This document shows, in pieces, positions 1 through 46,493 of a stretch of DNA of 46,493 nucleotides. Made by a program: the position numbers and the translations under genes. The stretch covers positions 1 through 46,493 of the IMG/VR virus record IMGVR_UViG_3300020214_002430; one strand, written 5' to 3'. Each line of letters starts with the position of its first letter. Within the stretch, counting starts at the first letter, position 1. The notes beneath the pieces were generated by a model. It saw only the letters and a program-made list of their open reading frames with translations. It was not told the origin of the DNA and made no database searches. The stretch is from a virus.

Positions 1-2
1 CG

Positions 3-251
3 TTAGAGATCCCTGCAGGTGGTAGTGAAGGCCCAATCGACGTTGCTACCGTGGAATTAAAGATTAGTGGTGCAGGAAATGACGCACTTGTTCTTGTGGA
101 GGACGAGACATCTTGTACCGGAGCTGCTGATGAATATTATATCGACGCGACAGGCGGGTTTGTTGCCTTGTGTCCTGAAACGTGCAAGTTGGTGAAGTCT
201 AGTTCTGAGAACGTTAAGTTGACAGCTGGGTGTGTTCCTATTGTTAGATAA
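3..251 (+). CDS. C-terminus of a Cys-rich secreted/surface protein (partial, runs off left edge)
   Basis: The frame is open from the first base of the window, so the GTG at 51 is probably internal and only the last 82 or so residues are present. The visible part has three clustered Cys pairs or singles: a CTG segment, then LCPETC, then a final GC six residues before the stop. From memory, this spacing (C, about 15 residues, LCPxTC, about 15 residues, GC) is typical of the C-terminus of VWA-domain lipoproteins and adhesins of myxobacteria. The rest of such a protein would lie left of the window. The function is not established, and the family link is pattern recognition rather than an alignment. 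The next gene starts 16 bases downstream on the same strand. Confidence 0.55.
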   Translation, partial: LEIPAGGSEGPIDVATVELKISGAGNDALVLVEDETSCTGAADEYYIDATGGFVALCPETCKLVKSSSENVKLTAGCVPIVR

Positions 252-267
252 ATCGGATTTAATCGTT

Positions 268-786
268 ATGAATAAAACCTCTCCTCGCGCAGAAGAAATA
301 CACGTTTTCGATTTTGATGACACGATAGTGAAGACAGGATCTATGATACACGTTATTGCCCCTGATGGGGAGACGTTTTCTTTGACGCCTAGACAGTATG
401 CAATGTATTCACCTGCAGAGGGTGATGTTTTTGATTTTTCTGACTTTGAAGGATTGATTGATCCAAAACCTGTCAACAACACTTTATTGAAGTTGAAGAT
501 TGCAATCAGAGACGTAGGGCCTGCGAACGTTTTTATTTTGACCGCGCGCGGTAACCAAGTTCCTGTACGAGAATTTCTTCGTGATCAAGGGATTCCTGAG
601 ATCCGGATATTCGCTGTAGGTACTAGTAATCCACAGGCAAAGGCAGAAGTGATAGAGAATGAAGTTTTGTCTAGAAAGATAAAAAGAGTTTATTTTTATG
701 ACGATGCTGTGAAGAACATCATGGCTGTTCGAGCATTGAGGCAAGATCTTCCTGGTGTGAACATCGTTGCAGTAAAAGTTGGATGA
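268..786 (+). CDS. HAD-superfamily phosphatase
   Basis: This is a 172-residue protein when started at the ATG at 268. An upstream in-frame GTG at 232 lies inside the previous gene and is less likely. HAD motif I is FDFDDT near residues 14-19 (D15 nucleophile, D17 acid/base). Motif II is the FILTAR segment and motif IV the FYDDAVKN segment near the C-terminus, so all core acidic residues are kept. The N-terminal position of motif I and the roughly 60-residue cap region fit a small phosphohydrolase. Phages use such domains as 3'-phosphatases or nucleotidases, and an ATP-dependent ligase lies in the same strand block, but the substrate cannot be read from the sequence. Confidence 0.75.
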   Translation: MNKTSPRAEEIHVFDFDDTIVKTGSMIHVIAPDGETFSLTPRQYAMYSPAEGDVFDFSDFEGLIDPKPVNNTLLKLKIAIRDVGPANVFILTARGNQVPVREFLRDQGIPEIRIFAVGTSNPQAKAEVIENEVLSRKIKRVYFYDDAVKNIMAVRALRQDLPGVNIVAVKVG

Positions 787-840
787 CATTGATCGATTAT
801 GTAAAAAGTTTGTCGATGGATGTGCAAAGTAAGAGTGGTT

Positions 841-857
841 GATTGTAGACTATAATC
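841..857. promoter_or_regulatory. Imperfect 17-base palindrome just upstream of the UV endonuclease start
   Basis: GATTGTAG-A-CTATAATC pairs at 7 of 8 positions around a central A. It ends one base before the ATG at 859. It contains a TATAAT hexamer at 851-856, but that lies too close to the start codon to act as the -10 element for this ORF. An operator or a start-proximal hairpin is possible. No function is shown. Confidence 0.3.
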
Positions 858-858
858 T

Positions 859-1800
859 ATGTCATTAGGTATTTGTTGTCACTGGCTTGACCAGCGGACG
901 ATTCCTCGAACTGGTCGTGTTGAAACTTACAATGTGATGGATGAAAGGACATTGCAGCTGGGTAGGTATCGAACCGGAAAGTATGTTTCAGAGCAGATCT
1001 CTGGAACTTATGAGCACAATGTCGAAGCTTTGGTAAAAATGCTTCCTCGAATTGCAAAATCTGGTATTCAGTTGTTTCGTATTTCTTCAGCAATGTTTCC
1101 GTTGGCTGATCAAGTTGATCCTTCGTTGTGGCGCGGAAATGAAAAGCTCTCGAGCCTTCTCACTCGAGGCGGTCGTATCATCAAAGAATTTAATATGCGT
1201 GTGACGACGCATCCTGGACAGTTTTGTGTATTGTCTTCTGATTCTGAAAATGTCGTAAAGAAAGCATTCACGGAACTGGAGATTCATGCATGGATGTTCG
1301 ACGTTATGGGTCTTGAAAGCAGCTGTAAGTATGCTATCAACGTTCATGGTGGAAAGTCTGACCGAAGTGATCAACTGTGTCGTCGAATTGACGAGTTGCC
1401 TGACAACGTTCGATGTAGATTGACGCTAGAGAACGATGAAACTGCATACTCTGTTGTGAATCTTTTAGATGTACATAAGAGGACCGGTGTGCCTATAGTA
1501 TTTGATACGCACCATCACACTTTTAACGATGATTCGTTGTCAATGGAAGAAGCAATGTTGGCAACAATGGAAACATGGCCAACAGGTGTGAATCCGCTTC
1601 AGCACATCAGCAATACAGAACCTCACTTGATGAATGGAAATTTTATCGATCGTAGGAAACACAGTGACATGATTCACTACGTTCCAGATTGTCAATTGAA
1701 GTTTTTGCGAGACAAGAAGATCGACGTTGAGGTTGAGGCGAAGAAAAAGAACGTTGCTGTTTTTGAAATGTCTAAAAAGTTTGACATTCCGTTGTGTTAA
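859..1800 (+). CDS. uvsE: UV damage endonuclease (UvsE/UVDE family)
   Basis: This 313-residue TIM-barrel enzyme should nick DNA 5' of UV photoproducts such as cyclobutane dimers and 6-4 products, independent of the host Uvr system. Family motifs appear in order: HPGQFCVL at 118-125, NVHGGK at 161-166, LTLENDE at 188-194 and FDTHHH at 215-220. These supply the His, Glu, Asp and Asn ligands of the metal site. The length matches bacterial UvsE (about 300). The N-terminus, MSLGICCHWL, aligns with the usual first strand and supports the ATG at 859. The upstream SD is weak. It sits 72 bases after the HAD phosphatase on the same strand, in a DNA-metabolism neighbourhood. Confidence 0.9.
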   Translation: MSLGICCHWLDQRTIPRTGRVETYNVMDERTLQLGRYRTGKYVSEQISGTYEHNVEALVKMLPRIAKSGIQLFRISSAMFPLADQVDPSLWRGNEKLSSLLTRGGRIIKEFNMRVTTHPGQFCVLSSDSENVVKKAFTELEIHAWMFDVMGLESSCKYAINVHGGKSDRSDQLCRRIDELPDNVRCRLTLENDETAYSVVNLLDVHKRTGVPIVFDTHHHTFNDDSLSMEEAMLATMETWPTGVNPLQHISNTEPHLMNGNFIDRRKHSDMIHYVPDCQLKFLRDKKIDVEVEAKKKNVAVFEMSKKFDIPLC

Positions 1801-1873
1801 TGTTTACTTTGCGCTGTGCAAACTGATTTGGTTGTTTGATATAACATAAAAGGAGACCGAAAGGCAAAAAAAC

Positions 1874-2212
1874 ATGGCTAAGAAGAACAAGAAAAACAAA
1901 AAGAATGATATTGAGATGATGGAAGAAGTTGAGATGATGGATGGAGGGGATTATTCATATGAATCTCCTGTTCAATATCCACACAAGATTGAAAATGAAA
2001 TGATTGTATCCATGGATGATGATGATCTTCACACGCTTGGCCGATCGTTGTTCGACTCTATCAATCGCGTATCAAAGATGAATCTTAATCCGTATCCTTG
2101 GGAGGTTGAGATGTGTTATGTTCAGCGAGAGATGCAAATGCGTTCAACACGTCGAACTGCTCATTCTGAATGGTTGAGTAAGAATCCGAGTCCTTCAGAC
2201 GAGGTTATTTGA
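1874..2212 (+). CDS. Small acidic protein of unknown function
   Basis: This 112-residue protein has a Lys/Asn-rich start ([11 protein letters not shown]), an acidic Met-rich segment and a second acidic DDDD stretch. The more ordered C-terminal half contains [11 protein letters not shown] and ends in a polar tail. No family is recognised. An AGGAGA at 1851-1856 lies 17 bases before the ATG, so the weaker GAAAGG at 1859-1864 may be the real ribosome site. The stop lies one base before the sigma factor start at 2214, which suggests translational coupling. A small regulator acting with the sigma factor is possible but unsupported. Confidence 0.6.
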
Positions 2213-2213
2213 A

Positions 2214-3056
2214 ATGGAGATTCAGAAGCCTCTTCAAAAGACCGGTTCAAAATTGAAGAAGAGGTCAATTTTGGATGAAGAAAAAAATGGAATGTCAAAT
2301 TATTTGACTTCCTTAAAGAGGTATCCGCAACTTTCCTATGAACAGATGGTTGAGTTATTCAAACAGTATCAAATCGGAGGAGGCATTGCTGTAAAAGCGA
2401 AGAAAAAGCTTATTGAATCAAATCTAAGGCTTGTCGTATACATTGCGAAACAGTACAAGGGTTATAACATCCCGCTTGAAGATCTTATTCAAGAGGGAAA
2501 CCTTGGATTGATGAAATCTATCGAAAAGTTTGATTGGACGAAAGGATTTCGTTTTTCAACATATGCGACATGGTGGGTAAAGCAAGCAATCGGTCAGTAT
2601 ATTCTAAAGCGCAAACGAATTATTAGAATGTCTGCACATGCTGTCACTGCGCAGAAGAAGCTTGCAGCAGCGGCCGCAGAGTATCGACAGATGATGGGTT
2701 GTGATCCGTCAGTCGATGAACTTAAAGAGATGACAGGAACTTCAGACGCAGTCTTTAACGCAACAAATTTCGTAGGAAAAAACGTTATATCGCTTGATCA
2801 ACCGTTATCACCAGAATCTGGTGCTGAAACTCTTGAAACCAAGTTGGTCGATGACAAGAACATTTCTCCTCTTGAGATGATTTCATCGCAGCAACTTATT
2901 CAAGTGGCTAGATCAGTGCTTGAACAATTGACACCGAAAGAAGCTGCGATTTTGAGGCTTAGATTCGGGCTAGTCGATGACGTTTTGGATGATCCATCAT
3001 ACAACATTACAGAAGAAGATGCTAGCATGATTCAATCAGGACATGGGCTAAAATGA
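2214..3056 (+). CDS. Sigma-70 family RNA polymerase sigma factor lacking region 4.2
   Basis: This 280-residue sigma factor should direct RNA polymerase to phage promoters. Region 1.2-like sequence lies at about 28-55. Region 2 lies at 68-137 and includes [15 protein letters not shown] (88-102) and [15 protein letters not shown] (112-126), the core-binding, -10-reading and melting parts. Region 3 spans about 138-190. Region 4.1 is present ([15 protein letters not shown], 239-253). The protein then ends at 280 without the region 4.2 helix-turn-helix that reads the -35 box. The three bases around 3053-3056 overlap the next ATG. No continuation of region 4.2 was found in another frame directly downstream, so a simple frameshift is not the explanation. 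A small HTH-like protein follows at 3307. Confidence 0.88.
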
Positions 3057-3310
3057 TTTTAAAAATTATTTTGGGTATAACGGCATTACAATTATTTTTT
3101 AATTTTTTTCAATATTTTTTATTAAAGAGAGCTATTCTTGGATTGAAGCTCGAAGAACGTGATCGTGCGGATTTGCAAGACAAACAAATGTCTCAAATTG
3201 AAAATGACCTGAACACCAGGTTGCGAGAGATTCAGACCACACAATTTTCACCGAGGATGGCAGCACCGGTGATTCGATTGTTTCCGGATAGAGGAGAAGA
3301 TTTGAAATGA
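3053..3310 (+). CDS. Small single-pass membrane protein with coiled-coil tail
   Basis: This 85-residue protein starts inside the stop of the sigma gene (ATGA overlap). Residues 2-25 are strongly hydrophobic and Phe/Leu-rich, forming one likely N-terminal membrane segment. Residues 30-65 are charged and heptad-like ([13 protein letters not shown], then [12 protein letters not shown]). A Pro-containing polar tail follows. No homologous family is recognised. The shape is similar to an inner-membrane spanin or an anchoring protein, but it sits in a regulatory operon between the sigma factor and an HTH-like protein, with no lysis genes visible nearby. Confidence 0.6.
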
Positions 3311-3591
3311 TGAAAAAAGGAAAAAAGTTTGAATCTGGGTATGCAACCGTCGATGATGGTGTAAATTATAGAGATATTGCAGATACAATGACGGAGATTG
3401 GGTATAGAATGAATCATTCTTCCGCGAGGAACTACGTTTTGCGTGTTATGCGAAAGTTTGCTGAAGCAGTTATTGATCAGTATGGAATTGAAGTGCCTAG
3501 TTCTTCATTGGATTCAATTGCTCGATCGCCTATGTTCCAAAGCGGGATTGCTGAACTTCTTCAAGAAATTGAATGTGCAAGGAAGTATTGA
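3307..3591 (+). CDS. Small HTH-like protein, possibly a stand-alone sigma region 4-like module
   Basis: This is a 94-residue protein overlapping the preceding stop by four bases. Residues 20-57 contain YRDIADTM, then NHSSARNYVLRVMRK. This resembles the two helices of sigma region 4.2 (consensus T-x-E-I-A/G, about 10 residues, S/T-x-x-x-R-x-x-x-L-x-x-A-x-x-K-L). The preceding sigma factor in the same operon lacks that part, so this could be a detached -35-reading or coactivator subunit. That is inference; an ordinary DNA-binding repressor is also possible. The C-terminal part (SSSLDSIARSPMFQSGIAELL) is helical and of unknown role. Confidence 0.55.
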   Translation: MMKKGKKFESGYATVDDGVNYRDIADTMTEIGYRMNHSSARNYVLRVMRKFAEAVIDQYGIEVPSSSLDSIARSPMFQSGIAELLQEIECARKY

Positions 3592-3592
3592 A

Positions 3593-4024
3593 ATGAAGGC
3601 AACGAAATATCAAAAAAAATCCCAGATTAAGCTAGAAGATCTTTTGCGAAGAAGAAAAACAACGTTGAACATCTTTCTAAAAGAAAGAGGAATTACGACG
3701 TACGAAAGTTTGGATAGAATTTGTAAGAGACTAGGTGTTTTAACGCCGGATCAAAATTCATTTTTCAAATGCATCGAAAAGTACATCTCAAATCCTGCTG
3801 CAGGTGTCGTCGTGATTCCTCCTCCAACGGTTTTACATGAAAACACGGGGGAACCTGAAGTTGTAGGAGATTCTTTCGAAGATTTTCAACCACAAATTTC
3901 AGTAACGTCGGAAACTGAAGATGGATCTGTGTCTATCATCTTAAAAGAAGCTGTTGCAGCTTCAGGAAAGCAAATGTCTAAAAAGCAAAGAAAACAAATG
4001 AAGAAGCAGGAAGCAAAAATTTAA
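3593..4024 (+). CDS. Unknown 143-residue protein
   Basis: The ATG at 3593 lies one base after the previous stop, with AAGGAA just upstream at 3580-3585. A longer reading of this frame would overlap the previous gene by 150 bases and is unlikely. The N-terminal half is basic and helical, with KLEDLLRRRKTT and a short winged-helix-like segment near 25-50. The middle is Pro/Val-rich and acidic. The last 15 residues are a Lys-rich tail (KKQRKQMKKQEAK). No family is recognised. The basic ends and the operon context suggest nucleic-acid contact, which is inference only. Confidence 0.6.
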   Translation: MKATKYQKKSQIKLEDLLRRRKTTLNIFLKERGITTYESLDRICKRLGVLTPDQNSFFKCIEKYISNPAAGVVVIPPPTVLHENTGEPEVVGDSFEDFQPQISVTSETEDGSVSIILKEAVAASGKQMSKKQRKQMKKQEAKI

Positions 4025-4042
4025 GTATTTGGGGGGAGGAAC

Positions 4043-4339
4043 ATGAAAAGAGTTGTTATTTACGATTTTGAACAGAAAAAACCTAAAACTTCTGTTGAAC
4101 ACTCAGAAGACGTAAAAAAATCTAAAAAGAATCAAGACCCTTGGTCGATAGAAAAACGAAAACGTGCTATGAAAACTATCAAAAACGCCGGCGTTTTGAG
4201 TGATATTGTGAAATCAATTAAAACTCTTAAGCTAGACGACCCAGGAACTGATGCACCGGTTATTAAAGAAGCGATAGAGAAAATTTCTTCTATCGTTGAA
4301 GAAATGAAACTAGAGTTTAAAAAAGATTACTGGGAATGA
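4043..4339 (+). CDS. Unknown 98-residue charged protein
   Basis: A strong ribosome site, GGGGGGAGGA at 4030-4039, lies just before the ATG and fixes this start. The protein is highly charged: a Lys/Glu-rich N-terminal half (KKSKKNQDPWSIEKRKRAM) is followed by an amphipathic helical C-terminal half (VIKEAIEKISSIVEEMK). No domain is recognised. It closes the small-gene block downstream of the sigma factor and precedes the ligase by 40 bases. Confidence 0.6.
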   Translation: MKRVVIYDFEQKKPKTSVEHSEDVKKSKKNQDPWSIEKRKRAMKTIKNAGVLSDIVKSIKTLKLDDPGTDAPVIKEAIEKISSIVEEMKLEFKKDYWE

Positions 4340-4379
4340 TAAGAGTGCAATCCTTAATCATTTTGTAGTAAGATTTTTT

Positions 4380-5714
4380 ATGACATCTGTAGTTGACATT
4401 CTCGAACAGCTAGAATCCAATAATTCTCGTCTCTTTAAAGAGGAACTTCTTGATTCTCATGTTAACAACGACCTCCTCAAGAAGGTCTTTGTTGCAGCTG
4501 GCGATCCGTACATCAACTACTACGTCAACAAGTTCAAGATGCCCAAGGCCGAAGGAATCGGCGCCGATGATCTTGTTCTAGAACATTTCCTAGAGGATAT
4601 CTACGAAAAGTTGTCCGCTCGCAAAGTGACCGGTAACGCAGCAAAGGACCTTGTAGTTCGACTCTTCACTGACATGACGGGACCGCAGCAGAAGTGGTGC
4701 CAGAGAATTCTTCTAAAAAACCTTCGATGTGGTGTTCAATCCACGACAGTTAATAAGGTATGGCCCGGCGCTATTGTCGGATTCTCTGTGCAACTTGCAG
4801 AGACCCTAGAGACTCGATATGAAGATGGTAAGGGAATCATCATCTGTGAACCCGTCATGTACCCGACATGGGTCGAACCGAAGCTCGACGGTCTCCGGTG
4901 TGTGGCCGTGAAGCATTCCGGAGAGGTGACGATGTTCACCCGCAATGGTACCGTCCTCGAGACCCTACCTCGGATCAAGTCTCTCCTTGAGTCTGCTCAG
5001 TGGGACGAGTTCATCCTCGATGGTGAGGTCATGGGTGAAACGTGGAACGACTCTGCTTCGGTAGTCATGTCCCATAAGAAAGGTAAGGACGACTCGAAAA
5101 TGGTCTTTCACGTCTTCGATGCTCTTCCGTTTTCTGATTGGCATGACCAAGAAAGTCATTTGGATCTTGAAGACAGGTTAGAGCTTGTTAAAGAGCTGGT
5201 CTCAAAAATTGGAGACCCTGTTGTCACTCAAGTTCAAGGTAGACTCATCAAGGATCAAGAAGAGCTACTAACCGCATATCTACATGACACTGACACCGGT
5301 TACGAAGGTATCATGGTAAAAGATTTGGTGGCTCCGTACCTCTTTAAAAGATCTTCAAATATTCGTAAGATGAAACCTATCGCGACTTACGAAGGAGTTA
5401 TCGTAGGTCACTATGAAGGCCGGAGAGGCTCCAAACGTGAGGGCTTGTGGGGTGGCTTTGAGGTCGTCCTGCCGAATGGTGTGGTGACTCGAGTGGCCGG
5501 TGGATTTACTGATAAGCTGAAGGCCGATATCAATCTAGATCCGGATTCATGGATTGGACGAATCATTGAGATGGAAGGTCAACCTGATCCTCTTACAGGA
5601 GACGGATTGACGAAAGATGGTAAGGTTAGGTTCCCTGTCTACATTCGTGCACGTGATCCTAGGGATGTTGATCAGAAAGTCGTTGCTGCTGGTCAAGCTT
5701 ATTTAAATAAGTGA
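4380..5714 (+). CDS. ATP-dependent DNA ligase
   Basis: This 444-residue ligase seals nicks through an enzyme-AMP intermediate. Nucleotidyltransferase motifs appear in order: motif I EPKLDG with the adenylated Lys at 168, motif III LDGE at 213-216, motif IIIa VFHVFDALP at 242-250, motif IV EGIMVK at 309-314, and motif V RKMKP at 329-333. An OB fold follows, with WGGFEV and a VAGGF segment. The 160 residues before motif I form a helical N-terminal domain, as in larger phage and archaeal or bacterial LigB-like enzymes, so it is longer than T7 ligase and near T4 ligase in size. The middle of the gene (about 4860-5060) is much richer in GC than its ends, which suggests mosaic origin. Confidence 0.92.
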   Translation: MTSVVDILEQLESNNSRLFKEELLDSHVNNDLLKKVFVAAGDPYINYYVNKFKMPKAEGIGADDLVLEHFLEDIYEKLSARKVTGNAAKDLVVRLFTDMTGPQQKWCQRILLKNLRCGVQSTTVNKVWPGAIVGFSVQLAETLETRYEDGKGIIICEPVMYPTWVEPKLDGLRCVAVKHSGEVTMFTRNGTVLETLPRIKSLLESAQWDEFILDGEVMGETWNDSASVVMSHKKGKDDSKMVFHVFDALPFSDWHDQESHLDLEDRLELVKELVSKIGDPVVTQVQGRLIKDQEELLTAYLHDTDTGYEGIMVKDLVAPYLFKRSSNIRKMKPIATYEGVIVGHYEGRRGSKREGLWGGFEVVLPNGVVTRVAGGFTDKLKADINLDPDSWIGRIIEMEGQPDPLTGDGLTKDGKVRFPVYIRARDPRDVDQKVVAAGQAYLNK

Positions 5715-5735
5715 ATTGTAATAGATTGTAAATTC

Positions 5736-5764
5736 TGGATACAAATCATGTTGTGATGTATAAT
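5736..5764 (+). promoter_or_regulatory. Possible sigma-70-type promoter for the lipoprotein gene
   Basis: TATAAT at 5759-5764 is a perfect -10 hexamer. TGGATA at 5736-5741, 17 bases upstream, is a 4-of-6 match to TTGACA. Transcription would start near 5771, giving a leader of about 48 bases before the ATG at 5819, whose ribosome site is ACGGAG at 5807-5812. Confidence 0.45.
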
Positions 5765-5774
5765 TTATGATCGC

Positions 5775-5791
5775 GTAATCTAGATGATTAC
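5775..5791. promoter_or_regulatory. Operator-like inverted repeat near the predicted +1
   Basis: GTAATC-TAGAT-GATTAC is a perfect 6-base inverted repeat with a 5-base spacer, lying just after the predicted transcription start and before the lipoprotein gene. The placement suits a repressor or a short leader hairpin. No binding protein can be named. Confidence 0.35.
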
Positions 5792-5818
5792 ATTTGTTTA
5801 CAAATAACGGAGAAAAAA

Positions 5819-6019
5819 ATGAAGAATTTTGTATTACTTTCGCTCGCTGCTTGTGTCATTGCCGGTTGCCCAGGAAAGGATCCTGTTGCATCTGATGCTT
5901 CTGCTTCAGCAATTGCACCTGTTGAGGTTGCTCCCTCAGCCGCTGTCACTGCAACGGCAGCAGTTTCTGCAGCTCCTTCAGCTTCATCTACAGCGGCGGT
6001 ATCTGCAGAAAAGAAGTGA
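5819..6019 (+). CDS. Small outer-surface lipoprotein
   Basis: This 66-residue protein has a classical lipoprotein signal: a Lys at 3, a hydrophobic core at 4-13 and a lipobox ending at AGC, with Cys17 as the lipidation site. The mature part is about 50 residues of low-complexity Ala/Ser/Val/Pro sequence, ending EKK. It is too simple to carry an enzymatic domain. A phage lipoprotein of this size could act in superinfection exclusion or as an outer-membrane spanin, but no inner-membrane partner is adjacent. The monocistronic setting with its own promoter and a hairpin after the stop fits independent expression, as for lysogenic-conversion or exclusion proteins. Confidence 0.7.
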   Translation: MKNFVLLSLAACVIAGCPGKDPVASDASASAIAPVEVAPSAAVTATAAVSAAPSASSTAAVSAEKK

Positions 6020-6040
6020 ATCTTATATTTTTATAAGAAG

Positions 6041-6068
6041 CAAAGGCAGGAGATATCTCCTGCCTTTG
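6041..6068. terminator. Perfect palindrome at convergent junction, likely bidirectional hairpin terminator
   Basis: Two 12-base arms (CAAAGGCAGGAG and its exact complement) flank ATAT, giving a perfect 28-base palindrome. It lies between the rightward lipoprotein gene (stop 6019) and the leftward gene ending at 6081, where a two-way terminator is expected. Neither side has a long T run, so termination may be factor-assisted. A weak AT-only hairpin (CTTATA-TTTT-TATAAG) lies just before it at 6022-6037. Confidence 0.7.
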
Positions 6069-6080
6069 TCACTTTAACAT

Positions 6081-6347
6081 CTATATGCTTATCTCTGATT
6101 CTCTATCAACTCTATTTTTGTAATATGGTCTAGAAAAATAAAGTTGTAAGCAGCCTTCTTCAGAAGCCGGGATTGATTGAATTTCTGCGTCATTAAATAA
6201 CTTTTCTTGAGCTTCTTTTAATAACCTTTTTTTCACATTATTGATTTTTCCGTCAACAGCTCCTTGAACCCATTGTTGCACACTTAAAAGGTCATGCTGC
6301 AAAATTTTTTCGTCTAGATCGCTTATTTCAATTTGAATAATTTTCAT
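6081..6347 (-). CDS. Small conserved-looking phage protein of unknown function
   Basis: This 88-residue protein has a start supported by AAGGTG just upstream of the ATG. The N-terminal half (IEISDLDEKILQHDLLSVQQ, then WVQGAVDGKINN) is amphipathic and looks well structured. The C-terminal part is charged and ends in a polar tail. Similar short proteins with a DLDxKxLxHDLLS...W pattern occur, from memory, near tail fibre genes in other myoviruses. A role in fibre assembly is possible but not shown. It is the last gene of the leftward fibre operon, nine bases after the fibre gene stop. Confidence 0.6.
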   Translation of the reverse strand: MKIIQIEISDLDEKILQHDLLSVQQWVQGAVDGKINNVKKRLLKEAQEKLFNDAEIQSIPASEEGCLQLYFSRPYYKNRVDRESEISI

Positions 6348-6356
6348 AATTTCACC

Positions 6357-8342
6357 TTATCCTAAAAACCACCCACTAAAAAATGAATTTGCAGTACCAT
6401 TAAGTATATCAGTTTGACTTGTACCGACTTGTTGTCTTATTACAACATATGCTGTATCGGTAGCATCCATGTCTGCAATTGCAGAACCATTTAAATACCA
6501 ATAAACAGGATCTGCTGCAAAATTTCCGGGATCTATCAAAGATAATCTATAATCTCTGTTTGAAGTTATCAAATATAGTGTGTAATAATCTGCCGCTGTA
6601 TCAACGTTATCTAAACGTAGAGCGACACTAAAAAGATATTTTCCCGTTTCTGGCGCTGTAAAAGTATATGATCCTACATCAAAATTATTCGCATTGTCGT
6701 ATATTTCCGAATTAAATAAAACGGGTACGTTTGTGCTTGTTGCAAAATTATTTTGAGCAGCGTTTAATGTTGCAAGGAAAGATGGTTGGCTAGAGTTTCT
6801 TACGGTAGCCGCCATCACAATATCACCAGTCCCAGCTTGTATTGTTGTTGATGATGCGCCTGTCGTGTTTCCTATCGTCGTTGCCGTCGCAGTCGTTGTC
6901 TTACCAGTAAAAGACACCGTGTCATTGCTTAATGTTCCGATGATGTCTGTACCGTTTTTGAAGAAAATATCTTTTGTTGAAACGGCGCCCAAGAACGTGT
7001 CACCTACATTGCTTTGCACAAGCGCATAATTTCCGTCAGCACTGTGATCTAGATCTTTGTGTCCTACAAATGCGTAAACATTTGGGAAAGCAGTCTGTGT
7101 AGCAGGCAATGAGCCGATTTCCCAAGCACCGATAATAGCATCAGTTCTTGTAGAAGTTGACCCTGTTATGACTGTTGATCCTCCTGATCCAGAAAGAATA
7201 ATCCCTCCTGAACCAGCGTATATTGAAGTCGTTGACGTCGATGCAGTGTTTCCTATCGCCATATTCGTTTTTGTAGAAGATTGTCCAGTTAACGATATTG
7301 CGTCTATTCCTGTTCCTAAAAGGTTATTGGTAATAAAACCCATCGCAGTGTTGTTCACTGACAAGAATAATGTTTTATCATTTGATGCATTGACGACAGT
7401 ATTTCCTACGTTGTCCTGATATAATGCATAATTCGTGATTGCAGTAGAATGGTCTAGGTCCTTGTGACCAAACATCGCATAAACGCCTGCGCTGGCTCCA
7501 CCATCGTAAAATGGGAAAGAACCTACCGCAGCATTTCCAAGAACAGCATCTGTAACCGCTGTGGTACCACCGGTTACCGTTAACTTCCCATCTACGGTCA
7601 AAGAATTATTTACAGATGTTGTTCCTGTAGCTGCTCCTATTTCAACTGTAGTTGCAGCTCCTGCGAGGTTGAGCGTTGTAGCGTTAGTATTAAATAAATT
7701 TACTGTTGATGCTGCATTCGTCGTGATAACATCTCCACCGTTGACAGTTAAATCGCCGGCTATCGTAAGAGCATCAGTCGTTTTGTTATAGGTTAGTCCT
7801 CCATCTCCACCAAACGTAGATCCTCCATCATTAAATTGAACTTGAGTATCAGACCCTCCTGGTGTGACTAGAGTCGTAGCAACAACAAAAGATAGATTTC
7901 CTGCGCCGTCAGTTTTAATGACATGATTCGCAGACCCATCAGATGATGGAAGAGCAAAAGAAACGTTTGCCGCAATACTGCTTGGGGCTTTTAACGCCAC
8001 ATAATTTCCCCCATTTGCAGCAAGCTCTTTAAATCTAATTTCGCTGGTCTGACCTGCACCAGTTCCATAAGGATTCATAATGATGCCACCGTGACCAATT
8101 ACCCCTAAAGATCCTCCATCTTCAGATGTTCCAACGTATGTCGTTCCGCTTAAGACAACATCACCATGAAACACCGCTCTATTGCTAGTAAGTCCTTTCG
8201 ATCCTGAAACATAAAATGTTGTATCTGTCGGAAGAGTAGGAAAGGATGAATTAGGCCTGTTTGCAAACACTACGCTCCCAGTTATACCAATTTTTGAAAA
8301 ATTGCTAATTGATCCAGAAATATTATTTGCAATTAAAGCCAT
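6357..8342 (-). CDS. Tail fibre / receptor-binding protein with C1q-like C-terminal head
   Basis: This is a 661-residue structural protein. Residues 1-50 are an attachment module shared with the next fibre upstream (SGSI..., then FANRP, then DTTFYVSGS). The middle is Gly/Ser/Thr/Asn-rich beta-helix-like sequence typical of trimeric fibres. Two tandem units, about 136 residues apart, each carry GHKDLDHS and NYAL-x-Q-x-NVG-x-T. Residues 519-661 look like a C1q/TNF-type jelly roll: LNAAQNNFA, VPVLFNSEIYD, FTAPETGKYLFSV, DTAYVVIRQ. Such domains form receptor-binding heads. The start is supported by GAGAGGG upstream. It is transcribed leftward, probably from the late promoter at 10652 together with the two other fibre genes. 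Confidence 0.8.
   Translation of the reverse strand: MALIANNISGSISNFSKIGITGSVVFANRPNSSFPTLPTDTTFYVSGSKGLTSNRAVFHGDVVLSGTTYVGTSEDGGSLGVIGHGGIIMNPYGTGAGQTSEIRFKELAANGGNYVALKAPSSIAANVSFALPSSDGSANHVIKTDGAGNLSFVVATTLVTPGGSDTQVQFNDGGSTFGGDGGLTYNKTTDALTIAGDLTVNGGDVITTNAASTVNLFNTNATTLNLAGAATTVEIGAATGTTSVNNSLTVDGKLTVTGGTTAVTDAVLGNAAVGSFPFYDGGASAGVYAMFGHKDLDHSTAITNYALYQDNVGNTVVNASNDKTLFLSVNNTAMGFITNNLLGTGIDAISLTGQSSTKTNMAIGNTASTSTTSIYAGSGGIILSGSGGSTVITGSTSTRTDAIIGAWEIGSLPATQTAFPNVYAFVGHKDLDHSADGNYALVQSNVGDTFLGAVSTKDIFFKNGTDIIGTLSNDTVSFTGKTTTATATTIGNTTGASSTTIQAGTGDIVMAATVRNSSQPSFLATLNAAQNNFATSTNVPVLFNSEIYDNANNFDVGSYTFTAPETGKYLFSVALRLDNVDTAADYYTLYLITSNRDYRLSLIDPGNFAADPVYWYLNGSAIADMDATDTAYVVIRQQVGTSQTDILNGTANSFFSGWFLG
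6789..7550 (-). repeat. Two tandem fibre repeat units (protein-level)
   Basis: Unit 1 runs from about 7550 to 7143 and unit 2 from about 7142 to 6789, read leftward. Both open with DAxxG, then an xxGSxP segment, then GHKDLDHS, NYAL, NVG-x-T, and later a TxIGNTxxxSTTxIxAGxG stretch. They are diverged at DNA level, so the duplication is old or under diversifying change. Boundaries are approximate. Confidence 0.65.
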
Positions 8343-8384
8343 AATTCACCCTCTCTATTTTTGTTTATTAATTAAAGGGAAATT

Positions 8385-9743
8385 TTAGAACTTTAGAGAT
8401 GGTTCTTCATCAAGTTGAGGAACTGCTTCAAGAAGGAACTTGTAGCGTTTGCCTGTCTTATTGAATCGAATCGTGAGCATATCTTCTTCTTCGATGAGGG
8501 TATAGTCTCCGCGATCGTTTCTGAGATGTAAGTCGCCTGTGTATACGTTTGCCCAACGACTTGTTTGTGAACCTAGGTTTTGTGCATTATCACCAGAAGG
8601 TATGATGTCTGAATTGACTCTTGCCGTAAATGTAACAGTGTCAGACGTTGTATCTCCTAATGCAACTGATCCGGAAACTCCTAGATCAGCTGCAATCCAT
8701 AGAGAAGTTCCTCCGTTGGTCGTAAGAGAAGAATTTCTTAAAACCTGTCCTGTTGTGTCGTTGAATAATGCAACTGCATATTGTGTTGATGATCCAGGTC
8801 CGGTTACAATTCCTGAAGTGCTGACAGTAACTGCACCATTTGACGCAGAAGATATCGATATTCCAGATCCTGCGATCATGTATGAAGTTCCATCCATCAA
8901 TTTCGTAAGAGAGCCGCTGAAGCCAAGGCTTGCAGAAACGATATTCGCTTGGATGTTGTTTGTATGGAGGTCTGAATATGAAGATATTCCAAAACTTCCA
9001 GTTGCTGAAGATGATGTTCTAGCAAATACGAATTCTGTATTTGTGTTGTCCCATTTGTTCATTACATGAGTATCAGCGCCGGCGGTAAGGTTTGATCCTA
9101 TCCACCCTCTATCTCCATTTGCTGGAAGTGCTATTGTTCCAGAAGAGAATCCTAAACCGATGACGGAATCTTTGACTTCGAGGTTTATGGTGTTGATGGT
9201 TGTCATTGACCCGTTTACCGTAAGGTCGCCGGTGACTGTCACGTTCTTAGAGACGGCCAAATTGTTGTTGACCGTGGTCGTACCTGCGCCGGCTGCAGAA
9301 CCGATAGCAACAGAGGTGCCAGCCGCAGCAATGCTTACCACGGTTGCGTTAGAGTTGAAAAGAGTCGCCGAAGCAGACGTAGTTGTTATATCTCCTCCGT
9401 TGACAGCGATATCTCCTGAGGTCGTAATGTTACCCGTCGATGCAGCGATCTGAACCGTGTTGGATCCCGCAGTCGTATTGACAAGTATTCCTGTCGAGCT
9501 AGCTGAGAATTGAGAAGCTCCGTCTGTTCCACTCTTTAGATTGAAAGAACCCGAAGAGATTAGATCTCCGCCGAAAACGCTTCGACCGGTTCCGTCTGCA
9601 GAACCTGAAACAAAGAAGGTTGTGTCCGTTCCGGGTAAGGAAGGAAACAACGCCTGTGGACGATTTGCGACGATGACTGAACCGGATACACCGATTACTG
9701 AATTTGATTGAATACTACCTGATATATTACCAACTAATGCCAT
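8385..9743 (-). CDS. Tail fibre / virion structural protein
   Basis: This 452-residue protein shares its N-terminal module with the 6357-8342 fibre (NISGSI, VSGSVIVANRP, LPGTDTTFFVSGS). Its central SGSLTKL, DGTSYMIAG, ISSASNG module and its C-terminal VYTGDLHLRNDRGDYT module are shared with the 9794-10531 protein. In other myoviruses this C-terminal module ends fibre or baseplate-associated proteins. The Gly/Ser/Thr-rich body is beta-structured. The middle of the gene (about 9230-9350) is clearly richer in GC than the neighbouring fibre, which suggests module exchange. The gene is separated from its neighbours by 42 and 50 bases. Confidence 0.75.
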   Translation of the reverse strand: MALVGNISGSIQSNSVIGVSGSVIVANRPQALFPSLPGTDTTFFVSGSADGTGRSVFGGDLISSGSFNLKSGTDGASQFSASSTGILVNTTAGSNTVQIAASTGNITTSGDIAVNGGDITTTSASATLFNSNATVVSIAAAGTSVAIGSAAGAGTTTVNNNLAVSKNVTVTGDLTVNGSMTTINTINLEVKDSVIGLGFSSGTIALPANGDRGWIGSNLTAGADTHVMNKWDNTNTEFVFARTSSSATGSFGISSYSDLHTNNIQANIVSASLGFSGSLTKLMDGTSYMIAGSGISISSASNGAVTVSTSGIVTGPGSSTQYAVALFNDTTGQVLRNSSLTTNGGTSLWIAADLGVSGSVALGDTTSDTVTFTARVNSDIIPSGDNAQNLGSQTSRWANVYTGDLHLRNDRGDYTLIEEEDMLTIRFNKTGKRYKFLLEAVPQLDEEPSLKF

Positions 9744-9793
9744 GAATATTTACTCCTGTCGAGTGTAGACTGTTGTAAATATTCGTTAACGAT

Positions 9794-10531
9794 TTAGTCT
9801 AACGGTTCTAACATCATTTTATACTTTTTCCCAGTGATGTTATTGACAACGCACAAAAAGTCTTTTTCTTCTATGATCGTCCAGTCCCCACGATCATTTC
9901 TTAAATGTAAATCGCCTGTATATACGTGGCCCCATCTTTTTTCAGATGTTCCTAGTGTATATGTTGTGTCTTCATCAGGTATGATATTTCCTTTCATCCC
10001 AAAAGACCCTGTCAATGACATTGTATTTGTTGATGAGTTAAAATTTAAGTTTTGTGATGCGGCGAATGAACCAGCATTGTTAAACTGTATTTCTGTATCA
10101 TTTCCAGCAGGAGACGCTGCTGTTGAGGTTGCTGATATTGTAACTGGACCGTTTGATGCGGAAGATATTGTTACGTTTGCTCCAGCAATTAGGTATGAAG
10201 TTCCATCTACTAACTTTGTAAGAGAACCAGACAGTCCTAATGAGTGTTTCGTCGGCCCCGTGAACGTTGATCCGCTGATCGTCGCGACAACATTATCATT
10301 TATAAATAACGTGTAATTTCCGTTTGCGCCACCGTCCGTCGCTTTTAATCCAGTCGTAGGATTAAACAGCCTTTCATTGGACAAAGAAGATGTTAATGAT
10401 AGAACAAGGTACGATGCATCCGGATCACCTCCGCCCGTACCTCCACCGTCGCCGCCGCCGCCGGATGCATAGACAGGTTGCTGCCTAAAAAATGAGTATG
10501 TTTTTCTTAACCTATTTTTATCGTCGACCAT
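9794..10531 (-). CDS. Short tail fibre / virion structural protein
   Basis: This is a 245-residue protein. The N-terminal 20 residues are basic and followed by a Gly-rich linker (GGGGDGGGTGGG). Next comes the SGSLTKL, DGTSYLIAG, ISSASNG module, then DTEIQFNNAGSFA, and finally the C-terminal VYTGDLHLRNDRGDWT and GKKYKMML module also seen in the neighbouring 452-residue fibre. It lacks the N-terminal FANRP module of the other two. It is the first gene of the leftward fibre operon, about 115 bases from the putative late transcription start. The SD before the ATG is poor. Confidence 0.72.
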   Translation of the reverse strand: MVDDKNRLRKTYSFFRQQPVYASGGGGDGGGTGGGDPDASYLVLSLTSSLSNERLFNPTTGLKATDGGANGNYTLFINDNVVATISGSTFTGPTKHSLGLSGSLTKLVDGTSYLIAGANVTISSASNGPVTISATSTAASPAGNDTEIQFNNAGSFAASQNLNFNSSTNTMSLTGSFGMKGNIIPDEDTTYTLGTSEKRWGHVYTGDLHLRNDRGDWTIIEEKDFLCVVNNITGKKYKMMLEPLD

Positions 10532-10587
10532 TTTGGGAGATAACCCATGAGATTGTATTACGTATTATGCAGAATTATATCCTACAG

Positions 10588-10603
10588 AGTAAAATTATTT
10601 ACT
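10588..10603. promoter_or_regulatory. Small inverted repeat in the divergent promoter region
   Basis: AGTAAA-ATTA-TTTACT is a perfect 6-base inverted repeat in the 138-base divergent gap between the fibre operon and the NADAR gene. It could be an operator or a weak hairpin; AT-rich repeats of this size also arise by chance. Confidence 0.25.
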
Positions 10604-10651
10604 TTTAAACATTACTTGCCCAATTTTGTGCCTGTAATAATAAAAAACGAA

Positions 10652-10659
10652 TATTTATA
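10652..10659 (-). promoter_or_regulatory. T4-type late promoter box for the tail fibre operon
   Basis: On the minus strand this reads TATAAATA, the exact T4 late -10 element used by gp55-sigma polymerase, and a gp55-like gene is present at 30141-30896. It lies in the divergent intergenic region, with the first leftward gene starting at 10531. The leader would be about 115 bases. The fibre genes need their own promoter because the rightward cassette separates them from the main leftward operon. Confidence 0.55.
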
Positions 10660-10669
10660 AGTGTTAACC

Positions 10670-11200
10670 ATGAATCTGGTTAAGAAATATTGGAATATGC
10701 TTGTAAAGGATCATATAGATGATCCTGACCATCATAGAAATATTTTTAATAATCAAAATAGTATCATAGGATTTAACAAGAAAAATAATTCTGAGTTTCT
10801 TTCTAATTTCTATCCGTCGACAGTTTCTTTTGAAGCATCATTGTATCCTACAGTCGAGCATGCGTATCAAGCTTCAAAAAGCTTAAATCTAGAAACAAGG
10901 GAGTTGATAAAAAAAGCAAAAACTCCCTATGAAGCAAAAAAGATGGGAAAATCTTTAGTTTTGCGAGAAGGATGGGATGAAATTAAAATAGACATAATGA
11001 GATTTTTGATAAGCGAAAAATTTAAGAACCCATTTTTAAGACACATGCTTCTATTAACTAATGAGTATAATCTGATTAACGAAAACAGACGGAATGATAA
11101 GTTTTGGGGGGTGACGAATGGGGCGGGTCAAAATTTACTTGGAAAGATATTAGAGGAGGTAAGAAATCAAATTATTTGTGAAGATTCTTATGAATTTTAG
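10670..11200 (+). CDS. NADAR (YbiA-like) family protein, putative ADP-ribose/N-glycosidase
   Basis: This is a 176-residue protein from the ATG at 10670; an in-frame GTG at 10661 is a less likely start. The full NADAR pattern is visible: EFLSNFYPS at 42-50, YPTVEHAYQASK at 59-70, W102 in REGWDEIK, KF and N near 118-120, DKFWG at 143-147 and NLLG at 155-158. Family members hydrolyse N-glycosidic bonds. Some remove ADP-ribose from guanine in DNA, acting as antidotes to DarT-type toxins; others (YbiA) act on riboflavin intermediates. Here, as first gene of a rightward cassette inside the structural region, counter-defence is the more likely role. Confidence 0.88.
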   Translation: MNLVKKYWNMLVKDHIDDPDHHRNIFNNQNSIIGFNKKNNSEFLSNFYPSTVSFEASLYPTVEHAYQASKSLNLETRELIKKAKTPYEAKKMGKSLVLREGWDEIKIDIMRFLISEKFKNPFLRHMLLLTNEYNLINENRRNDKFWGVTNGAGQNLLGKILEEVRNQIICEDSYEF

Positions 11201-11218
11201 TCTTCTGCGGAGGTAAAC

Positions 11219-11596
11219 ATGACTGGATTAAAACAAGCTATAGTTGTTAGAAAAGATTTAAATCTTAACAAACGGCAAGTTGCAAATAGGGTTGCTCAAG
11301 CTTCATTAAAGTTTATTGTAGAAAATAATGAAGCAGACAGGGGAGGAAAACTGGTTGTAAGCTTATCCAATGATGAGGTTGCGTGGCTAACAGGGTCTTT
11401 CTCTCAAGACATTTTAGGTGTAACAAACCAGGAACAATTAAATGATATAATGTTTCGCGCACAAATTTTAGGAATAGAAGCGTATCCAGTCTTCAACAAA
11501 AAAGATGAAGAATCAGAAGAAACAGTTTGCATTGCGCTAGGACCTGATGAAGCTGGTGTTATAGACAAGCTTATTCACGGATTAAAATCCTTATAA
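11219..11596 (+). CDS. Peptidyl-tRNA hydrolase, type 2 (PTH2/Bit1 family)
   Basis: This 125-residue protein is close to the single-domain PTH2 length (about 115-120). The N-terminal KQAIVVRKDLNLNKRQ, then RVAQASLKF, matches the PTH2 start. The C-terminal EAGVIDKLIHGLKSL matches the conserved ending, and a small-residue ALGPD segment precedes it. The family cleaves the ester bond of peptidyl-tRNA, recycling stalled tRNAs. It is typical of archaea and eukaryotes, not of the bacterial Pth family. A strong GCGGAGG at 11208-11214 precedes the ATG. It lies 18 bases after the NADAR gene, so the two are probably co-transcribed. One divergence from the usual pattern is the reduced T-Q loop region, so activity is not assured. 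Confidence 0.78.
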   Translation: MTGLKQAIVVRKDLNLNKRQVANRVAQASLKFIVENNEADRGGKLVVSLSNDEVAWLTGSFSQDILGVTNQEQLNDIMFRAQILGIEAYPVFNKKDEESEETVCIALGPDEAGVIDKLIHGLKSL

Positions 11597-11636
11597 GTTT
11601 TAACTGTTTTCATTAATAGATTATAAAATTACATAA

Positions 11637-12110
11637 ATGAAGAAATGTAAGATAACGCTCGAACCAGGAGCTAAAAAAAAACTTTTTTATTTAGCTTCTA
11701 GCGCAGAGTTGTTGTATCTAGTATCCGCAATTTCAACAAACAAAACCATAATAAAGAACTTAAAATCTAATTCTGAAATAGAAATAATAACCTTGGATCA
11801 AAATGAGTGTATAGAAGTAGAATGGAATGGTTGTCAAAACGTTACTGATGATTTTGCAACGACTAGAATGAACTATGTAAGGTTAATAAAAATTTCTAAA
11901 TCGTCATTAAATAATGACGATGCACTAGTTTCAGTACATTTTGGATGGATGTTAAGAGAACATTTGCGGTTTAAATCTTATAAGAAAAACAAAATGTCAG
12001 TAAAACTGATGGATTTTTGCGAAGATCAATACGATTTTTCTGAGTTGTTTCAAGATAATAAGACACATGAAGATGTAATAAGAGAGTTAGAAGAGGATGT
12101 GATTAACTGA
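11637..12110 (+). CDS. Unknown 157-residue protein in the NADAR-PTH2 cassette
   Basis: No family is recognised. The N-terminal half is beta-rich, with short alternating strands (KITLEPGAKKKLFY, LLYLVSAI, SEIEIITLD, CIEVEW). The C-terminal half is helical and acidic (REHLRFKSYKK, then EDVIRELEEDV). It follows PTH2 by 40 bases, where ATTATAAAATTAC may supply an extra promoter. Its last eight bases overlap the stop end of the convergent structural gene at 12103. Position suggests a shared role with the NADAR and PTH2 genes, which is inference. Confidence 0.6.
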   Translation: MKKCKITLEPGAKKKLFYLASSAELLYLVSAISTNKTIIKNLKSNSEIEIITLDQNECIEVEWNGCQNVTDDFATTRMNYVRLIKISKSSLNNDDALVSVHFGWMLREHLRFKSYKKNKMSVKLMDFCEDQYDFSELFQDNKTHEDVIRELEEDVIN

Positions 12111-12576
12111 TTGTAAACCAAGTTCCGTTATTCCATGAAAATGTTACATTTCCATAGTTTGTAATAATTTGTTGGTAATCGCTTCCATCAATTTTTACAC
12201 CAGAAGCATCAAATATTCTGATTGGTATCAATCCACAAATTCCTGAATAATCTTTAACTATTACGATTTGCCCCACGCGAGGATCTCCTGGTAGGGTTAC
12301 ACTCAAATATGAAGGTCTTGGAACAAGAGAATCAATCGGTGTGATTATCGTTGCTATGGTTACATAGCTTTCTATTTGTACTAAATGCGATTTATCAAAC
12401 GTATAGTTTTTTATGCTTAATGAAGTTCTTCCAAACACAGTAAAATCAGCAGGCAAACTTGATAATCCTACTTGAAATTTAGAAGGTGATACGATCAATT
12501 CAACATTTTGGCTTATTCTATCTTTTACTGTTAAAAACGTAGATTCAGCTACTTTTTTTTCGTTTAGATCTGTCAT
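12103..12576 (-). CDS. Virion structural protein (fibre/baseplate-associated)
   Basis: This 157-residue protein has a C-terminal half that matches a common phage pattern: PGDPRVGQIVIVKD, then IRIFDASG, then a final FSWNNGTWFTIS. The latter is a strand-rich module that ends many tail proteins. It is the last gene of the leftward baseplate operon, four bases after the 12581-14017 stop. It converges with the rightward cassette and overlaps it by eight bases. An exact role is not assigned. Confidence 0.65.
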   Translation of the reverse strand: MTDLNEKKVAESTFLTVKDRISQNVELIVSPSKFQVGLSSLPADFTVFGRTSLSIKNYTFDKSHLVQIESYVTIATIITPIDSLVPRPSYLSVTLPGDPRVGQIVIVKDYSGICGLIPIRIFDASGVKIDGSDYQQIITNYGNVTFSWNNGTWFTIS

Positions 12577-12580
12577 TTTA

Positions 12581-14017
12581 TCAAACCATTAAATTTCTAT
12601 TTTTATCAAATTTTAGATTAACAAGCTGAAGATTATTTACCTGCAATGAATTTGTAGGACGATTTCTTTGTTCAAGATCGAAATATGGTAACGATGACGT
12701 TGCAAATAAACTTAAATTATGCGATTGCGTGTTTATCGGTTGTGTTAGATTCTCGTCTTGATCTAAAAATTTTACAGTAACTGCACCATCGTTTAAAGCA
12801 TTGCTTTTTTCATTAATAACTGTTGTATACTTTCTTTGTTCAAGCATGTCTCTAAACTGTCCATACTTTCCTTGTCTATAATACGAATGCGTGTAGTCTG
12901 GCAATCCATTATGTATTCCGTACTTCCATCCTCTTATTATGGGAGATGTGCACCACAGGCTTCCCGTTGGGTAGTTGCCGATGAGCGAAAGTAAAAAACT
13001 AATATCAATTTCGGTAAATTTTACTGATCTAAATGTTGGAGCGTTCTTAACTCCTCTTCGCTGGTATCCTATCGGATCTCCTGAATCAGTGAATTGATTA
13101 TCATAATGAATCGTCACACCGTCTCCAAATCCAAATAATACCTTGATGTTATCATTGTATGACATAGATCCAGTGACAGGTCTAGTCCCTAAGAATGACA
13201 CAGTTTTTGTTTTTGATAGATTTGTGTCAGCAAACCATCTATGATAAATAGACGTAGATGGATAAAATGTTGAGTTTGAATATGATCCTATAAAGTCTGA
13301 TTTTGGGCCTATCGTTCCAAATATAATTCCTGGCCTCGTCGGCATTAATTGAGAAGGAATCGATGCGACATTTGGTCCTGCAGGAAGAGGCAATGAACTT
13401 GAAAAAATTGTTCTGTACGCAGCTTTTACGCTATTAAAACTTTGCGTTAAGCTTCTTTGTACAGAAGAATATTTTGGTTCAAATGGAAAAGAACTTGTCC
13501 ATGTAGTATCAACAATAGGATTTAACTTCGACCTAATGTTTGAAGTGTTTTTTGTGTGGTTATTAAACATTAAAAAAGCATTTTTTTCATCTATCGCTGA
13601 AGGAGCTAGTGAAGTCGTCGGAGGAATGAATGCAGGATTTTGAGAATATGTTCCTGACAATACGGTTGGTTGAGCACCATTTAATTTAAAACAAGAAAAA
13701 ACGTTAGGTAAAATTGTGTCATATATTCTTTCTTCGAAACATGAATGTTTTGCAGCTCTACAATTCCCTGCTTTTTCTTTATAAGGTTGAAGCCTATATG
13801 AAACTGAGCTATTTGAGTCAAAAATTTTAGTTCCAGGGGTTGAAGCGTCAGAACTTTCTACTGACCCATAAACTACGCCTCGTTCGCCATAAACATATTT
13901 TTTTTGACCACGATCATTAATGGTATAGAACATTCTTCCCATGACAACTTGGTCATAAGAACCTGAAATATAAGATTCTTTATACTCAACTTCAAACTGA
14001 TCTAAAACAGCGGTCAT
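12581..14017 (-). CDS. Virion structural protein, probable baseplate component
   Basis: This 478-residue protein has an ATG that overlaps the stop of the preceding gene (14014-14017). It is rich in Ser, Thr, Asn and Tyr, with no signal peptide or membrane segment. A segment near residues 365-405 (RGWKYG, then YYRQGKYGQFRDMLEQR) recalls a motif I have seen in large-myovirus structural proteins. Two CxxxxxxC-type groups lie near residues 84-112. It sits in the same operon as gp6, gp7-like and the other large tail proteins, so a baseplate or proximal fibre role is likely. Confidence 0.65.
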   Translation of the reverse strand: MTAVLDQFEVEYKESYISGSYDQVVMGRMFYTINDRGQKKYVYGERGVVYGSVESSDASTPGTKIFDSNSSVSYRLQPYKEKAGNCRAAKHSCFEERIYDTILPNVFSCFKLNGAQPTVLSGTYSQNPAFIPPTTSLAPSAIDEKNAFLMFNNHTKNTSNIRSKLNPIVDTTWTSSFPFEPKYSSVQRSLTQSFNSVKAAYRTIFSSSLPLPAGPNVASIPSQLMPTRPGIIFGTIGPKSDFIGSYSNSTFYPSTSIYHRWFADTNLSKTKTVSFLGTRPVTGSMSYNDNIKVLFGFGDGVTIHYDNQFTDSGDPIGYQRRGVKNAPTFRSVKFTEIDISFLLSLIGNYPTGSLWCTSPIIRGWKYGIHNGLPDYTHSYYRQGKYGQFRDMLEQRKYTTVINEKSNALNDGAVTVKFLDQDENLTQPINTQSHNLSLFATSSLPYFDLEQRNRPTNSLQVNNLQLVNLKFDKNRNLMV

Positions 14018-16944
14018 GTTTTCGTTTCTCCAATTACAACTTCATGTATTGCATCTGATGAAAGAGGTTGATTTAAAGTGTCGTGAAATTCTTTTGCATT
14101 AGATATCAAACTTCCGTATAACGTTATATTGATGCTCCCAGTAGTTAGCTTAATATCATGTTGAATTTGATTCATGGTATAAGGATCTGGGGCTTCTGTT
14201 GATAATAAAAATGGCCTTGATTTCGATATTGACAACACTAACTTATCATTAGGAAACAAAAGATATGGCGAAGGATTTGCTTTTTGTTTTTGTATAACAT
14301 GCGTCATTATCACTACGGGATAGCCTGCAAAATCTTGAATAATTGCTTCTACGTCTTCAGGAACTCCTTCGCCAACAGGTCCTGATGACCCATGATTTAA
14401 ACGTACAATCGATCCACTGTATAAGTAAAAAGGATTGTCATACTCATCAGGATTGGAATTTTTTCTTGATTGCGAAGTGATATATTCTTTTCCTAACATC
14501 GATCTTCCTGAGGGTTCAAATCCTATTGCTGATCTTGAAAAGTTATTAACGTTTATGAGAACCGTTTGCTTACATCCTTCTTCTGCCTCACTGGGAAGAG
14601 CTGGTGATGTAGTGCTATAGAAGTCTTGAATTTTTCCTGTCTTATCTAACGTAAAAGTTGGAGACTTAAACATTTTAGTCGTTGCTGAAATTCTATTCGT
14701 GGGATAAGAAGAAGGATCTTGATCGATAAACGCAGAATCTCTTACTAAAACCCCATTTGAAATTGCTGCAGTGCATTTAAATTTTGCGCTTCCGGTAAAG
14801 AAATAGTTATTTCCTTTAACTACGCCTGAAGGAGTTCCATATGCTAAAAACCCCCTGGGTGAGGCCTGATATACGTCTTGTGTTGAAATTATTGTTCCTC
14901 CATAATATGAACTTCCATATAACATTTGGAAATACGCAATTTTTGCGCTATTGTCTTCATCATGAGTTACAGTTCCACTTAATATTAGATCTCTTCTATA
15001 TTTAGTTTTTCCTAGAGGTATTTGATTGTATAGAGCAAATGTAAGACCTGGCCCACCGATGTCGAACGTAGCTCCATCTCCAAAGTTCAAGTATGCTGGA
15101 TGTCCTGGAGCTCCTGGTATGATACACTGCGTCCTGTCATAAAACCACCCTGGTCCTGCTTCGATGGGTATTTCTATTACGGCTTTTTCTAATAAGAAAG
15201 GTTGATTAATCGGTATGGTTATTGTTTCATCATTTACAGCATCATATTCTTGATTTACCTGAACAGACTTTGGATAACGTTTAATCATCATTTCAATTTC
15301 TGATTGCCTATTTAGATACTGATTAAACGTTACATCAGTTCCTGATGCGCCATCGTCTAGAGAACCTGAAGCTACGCAAAATCCAAATGCGTTAAATCCT
15401 CTATCTACTTCTGTCATTTTATAGTTTGAAGGATAATGGTAATGATCAGCAATGTCAAATCCTGTTTTAAATGAAGACGTAGGATACTGCCACCTTCCAG
15501 TTTTGTTATTGAAATAGTATATGCTAGACGATGCTCCAAACATTGTAGTCTTGTGATCTACCCTGTAAGATAATCTAATTTGAGTTTTTGATTTTAATGG
15601 ACTAGTAAATCCTTCTCCTACGTCTCGAACAGATGATCCGACAGTGAAAAAAGAATCAGCTTCTGATCCTGGATCATTTTCGAAAAGTTTATTTTCCGTG
15701 AAAGGAGAAATATAGTTTTTAGAATTATCTTCAAGAAAATCCTGGACCAACGATTTGTTTACTGATCCTGTTGTTACGATATCTTCAGAAAATAAATTTT
15801 GGTTTCCTGTTTCAGAAAAGAGTGTTGATGCGTAAAATCTTGGTAAAGTTGTTGGATAGTTTATGTCGTTTCTTGTGACATAATTAATAGATTTTCTATC
15901 ATCAAATATAGAACTATCATTTCCTGGTCTCGAAGAATCACCAGTTCTAGAAACTGTTGGTAAAGATATCTTAGAATCCTTATCTTTTAATTCTAGTTTC
16001 GGTAAAATTTTTCTTCTATTAAGAGGAGGCTGAAATGTAAAAATTGCACCGGAGTTTGTTTGCCCAGGCCAATGAGTTTCAGGCTTTAATCCAACACCAT
16101 AAGGTACAGTGTATCCATCTGCTGTATCAGAGTATGAAGAATTATAAATCGCACCTCCGAGTGAATACTTCTTTCTTAAAGAAGATTCATACCCCAATTC
16201 ATAAGAAAAATCTCTAAATCTCCACGTACCTCCAGGCATGAAGATTCCTATCGTTGCATCTTCATTTGCAGTTGTAGACCCTATAGAGTTTCTTTGAGCA
16301 TATCTGTATTCAATTTTTCCATTTTCGTATAAAACAAATTCAAAGTTTAAAACGCTATTAGGAATTAAATAATCAGATACACAATTCCACCGAATTATTA
16401 ATCTTTGTCCTTGAGAAGAATTTTTTTCAATAAAATATTGAACTCCATACTTTCTAGGATTAACTCTTTTATCAGGTTGGTTTATCCCTTTTTCGTATAA
16501 TTCTATTTGTTGTGCAGTTAATCCCAAACTTTGTGGTGAAGAATATGTGTTTAATAAATCATCATACCAAACAGCAAATAACGCGTGGTTTCTTGTGAAC
16601 AACGAATTGATTCTTGAATTGCTGTATGTATTTACCATTACATCAGCAACGATTGTACCATTTGGTGTTCCAGCTGGAGTTGTGGGATCTACAAGCAATA
16701 CCCATCCATTAGTTGAAACCATGAATTTATGATATGTTGTACCATCAATTTGAAAAGGAAACCCGATGTTCAATGGGTCGCTTGTATCGTCATCATTTCC
16801 GCTAGTTCCAGGAGGTCCGGGTACCTGTGAAAATTTTTCTTGAGGAACTCTAGTTAATCCTAAATCATTGTTGATTGATAACGTTAAAATATAACTTTCG
16901 AAAGTTCTAGAAGGAGCTGATCGTAAAGATTTTGGCGATGGCAT
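14014..16944 (-). CDS. Large virion structural protein with nidogen-like N-terminal domain
   Basis: This 976-residue protein starts one base inside the preceding stop. Residues 55-245 resemble an extracellular nidogen-like/adhesive beta domain: IGFPFQIDGTTYHKFMVSTN, GWVLL, LFAVWYDDL, RLIIRWNC and LNFEFVLYENGKIEYRY. The rest is repetitive beta-rich sequence with Ser/Thr linkers and many aromatic residues. The C-terminal part has HDIKLTTGSINITLYGSL. Adhesive domains on baseplate proteins usually contact the host surface or other fibres. No enzymatic motif was found. Confidence 0.65.
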   Translation of the reverse strand: MPSPKSLRSAPSRTFESYILTLSINNDLGLTRVPQEKFSQVPGPPGTSGNDDDTSDPLNIGFPFQIDGTTYHKFMVSTNGWVLLVDPTTPAGTPNGTIVADVMVNTYSNSRINSLFTRNHALFAVWYDDLLNTYSSPQSLGLTAQQIELYEKGINQPDKRVNPRKYGVQYFIEKNSSQGQRLIIRWNCVSDYLIPNSVLNFEFVLYENGKIEYRYAQRNSIGSTTANEDATIGIFMPGGTWRFRDFSYELGYESSLRKKYSLGGAIYNSSYSDTADGYTVPYGVGLKPETHWPGQTNSGAIFTFQPPLNRRKILPKLELKDKDSKISLPTVSRTGDSSRPGNDSSIFDDRKSINYVTRNDINYPTTLPRFYASTLFSETGNQNLFSEDIVTTGSVNKSLVQDFLEDNSKNYISPFTENKLFENDPGSEADSFFTVGSSVRDVGEGFTSPLKSKTQIRLSYRVDHKTTMFGASSSIYYFNNKTGRWQYPTSSFKTGFDIADHYHYPSNYKMTEVDRGFNAFGFCVASGSLDDGASGTDVTFNQYLNRQSEIEMMIKRYPKSVQVNQEYDAVNDETITIPINQPFLLEKAVIEIPIEAGPGWFYDRTQCIIPGAPGHPAYLNFGDGATFDIGGPGLTFALYNQIPLGKTKYRRDLILSGTVTHDEDNSAKIAYFQMLYGSSYYGGTIISTQDVYQASPRGFLAYGTPSGVVKGNNYFFTGSAKFKCTAAISNGVLVRDSAFIDQDPSSYPTNRISATTKMFKSPTFTLDKTGKIQDFYSTTSPALPSEAEEGCKQTVLINVNNFSRSAIGFEPSGRSMLGKEYITSQSRKNSNPDEYDNPFYLYSGSIVRLNHGSSGPVGEGVPEDVEAIIQDFAGYPVVIMTHVIQKQKANPSPYLLFPNDKLVLSISKSRPFLLSTEAPDPYTMNQIQHDIKLTTGSINITLYGSLISNAKEFHDTLNQPLSSDAIHEVVIGETKT

Positions 16945-17849
16945 CAGTAACCTAAGCCTCCGAATGCCAATGAATCAGTCCCTTTTGTTGTAACATCATC
17001 ATACATCCATCCGCATGTTGCAGAAATTTCATTTTCAGAAATATAGTTTTCTGTAGACCCTATCAATTTTAAAGCTTTATCAAGCATATCTGAAGGTAAG
17101 TTTGTTGATAATTGTACCTTATTTGAAGAATCATTAAAAGGATTTATGTAAGTTTTATCATCATTAAAATACACCATAGTAGGAACTTTTTTTGCTGTTC
17201 CCATCATGTCTATTAAATCTAACCACGGTTGAATTTTATGATTTTCTACCTTCAATTTAACATTAAGAATTTTGCTTGATGCTGTCGTTATATCTGAATT
17301 TCCATCCATTAACATTCCTTTAATTGAATGAGCCTCGAATGGAACATCTATGCTATATAAGGCTGCAACAGCTCTGATAGTTAACGGTTCTATGACACCA
17401 TTAAAGTTATAATTTTCTGTTTCATCGCTATCATGAGTAACCAACGGATAAGTTATTGTTTGCTCATAATTGATGTATTTTAAAGCATTAAAATATTCAG
17501 TTTCCTGAAAATGGTTTTGGCGTAAAAAGTTCCGGTCTACTCCATATAAATTTTTTCTTATGACGTGTCCTGGTTCACCAGCATGAATTCTTATAGAATT
17601 TCCAGCATAAAAATGCGAGTATTGAGTTATTTCGACTCCTTGACGAAATCCATCTATCAATTTTGTATCCATCGATCCTGTGATGAAATACTGATTAGAG
17701 TTTGAATTTTTTATTTTTTCATTTAAATCGATACCAGGACTATCATCAAAAAATAAAACATCTTTTTTAGGCAAATAGTTGAAAAAAAATGCTTCATTTT
17801 TTTTAGGAGTTAATAGTTGATTAGCTCGATTTAATATTTGTTTAGACAT
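16944..17849 (-). CDS. Virion structural protein, function unknown
   Basis: This 301-residue soluble protein shows no recognised family. It has Phe/Tyr-rich N-terminal sequence (NEAFFFNYLPKKD), a long mixed alpha/beta body and a Gly-rich ending (FGGLGY). A TLK-like helical segment (LPSDMLDKALKLIG) lies near 265. It is flanked on both sides by large structural proteins on the same strand, with a 21-base gap after the gp7-like gene and a one-base overlap with the next. This supports a baseplate or tail role. Confidence 0.6.
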   Translation of the reverse strand: MSKQILNRANQLLTPKKNEAFFFNYLPKKDVLFFDDSPGIDLNEKIKNSNSNQYFITGSMDTKLIDGFRQGVEITQYSHFYAGNSIRIHAGEPGHVIRKNLYGVDRNFLRQNHFQETEYFNALKYINYEQTITYPLVTHDSDETENYNFNGVIEPLTIRAVAALYSIDVPFEAHSIKGMLMDGNSDITTASSKILNVKLKVENHKIQPWLDLIDMMGTAKKVPTMVYFNDDKTYINPFNDSSNKVQLSTNLPSDMLDKALKLIGSTENYISENEISATCGWMYDDVTTKGTDSLAFGGLGY

Positions 17850-17870
17850 AAAAATTATGTATGAATTTAT

Positions 17871-20800
17871 TCAACTTCCCATACCCGAATCAAATTGAGT
17901 TTTTCTGCTATTTGATGAAATAAAATAGTTGTTTGCAAACTTATACTCGAATTTATGTCTTTCTAACATGTGAGATTCAACTAAAAAGTTTGTTCCTTTA
18001 AAGACTGTTTTTCTTGGAATTAACTGTTCAATAAAAGAACCTATCGAAACATCAAACCAACTGTAAAATTCAAAAAATGCTTTAAAGTTAAGTTTATTTT
18101 TTAGTTTATTGAAGTAAACCATTCTTATTTTTTCTAGATCTGGATAATCTAAAGAAAACATTAGTTCTGGTTTTCCTAGATAGTTTTGCATAGAGTCGAA
18201 TGTAGAAAACATGTTTATTATGTCTTTATTTAATGCATCTACTAAAGAAAAATCTATAGAAAATCTTGGATCATCTATTGGTGATTCTGATCTAGCGATT
18301 TCATAAACGGGGGTTTTTTGTGACCATGGATTTCTGTCTATCAAGTCTTCGCTTTGATATCCTCTGACTCTTATTTTTTCATTAATTATCAATTCATCAA
18401 AATAAGGAGAAAGATGCGAATATAGAATTATTTCTGGGGTTATGCAATTTAAATCATTAGGAAACCCGTTTCCTAAAAGATGCATCTTATTCTCACTAAA
18501 GTCTATAAACGTTATATTACCGTTGATGTTAGCTTTTTTATCTTCTTGTTTTGACAAAGAATCTAAACGTAGTCTTTCAAAAGATCCTGTTGCTATTTTT
18601 TCATAGTTAAAGTTTTTTAATGGATCATCAACACCTAAAGATTGATAGTTTTTTACGTGCTCAATCCATTCATCTTCTTCAAACGGCTTTGACCAAAATC
18701 TAAGCTTCATTGCTCGACCATCAAATATAGTTTGGCGAGCTGAATCATCAAAAACTTTTGTTGTATTATTCAAAAACCTATAAGAAGTTGATGAACCAGC
18801 AGGTATAGATTGATTTGTTCCTAAACAAATAAAAGATCCTGATTCATTAGTTTTATGAACAAGATCTAAAGATCTAAATGTATTTGAGTTTAATGGAGAT
18901 GAAGATCCTGTGAGCTCATAAAAATATGATGAAGTCATTAAAACGTGACTTATTTCTCCATTGTTTTGTAACCCAGCCCGCAAAAAATAAGAAGATGTTG
19001 TGATTGATCCAAATGAATCATTTCTTTTACATCCGAAAGAAATATTCCATAAGTCACCACCAAATATTGCGTCTTTTGGAAGATCCAAAGACATTTTTAA
19101 AACTGGAGCGTCAAAATCATTTCCTGGTCTTAAGAATAAAGATACTTTTGGTGTCGTTTCATCATAATATCCTAGAAGGTTAGCAGTCAATCCTGGATTT
19201 TGTATTCCGGAACCTGTTACACACAGTCTTGCTAAAGACTGTGTTAATGAATTCAACTTGATGATATTTAAATTATATTTGTAAGAACATTCAAATGTCC
19301 ATGATCCAGACGTGAATAATCCATCATTTAAAGACGTAGATATTCCATGAGGATAATAATCTTTTTTATTTACAAAGCTTCCTTCTGGATAAGGGTACCC
19401 TGTTTCAGTTCTAGAAGAAGATAGGAATGTAGATGTAACAAAAGATCCTGCAAAAAAGTTAACAATACCAGCTACGTCAGATTTTGATTCTCTAGACGAA
19501 AGAATGCTTCTATAATTTGAACCGCCATATTCTCTAAATCGTATGCTAGAATCTGGGTCTATTCCTACTGAACGAAGAAAAGCTTTTATGCTATGTTGCG
19601 TTCCTTTTGAACGAACGACTGATGGCAAGTTTATTAAAATTCTTCTTAATATTTCATGCTGAACCGATTGAAGAGACAAATTTTCATTTCCTTTTATCAA
19701 AGGATCTATATTTTCAGTTGAAACATACTGTTCTATCGTTGATGAAGTAAAAAGGGGAGGTATGAAAAAACCGTAATGTTTTGCAATATCGAACAAAAGG
19801 TTATTGGGAATGCTTTTGTTTAAATCGTAATCTACTGTTTTTAAAGCACTAAATGAATCTAAAAATAATTTAATTTCATCAAAAAACTTTGCCCAAATAT
19901 ATAAAAGAGAAAGCATTACTTGAACGTTATTTAATTCTCCTTGACCGGGTATCCCATTTCCGCCATATGGAGTTCGATCATTTTGATCTTCTGACACTAA
20001 TCCTTCAGAAGCGCTTCCTTCCAGCAAATAATGTTTGGGAATAAGTTTAGTGATAATATTAGGGTTTTCTTCATCATAGCTAGAAGCGCTAGTCAATAGT
20101 TGTAAATTTAAAGCTATTACATCTTCATGCGCAGGAAAAAGGATGGGTGACAAGCTATGTTTTTCATATATCATGTTGCTGTCAACATCATCTTCTGCAT
20201 TCTGTCTCAAACTTCCAGTGAAATTTGAAATGTATGAATGTAATGCATTTCCTGAGCTATCTAAGACTATTGAATTTACTAAATCGCTTGAGACAGGAGA
20301 TAATGGCGGAGGTGGTTCATTAAATTTATAATACAACTTTAAGTCATCAGAAGAATAGATAGATTTTTTAGCATAAGACTTCATCTGTTCAATTGATCGA
20401 ACAGAATGAAATATTCTAAGCTCATCAATGCTTCCAGATAACGTTTGTTGAGGTGTAATTGTAGATCCTAAGACTTTATAACTTGAGCCGCTTCCTACTA
20501 ATAGATCTGAATAACTTATCATTAGATCATTAATTTTTGCTTGGGTTGCAGACGTAGCTACTAATGATTCTTTATTATAGATTTTTAAATTATGGAATGC
20601 AGAGTCTCTATCAAGTATAAAACATAAATGATTAAATTCACCTTTGTTTATATTTGTCGACACAGACATGCTTGAAGATCCAGAAAATACATCAAAAACT
20701 GTCTGTACTATAGAAGTTGATACTGTCGAGTTTAAACGTATAGAAAATCCATGATTGTCATCAGGATTAATTTTTTGTAATATAACCTGGGTTCCATTGG

Positions 20801-21353
20801 TTGCAATTTCAGGAATTTTTAATTGCATTTCTATGCTTAAAGATTTATTGTTTTCAGGATTTATTATAGATGATTCTGCGGTTGCATTTGGGCTTAGCCC
20901 TGGGAATAATGACCCTGGTATATCTTTTATTTTTATGTACGTTCCTTTAGTCGGCAACGTTTCTATTAATTGAGTTCCTGAGAAATGTAGCTGTCCTTTA
21001 AACTTTGGAAAGTTATCAAAAACCCATTTGTCAAAACCTGTTAAATTAGAGAAAAAGTTTTCTATCTCTAAACGATTACCATCAAATGGAAATCCGTTGA
21101 TAATCTGTTCAAATGCTAAATTTACTTTAGCTTCTGCAGACATAAAAAACGTGTGATTTTCAAATCTTGACCAGTCAACATTCAACTGCTGAGTAGATTT
21201 TAGTCCTGTTCCTTCTATAGAATATCCGAAAGAATTTTGATTTTCTACATTTGATCCTGAAACGTCAGCATAAGTTAAAGATATCGATCTTCCATTTTGA
21301 AGAGCAGTCTTTAAGAATGAAGGGACATATTGCGATTGATTATAATTCGACAT
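17871..21353 (-). CDS. Giant baseplate wedge protein, gp7-like, with LamG/lectin-like domains
   Basis: This is a 1160-residue protein, matching T4 gp7 in size and in its place shortly after gp6. Residues about 135-330 look like a concanavalin/LamG fold (SLSIEMQLKIP, NHGFSIRLNS, FNHLCFILDR, LSGSIDELRIFHSVRSIEQM), followed by a DLKLYYKFNEPPPP linker. Around residue 580, LINLPSVVRSKGTQHSIKAF and FREYGGS form a segment I associate with large myovirus wedge proteins. A second lectin-like domain follows at roughly 650-830. The last 150 residues are helical. The lectin-like modules suggest glycan contact during adsorption. The gp7 assignment rests on size and order as well as motifs. Confidence 0.62.
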   Translation of the reverse strand: MSNYNQSQYVPSFLKTALQNGRSISLTYADVSGSNVENQNSFGYSIEGTGLKSTQQLNVDWSRFENHTFFMSAEAKVNLAFEQIINGFPFDGNRLEIENFFSNLTGFDKWVFDNFPKFKGQLHFSGTQLIETLPTKGTYIKIKDIPGSLFPGLSPNATAESSIINPENNKSLSIEMQLKIPEIATNGTQVILQKINPDDNHGFSIRLNSTVSTSIVQTVFDVFSGSSSMSVSTNINKGEFNHLCFILDRDSAFHNLKIYNKESLVATSATQAKINDLMISYSDLLVGSGSSYKVLGSTITPQQTLSGSIDELRIFHSVRSIEQMKSYAKKSIYSSDDLKLYYKFNEPPPPLSPVSSDLVNSIVLDSSGNALHSYISNFTGSLRQNAEDDVDSNMIYEKHSLSPILFPAHEDVIALNLQLLTSASSYDEENPNIITKLIPKHYLLEGSASEGLVSEDQNDRTPYGGNGIPGQGELNNVQVMLSLLYIWAKFFDEIKLFLDSFSALKTVDYDLNKSIPNNLLFDIAKHYGFFIPPLFTSSTIEQYVSTENIDPLIKGNENLSLQSVQHEILRRILINLPSVVRSKGTQHSIKAFLRSVGIDPDSSIRFREYGGSNYRSILSSRESKSDVAGIVNFFAGSFVTSTFLSSSRTETGYPYPEGSFVNKKDYYPHGISTSLNDGLFTSGSWTFECSYKYNLNIIKLNSLTQSLARLCVTGSGIQNPGLTANLLGYYDETTPKVSLFLRPGNDFDAPVLKMSLDLPKDAIFGGDLWNISFGCKRNDSFGSITTSSYFLRAGLQNNGEISHVLMTSSYFYELTGSSSPLNSNTFRSLDLVHKTNESGSFICLGTNQSIPAGSSTSYRFLNNTTKVFDDSARQTIFDGRAMKLRFWSKPFEEDEWIEHVKNYQSLGVDDPLKNFNYEKIATGSFERLRLDSLSKQEDKKANINGNITFIDFSENKMHLLGNGFPNDLNCITPEIILYSHLSPYFDELIINEKIRVRGYQSEDLIDRNPWSQKTPVYEIARSESPIDDPRFSIDFSLVDALNKDIINMFSTFDSMQNYLGKPELMFSLDYPDLEKIRMVYFNKLKNKLNFKAFFEFYSWFDVSIGSFIEQLIPRKTVFKGTNFLVESHMLERHKFEYKFANNYFISSNSRKTQFDSGMGS

Positions 21354-21355
21354 TT

Positions 21356-22900
21356 TTAAACGACCTGAGTATCGCTAACTTTAAAAACGTTTGAAACCGA
21401 TTTAAACGTTTTCTTTGTTCCACCTAAAACCAGCATGACGTCTATTACATAACTTCTTTCTTTTAAAAGATTAGAAACGTCTAAATTGAAATACATCCCA
21501 TCAAAATCGCTACTAATCCTTGTTGATCCATGCTTTTCATCAAAAGATAAAATTATTTCATTCGTTAAAACATCTCTAACTTGATAATACGCTTTTCTTA
21601 TGACGATGCCAGATAATTCTATCGGTCTTTTTACTAATTTGATTATAGGTGATGTGTGATCAAATATGTTGACCCTAACAAAAACTTTTTCATCTGTTCT
21701 GTGCAAATTTTGCAGACCAGAAGTGCTAATAACATAATTCTTAAAGTCTATTGCAGAATTAGATCTTTGTGCTGGATAGACAATCAATTTGCTTCCAGTA
21801 AAGTATGGTATTGATTCATCAAGAGACAACCACACAGGAGTAAACGTCACAGAACCTGAATGTTGCAACTCTTTATATAAAGTTTGATTTGTTTGTGATA
21901 TCGTAAAAGATGCAGAATATATTCCTGGATAATAATTTAAACCATCGAAATATTGAGATCCAGTAAATATTAAAGAATAGCTACCATTTCCTGATACCGC
22001 AGTAACAAGTTTTAATAATAAACTATTTGATCCCGTTATTTCCGTAGAGGATGACCCGCTAGCTATATTTGCAGGTTCTCCATGAAGATAATTTCTTAAG
22101 AATATCGTAGAATGTTGATCAAATCTTAAATTTTGAGAATCGTCTTGAATAGAATCATCATATTTAATGATTAACTGAGGATGCTTTGTTGAGTCATAAG
22201 CAGTTCTACTAGAAAATCTTTTTACAAAGTAAGAATATGAATCATTTTCAAGAGATGGTTTTAATGATAATCTAAATCCTCTATCTGGAAGGATTCCAGC
22301 TAAAGTTGCAGAGATGATTTTGGTCACGTCAACATTCAGGTCTTCTTCTCCTGTAGAAAAATGTTGAGAAACTTCAAAACTAGCTACGCCTAAATTAGCT
22401 GATGCAGTTATGTAATCACAAATTTCTTCTGCTCCTCCACCTTTTCCTGATCCGGAAATTTCCCAACTTACACCGCGTGATGCGGAAGCAAAATTGCACG
22501 AATCATAATCAGAATAATAAACTACGTCTCTTCCGACTCCTTCATCAAAAGATTTTGACATAGGAAATACAGAAACATCAAAATTTGAAGGCGTAGTTTG
22601 ACCTCCATAAACGTCAAAAAGTTTTAATGTGCAATTAAAAGTATCATGATTAATGTTTATAGAGTTTGAATAAATTAAATCCCTTACAGGTTGTAAGTCA
22701 AAATGAATCAACAATCTACTTAATTCTAGGGTTGGTAGATTTGTGTCATTATTTGCAAATGTGACTCCATAAAGTTTAAATAAATCTAAAGTTCCGGCGG
22801 CGCCGATGTTAGATCCTGTTCTAAAAGAACCTGAACTTGCTATTTTTATAAATCTATTCGTTATGTACGAATCTTTATCTGCTTTCAATATCTTATACAT
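21356..22900 (-). CDS. Virion structural protein, DNRLRE-like beta domain, baseplate associated
   Basis: This is a 514-residue protein between gp6 (ends 22903) and the gp7-like gene. The N-terminal 250 residues follow a DNRLRE/disaggregatase-like pattern: KADKDSYI at the start, SNIGAAGTLDLFKLYG (with Arg before), ELSRLLIHFDL, LKLFDVYGG, VFPMSKSFDEGVGRDVVYY. A closing RLSLKP, then HPQLIIKYDD, follows. The second half contains Ig-like strand repeats rich in Ser and Thr. No catalytic motif is visible. Position and composition support a role linking the wedge or a fibre. Confidence 0.68.
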   Translation of the reverse strand: MYKILKADKDSYITNRFIKIASSGSFRTGSNIGAAGTLDLFKLYGVTFANNDTNLPTLELSRLLIHFDLQPVRDLIYSNSININHDTFNCTLKLFDVYGGQTTPSNFDVSVFPMSKSFDEGVGRDVVYYSDYDSCNFASASRGVSWEISGSGKGGGAEEICDYITASANLGVASFEVSQHFSTGEEDLNVDVTKIISATLAGILPDRGFRLSLKPSLENDSYSYFVKRFSSRTAYDSTKHPQLIIKYDDSIQDDSQNLRFDQHSTIFLRNYLHGEPANIASGSSSTEITGSNSLLLKLVTAVSGNGSYSLIFTGSQYFDGLNYYPGIYSASFTISQTNQTLYKELQHSGSVTFTPVWLSLDESIPYFTGSKLIVYPAQRSNSAIDFKNYVISTSGLQNLHRTDEKVFVRVNIFDHTSPIIKLVKRPIELSGIVIRKAYYQVRDVLTNEIILSFDEKHGSTRISSDFDGMYFNLDVSNLLKERSYVIDVMLVLGGTKKTFKSVSNVFKVSDTQVV

Positions 22901-22902
22901 GG

Positions 22903-24744
22903 TTACAAAGCAGTCCTTCCTATAACATCAAATTCAGGATATTTAAACTCAAAAATTCCTCCTTCTGGAGGATATAACAAACCTTTTCTTATATTATTTT
23001 TTATATCGTAGCTAGCGTCGCTGTATTGTCGTCCATTGACAATACCATTTACGCTTCTAAATTCCATGTTTGTTACTGATATAACTCCGGTCGTAGTATA
23101 AATTATATTTTGAACATCAGACAAAATTATTGGTTGGTCAATATAGAATTTAGTTACATTAAACTGGTTTACTAATGAACTAATGATTTGTTGCAATACG
23201 ATCTGCTGATTTATAGATGGATCAATTAATACGTCAAATTGAAAAGATAAATTGATTATTTTTACGTCTAAAACATCAATAGCGTCTGTAATCAAACGAT
23301 AAGGTGCTAAATATTTTCTTATGTTTTCTTTTAAAGTATCTTGAGCATGTATCAATCTAGATGAAGAATCTCTACAAATTATAAAAAGTTGCGTTGATAG
23401 CGGATTCGTCGGATTTGATCTTACAGCTGCTCTAAATGGCCGACCAAAATTAGATGGGATCGTATAGATTCTTGCTAGCAAATCTTCCCTTGTAACAATT
23501 CTTTCTTGAGAATTTCGTATAGACGGTATAAGGGACTTTAACTCATTGATGCTAGGTGAATCTTCACCACCTGTTGCAGTTTTTTGATTTGTTACAGAAA
23601 AGCTTTTTCTTACAAAATTCATTATTTCCAACCTTGGATTTAATGGAAATTCCAAAGAAACTTGAGTTACAGTAGTAAGGTTGTTGGGAGGAATATTATG
23701 ACTTAATCCTCCTCCATATCGATAAGTAACTGACAATATCGAATTTGGAGAATAAACTCCTAAAGTCCTAGTTTTTAATAATTGCAAGGGATTTATTGAT
23801 GTTCTTGAGAACGTTTTTGAATAAGGAAACGATATTGCAAAATCTGAAGGGTCAGGTACTGCATCATCATCAATGTTAGCATCGTCTCCTCCTCCTAAAA
23901 TCAAAGTTGTAGATCTAGACCCTAAGTCTACAACGCTAACAAAACGATATGGAGCTGGCACAACTTTTAAAGAATCAGATATTTCGTTGTAATCGCTAGA
24001 TGTATTTACAACATTTTTGTAGACTATGTCTTCGGTTAAACTGCTTACTTCATAGTAAGCATTTCCTAAAGAATCATTTACTGTTAAAATATCAGTAACA
24101 TTATTTTGTGACAATGTGATTGTTTTAAATGGAGAAAATTTACCTAAATTAAATGATTCGGTTGTTTGAATTCCAGAAATGCATAAACCGTTTAATGCCA
24201 TTGTAAACGTATTAGGAGTTCCATTTTGGTTTAATTTTGAAACTTTAATCTCTGCGCTATAATTTCCATTAACGTCTTTTTTAGAGAAATCAACGTCTAC
24301 TAGAAGTATAAAATTAACTCCATTTATTGATGTAAAAATAGAATTTGTTTTTACTATGGGTAAAGAAATTGGATTTGGAACATACTTTTTTTCAACTTCT
24401 GATAATATCGCTGGTACTTCTATATAAAAAGTAGCGTCTACTGTTGCTGGTGATGCTCCCGTTATCGGAACACCTGCATTTCGAATAAGTTTTTCAATAT
24501 TTGAAGTTTCAATAGCAGTATCTGGATCTAGCTCATTATATTGATGATCCATGTAAAATGACATGACGTCTCCTGTATATGCTGCCATGTCAAGAAGTAA
24601 TCCGCCCAAAGAAGTTTCAGAAAAATCTTGTATTTTATCTGGATAATAAAGCCTAGCATATTGAACAAGATTTGCTCGCAAAGCATCGAAATCTTTTGCA
24701 AGATAACTTCTGTTTCTAAACTGTTTTAATGTTGTTTTTGCCAT
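22903..24744 (-). CDS. Baseplate wedge protein, gp6-like (baseplate J family)
   Basis: This 613-residue protein is close to T4 gp6 (660). The N-terminus matches gp6/J-type proteins: FRNRSYLAKDFDALRANL, YYPDKIQDF, GGLLLDMAAYTGDVMSFYMD at about 46-65, then NIEKLIRNAGVPITG. The middle has SIRNSQERIVTREDLLARI and a FGRPFRAAVRSNP stretch, both usual in this family before the C-terminal wedge-contact domain (LDVKIINLSFQFDVLIDP). gp6 forms the inner baseplate ring together with gp25, whose gene is immediately upstream (one-base gap). Confidence 0.85.
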   Translation of the reverse strand: MAKTTLKQFRNRSYLAKDFDALRANLVQYARLYYPDKIQDFSETSLGGLLLDMAAYTGDVMSFYMDHQYNELDPDTAIETSNIEKLIRNAGVPITGASPATVDATFYIEVPAILSEVEKKYVPNPISLPIVKTNSIFTSINGVNFILLVDVDFSKKDVNGNYSAEIKVSKLNQNGTPNTFTMALNGLCISGIQTTESFNLGKFSPFKTITLSQNNVTDILTVNDSLGNAYYEVSSLTEDIVYKNVVNTSSDYNEISDSLKVVPAPYRFVSVVDLGSRSTTLILGGGDDANIDDDAVPDPSDFAISFPYSKTFSRTSINPLQLLKTRTLGVYSPNSILSVTYRYGGGLSHNIPPNNLTTVTQVSLEFPLNPRLEIMNFVRKSFSVTNQKTATGGEDSPSINELKSLIPSIRNSQERIVTREDLLARIYTIPSNFGRPFRAAVRSNPTNPLSTQLFIICRDSSSRLIHAQDTLKENIRKYLAPYRLITDAIDVLDVKIINLSFQFDVLIDPSINQQIVLQQIISSLVNQFNVTKFYIDQPIILSDVQNIIYTTTGVISVTNMEFRSVNGIVNGRQYSDASYDIKNNIRKGLLYPPEGGIFEFKYPEFDVIGRTAL

Positions 24745-24745
24745 T

Positions 24746-25210
24746 TTACGTCACATACATCGATATTCGAAGAGCTTTATCTTGTACACCTAAACTTGGA
24801 ATGTCATATGTTATTGCTATTTTTAATATTCCAACGTGCTGATTTTGTTCTCTATCAACAAATGAAGCAAAGTTTTTTAATATAATAAATGGCATCCACT
24901 TGGTTACTGCATTTCTTATTCTAACGATTGCTTCTTCATCAAAAGAATCTATATTCGTATATTCTGAAGTTAATTCTTTTAAATTTGCACCAAATTCATA
25001 TAGTCCAAGTCTTTCTCCCCAATTAGTTAATAATAGATTTTTTAAATTATCATGAGCTTGATCTGCAAGGTTATAATGCATTGCAAAAATATTTTTTTCA
25101 TCTATTCTTAACGGGGTTTTTATGCCTATCGGTAAGACCGTAGATAGAATTGTTTCAGATTCTATTACTGAAGCTGTTCTTCCGGTGCTTTTAAACTTAT
25201 AAGAGGACAT
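24746..25210 (-). CDS. Baseplate wedge protein gp25 (GPW/gp25 family)
   Basis: This 154-residue protein has the family signature LLLTNWGERLGLYEFGANL near residues 62-80, then FDEEAIVRIRNAVTKWMPFI and VGILKIAITYDIPS. The length fits T4 gp25 (132) with a short N-terminal extension. The protein pairs with gp6 in the inner wedge and resembles the sheath-initiating parts of other contractile machines. The next gene starts one base after its stop. Confidence 0.88.
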   Translation of the reverse strand: MSSYKFKSTGRTASVIESETILSTVLPIGIKTPLRIDEKNIFAMHYNLADQAHDNLKNLLLTNWGERLGLYEFGANLKELTSEYTNIDSFDEEAIVRIRNAVTKWMPFIILKNFASFVDREQNQHVGILKIAITYDIPSLGVQDKALRISMYVT

Positions 25211-25279
25211 TCAATACCCAACGGTAAATATCATTTTAATGATTCTTCATACCCCAAAAAGATTGATAAAAACGTAATA

Positions 25280-28108
25280 TCACTTTTTTGGTCGATATGA
25301 TGCTACTTTTCCAGGGAATGAATCAAATGCAAATACATTAAAAACGCTTTCTGATTTAAAATATGTAGAAACTGAATTATGTTTGACATCGTCCATGTAT
25401 TCTATTGCTATGGGAGCTAAAGGACCTAGATTTTCAGCTTCATTACAATAATTGTTTGTTTTAAAAATTGCAATGATTTTTCTTTCTCTTGCGGAAACTC
25501 CTATAGGCTCCAAATTGTTTACATTGGATGAATTTAATGCTGGATTTGATCTAGCCATGTTACTTGTTCCAACAAAAAATGAACACATGGTTGCTTCATC
25601 ACTATAATTGTTTCGTGTAGTGCCTTGATAAGGAGGAGAAGGAGAATATTCTCCTCTGTCATATATACATTGTAATATTGCTGAAGGTTTTGGAATTTCA
25701 ACAAACAGGTAGAGAGTATATTCTCCTTTGCTTTCGAACGCAGCAATCATCTCATCATGTTTATCTTTTGATATTCCATTGTACAATTCTTGATATTTCC
25801 ACGTTTTTGTATCAGACGTGTCGGGCGTGTCAATTGCACGTTTTAGCATAGCTCTAAAAGCTTTTTCTGATGTGTCGTTGTCTTTTTTAAATGTCTTAGC
25901 TTTAGGAACTTCTTTCGTGTTGTAATCATCAAGAGCCCCTCCTTCAATTCCAATGATTGGATTTTTCAGGCGCGGATGCCACACTTTTTTATTTGTATCT
26001 GCAGGACTAAATTCATACCCATGTTGTCTATCCTCAGTAACTAATATCACGTGTTCTCCATTCATAATCCAATGAGAATGTGGATATTTTTGTCCGGCAC
26101 CCAATTTATTGATTAAAATTGCATCACCTTGTTGTAACGCAGGAAATCCTGAATCTTTTGATTGAGGGTCTTTTAACATTTCTCCTATTTCAAATCCCCA
26201 AAGAAGTGATCTTTTATCTCTAGGTTTTAAGTAAGGTTCAAGCCAATACATGTTTGGTTTTAAATTTTTGTTTAAACTCCAATCTGTTCTAAATTCATCT
26301 TGTTTTGGTGCTGCTTGGCCTTTCTCGTAAATATTATAAATGCAGTTTGCTCCTGCATGTTTATTTAAAAGTCGTTCTATATCTCCAACAGTAGTATTGG
26401 CAGTATTCGGCGTTTTTGTTTTTGACTGATGTTTCGCTTGAGCATTTATTTGTACGTTTGGTATTTGAGTGCTAGAGTCTCTAGGCGTAATTTGTATTAG
26501 ACCTTTATCATCTAGTTTTATATCGTACAAATCATTTATAATTGCACGGCCACCTTTAGGATTTTCAAAGTTGTATTCATAATTTGGGTGCACACAAGTT
26601 TCAGATACCCATCTGTAATTTCTCATTATTCCTATGTTAATAAGGATTTGTATGGCTTTTCCTGCTGCATACATGGAAACAAAAAATCTATTTGCTGCTC
26701 CTCCTGCTTGAAGACAACCTCTTACGAACATTCCGCATGAAGACAATTCACCAGCAGCTCTTTCTGCTTGCTTAAAAAATCCAGTATTATCTATAACTGG
26801 AGTTGCATCACGTTGAACTTCGTTTGATTGTTCAGAATAAAGACGCCCTGAATTGAGATTATTAGGAGAGATGACATTTTTAGGATCGTCGGTAACAAAT
26901 TCCCCATAAACATTTAAACTTCCTTTTGGATAACTTCTGTAATAATTTTCAGCATAAAAAAGTCCTGATAGATATCTTTCTCTTTCGCTTGTATGTCCAT
27001 CGTTAGATGAACCGTAATAAGATCCTCCAAGACCTATTCCATACCTTTTAGCTTTTTCTCCAGGAGTCATTTTTTTCTCTTTTACTTTCTCCTGAACAGG
27101 CTGCATGGGAATATATTTTTTTTCAGGTTCATTTGCACTGGTCACTTGAGTTATTCCAGTTGTAGCAGATCCAGGAGCAGAGCCTATCGTAGTTGCAAGA
27201 GTTGCAACGATAAACATTTCTGCAAGTTTTACTGTTAAAACTGCATCAGCTGCTTTTTCTAAAAACGAAAATTCTTTTGGTGGCGGGCCCATAACTCCTG
27301 ATTTTTTTACAATAACAGCTACTTCTCCAACAACTTTTTTTGGATCATTAAGTTTTCCAATTAAACTTGGTATTTTTCCTATAATTTCAACAACGATTTT
27401 AGGGATGTTTTCAACTGCTGCGAATTCTTTTTTTGATAAAGATGAAAATACGACTTCAGGAGGCTTTGGAGAATTTGCAAGTATTTGATCTGGAGTTAAA
27501 TCGACGTTAAAATTAATGTCTGGTTTTGGTAATGAAAAACCAGGTGGCATTGCAGGGGGGATAATTATTGGAGGAGCTGGTACGACAGGAGGCGGTGGAG
27601 CTTTTTTTTCCACCATTGTTTTTATAAGATTCGCTGGCCCCGTCGGAGATAAAAAGTCAGTTTTTCCTTCATTTATTAAATTCCCAATAAGTTTAGCAGG
27701 TAGCAATCCAGTAAAATATGGCATGTATCCTCCGGGAAAACTTATAGGAGGAATATCAACATTAAACGCATCTTTTGCTAAAGAGATAGGATCTGCAAAT
27801 GCAGGCAAAAAGCTATAATTTGGGTTTAAGTTTAAATCGTTCGCTAGTTTTTCATACCTAGTTATCCAAGTTTTATGAAATCCAGGATATTTTTTTTCAT
27901 CTTTTAGATAATCGACGTCTTTTATGTTTTTAAAATTTGGAGATGGTTCTATTTTTTCAGGAAAAGGTATTGGAGGTTTTTTATCTGCAGGTATGTTTTC
28001 GGTACCATATTCAAGAATCAATAGAACTTGCGAAATAAAGCTTTCTTTTGCTTCTTGTGTTAGCTTTTTATTCTTATCTAAAATTCCTACATGTTGTTGC
28101 GCAGCCAT
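25280..28108 (-). CDS. Large tail protein, candidate peptidoglycan hydrolase (Cys/His NlpC/P60- or CHAP-like)
   Basis: This 942-residue protein lies between the hub/spike and gp25 genes. Residues 170-190 form a poly-Pro linker (APPPPVVPAPP and after). The second half carries a possible papain-like pair: Cys458 in ELSSCGMFVRGCLQAGG and His686 in NGEHVILVTE, with GDAILIN (661-667) before the His as in NlpC/P60 and CHAP enzymes. The roughly 230 residues between them would be a long insert. Residues 285-310 may form a hydrophobic helix (LTVKLAEMFIVATLATTIG). A tail-tip hydrolase here would replace the lysozyme domain that the gp5-like hub lacks. The fold call is tentative. Confidence 0.5.
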   Translation of the reverse strand: MAAQQHVGILDKNKKLTQEAKESFISQVLLILEYGTENIPADKKPPIPFPEKIEPSPNFKNIKDVDYLKDEKKYPGFHKTWITRYEKLANDLNLNPNYSFLPAFADPISLAKDAFNVDIPPISFPGGYMPYFTGLLPAKLIGNLINEGKTDFLSPTGPANLIKTMVEKKAPPPPVVPAPPIIIPPAMPPGFSLPKPDINFNVDLTPDQILANSPKPPEVVFSSLSKKEFAAVENIPKIVVEIIGKIPSLIGKLNDPKKVVGEVAVIVKKSGVMGPPPKEFSFLEKAADAVLTVKLAEMFIVATLATTIGSAPGSATTGITQVTSANEPEKKYIPMQPVQEKVKEKKMTPGEKAKRYGIGLGGSYYGSSNDGHTSERERYLSGLFYAENYYRSYPKGSLNVYGEFVTDDPKNVISPNNLNSGRLYSEQSNEVQRDATPVIDNTGFFKQAERAAGELSSCGMFVRGCLQAGGAANRFFVSMYAAGKAIQILINIGIMRNYRWVSETCVHPNYEYNFENPKGGRAIINDLYDIKLDDKGLIQITPRDSSTQIPNVQINAQAKHQSKTKTPNTANTTVGDIERLLNKHAGANCIYNIYEKGQAAPKQDEFRTDWSLNKNLKPNMYWLEPYLKPRDKRSLLWGFEIGEMLKDPQSKDSGFPALQQGDAILINKLGAGQKYPHSHWIMNGEHVILVTEDRQHGYEFSPADTNKKVWHPRLKNPIIGIEGGALDDYNTKEVPKAKTFKKDNDTSEKAFRAMLKRAIDTPDTSDTKTWKYQELYNGISKDKHDEMIAAFESKGEYTLYLFVEIPKPSAILQCIYDRGEYSPSPPYQGTTRNNYSDEATMCSFFVGTSNMARSNPALNSSNVNNLEPIGVSARERKIIAIFKTNNYCNEAENLGPLAPIAIEYMDDVKHNSVSTYFKSESVFNVFAFDSFPGKVASYRPKK

Positions 28109-28117
28109 ATTGCCTCA

Positions 28118-29719
28118 TCATTTGATTAAAACTTTATTTGCGAAAGTGCCTAAATCCATATTTGCAGTTTGTGGAAGAGCTGGTATGTTTCCGGCCGGGG
28201 ATGGATTCATCGATCCAGCAAAAGACCCTCCTCCATCAGTCATTATAGGAGTTCCTGCTACACCTCCATTAGAAGGTATAACAGGTTGTGATGAACAAAC
28301 AATTCCTCGATTCGCATCTTCTCCTCCTAGTTTGATGTATCCTTTATCTGATGGTTCAAAAACGATATCACCATTCGATTTTATAGTAATAGATGCCCAA
28401 CTTTTTGTGTCTTGATTTTGAGTTTTTATGTTATTTGTAGATAATTTTTGATCTGGATCATTTGATAATCCTGGTTCATAATCTCCAGCTGGATATTCTA
28501 CACTTTCTTCAGTAAATCCAGTTACTAAAATTTGAACGTCTGATCTTGCAAAAATTCTTACTTTATCTGATTTAATGATTATTCCTGCATCACCATTCGG
28601 AGAATCAAGAACTTTAGGATTTCTTGAAGAGTTTTTTTGTACTAAAAGTAAACCTTCATCAACTTTAGTGTTTTGAGAAATATAAATTCTGCTTCTATCA
28701 TTAAAAAAGTCAGGATCTCCTTCACTAGATAATTGAGTTGCTGATGTTTTGTCTTTTGCTAGCTCTTCGTTTTGAAGATGGTTAATAACTTTTCTTCCTG
28801 ATGTTTCAGGTTTTTGGCCTCTTCCTGCAACTATGTCAATTGATCCTGCATTTTTTTTAGATAAAATAGAATCAGTTTGATCAACAGAGAGAAAATTTTG
28901 CTCTTCATCAGTACTAGAATAGTTTGCAACGTTTCCAGTTCTATCTCTTCCTAATACTATTAGTGTGTTGTTGCTTCCTTCTAACGCTATATCTCCTGGC
29001 CTTTTTTTGAATCTAGGAACTGATTCATACACTGACGCTTTTGCTGCGTCAGATAAAGTCATCATTCTTTCGTATTCTTCAGAATCTCCAAACACAAATC
29101 CAGTTTCAGGATAAATTATCGGTTCTTCATTTTCTATAACTTTTGCATACACACCATTCTTGAAATGGTATCTTGGTTTTTTTACTTTTTCTTGATGTTT
29201 TGTTGATGCATCAGAATTATCTTCTGAAGATAAGAACGTTCTATCAAATTCTCTTGGATGATGCGCATGATTTACATCATCTATATGATGAGGACCGACT
29301 ATAGAACACACCCAATATCCTAATGTTTGTTTTTGTGTTAACAATTCAAACATTACCCATACATGTTCTCCTGGTTTACACGGCATTGCTAACGCAGAAG
29401 GAAACAAAGGAAATAAAAACATGTTAGTAATAACTTTATTTCCTAATCTTGAATTAAAAACTTGTCTTGCTAGAATTGAATTTCTAGGGAGCGTGGTGTT
29501 TATTGCATATTTAGAATTTTTTATTTCACCATATAGATTTTCTAATTGAGAAATTTTGTCTATGTCAATCAACATTGGATCAAAAATAGTTTCAAGAACA
29601 ACCCAACGCTGAAAAACAGGAGGAAGATTTATTGAATTCTTTTGTAAAGAATTATAAATAGTATCTAAGTAATTGTCTCTATAAAAGTTATTTTCTGCTA
29701 GCTTGGTTGTTATAGACAT
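28118..29719 (-). CDS. Baseplate hub/central spike protein, gp5-like (OB fold, no lysozyme domain seen)
   Basis: This is a 533-residue protein. Near residues 95-160 an OB-like region is visible (RQVFNSRLGN, FLFPLFPSALAMPCKPGEHV, WVMFELL, GYWVCSIVGPHHIDDVNHA), as in gp5/VgrG-type hubs. A GDIALEGSNNTLIVLGRDR segment follows, then spike-like beta sequence (KSDKVRIFARSDVQI, NGDIVFEPSDKGYIKLGG). The C-terminus ends ANRGIVCSSQPVIPSNGG and a Gly/Pro-rich tail. T4 gp5 has a lysozyme domain between the OB fold and helix; no such Glu-Asp-Thr lysozyme pattern was found here. The spike punctures the outer membrane at tail contraction. Confidence 0.72.
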   Translation of the reverse strand: MSITTKLAENNFYRDNYLDTIYNSLQKNSINLPPVFQRWVVLETIFDPMLIDIDKISQLENLYGEIKNSKYAINTTLPRNSILARQVFNSRLGNKVITNMFLFPLFPSALAMPCKPGEHVWVMFELLTQKQTLGYWVCSIVGPHHIDDVNHAHHPREFDRTFLSSEDNSDASTKHQEKVKKPRYHFKNGVYAKVIENEEPIIYPETGFVFGDSEEYERMMTLSDAAKASVYESVPRFKKRPGDIALEGSNNTLIVLGRDRTGNVANYSSTDEEQNFLSVDQTDSILSKKNAGSIDIVAGRGQKPETSGRKVINHLQNEELAKDKTSATQLSSEGDPDFFNDRSRIYISQNTKVDEGLLLVQKNSSRNPKVLDSPNGDAGIIIKSDKVRIFARSDVQILVTGFTEESVEYPAGDYEPGLSNDPDQKLSTNNIKTQNQDTKSWASITIKSNGDIVFEPSDKGYIKLGGEDANRGIVCSSQPVIPSNGGVAGTPIMTDGGGSFAGSMNPSPAGNIPALPQTANMDLGTFANKVLIK

Positions 29720-29720
29720 A

Positions 29721-30104
29721 TTAATTCTTTATTTTATTAAACAAATCATCTGGATCGATAGATTCAGAAGCTGCTTCTGCTCGAGCAACAAGCTCTGCTA
29801 ATTTTATTAATTGGTCGTTAGCTTTACTCATTCTCTCTATATAAGAAGAAATAGTTCTTCCATGTACTGCATGCTCAGTGCTCTTGTCTTGAACGATCAT
29901 CACAAGTTTTGTGAACATGATATATGCATTTTGTCGATCACAAATTGCATTTTCATAAATTTCTTTCCACAGTTGTTTTTTCTTATCGTTTATAGATTCA
30001 ATTTGATTTAAAAGACCGCTAAAGTCTTTAATCCTATCTTTTATGCTTCTATCAGGTATTTCAACAATCTCTGTTTGGGTAACATCTACGTCATCGTCAG
30101 ACAT
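29721..30104 (-). CDS. Unknown small helical protein between late sigma and hub genes
   Basis: This 127-residue, strongly helical protein has an acidic N-terminus (MSDDDVDVTQTEIVEIPD), then KKKQLWKEIYENAICDRQNAY, then YIERMSKANDQLIKLAELVA. The last 20 residues are acidic. The pattern looks like a conserved phage family, but I cannot name it. A gp33-like late transcription coactivator or a terminase small subunit has similar size and helicity and often lies near these genes; neither is supported by a motif. Confidence 0.6.
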   Translation of the reverse strand: MSDDDVDVTQTEIVEIPDRSIKDRIKDFSGLLNQIESINDKKKQLWKEIYENAICDRQNAYIMFTKLVMIVQDKSTEHAVHGRTISSYIERMSKANDQLIKLAELVARAEAASESIDPDDLFNKIKN

Positions 30105-30140
30105 ATCGATATTTCCTCTTTCTTGTCATATAAAAATTAT

Positions 30141-30896
30141 TTAATAATTCAAAACCTGTTCCACTTTTAGTTTATTGTAGTGTTTTTTTACTGCCTGCAT
30201 CGACGTTGTCAATTGTTTGGGACTTAACCCTGAAAGTTCTCTTATATATAAGAGAATTGCGCTTTTGTTTAAAATGTCAATGTCGTTTATGTTTTCGAAT
30301 ATCGTTATGACAGAATTAATGCAAAGAAGTTCGTTTTCAACTTTGACTCTAGAACGTATTTCATACATCATCTTCAATATCTCTGCTACATTTTCAGAGT
30401 TTTCCAAAAAATAGTCTTGAGATGGAATCATTCTTCTTTCTTCTACAATTTGAATTTCTGAATTGCTTAACCCTTTAGGGTCATCTATGCTTACATCTCT
30501 TCTTCCTCTTTGCACTTTTTGTTTGGTTTTAATAATCAACCAATTTTTTGCGACGACATTAAAATAAGAAAATGCGTTTGTTCCCATGGTCGGATTAAAC
30601 TTATGAATTGTTTCAAATAGAAAGTTGACACAATCATTTTTTAAATCTTCATATGTGTCATGCAACCCACTAAATTTATGAATATTGATTAAGTTTTCTA
30701 CTAGCTTTTCAAAAGCCGGTAATATCTTTTCAACATATAGCTTTTCTCTTACTTTTCTATCTGAAGATTTTTGAAACCCCACGATAGCCTGTTGAGTTTC
30801 ATTCGTAAAATAAAACTTTGGATTTTGTGGATCTGACTTCACTTCTTTGTTTTTTAAAAATTTTTTATTAGTTCTTTTACTTTTTCCAGTCGTCAC
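30141..30896 (-). CDS. Late-transcription sigma factor, gp55-like
   Basis: This is a 251-residue protein. A region 2-like core lies at about 75-150: YEDLKNDCVNFLFETIHKFNP, then NAFSYFNVVAKNWLIIKTKQ and RRDVSIDD. This is the pattern of T4 gp55-type sigma factors, which bind core polymerase and read only the TATAAATA late -10 element. A Lys-rich N-terminus precedes it, and a helical C-terminal domain (LSGLSPKQLTTSMQAVKKHYNKL) may serve as a small HTH. T4 gp55 is 185 residues, so this is longer. It lies next to the late structural genes, and a matching late promoter box occurs at 10652-10659. Confidence 0.78.
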   Translation of the reverse strand: MTTGKSKRTNKKFLKNKEVKSDPQNPKFYFTNETQQAIVGFQKSSDRKVREKLYVEKILPAFEKLVENLINIHKFSGLHDTYEDLKNDCVNFLFETIHKFNPTMGTNAFSYFNVVAKNWLIIKTKQKVQRGRRDVSIDDPKGLSNSEIQIVEERRMIPSQDYFLENSENVAEILKMMYEIRSRVKVENELLCINSVITIFENINDIDILNKSAILLYIRELSGLSPKQLTTSMQAVKKHYNKLKVEQVLNY

Positions 30897-31198
30897 GATA
30901 ATATCCCATCTTCTTTTTCTTTTTCGAAAGGTACAATTACCTTGTTCGCTATTAACAACATAGCTTCTCTAGCATTCTTTACGTCTTTTACCATCGATAT
31001 AACGACTGGATCATCAAATAAAACTGGAGATTTTAGATGCCTAGACACGTCTTGGTAAGACTTATCTATGATGTCTAAAGATTCTTCAATCTGCGATCCT
31101 ATCTCATCTATTTGTTCTACTAACTTTAGCGATTTTTTTATCATTGTTAGTAAAGAAAATAAAGTGATAAGATTTGTTATTAGTAAAAGATATATCAT
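30893..31198 (-). CDS. Small single-pass membrane protein
   Basis: This 101-residue protein has a hydrophobic N-terminal segment at 2-20 (IYLLLITNLITLFSLL), followed by a coiled-coil-like stretch (QIDEIGSQIEESLDII). A conserved-looking C-terminal block reads FDDPVVISMVKDVKNAREAM, then LLIANK. Similar blocks occur in small proteins encoded near gp55 in other large myoviruses, as far as I recall. It overlaps the neighbouring genes by four bases on each side, so it is translationally coupled to both gp55 and a glycosyltransferase. The function is unknown. Confidence 0.65.
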   Translation of the reverse strand: MIYLLLITNLITLFSLLTMIKKSLKLVEQIDEIGSQIEESLDIIDKSYQDVSRHLKSPVLFDDPVVISMVKDVKNAREAMLLIANKVIVPFEKEKEDGILS

Positions 31199-32355
31199 GT
31201 TAAATATTTTGAAAGATTTTCATCATAAATTTTAGAAATTTCTGAATGACTATAACGTTCAATTATTTTTTTTGCTCCTTGTTCTGCCCACTCTTTAGGA
31301 GCATTTGGAGCACTTTTGAACTTTAATATTTTTTTCTTAAAATCTTTTTCTACTGCTTCTGCCCATTTAGCATTTTTTACAAAGATCTTTTCATCAACTC
31401 TGCTTGAATGTATTTGCTTTAGCTCATAGTCTATGTTAATAAACTTGACATGATTCATAAAATCCATGTGGCCAGACCACCCCGTTGCGATAACAGGTAA
31501 TCCAGCAGCGGCGGCTTCAAGAAGAGGTAATCCGTAACCTTCTCCTCTCGTTAAAGAAACTAAAGCTTTTATTTTCGGGTGTTTGTATATTGCAGACACA
31601 TCTTCATCATTCATGTCTCCATGTAAAAGATAGAATTTTGGAAACTTAGTTTTTCTTACTTCTTTTAATAATCCTTCTAGATTTCTTAGAACTATGTTTC
31701 TATCTATTAGAGTGTTCCTACCGGCGTTAGTTTTTATAACAATTCCTACATCTTCATCCTTAGAAAATGTTTCACAAATCCATTTAATGGTAAATAGAAG
31801 ATTTTTTCTATCATTAAATGGGTTGTTTCCTGTCATCTGGCCGAACAATAAAAAGTTAAATGTTGTATCGACGGTTGATAAATCTATTTCTTTTTTTGAA
31901 GTTAAAATTTCTTCTGGAAATGATTCAGGAATTACATACGACGGCGTTTGAAGTTCAGCAGTATTTTTAAGGCTGGAAAGAGCATGTAACGATGGCACAA
32001 CAACACAAGACATTTTATTACAACTTGAAACCCAAGCTGGGTTTGCTACGTCTGTTTCAACGGCTGCTGTAATTCCGATATTAATCTTACAAAGATTTGG
32101 ATCCCATTCGTTTGGTAATTGTAGTTGAATAGAAACGTCAGCTTTATATTCTGGGCTGACAGTTCTTTCCATTATTTTTGAAACAAGACCTCCATCTTTG
32201 TCTCTATCCAATATCCAAGGAGTATCTCCCCATGGAGTTAACAAAAACTTAACATCGATATCACTTCTAGACAATAACCATTTTGCGACTTGTCGACTAT
32301 GTACTCCGTACCCTGATTGAGTTAAAGCAGGACCTCTAAAAATTACTTTTTTCAT
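31195..32355 (-). CDS. Glycosyltransferase, GT-B fold (GT4-like)
   Basis: This is a 386-residue protein. The N-terminal acceptor domain opens with FRGPALTQSGYGVHSRQ, where the Gly-rich loop follows the first strand. The C-terminal nucleotide-sugar domain has the E-x7-E motif of family GT4: ALVSLTRGEGYGLPLLEAAA, with GLPVIATGWSGH after it. Length and fold are typical of retaining GT4 enzymes. The donor and acceptor cannot be read. It follows a second GT4-like gene by one base and is the last gene of the glycan island. Confidence 0.85.
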   Translation of the reverse strand: MKKVIFRGPALTQSGYGVHSRQVAKWLLSRSDIDVKFLLTPWGDTPWILDRDKDGGLVSKIMERTVSPEYKADVSIQLQLPNEWDPNLCKINIGITAAVETDVANPAWVSSCNKMSCVVVPSLHALSSLKNTAELQTPSYVIPESFPEEILTSKKEIDLSTVDTTFNFLLFGQMTGNNPFNDRKNLLFTIKWICETFSKDEDVGIVIKTNAGRNTLIDRNIVLRNLEGLLKEVRKTKFPKFYLLHGDMNDEDVSAIYKHPKIKALVSLTRGEGYGLPLLEAAAAGLPVIATGWSGHMDFMNHVKFINIDYELKQIHSSRVDEKIFVKNAKWAEAVEKDFKKKILKFKSAPNAPKEWAEQGAKKIIERYSHSEISKIYDENLSKYLT

Positions 32356-32356
32356 T

Positions 32357-33601
32357 TCAAATTCCAGTAAGACTCCAGCTTTTGTAATTTTGCTTCCAGT
32401 TTTCGCACAAGTCAGTTAAAGTTTTATCCCATTGTAAGATTACATTTTCAATGTCATAATCTTTTTGTGCATGTTCAAAAGCTCTTTGACCAACTTGTTT
32501 TCTCTTTTCTGGTCCCCACTCATACATTTTCATAAATGCGTTTGTTAACGTATCATGAGTAATATAGTCTTCATAAATGTAAGGAACTAATTGATTTCCT
32601 ACTAGGGAACTAGCATCTGGATTTAAAGCTATTCCATACTGTTCTCCTGTTTCATGATCTTCTACTTGTCTGGTCAACCCTCCTGTTTTGATTGCAATGA
32701 TTGGTTTTGCACACATCATTCCTTCAAGAGTTGACAATCCGAATCCTTCATTGCAACTACGGTTAATTACTGTATCGCAAGCATTGTAGAGTTTGTTCAT
32801 ATCTTTAAACTCTATTCTATCTTTTGAAAAGATAACATGATCTTTAATTCCTAACATGTCAACAACATGCAACAAGTTAGGACCTTCAGGGTCTAATGGT
32901 TCTGTATGCATTACAAGCGTTGCTTTTGTATGTCCATGCTTTTCTTTTAATTGATCAATAAACTTTTTCCAAGAGACGAGTATGTCAGATGGCATTTTTC
33001 TTCTAGCATTTCTTGAAACAAAAAGAGCAGTAAAATGATCTAGTTTTTCTTTTCCTAATAATGAAGTCTTATATTTCTTTTGTTCTTCTTCTGAAAGCGG
33101 ATGATAAATTTCTTTTGGAATTGCATGAGGGATGTAATTAGTTTTTTCAGGAAATCTAGATTTTACCATATCATACGTCGGCCAATTGATACAGTTTATT
33201 AAATCAGTAGATTCATACAAAACCTTGTTAAAGTCTGGCCATGGGTAGTTGTCCCAAAGATGATTGTATGCTATTGGGCATACTTGATGAATTTCATCTT
33301 CCATTTCCCAGACCCAAATGAAAAACCTTGGGTCTGTAAAAAGTAATAAAACGTCAGGCTTTTCTGTAGCTAAAACCTGACGTAACATATTTCTGTCGCC
33401 GAATCCGTTGGTAGGTTTGATTATAAAATCATCATTAACAACAACCGTTCTATAATCTTCATGTTTAACAGCGCCACCAAAACACTTAAACTTCCATTTT
33501 CCAGTAGCGATCAATCCGTGAATTAACCATCTAGCTTGTGTACCTACCCCACTTGAACTTAGTGGATGGTCTGAAAGCATTAATACTGTTTTTTTCTGCA
33601 T
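32357..33601 (-). CDS. Glycosyltransferase, GT-B fold (GT4-like)
   Basis: This is a 414-residue protein. The first strand and Gly loop read LMLSDHPLSSSGVGTQARWL. Other visible parts are YNHLWDNYPWPD, a FVSRNARRKMPSDIL segment opening the second domain, and the E-x7-E motif NRSCNEGFGLSTLEGMMCAKP followed by IAIKTGG. These support a retaining GT4 enzyme. The gene pairs with the 31195-32355 transferase and is separated from the nuclease gene by 38 bases. Confidence 0.87.
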   Translation of the reverse strand: MQKKTVLMLSDHPLSSSGVGTQARWLIHGLIATGKWKFKCFGGAVKHEDYRTVVVNDDFIIKPTNGFGDRNMLRQVLATEKPDVLLLFTDPRFFIWVWEMEDEIHQVCPIAYNHLWDNYPWPDFNKVLYESTDLINCINWPTYDMVKSRFPEKTNYIPHAIPKEIYHPLSEEEQKKYKTSLLGKEKLDHFTALFVSRNARRKMPSDILVSWKKFIDQLKEKHGHTKATLVMHTEPLDPEGPNLLHVVDMLGIKDHVIFSKDRIEFKDMNKLYNACDTVINRSCNEGFGLSTLEGMMCAKPIIAIKTGGLTRQVEDHETGEQYGIALNPDASSLVGNQLVPYIYEDYITHDTLTNAFMKMYEWGPEKRKQVGQRAFEHAQKDYDIENVILQWDKTLTDLCENWKQNYKSWSLTGI

Positions 33602-33639
33602 GTCGTTATATTACTAACTTTTGAAAAATTTGTAATATT

Positions 33640-34458
33640 TTAAGTGCAGTGTTCACTATTTTTAAATTCACACCACGTACATGCATCACGGTTTTTTAGA
33701 GCAATACCTCTTTTTACAGACGTTATCATATTGCTAACGACTTTAAGAGATCGCTTGATAGGAACTTCCCCAAGAGAAACTGAAAATAACTCGCAGTGAT
33801 CACCAGGTTTCGCTGCCTTCTTGAGAAGCACAAAACCGCAGCGGACGTCTTTCATGGGAACTGTCGGGTTTTTTTGACACCAATAGTTCTTATAAAGAGC
33901 CAACTGAGCTTTTACCATGTCATCGCTGCGCTTCTCTCTAAACCACCCGCGCGGCGTTGTTTTCCAGTCGAGGATCCAATAGATCGTCTCTCCTCGTTTA
34001 CCTTTTGCCTTGATGACACCGTCGATGAAACCCTTAAAAGCATGAGGATGATTTTCAACCGCTTCATAAAGTTGATGCTCGGCGGCGACGACGTCCCATT
34101 CGGGGAAAGTATCATCTAAAAACTTTGGAACTTCTGAGAGAATTAGAGCAGCTTCTGACTTAGCTTTTGCAAGAGATGCTGGAGAAAAGTCTGGATTTCC
34201 TTCGTACTTCGCCCAGGCTTTCTCCATATGCTCGAAAGCAATCTCAGGTTTCATCTCGCGAGTCAGTAGGTAGTGCTCACATGAAGCGTGAACAGCCGTA
34301 CCAAAGTCTAATACGGGAGATGGTTTCGAAAGATCGACTTTTTTGATATGAACTAAATTGTGACGATACGAACACTCTTTCCAGAGCTTAACTTCTGAAA
34401 ATGAAACGTGTTGTTTTCCCGTCGGTAGTACCTCAAATGAGGGTATTACTTCTTGCAT
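33640..34458 (-). CDS. PD-(D/E)XK nuclease, Cas4/RecB-AddB-like, with likely 4Fe-4S cluster
   Basis: This is a 272-residue protein. Nuclease motifs in order: DFGTAVHASCEHYL (His motif), GFIDGVI (motif II Asp), WILDWKTT (motif III D-x-K), and QLALYKNYW (the Q-x3-Y motif). Four Cys suitable for an Fe-S cluster are Cys29 near the start (WKECSYR) and Cys260, Cys263 and Cys271 at the end. This arrangement is that of Cas4 and AddB exonucleases, which resect DNA ends. It is an unexpected member of a glycan island. Base composition is less AT-rich than the glycosyltransferases to its right. A role in recombination-dependent replication is likely. Confidence 0.87.
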   Translation of the reverse strand: MQEVIPSFEVLPTGKQHVSFSEVKLWKECSYRHNLVHIKKVDLSKPSPVLDFGTAVHASCEHYLLTREMKPEIAFEHMEKAWAKYEGNPDFSPASLAKAKSEAALILSEVPKFLDDTFPEWDVVAAEHQLYEAVENHPHAFKGFIDGVIKAKGKRGETIYWILDWKTTPRGWFREKRSDDMVKAQLALYKNYWCQKNPTVPMKDVRCGFVLLKKAAKPGDHCELFSVSLGEVPIKRSLKVVSNMITSVKRGIALKNRDACTWCEFKNSEHCT

Positions 34459-34490
34459 TATGTGATAGTAACACCCTCTTAATTGTTAGT

Positions 34491-35456
34491 TCAATCTTTT
34501 GGTTTCTTTGAGATTGCTCGTCCAACTAACTTTTCCCAATCTCGTTGCGGACGAACTTCAACATTTTTGTTCCATGCAGCACTCATAACTTTTGGATCTA
34601 CTCCTAAGGTTTTAGCAATGCTAATCAATGCATTAATATCCTTACAAAAACAGCTTCCGCCGAAGCCAAAAGCCGGCTCTCCAGTGTCGTCTGCTGGCAT
34701 TGGTCCAGGGACTTTCCAATGTGAGCTACCCAACCGCTTGTCGAGTGTGGCATATTCGATTACCTTATCATAGTCGATGTTTGCTCCTGAAGAGTCCAAA
34801 GCTTGACAAATTTGATAAAACTCGTTAGCAAGAGCGACCTTCACTGCTAGATGAATGTTCGTTACATACTTTACCATTTCAGCAGTGGTGCTTGATGTTT
34901 TAATGATTGGAACGTTTGGAAACGCTGCCTCAAAAACTTGTTTGACCTTATTGATCCATGGACGAGGACCGCCAAGGATGATTCTATTTTGGTTTCGCAT
35001 GTCATCAACAGCATTTGCTTCTGTTAAGAACTCAGGATTAAAAATAACTTTCAATCCTGTTTCAGCGAACTTTTTATTCCACATCTCGACAGACCCTGGT
35101 GGGACCGTTGATTTAACTACGGCAATTCTTTCTCCAGAAACTTCTGATAATTCTTTCAGAGTTCCTTCTACGATGCTGAGATCTGCAGATCCATCTTCAA
35201 ACATAGGCGTAGGAAGGCATACAAAATAAATTTTAGAAAAACCTGGTGTTCCACCTTCCTCATTATCGTGAATTAATTCTGCAATGGACCCAGGATAACC
35301 AGCAACGGAATCTCCATGACTTGGTAGCGATCCTCTTACATACTTTCTTGCCTTATCATACGCGTATACATCAAAACCACGTTCTGAAAAAACTGTCGTT
35401 AATGACCCGCCAACGAATCCTTGACCAATTACAGCAATTGACTTATTTTTTTTCAT
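34491..35456 (-). CDS. Nucleotide-sugar 6-dehydrogenase (UDP-Glc/GDP-Man dehydrogenase family), short form
   Basis: This 321-residue enzyme should oxidise a nucleotide sugar at C6 to a uronic acid using NAD. The NAD-binding Rossmann motif GQGFVGG is at 11-17. Further family blocks are KSTVPPG at 115-121, NPEFLTEANAV at 140-150, EMVKYVTN at 193-200 and the catalytic GFGGSCF with Cys269. The family usually has 390-450 residues with a third, UDP-binding domain; this protein ends soon after the central helix (about 305-321). The short form is therefore odd: it may still act as a dimer or need a partner. It lies between the nuclease gene and a glycosyltransferase. Confidence 0.85.
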   Translation of the reverse strand: MKKNKSIAVIGQGFVGGSLTTVFSERGFDVYAYDKARKYVRGSLPSHGDSVAGYPGSIAELIHDNEEGGTPGFSKIYFVCLPTPMFEDGSADLSIVEGTLKELSEVSGERIAVVKSTVPPGSVEMWNKKFAETGLKVIFNPEFLTEANAVDDMRNQNRIILGGPRPWINKVKQVFEAAFPNVPIIKTSSTTAEMVKYVTNIHLAVKVALANEFYQICQALDSSGANIDYDKVIEYATLDKRLGSSHWKVPGPMPADDTGEPAFGFGGSCFCKDINALISIAKTLGVDPKVMSAAWNKNVEVRPQRDWEKLVGRAISKKPKD

Positions 35457-35487
35457 AGATTTTATATAATCTAAAAAAAATTAAAGT

Positions 35488-36390
35488 TCATTTAATTGCA
35501 TTAAGAACAGATTTCCACCCTTCATCATTTTTTATGAATTCTACTGAAGAATTAATTTTTGATTGAGTTTCTTCGACATCATTTAATGTTTTTTGAATTA
35601 GTTGAATTGATTCTTCAAAATTTTTATAAGTTAAAATTGAAGTAATGTTGTTAGCGTAATTTTCGTGTTCTTTTTCATAATCTCTAATGCTTATGCATCC
35701 TCTAGATGCAGCTTCAATATCTTTTACCCATAATGCATTTGCTTGAAGCTTTTTTGAATCTACTATCCATTCTACTTGTTCATTATGTATGAAAATTTTT
35801 ATTTTAGACAAATTTTCTAAAAATCCTTCGTAAGAAGATTGTTTTAGAATTGTTACATTAATGTTTTTTGATTTTAAAAAATCAAAAAATTTTTTTCTAT
35901 AAGGATGAATTTGACCACAAAATCCTATATCAATTTCTCTATTTTTCCATAATGGAGTAGAAGAACAATATTCTGGTAACACCCACATTTTTACGAATGT
36001 AGACTTTATTCCTTTATCATTTATAAAGTCACTCCACCATTTTGATGTATTTAAAAAAGATTTAACATTCAATTCATCATAAATTTTTTTATATGATCCT
36101 TTATATGGAGAATCATCTTTAAAAGATTCCCAAGGATCTTGTTCATATATGAATATTTCTTTATCATTGAGATACTTTTTTATTATATGAATATTTTTAT
36201 CTAAAGTTCTTAATTTCAAGCAAGATAAAATTTTATCGCATGAAGGAATTTTATTCCTTAAGTTAACGTCTGACATCGTACTAAATGTCATATTTGTTTC
36301 ATTTTGTAAAGTCTTAAATAACTGATGTTGAAAACAATTGTTTTTTACGTATTGATAATCGTCAATAATGACGTGAAGATTTAATTTCAT
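35488..36390 (-). CDS. Glycosyltransferase-like protein, GT-B C-terminal type (CgeB-like)
   Basis: This is a 300-residue protein. The C-terminal half shows a group-1 transferase pattern: IDIGFCGQIHPYRKKFFDFLK, then LSKIKIFIHNEQVEW, and DIEAASRGCISIRDYEKEHE, where the Glu of DIEA stands for the usual E in the donor site. The N-terminal half is shorter than in a classical GT-B enzyme. It overlaps the next gene by 29 bases. The gene is very AT-rich. Confidence 0.68.
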   Translation of the reverse strand: MKLNLHVIIDDYQYVKNNCFQHQLFKTLQNETNMTFSTMSDVNLRNKIPSCDKILSCLKLRTLDKNIHIIKKYLNDKEIFIYEQDPWESFKDDSPYKGSYKKIYDELNVKSFLNTSKWWSDFINDKGIKSTFVKMWVLPEYCSSTPLWKNREIDIGFCGQIHPYRKKFFDFLKSKNINVTILKQSSYEGFLENLSKIKIFIHNEQVEWIVDSKKLQANALWVKDIEAASRGCISIRDYEKEHENYANNITSILTYKNFEESIQLIQKTLNDVEETQSKINSSVEFIKNDEGWKSVLNAIK

Positions 36391-37090
36391 TTAGTATAAA
36401 TTCCTTTGAATAATTTTTTATACAAAAATTAAAAGCATTTTGAAAATCATCATCATAATAATCAACATCATTATATTTTGATGAAAGATTAAACCCTAAT
36501 AAACACAACCCTCTTATTTTATCAAAATCATTTTTTTCCCAAGCTGAATATACATTATTAAAGATATCAGGTTGATTTTTTTTACCTCTGTGAAATCCAT
36601 AATGAAATGATTGTTTTTCAGATGGAAACCAACAATGCTTTCCTGCAGGAATTAATTCTTTAGGAAGTTGGTCTCCTCGAATTACAACATTATGACCTGA
36701 GTCAACTCTATCAGGATACAATTTATTCACATTTGTAGCTACTAAAACAGTGTTTTTTAAACATGTAAGACCGTATATCATGCTATCAGTCATGTAGTCA
36801 TGAAGCCACGCTTGAACTCCTGTTAACTTATCATTGTTTTTAAAAAGTTCGACAAAAGTTTTTATAACTAAATTATGAGACAATACTGTGTCTGCGTCGA
36901 CCTTTAAAAACAAATCATAGTCTTTTTTTACTCTGTTCCATTCTAAAAAAAGTTTTTCATGTGCTTCTTTTTCTGGTAGGTTTGAAACAATGTAATGTGT
37001 TATTTGAACATCTACTTGCGTTGAGATTGATTCTTTACATTTCTCAAATTCATTTTCTCCACACTCCATTGTTCCTACAAAAACTTTCAT
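36362..37090 (-). CDS. Putative GT-A glycosyltransferase
   Basis: This is a 242-residue protein. It begins MKVFVGTMECGENEFEKC and has the metal-binding KVDADTV at about 80-86, a D-x-D motif after a long strand-helix start, as in GT-A enzymes. HNVVIRGDQLP and WFPSEKQSFHYGFHRG follow, with the late His residues possibly in the active site. The C-terminal third is acidic (DVDYYDDDFQN). The exact GT family is not recognised. It is coupled to the preceding transferase by a 29-base overlap. Confidence 0.68.
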   Translation of the reverse strand: MKVFVGTMECGENEFEKCKESISTQVDVQITHYIVSNLPEKEAHEKLFLEWNRVKKDYDLFLKVDADTVLSHNLVIKTFVELFKNNDKLTGVQAWLHDYMTDSMIYGLTCLKNTVLVATNVNKLYPDRVDSGHNVVIRGDQLPKELIPAGKHCWFPSEKQSFHYGFHRGKKNQPDIFNNVYSAWEKNDFDKIRGLCLLGFNLSSKYNDVDYYDDDFQNAFNFCIKNYSKEFILNEIKSSRHY

Positions 37091-37111
37091 TTATTTCTCC
37101 AAGCAAAATTT

Positions 37112-37609
37112 TTATAAAATTTTATACATACAAATTTGATCAAAAAATTTTTCATCTCTATATAAAGAAGAAATTAACTTACCTTCTTCTATAAAACCAA
37201 GATTCTTATATACTTTTTGACCTATTAGGTTGTATTCTGCAGTTGTTAAACTTACTCTATGAAGTCCGATTTCTTTACAATGATCTAACATTAACGACCA
37301 CATGAACTTTGCATATCCTTTACCTCTAAAATTCTTATGAATATCTGCTCCTAATACACAATTTCTATTAGTAAGATCTATACTATAAAACTTAGTAAAT
37401 CCTACTCTTTCAGAGTTTATTTCAAATATTTTTCTTTTTTGAGAATTATCTTTTGATATTTTTTCCCACCAAGATAAATGTTGATTTAAAGTTATAGGAT
37501 TTGGATTAGTTAAATTTTTTAAAACTTCTGGATCATTGTGCAGTTCAACTAACCATTCATGATCTTCATGAACAACTTCTCTTAATAGCATCTTTGAATT
37601 TTTTTTCAT
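37112..37609 (-). CDS. GNAT N-acetyltransferase, candidate PseH-like sugar acetylase
   Basis: This 165-residue single-domain RimJ/PseH-type GNAT has LLREVVHEDHEWLVELHND at its start. The acetyl-CoA loop is FRGKGYAKFMW at about 95-105. HRVSLTTAEYNLIGQKVYKNLGF follows, matching motif B of the family. As a nucleotide-sugar acetyltransferase it would acetylate the 4-amino group made by the aminotransferase encoded two genes upstream (38412-39557). RimJ-type protein acetylation is an alternative; the neighbours favour the sugar role. Confidence 0.78.
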   Translation of the reverse strand: MKKNSKMLLREVVHEDHEWLVELHNDPEVLKNLTNPNPITLNQHLSWWEKISKDNSQKRKIFEINSERVGFTKFYSIDLTNRNCVLGADIHKNFRGKGYAKFMWSLMLDHCKEIGLHRVSLTTAEYNLIGQKVYKNLGFIEEGKLISSLYRDEKFFDQICMYKIL

Positions 37610-38415
37610 TTTAAAATATCGTTTTGAAAATACTGATCAAGAACATCATAAAATGATTTTGATAACTCATGTTTTCTAAACTCTTTAGATAAAGACCCTC
37701 TTTGATGAGCTAAAAATGGAACTCCATCTAATTGATATTCTTCATGATAATTGAACCCTGTTTTTACAATTTTTGCATTATCAGTAGGTTTTTCTTGACT
37801 TAACCCTTTATAAGGAATATTATTAGATTTTAAATACTGAGGTATTTGCCATCCTGAATCTTTTAAAAGTTTATATCCAATAGGCAATTGGTATGTTTTA
37901 GAAAGTTCTTCATTTTCAATTAATAAATGATTACCTTTTTCAGGATTCATTTTTAGTTTTGAAAAGTCATATTTTTTAGATGTTGCAAACCACGTAGCGT
38001 TTGGAATATTTTTATAAGTTTGAACTTCTGAAAGGCCAGAACTATATCCTCCTATTTTTTCATATGTAGTTCCAAAAACTCCAACATCTTTTAAAATATT
38101 TTCAGTTATGATGTCCCACCCATTCATTAACATAACGGTGTCTGAGTCAGCTATAATATCGATCGATTCAAGTTCTGTGTTTTTAAAGTTAGATAATGCA
38201 ACCTTAATTCCATTGCAATGTCCTAACGTTCCACTTCCTGGTTCAACTTTAATAGCTGTTGAAAAATTTGAACTTTTTATATAACTTTCATTATCTAAAC
38301 AATAACAATAAAAACCTAATTTATGTTTTGTAGCAGTTTTTAAGTAATTTTGTTTCATGTATTCAAAATATTGAAACGTAGAATTACTCAGCGTTACGTG
38401 TATGTTGATTGTCAT
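37606..38415 (-). CDS. Putative GT-A glycosyltransferase
   Basis: This is a 269-residue protein. A start of MTINIHVTLSNS is followed by a FEYMKQNYLKTATK helix, the strand LGFYCYCLD, and IDIIADSDTVML with a D-x-D motif near residue 90. HCNGIKVAL precedes it. The C-terminal part has KTGFNYHEEYQLDGVPFLAHQRGS. The order fits an inverting GT-A fold. It overlaps both neighbours by four bases and lies between the aminotransferase and acetyltransferase genes, so it may use the sugar they make. Confidence 0.65.
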   Translation of the reverse strand: MTINIHVTLSNSTFQYFEYMKQNYLKTATKHKLGFYCYCLDNESYIKSSNFSTAIKVEPGSGTLGHCNGIKVALSNFKNTELESIDIIADSDTVMLMNGWDIITENILKDVGVFGTTYEKIGGYSSGLSEVQTYKNIPNATWFATSKKYDFSKLKMNPEKGNHLLIENEELSKTYQLPIGYKLLKDSGWQIPQYLKSNNIPYKGLSQEKPTDNAKIVKTGFNYHEEYQLDGVPFLAHQRGSLSKEFRKHELSKSFYDVLDQYFQNDILK

Positions 38416-39557
38416 TTTTTATTTTCTAAAATTTTTAAAGTTAAATTTGCAATATGTTTTATATCGTCTTCATTCAACCACCATCCACAAGGCAAAGAAA
38501 ATTGCATAGATGAAAATTCTCTGACTCCGGGTAAGTCAACTTTAAACTTTTTGAATGCTGTATAATTATCGTTTGGAACATGAACAACGCCAGCATGAAT
38601 TCCTTCTTTATTTAGTTTTTCTAAAAGTTCATCTCTAGAATTTTTTTTACTTTTTAATTTTACTGTATACACCCACGAAGAAGATTCAGAATGTTTTGGC
38701 TTTTTTGCTGGAATTAACAATTTATTATTTTTAAACAGCCCATCATATAAAGCGGCATTTTGTTTATGCTTGTTTATTATATTATTGATATAAGGAAATT
38801 GTGACAACCCTATTGCTGCAGTTAAATTATTCATATTGAATTTATAACCAGCTTCTAAGATGTCAACATCCCATTGTTGACCTTTCCAATTTCCTTTAGA
38901 GTCTTTTGCTAAATCTCTATCTAAACCAAACCATTTTAGAGATTTTGATTTTTTATAATCTTTTTCACTTGAGCATATCAAAGCTCCACCATCTCCAGTA
39001 GTAACATGTTTAATTGCTTGAAAACTATAGCAAGTGAAGTCTGCCCAAGAATGAATTTGCGAATTATTATATTTTGAACCAAACGCATGCGCGGCGTCTA
39101 AAATAAGCTTTACATTTTTTTCGCTACAAATTTTTTTTAATTTTGAAAGCTCAGGAGGAGTTCCTGCCCATGCGACTGCCATTACTGCTTTTGTTTTTTC
39201 AGTGATCTTTTTTTCTACGTCTTTTGCATCGATCATTCCACTGTTTGGATCAACGTCAGCCCAAACAATATTTGCGCCCATTGTATAAATTGGAGTATTA
39301 GTTGCAACACATGTCATAGGAGTTGTAATGACATTATCCCCTGGTTCAACACCACATAGTTTTAGAGCTAACGTTAGAGCAGAAGTACAACTATTTACTA
39401 ATATTAGTTTTTCTGTTTCAAAAAATTCTTGCATTTTTTGAGTTAGCTCAGTAACTTGAATTCCTTCGTTAATGAATCCTGATTCTAATACATCTTTAAT
39501 TTTTTCTAAAGATTCTTTTACTGGTATATGAACTTTAAAAAGAGGATAACTTTTCAT
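38412..39557 (-). CDS. PLP-dependent sugar aminotransferase (DegT/DnrJ/EryC1 family; PseC/PglE-like)
   Basis: This 381-residue enzyme is typical of the family. Cofactor-site motifs: NSCTSALTLAL at 55-65, the DAAHAFGS block at 154-161 and FQAIKHVTTGDGG at 179-191, with the PLP-binding Lys183. It should add an amino group at C4 (or C3) of a keto nucleotide sugar, such as the 4-keto product of the dehydratase encoded just upstream at 39561. The TTGDGG rather than TTGEGG loop is a common variation. The N-terminus begins with MKSYPLFKVH, as many family members start with a short PLxxP-type segment. Confidence 0.87.
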   Translation of the reverse strand: MKSYPLFKVHIPVKESLEKIKDVLESGFINEGIQVTELTQKMQEFFETEKLILVNSCTSALTLALKLCGVEPGDNVITTPMTCVATNTPIYTMGANIVWADVDPNSGMIDAKDVEKKITEKTKAVMAVAWAGTPPELSKLKKICSEKNVKLILDAAHAFGSKYNNSQIHSWADFTCYSFQAIKHVTTGDGGALICSSEKDYKKSKSLKWFGLDRDLAKDSKGNWKGQQWDVDILEAGYKFNMNNLTAAIGLSQFPYINNIINKHKQNAALYDGLFKNNKLLIPAKKPKHSESSSWVYTVKLKSKKNSRDELLEKLNKEGIHAGVVHVPNDNYTAFKKFKVDLPGVREFSSMQFSLPCGWWLNEDDIKHIANLTLKILENKK

Positions 39558-39560
39558 TTT

Positions 39561-40583
39561 TCACTTTCTATTTGTTGCAATTTCTTCTATCTTTAAACCC
39601 TGAAATTTTTCTAGTGGCATATCAATTATGCCAAGATCTTTTAGCTTTTCAAGCAACTGTTGCTTTGACATAACATCATCTGCGCTAGTATATGTAAAAG
39701 ATTTTTCAGTTCCTACTTGATAAGCAGGTCCTATTACATAGTGGGTTTTAATGTCTTTTGTTCTTACGGATTCAGAATCATTGATTAAGTCTTCATGTTT
39801 TTTCTCACCAGGTCTAAGTCCGATTACCTTGATAGGCTTATTATAAAGACTAGAGAATATTTCGGCAAGATCTCCTATCATCATTGATGGAATTTTTGGT
39901 ATCCATGTCTCTCCACTTTTACCATTATTTAACGCTTCTACAATTAAATCTACGCTGTCATCTAGCGTCATGACAAATCTAGTCATGTCTGGATCTGTTA
40001 CTGTTAAACAGTCTGAATTTTCTGCTTGATATTTAAAAAGAGGTATGATGCTGCCTCTGGATTCTAGAACATTTCCATAACGAGTGCACAAAAATTTAAC
40101 CCCTGTTGAATCATTTTTTGATTGACTAGTTACTAACCTTTCTGAAATTGCTTTGCACATTCCGTAAACGTTGACGGGAGAACATGCTTTATCCGTGCTA
40201 ACAAATAAAACTTTTTCAAGTTTCCAATTATCATTAAAATTTTGTGAAAGCTCTTTTACGGATTTTATAACATTTTGAGTACCTAAAAGGTTTGTTTGAA
40301 CACTTTCAAATGGGCTTAATTCGCAAGTATCGACTTGTTTAAGTGCAGCAGCAATAATTACAACTTGAGGTTTATAGTGGTAAATAACTTCTTTTACTCT
40401 ATTATAATCTCTAATATCGCCTACAAAAAATTCAATATTTTCAGAATTACATAATTCATTTTTTATTGTCCAATGTTTTGCTTCATCTCTAGAATAAACT
40501 GCAATGTTATCACCATTAGACAAAAACCTAGAAATTAATTTCTTTCCTAATGACCCAGTTCCGCCAAATATCAAATACTTCAT
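39561..40583 (-). CDS. NDP-sugar 4,6-dehydratase, PseB/FlaA1/CapE-like SDR
   Basis: This 340-residue short-chain dehydrogenase converts a UDP-GlcNAc-type sugar to a 4-keto-6-deoxy sugar. The NAD-binding loop GGTGSLGKK is at 7-15. A catalytic set TDK (130-132) plus Y140-x3-K144 in VYGMCK matches FlaA1/PseB. TRYGNVLESRGSI and DMTRFVMT are the substrate-binding blocks of this subgroup, and GLRPGEKKHEDLIN is near the C-terminus. The PseB type inverts C5, whereas other members do not; sequence alone here cannot decide. It is the first enzyme of the sugar module and lies four bases from the aminotransferase. Confidence 0.88.
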   Translation of the reverse strand: MKYLIFGGTGSLGKKLISRFLSNGDNIAVYSRDEAKHWTIKNELCNSENIEFFVGDIRDYNRVKEVIYHYKPQVVIIAAALKQVDTCELSPFESVQTNLLGTQNVIKSVKELSQNFNDNWKLEKVLFVSTDKACSPVNVYGMCKAISERLVTSQSKNDSTGVKFLCTRYGNVLESRGSIIPLFKYQAENSDCLTVTDPDMTRFVMTLDDSVDLIVEALNNGKSGETWIPKIPSMMIGDLAEIFSSLYNKPIKVIGLRPGEKKHEDLINDSESVRTKDIKTHYVIGPAYQVGTEKSFTYTSADDVMSKQQLLEKLKDLGIIDMPLEKFQGLKIEEIATNRK

Positions 40584-40614
40584 TTTCTTATTTTATTTTT
40601 TTAAAAATGAATGT

Positions 40615-41439
40615 TTAAAGCTTAATGACATCTAAATCTTTTAATATTTTGTCATTTCTTGTTGGTCTATAATCAATAGACAAATTGTGGTTTCTGCTTC
40701 CATTTATGACAATATGAGAATTTTCATTTCCTAATTTTGAATGCCAAATTCCTCGGTCAATAATTGCAGATTTTTTATATTTTTCGTAATAAAGTTTTTG
40801 ATAGTCTAACTCTGAAAATTCTCTTAATTTAGAAAGTTCTAAAAATACTTCTTTTATTGTTTTCATTCTAGTTAATGAAGGAAGTTTAGACAAAAAATTA
40901 CAAGAGTATATTTCGTTAATTTTATCAACTAATTCAAATTCTACATTTTTATTTTCTATAAAATTATGTTGTACAACACATGCATACTTTTTTGAATTTT
41001 TTGTTTGTTTTCTTTTATCGTATAAGCTTCTTTCTGAAACTAAAAATTCCTCTGTTCTTATGGACCCGATGTCTTCATAATCATCTAAAAATTTTTCGCA
41101 TAATCGAAGTTTTTCAAAAGCTTTATCAAAATGAATAATATCTGATTCAATGATATAAAGATATTTGTAATCTTTATTCATCATTTTTTCATAGTTATTT
41201 ATACACCAAAAAATTGCACTCCAATACCCTGCGTTAGTCTTACTTTGAAATACGTTTTTAAAAGAAGACGTCAAAAGTTCTATGCTTCCTGGGTATGTTG
41301 ATGCGTTATCAAAAACTAAAAAATTTTCTTGTGTGTCTGTATCAACTAGTTTTATCAAATTATCTACAACTTGTTCTAAAACCTTGAATCTAGTAATTTC
41401 TTTTGTGCATGTCACTAAAAGTATTAATGTGTCTTTCAT
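40615..41439 (-). CDS. Putative GT-A glycosyltransferase
   Basis: The start is set at the ATG at 41439, which overlaps the previous stop by four bases; a longer form would overlap more. The 274-residue protein begins MKDTLILLVTCTKE, then FLVFDNASTYPGS, then a D-x-D-like block YLYIIESDIIHF near residues 95-106. IIDRGIWHSKLGNENSHIV occurs late. GT-A enzymes of this shape (GT2 style) transfer hexoses. The middle is rich in Lys, and the gene is very AT-rich. Confidence 0.68.
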   Translation of the reverse strand: MKDTLILLVTCTKEITRFKVLEQVVDNLIKLVDTDTQENFLVFDNASTYPGSIELLTSSFKNVFQSKTNAGYWSAIFWCINNYEKMMNKDYKYLYIIESDIIHFDKAFEKLRLCEKFLDDYEDIGSIRTEEFLVSERSLYDKRKQTKNSKKYACVVQHNFIENKNVEFELVDKINEIYSCNFLSKLPSLTRMKTIKEVFLELSKLREFSELDYQKLYYEKYKKSAIIDRGIWHSKLGNENSHIVINGSRNHNLSIDYRPTRNDKILKDLDVIKL

Positions 41440-42566
41440 GTTATTGTTCCAACAAACGTTTCCCAATTTTTCCAATATTCATCATTTAAAGATTCTTTTT
41501 GAAGATTTATCATCCCAATTTTAAGCTTATTGACATAATCTTCATCAAAAGATAATTTTTGTATTTCTTTTGCTGCTTCTTCTGGCGTTTCAACTATAAT
41601 TGAGTTTATTTTGTCAATTAAATAATTCTTTGAGTTTGACATGAAAACGTACTTTTTAGTTGTAATAATTGGAACTTCGCTATTGAAACAATAATAAAAA
41701 ACTCCACCACCCCAGTCTGTTTGCTTAAAGTGTACAGCTGCTTTTAACTTTGAAGTTAGCTTATAAGATTGTCTGGGGTTTATTGTTTGAAAGTGACCTG
41801 TTACTCCGCTATTTCCAGAAAATCTAATATCAGCTCCTGCAGATCTAACATTACCTCCAAAATTTTTTATTTCTTGAATGTTTTTTTCTCTTAAATTCAA
41901 GTTCATTTTGACGAAAAATTTATAATCATCTGGTTGTCTTACCTCAAAATTATGATTAAATGAAGCAAAATCTAAAGTTTCAATATCATTAGATTCATGA
42001 TTAATGTCTAATAACTTTTTTTCAAAGGGCACACAAAATACATTAACGTTGTTGACATCAATATGTTTGTTTTCATAATTCGCAGGAATAAACTTTGCTA
42101 CATTTTTTGGTCGATGACTTCCTGGATCTGAATTCCATGCATTCATAGTTGATGAAACCCATTTTGCGTATGGAAAATATTCATTAGCTACTTTGAAGTA
42201 GTGTAATAAACTTTCTTCTCCTCCTCTTAAAGTATGAAAAACATCGATTCCAGGATTTTTTTCATTTAAATCTATTATTTCGCAAGATATGTCTTCATCA
42301 TATAAACAAGATGATTTAAAAGTTTTTAGAAAAAAGTCTTCTCCAAAAAACGCATTATTTTCTTGAAACGGATAAAGATCAAGATTTCTTTTGTTTTTAT
42401 CAATTGAAGACTTGCATAATAACATAGGCCATGTAGCTATTTTTTCCCATTTAAGTCCTAACGTACCATGTTTCGGTACAAATACTTTGTGTCCTAGTTT
42501 TGAGTAATGATAGATCATAGAAGTTAATCCGCTTCTATCATCAGTTGGAAAAATAAAGATATTCAT
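41436..42566 (-). CDS. Glycosyltransferase-like protein (GT-B-like)
   Basis: This is a 376-residue protein. It begins MNIFIFPTDDRSGLTSMIYH, with a Gly loop after the first strand, then HKVFVPKHGTLG. Late segments ADIRFSGNSGVTGHFQTINP, AAVHFKQTDWGGGVFYYCF, NSEVPIITTKKYVF and VETPEEAAKEI look like the donor domain of a GT-B enzyme. No exact family is recognised, and the E-x7-E motif is not clear. The position among other transferases supports the call. Confidence 0.6.
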   Translation of the reverse strand: MNIFIFPTDDRSGLTSMIYHYSKLGHKVFVPKHGTLGLKWEKIATWPMLLCKSSIDKNKRNLDLYPFQENNAFFGEDFFLKTFKSSCLYDEDISCEIIDLNEKNPGIDVFHTLRGGEESLLHYFKVANEYFPYAKWVSSTMNAWNSDPGSHRPKNVAKFIPANYENKHIDVNNVNVFCVPFEKKLLDINHESNDIETLDFASFNHNFEVRQPDDYKFFVKMNLNLREKNIQEIKNFGGNVRSAGADIRFSGNSGVTGHFQTINPRQSYKLTSKLKAAVHFKQTDWGGGVFYYCFNSEVPIITTKKYVFMSNSKNYLIDKINSIIVETPEEAAKEIQKLSFDEDYVNKLKIGMINLQKESLNDEYWKNWETFVGTIT

Positions 42567-42582
42567 AAACTTCTCTATACTA

Positions 42583-43494
42583 CTAAAAGTCTAATTCAGG
42601 CCCTTCTAATAAAACCTTGCTTTGAGGATATTTTTTTTGATCTCCATTTTCAGTTTGATAATTCCAGCCTATCGGTCGACATACATCTACAAAGCTTAAA
42701 GGAATTAAAGATTCTTGTTTTTCTGTATATTCTGTTACGGAGATTTTTTCATAATATTCTCCGCTGGAAGATTTAGCGTCTATATAATGTCCATATCTTT
42801 TATTGCCTCTAATAAAAGCATATCCTCCTCGAGGATCGTTCCATATAGGAGCGAATAAAGGAACCCAACTACAATAATTTAATTGCAAACCAGGAAGTTT
42901 AGATTTTAAATTAGAATCGTACCAATCTTCTGATCTTCCCCAAAATTCTTGAGTTTGTGGCCACTCAACAGGATATTTTCCAAACTTTTCAAAAATTTCT
43001 TTTTTAAAAAAACCCATTGTTGGAAAATGATTATCTAATGGCAAATAGTACTTGTAATTTTTGTTTTTTATTACCAAGTTTTTATTAAATTTATTTTGAA
43101 CAGTCGATTTTCTAACTGCGTTAACTTCTAAAGAAAACATTTCTTTAGAAGAACAAAAATCTTCTATAACTTTTTCTAAAGCTTCTTTATTTCCAATAAA
43201 CTGCAAATCATCTTGAAGAAACAAGATTACATCATGTTTTGCATTTTCTATGATAATGTTTTTTGCAATGTATTCATCATTAACCCAATTTCTTTCTTTT
43301 GGACTTCTAGAAAATAGTTGATGAATAATTCCATTCTTTTTCTGCTCTTCAAGATATTTTTTGAGGCCATATTCTACGCTACAATTGTCGACAATGATAA
43401 CTTGATTATCATTAGAAATTTCTTTTATGCTGTTAAAAAGAGATTTTGTGTATTTTAAACGATTAAACGTTGTTATTCCAATTGTTATATTCAC
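42583..43494 (-). CDS. Glycosyltransferase family 2-like protein
   Basis: This is a 303-residue protein. A classical GT2 start is seen: ITIGITTFNRLKYTKSLFNS, then QVIIVDNCS, then VILFLQDDLQF with the metal-binding acidic residues near 90-100. WPQTQEFWGRSEDWYDSNLK may be the catalytic-base region (QTQEFWGRSEDW in place of ED). A long C-terminal tail carries W, Y and G residues. GT2 enzymes are inverting and use NDP sugars. It lies nine bases after the next gene upstream. Confidence 0.8.
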   Translation of the reverse strand: MNITIGITTFNRLKYTKSLFNSIKEISNDNQVIIVDNCSVEYGLKKYLEEQKKNGIIHQLFSRSPKERNWVNDEYIAKNIIIENAKHDVILFLQDDLQFIGNKEALEKVIEDFCSSKEMFSLEVNAVRKSTVQNKFNKNLVIKNKNYKYYLPLDNHFPTMGFFKKEIFEKFGKYPVEWPQTQEFWGRSEDWYDSNLKSKLPGLQLNYCSWVPLFAPIWNDPRGGYAFIRGNKRYGHYIDAKSSSGEYYEKISVTEYTEKQESLIPLSFVDVCRPIGWNYQTENGDQKKYPQSKVLLEGPELDF

Positions 43495-43503
43495 TTTTTA
43501 ACC

Positions 43504-44391
43504 TCAGCTTAAAATAATTTTCCAAAATGATTCCATCGATTCTTTCCATTTTGGAGGCATTTTAGAATTCTTTAAAAAATTTCTTTTTAATAATATCTGT
43601 TCAATTTCAAAGAAATTTTTATAAACATGCTCTTTATCCACAAATTCGACTGCTCCTCCGCCTTCAGAATGAACATATGTTGGAAGTCCAACTGCAATTG
43701 ATTCTAAAACGTGATTAGGTCCAGGATCATACCTCGAGGCGCTGACATAAACGTCATATTTACATAACTCATCAGCTAAAGCTTTTCCAGCTAGCGGAGG
43801 TATTGTTTTTGAATTAGAAAAAGTTCCTCTATCTCTTCCTATATATGTGAACGATATTTTGTCGTTTTTTGTGCTAAGATAATCTAAAAATTCGTATACA
43901 TCAAATCCTTTTAGATAATTGTTTGACCAATGATGCGTTACAACTTTTAAAACGTTATCATTTTTTTCAACGAATTTTGAATCAAAAAATTCATCATCAA
44001 CGCCGTTATACAAAACATGTTGATTTTTGCAAATCCATCCTTTATTGTTAAAATAATTTTTCATCCAGTTACTTACAAAAATAGTTTTTGTATTAATCGT
44101 ACTGCATTGTAACAGTAATTGATCCATATGCTCTGTGTTTTTTCTTGCATCACATTCATTGATCCGTTGAACTACAGGAATATTCTTTTTTGATATAAAT
44201 TTTGCAACGTCATTTATATCAAAAGATTTATCTCGACGAGGATCTACTAAAAAAATTAAATTAACATCATCAGTAAGTCTATCTGTCAATTCTACGCCAT
44301 TTGGAACAGAGGAATAAACTGCTTTTACAAAGTTATTTCCTCCTCCATAAGGTCCTAAAACAGGAGAACGATTGATCGCAATTTTAATCAT
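43504..44391 (-). CDS. Glycosyltransferase, GT4-like
   Basis: This is a 295-residue protein. The start is INRSPVLGPYGGGNNFVKA with a Gly loop. In the first domain VVQRINECDARKN and IFVSNWMKNYF are seen, and then VLYNGVDDEFFD opens the second. The donor site is SASRYDPGPNHVLESIAVGLP, with the terminal Glu of the usual E-x7-E motif (first position is Asp). YVHSEGGGAVEF follows. The length is shorter than a typical GT4 enzyme (about 370), so the acceptor domain is reduced. Confidence 0.82.
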   Translation of the reverse strand: MIKIAINRSPVLGPYGGGNNFVKAVYSSVPNGVELTDRLTDDVNLIFLVDPRRDKSFDINDVAKFISKKNIPVVQRINECDARKNTEHMDQLLLQCSTINTKTIFVSNWMKNYFNNKGWICKNQHVLYNGVDDEFFDSKFVEKNDNVLKVVTHHWSNNYLKGFDVYEFLDYLSTKNDKISFTYIGRDRGTFSNSKTIPPLAGKALADELCKYDVYVSASRYDPGPNHVLESIAVGLPTYVHSEGGGAVEFVDKEHVYKNFFEIEQILLKRNFLKNSKMPPKWKESMESFWKIILS

Positions 44392-44417
44392 TTTAGATAA
44401 TGATGATAGTATAAAAA

Positions 44418-45320
44418 TTAAATAGATTGTATTAATAATCTATAAGGATTATATCCTTGAGGAAGTTTCCATTCTTGAACATTAGGAACGTTAGGTACCG
44501 CTGATGTTACGTCATCTGATATAGATGATTCAGGTAAAACCTGAGAAGCAATCCCTACATTTCTTGAGACTACTGGAACTTCTAGCAGTCCGCATTCAAT
44601 TAATGACTGAGGTCCACCTTCACATCTAGCAGTAACAGGATATAGATCCAACGTTTGGTATAATTCGTTAATAGTCTTTTGGTCTGGTTTCTCAAAATAG
44701 TTAAATGGAATGTTAGAATTCGTCAAACGATTAATGATGTATTGTCTTCTCCACCCAGCCAAAACTATATGTAAATTTTTCTTTTCTTTTGACCACATTT
44801 CAATAGCATCAACTAATAAATCTGGACCTTTTTCTAATTTAGGAGAAATTAGATCTTTTCCTTCTGTATCTCTTTGAAAAGATCCAATTAAAAAACCGTC
44901 TTCAGGTAAACTATACTTTTTTCTTAGTTTTTGTTTTTCTTCTGTTTTATTCCAGATGTTCTGGTTCGCCCAGTATTTTATTAAATGAATTGGTTTTGTC
45001 GTGAAACTTTGAATAAAATTTAAAGTTTGCTCATTATAGACGTGATAAGCTGTAGTTATTTTGTCTCTTAGCAAAAAGTTATGAATATCGACATCTTTAA
45101 ATTTTTCAGGAACTATATGGTGCACAGTTGTTAAAACTTTTTTGTTTTTTAACAATCCTTTAAAAAATAATTGCTCCCAACACCAGTCAGCTAGCAACCA
45201 AACAACATCAGCTTCTGCAGGATTTGACACACTGATATCTGAATTATCTTCGTTCCACTCTTTTACAAAACGATCTACTATCCAATCTTCTGACGGAGGA
45301 AGAACATACACTTTATTCAT
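44418..45320 (-). CDS. Glycosyltransferase, GT4-like
   Basis: This is a 300-residue protein. Blocks: VVWLLADWCW, TTVHHIVPEKF, then the domain junction FLIGSFQRDTEGKD, a LHIVLAGWRRQYI strand-helix, and the donor-site DLYPVTARCEGGPQSLIECGL with VPVVSRNVGIA. E-x7-E is present as E...E in RCEGGPQSLIE. The compact size is as in the neighbouring 43504 gene. It overlaps the next gene upstream (45317) by four bases. Confidence 0.82.
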   Translation of the reverse strand: MNKVYVLPPSEDWIVDRFVKEWNEDNSDISVSNPAEADVVWLLADWCWEQLFFKGLLKNKKVLTTVHHIVPEKFKDVDIHNFLLRDKITTAYHVYNEQTLNFIQSFTTKPIHLIKYWANQNIWNKTEEKQKLRKKYSLPEDGFLIGSFQRDTEGKDLISPKLEKGPDLLVDAIEMWSKEKKNLHIVLAGWRRQYIINRLTNSNIPFNYFEKPDQKTINELYQTLDLYPVTARCEGGPQSLIECGLLEVPVVSRNVGIASQVLPESSISDDVTSAVPNVPNVQEWKLPQGYNPYRLLIQSI

Positions 45321-46252
45321 TGTTGTAAGACGCTTTCTAAAAATAAAAGATAATCATTCAATGTTCTTTTCATCGAAACGTCAAAGCAAGATGTTAGATC
45401 AGATTTATTAGGTAAACACTTTTTTATTTGAGTTACATCAATGTTTGGAGGATCGTCATAGTTTGCTAATTCAAAATTGTATTCTTTATCTTCTTTTAAA
45501 ACTACTCCGTATCCTTGAACTAGTTCTTTTGTTCCTCCATATTCAGAACAAATAACTGGAGTTCCTTGAGACAATGCTTCAACCACTGCGTTTGGACAAT
45601 GATCTAACCACGCAAGATGCAACATCCAATTAGATGCAGAAAATATTTCTAAACAAACTTCATGTGGTTGAGAACCTGCATAAAAAACATGAGGATCTGC
45701 AACCTTAGTTGGGTTAGATCCTAAAACTATTAGAGCAGCAGATGAATAAAAGCTTCTTAAATGTTTGTATAGCTCTATGTTTTTCATCAAACGTTTTTGA
45801 GGATGCCAGTTTGCAGAACATACGAATAACATTTCGTATTGTTGTCTGATTTGCTCCAATGCCGATATTTGAAATTTTTTAATTTCTGGTGCATTAATAC
45901 CGTTTCTAATTATTGATCCATTTTTAGGGTTGCCCCACCACTTTGTTGTCATTCCTTTATCAAATTCAGATTGCCAGATGATACCGTCAGCTGAATGATA
46001 CAACTTTTTGATTGATGAATTTTTTGTTTCAAATTCTTCAGGTGAAAACCAAATTCCGTCTAGTCTCTGGATGACTTTTTTTGCTAAAGGCCTTCCGCTA
46101 GGTTCGATGAATACTATCGAAGCATCGGAATTTCTTCCATCATATAATTCAACTTCGTGACCTGATTCTATCAGGCCCATCGCCAATCTCTTTCCAAAAG
46201 AATTTGGACCAGAGTTTGAGCTCATGTTAACGTTATCAAGATGTATCTTCAT
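45317..46252 (-). CDS. Glycosyltransferase, GT4-like
   Basis: This is a 311-residue protein. The opening SSNSGPNSFGKRLAMGLIESG holds the first-domain Gly loop, and VIQRLDGIWFSPEEF and GIIWQSEFDKGMTTKWWG follow. IRNGINAPEIKKF opens the second domain. MLHLAWLDHCPNAVVEALSQGTPVI and EYGGTKELVQGYG form the donor site. The fold is GT-B. It is one of three compact transferases in a row at 43504-46252. It overlaps the last partial gene by four bases. Confidence 0.83.
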   Translation of the reverse strand: MKIHLDNVNMSSNSGPNSFGKRLAMGLIESGHEVELYDGRNSDASIVFIEPSGRPLAKKVIQRLDGIWFSPEEFETKNSSIKKLYHSADGIIWQSEFDKGMTTKWWGNPKNGSIIRNGINAPEIKKFQISALEQIRQQYEMLFVCSANWHPQKRLMKNIELYKHLRSFYSSAALIVLGSNPTKVADPHVFYAGSQPHEVCLEIFSASNWMLHLAWLDHCPNAVVEALSQGTPVICSEYGGTKELVQGYGVVLKEDKEYNFELANYDDPPNIDVTQIKKCLPNKSDLTSCFDVSMKRTLNDYLLFLESVLQQ

Positions 46253-46491
46253 GATCTCTTTTTTACTTCAGCGATAAAAGGAACTGCAAAAGGTGTCTTG
46301 TTAAACATCATTGCCATCAATGCAATTTCTTTAGTTTCTATGTTAGAAAGGCTAGCTCTTTGAGTGAAAATATTTGGATCTAATTCTTGGTTTCCATTTA
46401 TCGTTACTGCATCATAATACATTTGAGCTATGAAATTTACTGATTCATTTGTCAAAGGAACTGAAGACTCTTTGACAATTTCAGACAGAGA
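46249..46491 (-). CDS. C-terminal part of an unknown protein (partial, runs off right edge)
   Basis: The frame is open up to the right end of the window, so the start lies beyond it; the TTG at 46455 is probably not the start. The visible 80 residues contain ALMAMMFNKTPF and end VKKRS. The part TNESVNFIAQMYYDAVTING is helical. No family is recognised. It overlaps the downstream transferase by four bases, so it belongs to the same operon. Confidence 0.55.
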   Translation of the reverse strand, partial: SLSEIVKESSVPLTNESVNFIAQMYYDAVTINGNQELDPNIFTQRASLSNIETKEIALMAMMFNKTPFAVPFIAEVKKRS

Positions 46492-46493
46492 AA

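Follow-up and report, generated by a model that had tools for sequence, protein, structure and literature searches.

The window, a 46,493-nt stretch of viral DNA, carries at positions 31195–46491 an uninterrupted run of 17 genes, all on the minus strand and with intergenic spacings of −40 to +38 nt, as the first-pass annotation had described in noting overlapping or nearly touching leftward genes. Compared with the nearest relative, fifteen of them show purifying selection (dN/dS 0.03–0.14), which excludes chance open reading frames and identifies them as real genes. The run belongs to a single co-directional block (12103–46491, largest gap ≤69 nt) that joins glycosyltransferase (GT) genes to late sigma factor and baseplate genes. 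The late (gp55-like) sigma factor gene (30141–30896, minus strand; PHROG 234, late sigma transcription factor, 1.3e-5) is chained via 4-nt overlaps to a 101-aa open reading frame and from there to the first GT gene, GT4a. Phage nature is indicated by the baseplate wedge and late sigma genes in the window and by a terminase in a relative; the source virus is a large, water-dwelling, T4-related myophage with a sugar block of about 15 kb beside its tail genes. Consensus promoters (85 vs. 78 in shuffled sequence) and terminators (9 vs. 6.8) showed little excess and therefore gave no basis for delimiting operons. The end of the window cuts the locus, about 3.7 kb more of which is present in a 205-kb relative; past this point the relative G001 encodes a GT2, an RmlA-type nucleotidyltransferase and a 646-aa GT. 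The last gene in the window (46249–46491, minus strand) is the C-terminal part of a conserved 121-aa protein without assigned function, found in most relatives and at full length in G001 (43435–43800).

Eleven genes of the run encode putative GTs, all on the minus strand, and five of these pass Pfam gathering cut-offs. Four are group-1 (GT4) enzymes: GT4a (31195–32355, 386 aa; PF00534, 37.6 bits), GT4b (32357–33601, 414 aa; PF00534, 51.7 bits), GT4d (44418–45320, 300 aa; PF00534, 36.9 bits) and GT4e (45317–46252, 311 aa; PF00534, 34.8 bits); the fifth is a GT2-family enzyme of 303 aa (42583–43494; PF00535, 46 bits). GT4a, GT4b and GT4e are core genes. GT4a occurs in every relative whose record spans its site, and with 33% identity in Flavobacterium phage immuto, while GT4b has homologues in immuto and in the Microcystis Mel-JY01 and Rhodothermus RM378 phages. 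Three further proteins are supported below the cut-offs by profile or fold. GT4c (43504–44391, 295 aa) is GT4-like from hhalign to a GT4d/e profile (95%, E 2e-8) and a PHROG glycosyltransferase match (8e-5). GTx1 (35488–36390, 300 aa) is a probable GT-B enzyme resembling Glyco_trans_1_2, matched weakly in the window (PF13524, 0.04) and in five of eight homologues (best 1.7e-4). GTA1 (36362–37090, 242 aa), which carries a DAD motif, is assigned to the GT-A fold from its AlphaFold model (pLDDT 89.1), whose Foldseek matches in the PDB are the GT-A enzymes SunS, WrtF, SpsA and the PBCV-1 capsid GT. The GTA1 family is nearly phage-restricted, with 24 viral loci vs. 3 in 84,980 prokaryote genomes; tblastn of GTA1 against GenBank phages returned no match.

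The remaining three are putative transferases on motifs or position. GTA2 (37606–38415, 269 aa) has a DXD-like DSDT motif and no family match; it is fused to a GNAT domain in the relative L008, is missing from G001 and G003, and has a broken frame in L006. GTA3 (40615–41475, 286 aa) shows a conserved DXD-like motif pattern (VFDNAS … ESD), with no match in profile and PDB searches. GTx2 (41436–42566, 376 aa) is a candidate by its position, occurs in the closest relatives only (80–69% identity in G001–G003), and gave no match in profile searches and a low-confidence AlphaFold model (pLDDT 41). PDB profile searches with alignments of GTx1, GTA1, GTA3, GTx2 and GT4c yielded chance matches or none, and hhalign of the first four of these against GT sets was uninformative. 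Of the eleven transferases originally proposed, eight thus have profile or fold support of some kind as GTs, whereas GTA2, GTA3 and GTx2 are left without family or fold support.

Between the transferases lies a set of sugar-making genes, again on the minus strand, whose predicted functions in the first-pass annotation agree with Pfam and NCBIfam. A UDP-GlcNAc-type 4,6-dehydratase of the PseB/FnlA kind (39561–40583, 340 aa; PF02719, 276 bits) has as its best PDB match 4tqg (2.5e-85), which we take to be a Megavirus enzyme. It is followed by a DegT/DnrJ/EryC1 sugar 4-aminotransferase of the PseC/ArnB branch (38412–39557, 381 aa; PF01041, 292 bits; PDB 2fn6, 7e-45) and a PseH-like GNAT N-acetyltransferase (37112–37609, 165 aa; PF13302, 63 bits). 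The top NCBIfam models of the three are PseB (278 bits), PseC (256 bits) and PseH (61 bits), each below its equivalog cut-off (408, 423 and 93 bits). Together they probably make a PseB/C/H-type amino sugar, predicted to be a diacetamido-trideoxy sugar. Of 16 relatives, G007 alone yielded a NeuB-family synthase (PseI, PF03102), and none was seen in the window, a fragment; because it was not found in 15 of the 16, pseudaminic acid was rejected as the default final product.

Two genes of the run depart from a purely glycan-related inventory. The nucleotide-sugar dehydrogenase UGD* (34491–35456, minus strand, 321 aa) matches PF03721 and PF00984 and not PF03720: it keeps the NAD and central domains and the predicted catalytic residues T117, E142, K196 and C269, whereas the C-terminal UDP-binding domain of the UDP-glucose/GDP-mannose dehydrogenase family is missing, with the same truncation in relatives. 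Its PDB matches end near residue 313 of chains of 393–495 aa, and the dehydrogenases of S-SSM7, SP-15 and Kuja have 383–436 aa. Next to it, a PD-(D/E)XK (RecB-like) exonuclease (33640–34458, minus strand, 272 aa; PF12705, 61 bits; PHROG exonuclease) sits inside the island with a role other than glycan synthesis. The initial picture of a glycan island for a multi-sugar chain is backed by the profiles, the purifying selection and conservation of the locus in more than 20 viral contigs, and this is almost certainly a real, functional glycan locus; that picture needs amending for the exonuclease, for the trimmed dehydrogenase and for the extension of the locus past the window.

Comparison with related phages for gain and loss of genes revealed conserved ends and an exchanged middle. 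A recently exchanged cassette of 8.0 kb, from UGD* to GTx2 (34446–42489), is 99.2–100% identical at the nucleotide level to the phage contig L006 in each full 500-base step, while outside the cassette L006 has a flank of 67–91% identity on one side and no homology on the other. The border lies at the 5′ end of the PD-(D/E)XK gene, with the last mismatch to L006 at 34445. Because the L006 mosaic derives from metagenome assemblies, its non-homologous side may be chimeric. In another relative about 15 other genes take the place of the middle. Relative G004 keeps UGD* (90%), GT4e (80%) and the 121-aa gene (86%) and instead has in the middle an epimerase, a different aminotransferase, and GNAT, GT2 and Glyco_trans_1_2 genes. 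The genes of G007 include those for a nonulosonate synthase, a cytidylyltransferase and a carbamoyltransferase as well as heptose genes. As judged by sequence comparison, the locus very likely combines fixed ends with an exchangeable middle, a modular exchange like the swapping of surface-sugar genes in bacteria.

The closest described counterparts are the ‘LPS/capsular polysaccharide’ gene clusters of the cyanophages P-SSM2 and S-SSM6a/7 (Iyer et al. 2021, PMC7824862). They likewise combine several GT families with NAD-dependent epimerase/dehydratases and nucleotide-sugar enzymes in large T4-like tailed phages, and their gene content is polymorphic between related phages, as found here. However, the island belongs to a different phage lineage and different gene families, has a PseB/C/H-like module and a dehydrogenase trimmed of its C-terminal domain, and shows its conserved ends and exchangeable middle inside a late sigma/baseplate block; this arrangement is a new form of a known kind of cluster. 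Moraphages are likewise large aquatic phages with several GTs, and the part of their description considered here lists four core-genome GT orthogroups of unknown target but reports neither a sugar module nor cassette exchange (Perez-Hernandez et al. 2025, PMC12619734). In phage immuto (NC_055915) a PD-(D/E)XK nuclease is similarly followed by GT4b, GT4a, aminotransferase, epimerase and GT2 genes, and GT4a, GT4b and the aminotransferase are homologous at 31–35% identity, although its other sugar genes differ and sequence searches found no PseB-like dehydratase, GTA1, GTA3 or UGD*. Megavirinae giant viruses also encode rare bacterial-type sugars, proposed in the relevant part of one study to serve particle fibril glycosylation (PMC10117803), but these are viruses of eukaryotes. 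Among bacteria, the surface-polysaccharide locus L089 (Alphaproteobacteria CG1_02_46_17) and the related L088 (Rokubacteria AR40) have the dehydratase (53–56% identity), aminotransferase (55%) and GTA1 (37–38%) in the island’s order with GTA3 next, and L089 also shares GNAT, GTx1 and GT4-like genes. In L089, however, the run includes an ABC exporter and adjoins an O-antigen ligase gene, and the phages have neither.

This difference bears on where the glycan is built and on its target, for which the first-pass annotation had named virion proteins, phage DNA and the host surface without choosing among them. Compared with a bacterial O-antigen or capsule locus of the Wzx/Wzy or ABC kind, the phage island resembles the cytosolic half only: membrane segments were predicted in none of its proteins, and searches of nine records (the window and eight relatives) with PF02397, PF00953, PF04932, PF01943 and PF00664 found none, while controls matched. 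A Wzx/Wzy- or ABC-dependent polysaccharide made by the phage itself was rejected because lipid-phosphate GT, flippase and ligase were not found in these records. Host flippases and ligases could nevertheless complete a surface glycan, and the host envelope could thus be the target even though neither was found in the phage: phage GTs would extend or substitute the sugars carried by lipid-linked intermediates or the LPS core through the host’s own flippase and ligase, and competing phages would no longer adsorb to infected cells. Such a role agrees with the L089 chromosome, where the same cytosolic set accompanies exporter and ligase, with L090, where GTA1 by itself occurs in an exopolysaccharide-like locus that includes Wzz, and with the published interpretation of the cyanophage clusters (PMC7824862). 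Nonetheless, no membrane or lipid-phosphate step was found in the nine phage records, the genes sit in a late sigma/baseplate block, which would be late for blocking superinfection, and a lone GTA1 adjoins a fibre gene in phage contig L110; we therefore regard modification of the host envelope as rather doubtful.

Phage DNA is a less probable target still. An oligosaccharide could be built by several GTs on hydroxymethylated cytosine, countering restriction and CRISPR nucleases; G001–G004, G007 and G008 encode a member of the thymidylate synthase family in which Asp replaces the Asn of thymidylate synthases, the G001 copy has a CMP 5-hydroxymethylase as its best PDB match, and phage SP-15 is thought to employ a UDP-glucose dehydrogenase in DNA modification (PMC5977210). 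With this hydroxymethylase-like enzyme in relatives, some of the GTs may act on DNA. Yet about 115 kb separate its gene from the island, and there it belongs to a distinct, conserved cluster that includes sugar epimerases of its own, while the island’s middle is swapped wholesale; phage immuto has such an island together with a thymidylate synthase that scores highly; the GTs are numerous for a glycan carried on DNA; and no hydroxymethylase was seen in the window, itself a fragment. It is this separate, more conserved cytidylate-hydroxymethylase locus that shifted weight away from DNA, and it is a better candidate for DNA modification than the island. We consider it improbable that the genes make a small glycosylated metabolite or perform several unrelated transfers rather than build one chain. 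The carbamoyltransferase-like proteins and mixed enzymes of G004, G007 and L114 do recall cyanophage secondary-metabolite sets, and three transferases are without family assignment, but many GTs in an order conserved across many phages fit a chain better.

With no lipid-phosphate GT, flippase or ligase found in the nine records, a lipid-linked polymer of phage origin became less likely. With about even odds the island, O-antigen-like but membrane-free, directs the assembly by soluble enzymes of a hetero-oligosaccharide on a phage-made acceptor in the cytosol. Weight was shifted towards a cytosolic acceptor such as a tail-fibre protein by the lone GTA1 relative of L110, which follows a tail-fibre-like gene after 19 bp, the pair being on the strand opposite to the genes flanking it, and by a common module of only 40–66 aa in the L110 fibre-like protein and the window’s own fibre-like proteins. 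The L110 pair is a single case, and L110 has other sugar-epimerase-like genes too. We tentatively favour a virion protein, such as a tail-fibre protein, as the main acceptor, at slightly less than even odds. For virion glycosylation of the mycobacteriophage type (cited in PMC12619734), defined by glycans on virion proteins that depend on phage GTs, the fibre–GT gene pair of L110 is an indirect indication. In this virion-protein scheme the dehydratase, aminotransferase and acetyltransferase would convert UDP-GlcNAc to a UDP-diacetamido-trideoxyhexose by PseB/C/H-like chemistry, and the GTs would attach this and further sugars sequentially in the cytoplasm to the phage-made acceptor. Swapping a cassette would alter the outer sugars and with them what the particle displays to hosts, competitors or predators.

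Until now, modification of the host surface has been the main explanation offered for large sugar clusters in phages. With exchangeable cassettes, a traceable bacterial counterpart and a fibre-paired GT, the glycosylation target becomes testable in an isolate, Flavobacterium phage immuto, and the locus also provides, for biochemical study, a GT-A family almost confined to phages and a sugar dehydrogenase lacking one domain. More speculatively, large aquatic myophages of a whole lineage may share a ‘glycotype’ locus. Its fixed GTs would build a stem on a tail-fibre protein, and the outer sugars would be set by exchangeable cassettes that are related to loci for bacterial surface polysaccharides but have no flippase or ligase. 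If so, these would be phages with serotype-like switching of their own virion glycan coat.

The window is a linear 46.5-kb virus record and represents part of the genome of a large T4-superfamily myophage, as indicated by its baseplate and sigma-factor genes, its synteny with a longer relative and the terminase matches of that relative. Its genes include those for gp6- and gp25-like baseplate wedge proteins, and a PHROG search placed a gp55-like late sigma factor (30141–30896) next to the glycan island. The left end carries a second phage sigma factor (2214–3056, plus strand; PHROG 351, 9e-52) and an endonuclease (859–1800; PHROG 8420, 2e-54) that looks like a UV-damage endonuclease. Synteny with the closest relative (G001; IMG/VR 3300035703_000010, 204,651 bp) starts at what looks like a DNA ligase gene (4380–5714) and covers most of the window; the terminases of Flavobacterium phage immuto and Microcystis phage Mel-JY01 share ~41% identity with that of G001. 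Elsewhere in G001 (150312–155206), reading of the sequence suggests that a DNA polymerase III alpha-like gene is split by an intein-like element, with an ORF in between (152992–153954) and junctions at ...YGCLHGSTVITT... and ...GFLVHNC...; the homologue in the more distant genome G007 has 1199 aa.

As proposed in the first-pass annotation, the island forms a leftward run of about 15 kb with overlapping or nearly touching genes: its 17 genes (31195–46491) all lie on the minus strand with spacings of −40 to +38 nt, and the run goes on as far as 12103 through sigma, baseplate and tail genes, with gaps of at most 69 nt. For 15 island genes (excluding the end fragment and GTA2, which is absent from G001), dN/dS relative to G001 is 0.03–0.14, and these are therefore working genes. 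The claim of eleven glycosyltransferases held in part. Five putative glycosyltransferases passed Pfam cut-offs and three more have below-cut-off support from profile comparison (43504), fold (36362) or a weak match (35488), but the genes at 37606, 40615 and 41436 were assigned this status by none of the searches tried. Profile matches identify a PD-(D/E)XK exonuclease at 33640–34458 (minus strand). The window end cuts the locus, which continues in G001 with a full 121-aa gene, a GT2 gene (GT2b), an RmlA-type nucleotidyltransferase and a GT2-domain protein of 646 aa (GT646).

The comparison with related phages suggested earlier revealed a locus with conserved ends and a middle that varies. One end consists of two GT4 genes (31195 and 32357), the exonuclease and a nucleotide-sugar dehydrogenase (UGD*, 34491), and the other of a further GT4 gene (GT4e, 45317), GT2b, GT646 and, in most cases, the 121-aa gene. 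Bacterial O-antigen and capsule loci likewise have conserved ends around a variable middle. Contig L006 matches window positions 34446–42489 at 99.2–100% identity in every full 500-base step, whereas flanking genes on one side are only 67–91% identical and homology is absent beyond 42489. The same contig carries a homologue of the 41436 gene lacking its 5′ end, beside another gene fragment (1258–2554), and a homologue of the 37606 gene split by a frame break (5575–6383). In the 187-kb genome G004, UGD* (90% identical), GT4e (80%) and the 121-aa gene (86%) enclose ~15 different genes, and G007 encodes a nonulosonate synthase, a cytidylyltransferase, a heptose kinase, a heptose adenylyltransferase and a carbamoyltransferase. 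On contig L008 (12163–13473), the putative glycosyltransferase GTA2 (37606 in the window) is fused to a PseH-like acetyltransferase in a single 436-aa protein.

The predicted sugar-modifying enzymes were borne out for the dehydratase (39561), aminotransferase (38412) and acetyltransferase (37112), whose best NCBIfam models are PseB, PseC and PseH, respectively, all with scores below the equivalog cut-offs. Among solved structures the dehydratase is nearest to 4tqg and the Cap8E group, and the aminotransferase groups with sugar aminotransferases including PseC and ArnB. Because Pse-like enzymes are present but a NeuB-family synthase was not found in G001–G006 or G008, the product is likely a UDP-diacetamido-trideoxyhexose that is used directly. 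The proposed nucleotide-sugar dehydrogenase, UGD*, retains the catalytic residues as well as the NAD and central domains but lacks the UDP-binding domain, stopping where that domain should start; relatives show the same trimming, whereas the phage dehydrogenases of SP-15, Kuja and S-SSM7 comprise 383–436 aa. Several relatives encode a second dehydrogenase-like protein nearby (L013 14335–15672, L103–L108 and L112), ~25% identical to UGD* and 441–457 aa long where measured.

Relatives of the putative GT-A glycosyltransferase GTA1 (36362) occur on 24 viral contigs compared with 3 of 84,980 prokaryote genomes, within the sensitivity of the search used. Two of these three, a metagenome-assembled alphaproteobacterium (CG1_02_46_17) and rokubacterium (AR40), have the dehydratase, aminotransferase and GTA1 genes ordered as in the phages, followed in the former by homologues of the acetyltransferase, GTA3 (40615), GTx1 (35488) and GT4-like genes, and in the latter by GTA3 and one GT4-like gene. 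The rokubacterial locus adjoins ordinary peptide-transporter genes. The alphaproteobacterial locus contains an ABC exporter and adjoins an O-antigen ligase, whereas none of the lipid-linked steps tested was found in nine phage records (control genomes were positive). As membrane segments were also predicted in none of the island proteins, the island looks like the cytosolic half of a locus for surface polysaccharides.

The glycans could be placed on the host envelope using a host flippase and ligase, as cyanophage sugar clusters have been interpreted (PMC7824862). Phage DNA is another possible target, since relatives encode an enzyme of the thymidylate synthase family that finds its best PDB match in a CMP 5-hydroxymethylase and has Asp in place of the Asn of thymidylate synthases. 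However, this CMP/dCMP-hydroxymethylase-like protein lies with two NAD-dependent sugar epimerases, an unassigned 347-aa protein and what look like thymidine kinase and deaminase genes in a candidate DNA-modification locus (G001 155726–162539, equivalent to L071 5726–12539) that is separate from the island and more conserved, so DNA glycosylation has its own likely locus. We tentatively favour a virion protein as the target because the sigma and baseplate genes belong to the same gene block as the island, and because of a gene pair on contig L110 (6911–8735). The pair consists of a tail-fibre-like gene and, 19 bp further downstream on the same strand, a solitary relative of GTA1 (41% over 230 aa), with minus-strand genes coming next. 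The fibre-like protein shares a 40–66 aa module with fibre-like proteins of the window, which contain 22–27% serine plus threonine; as a single and indirect case, the pair would favour a virion target.

Large sugar clusters are already known from cyanophages (PMC7824862), and several core glycosyltransferases from moraphages (PMC12619734). The island is thus of a known kind; what is new is that it is modular in this lineage and has a bacterial counterpart, together with the trimmed dehydrogenase and a GT-A family almost restricted to phages.
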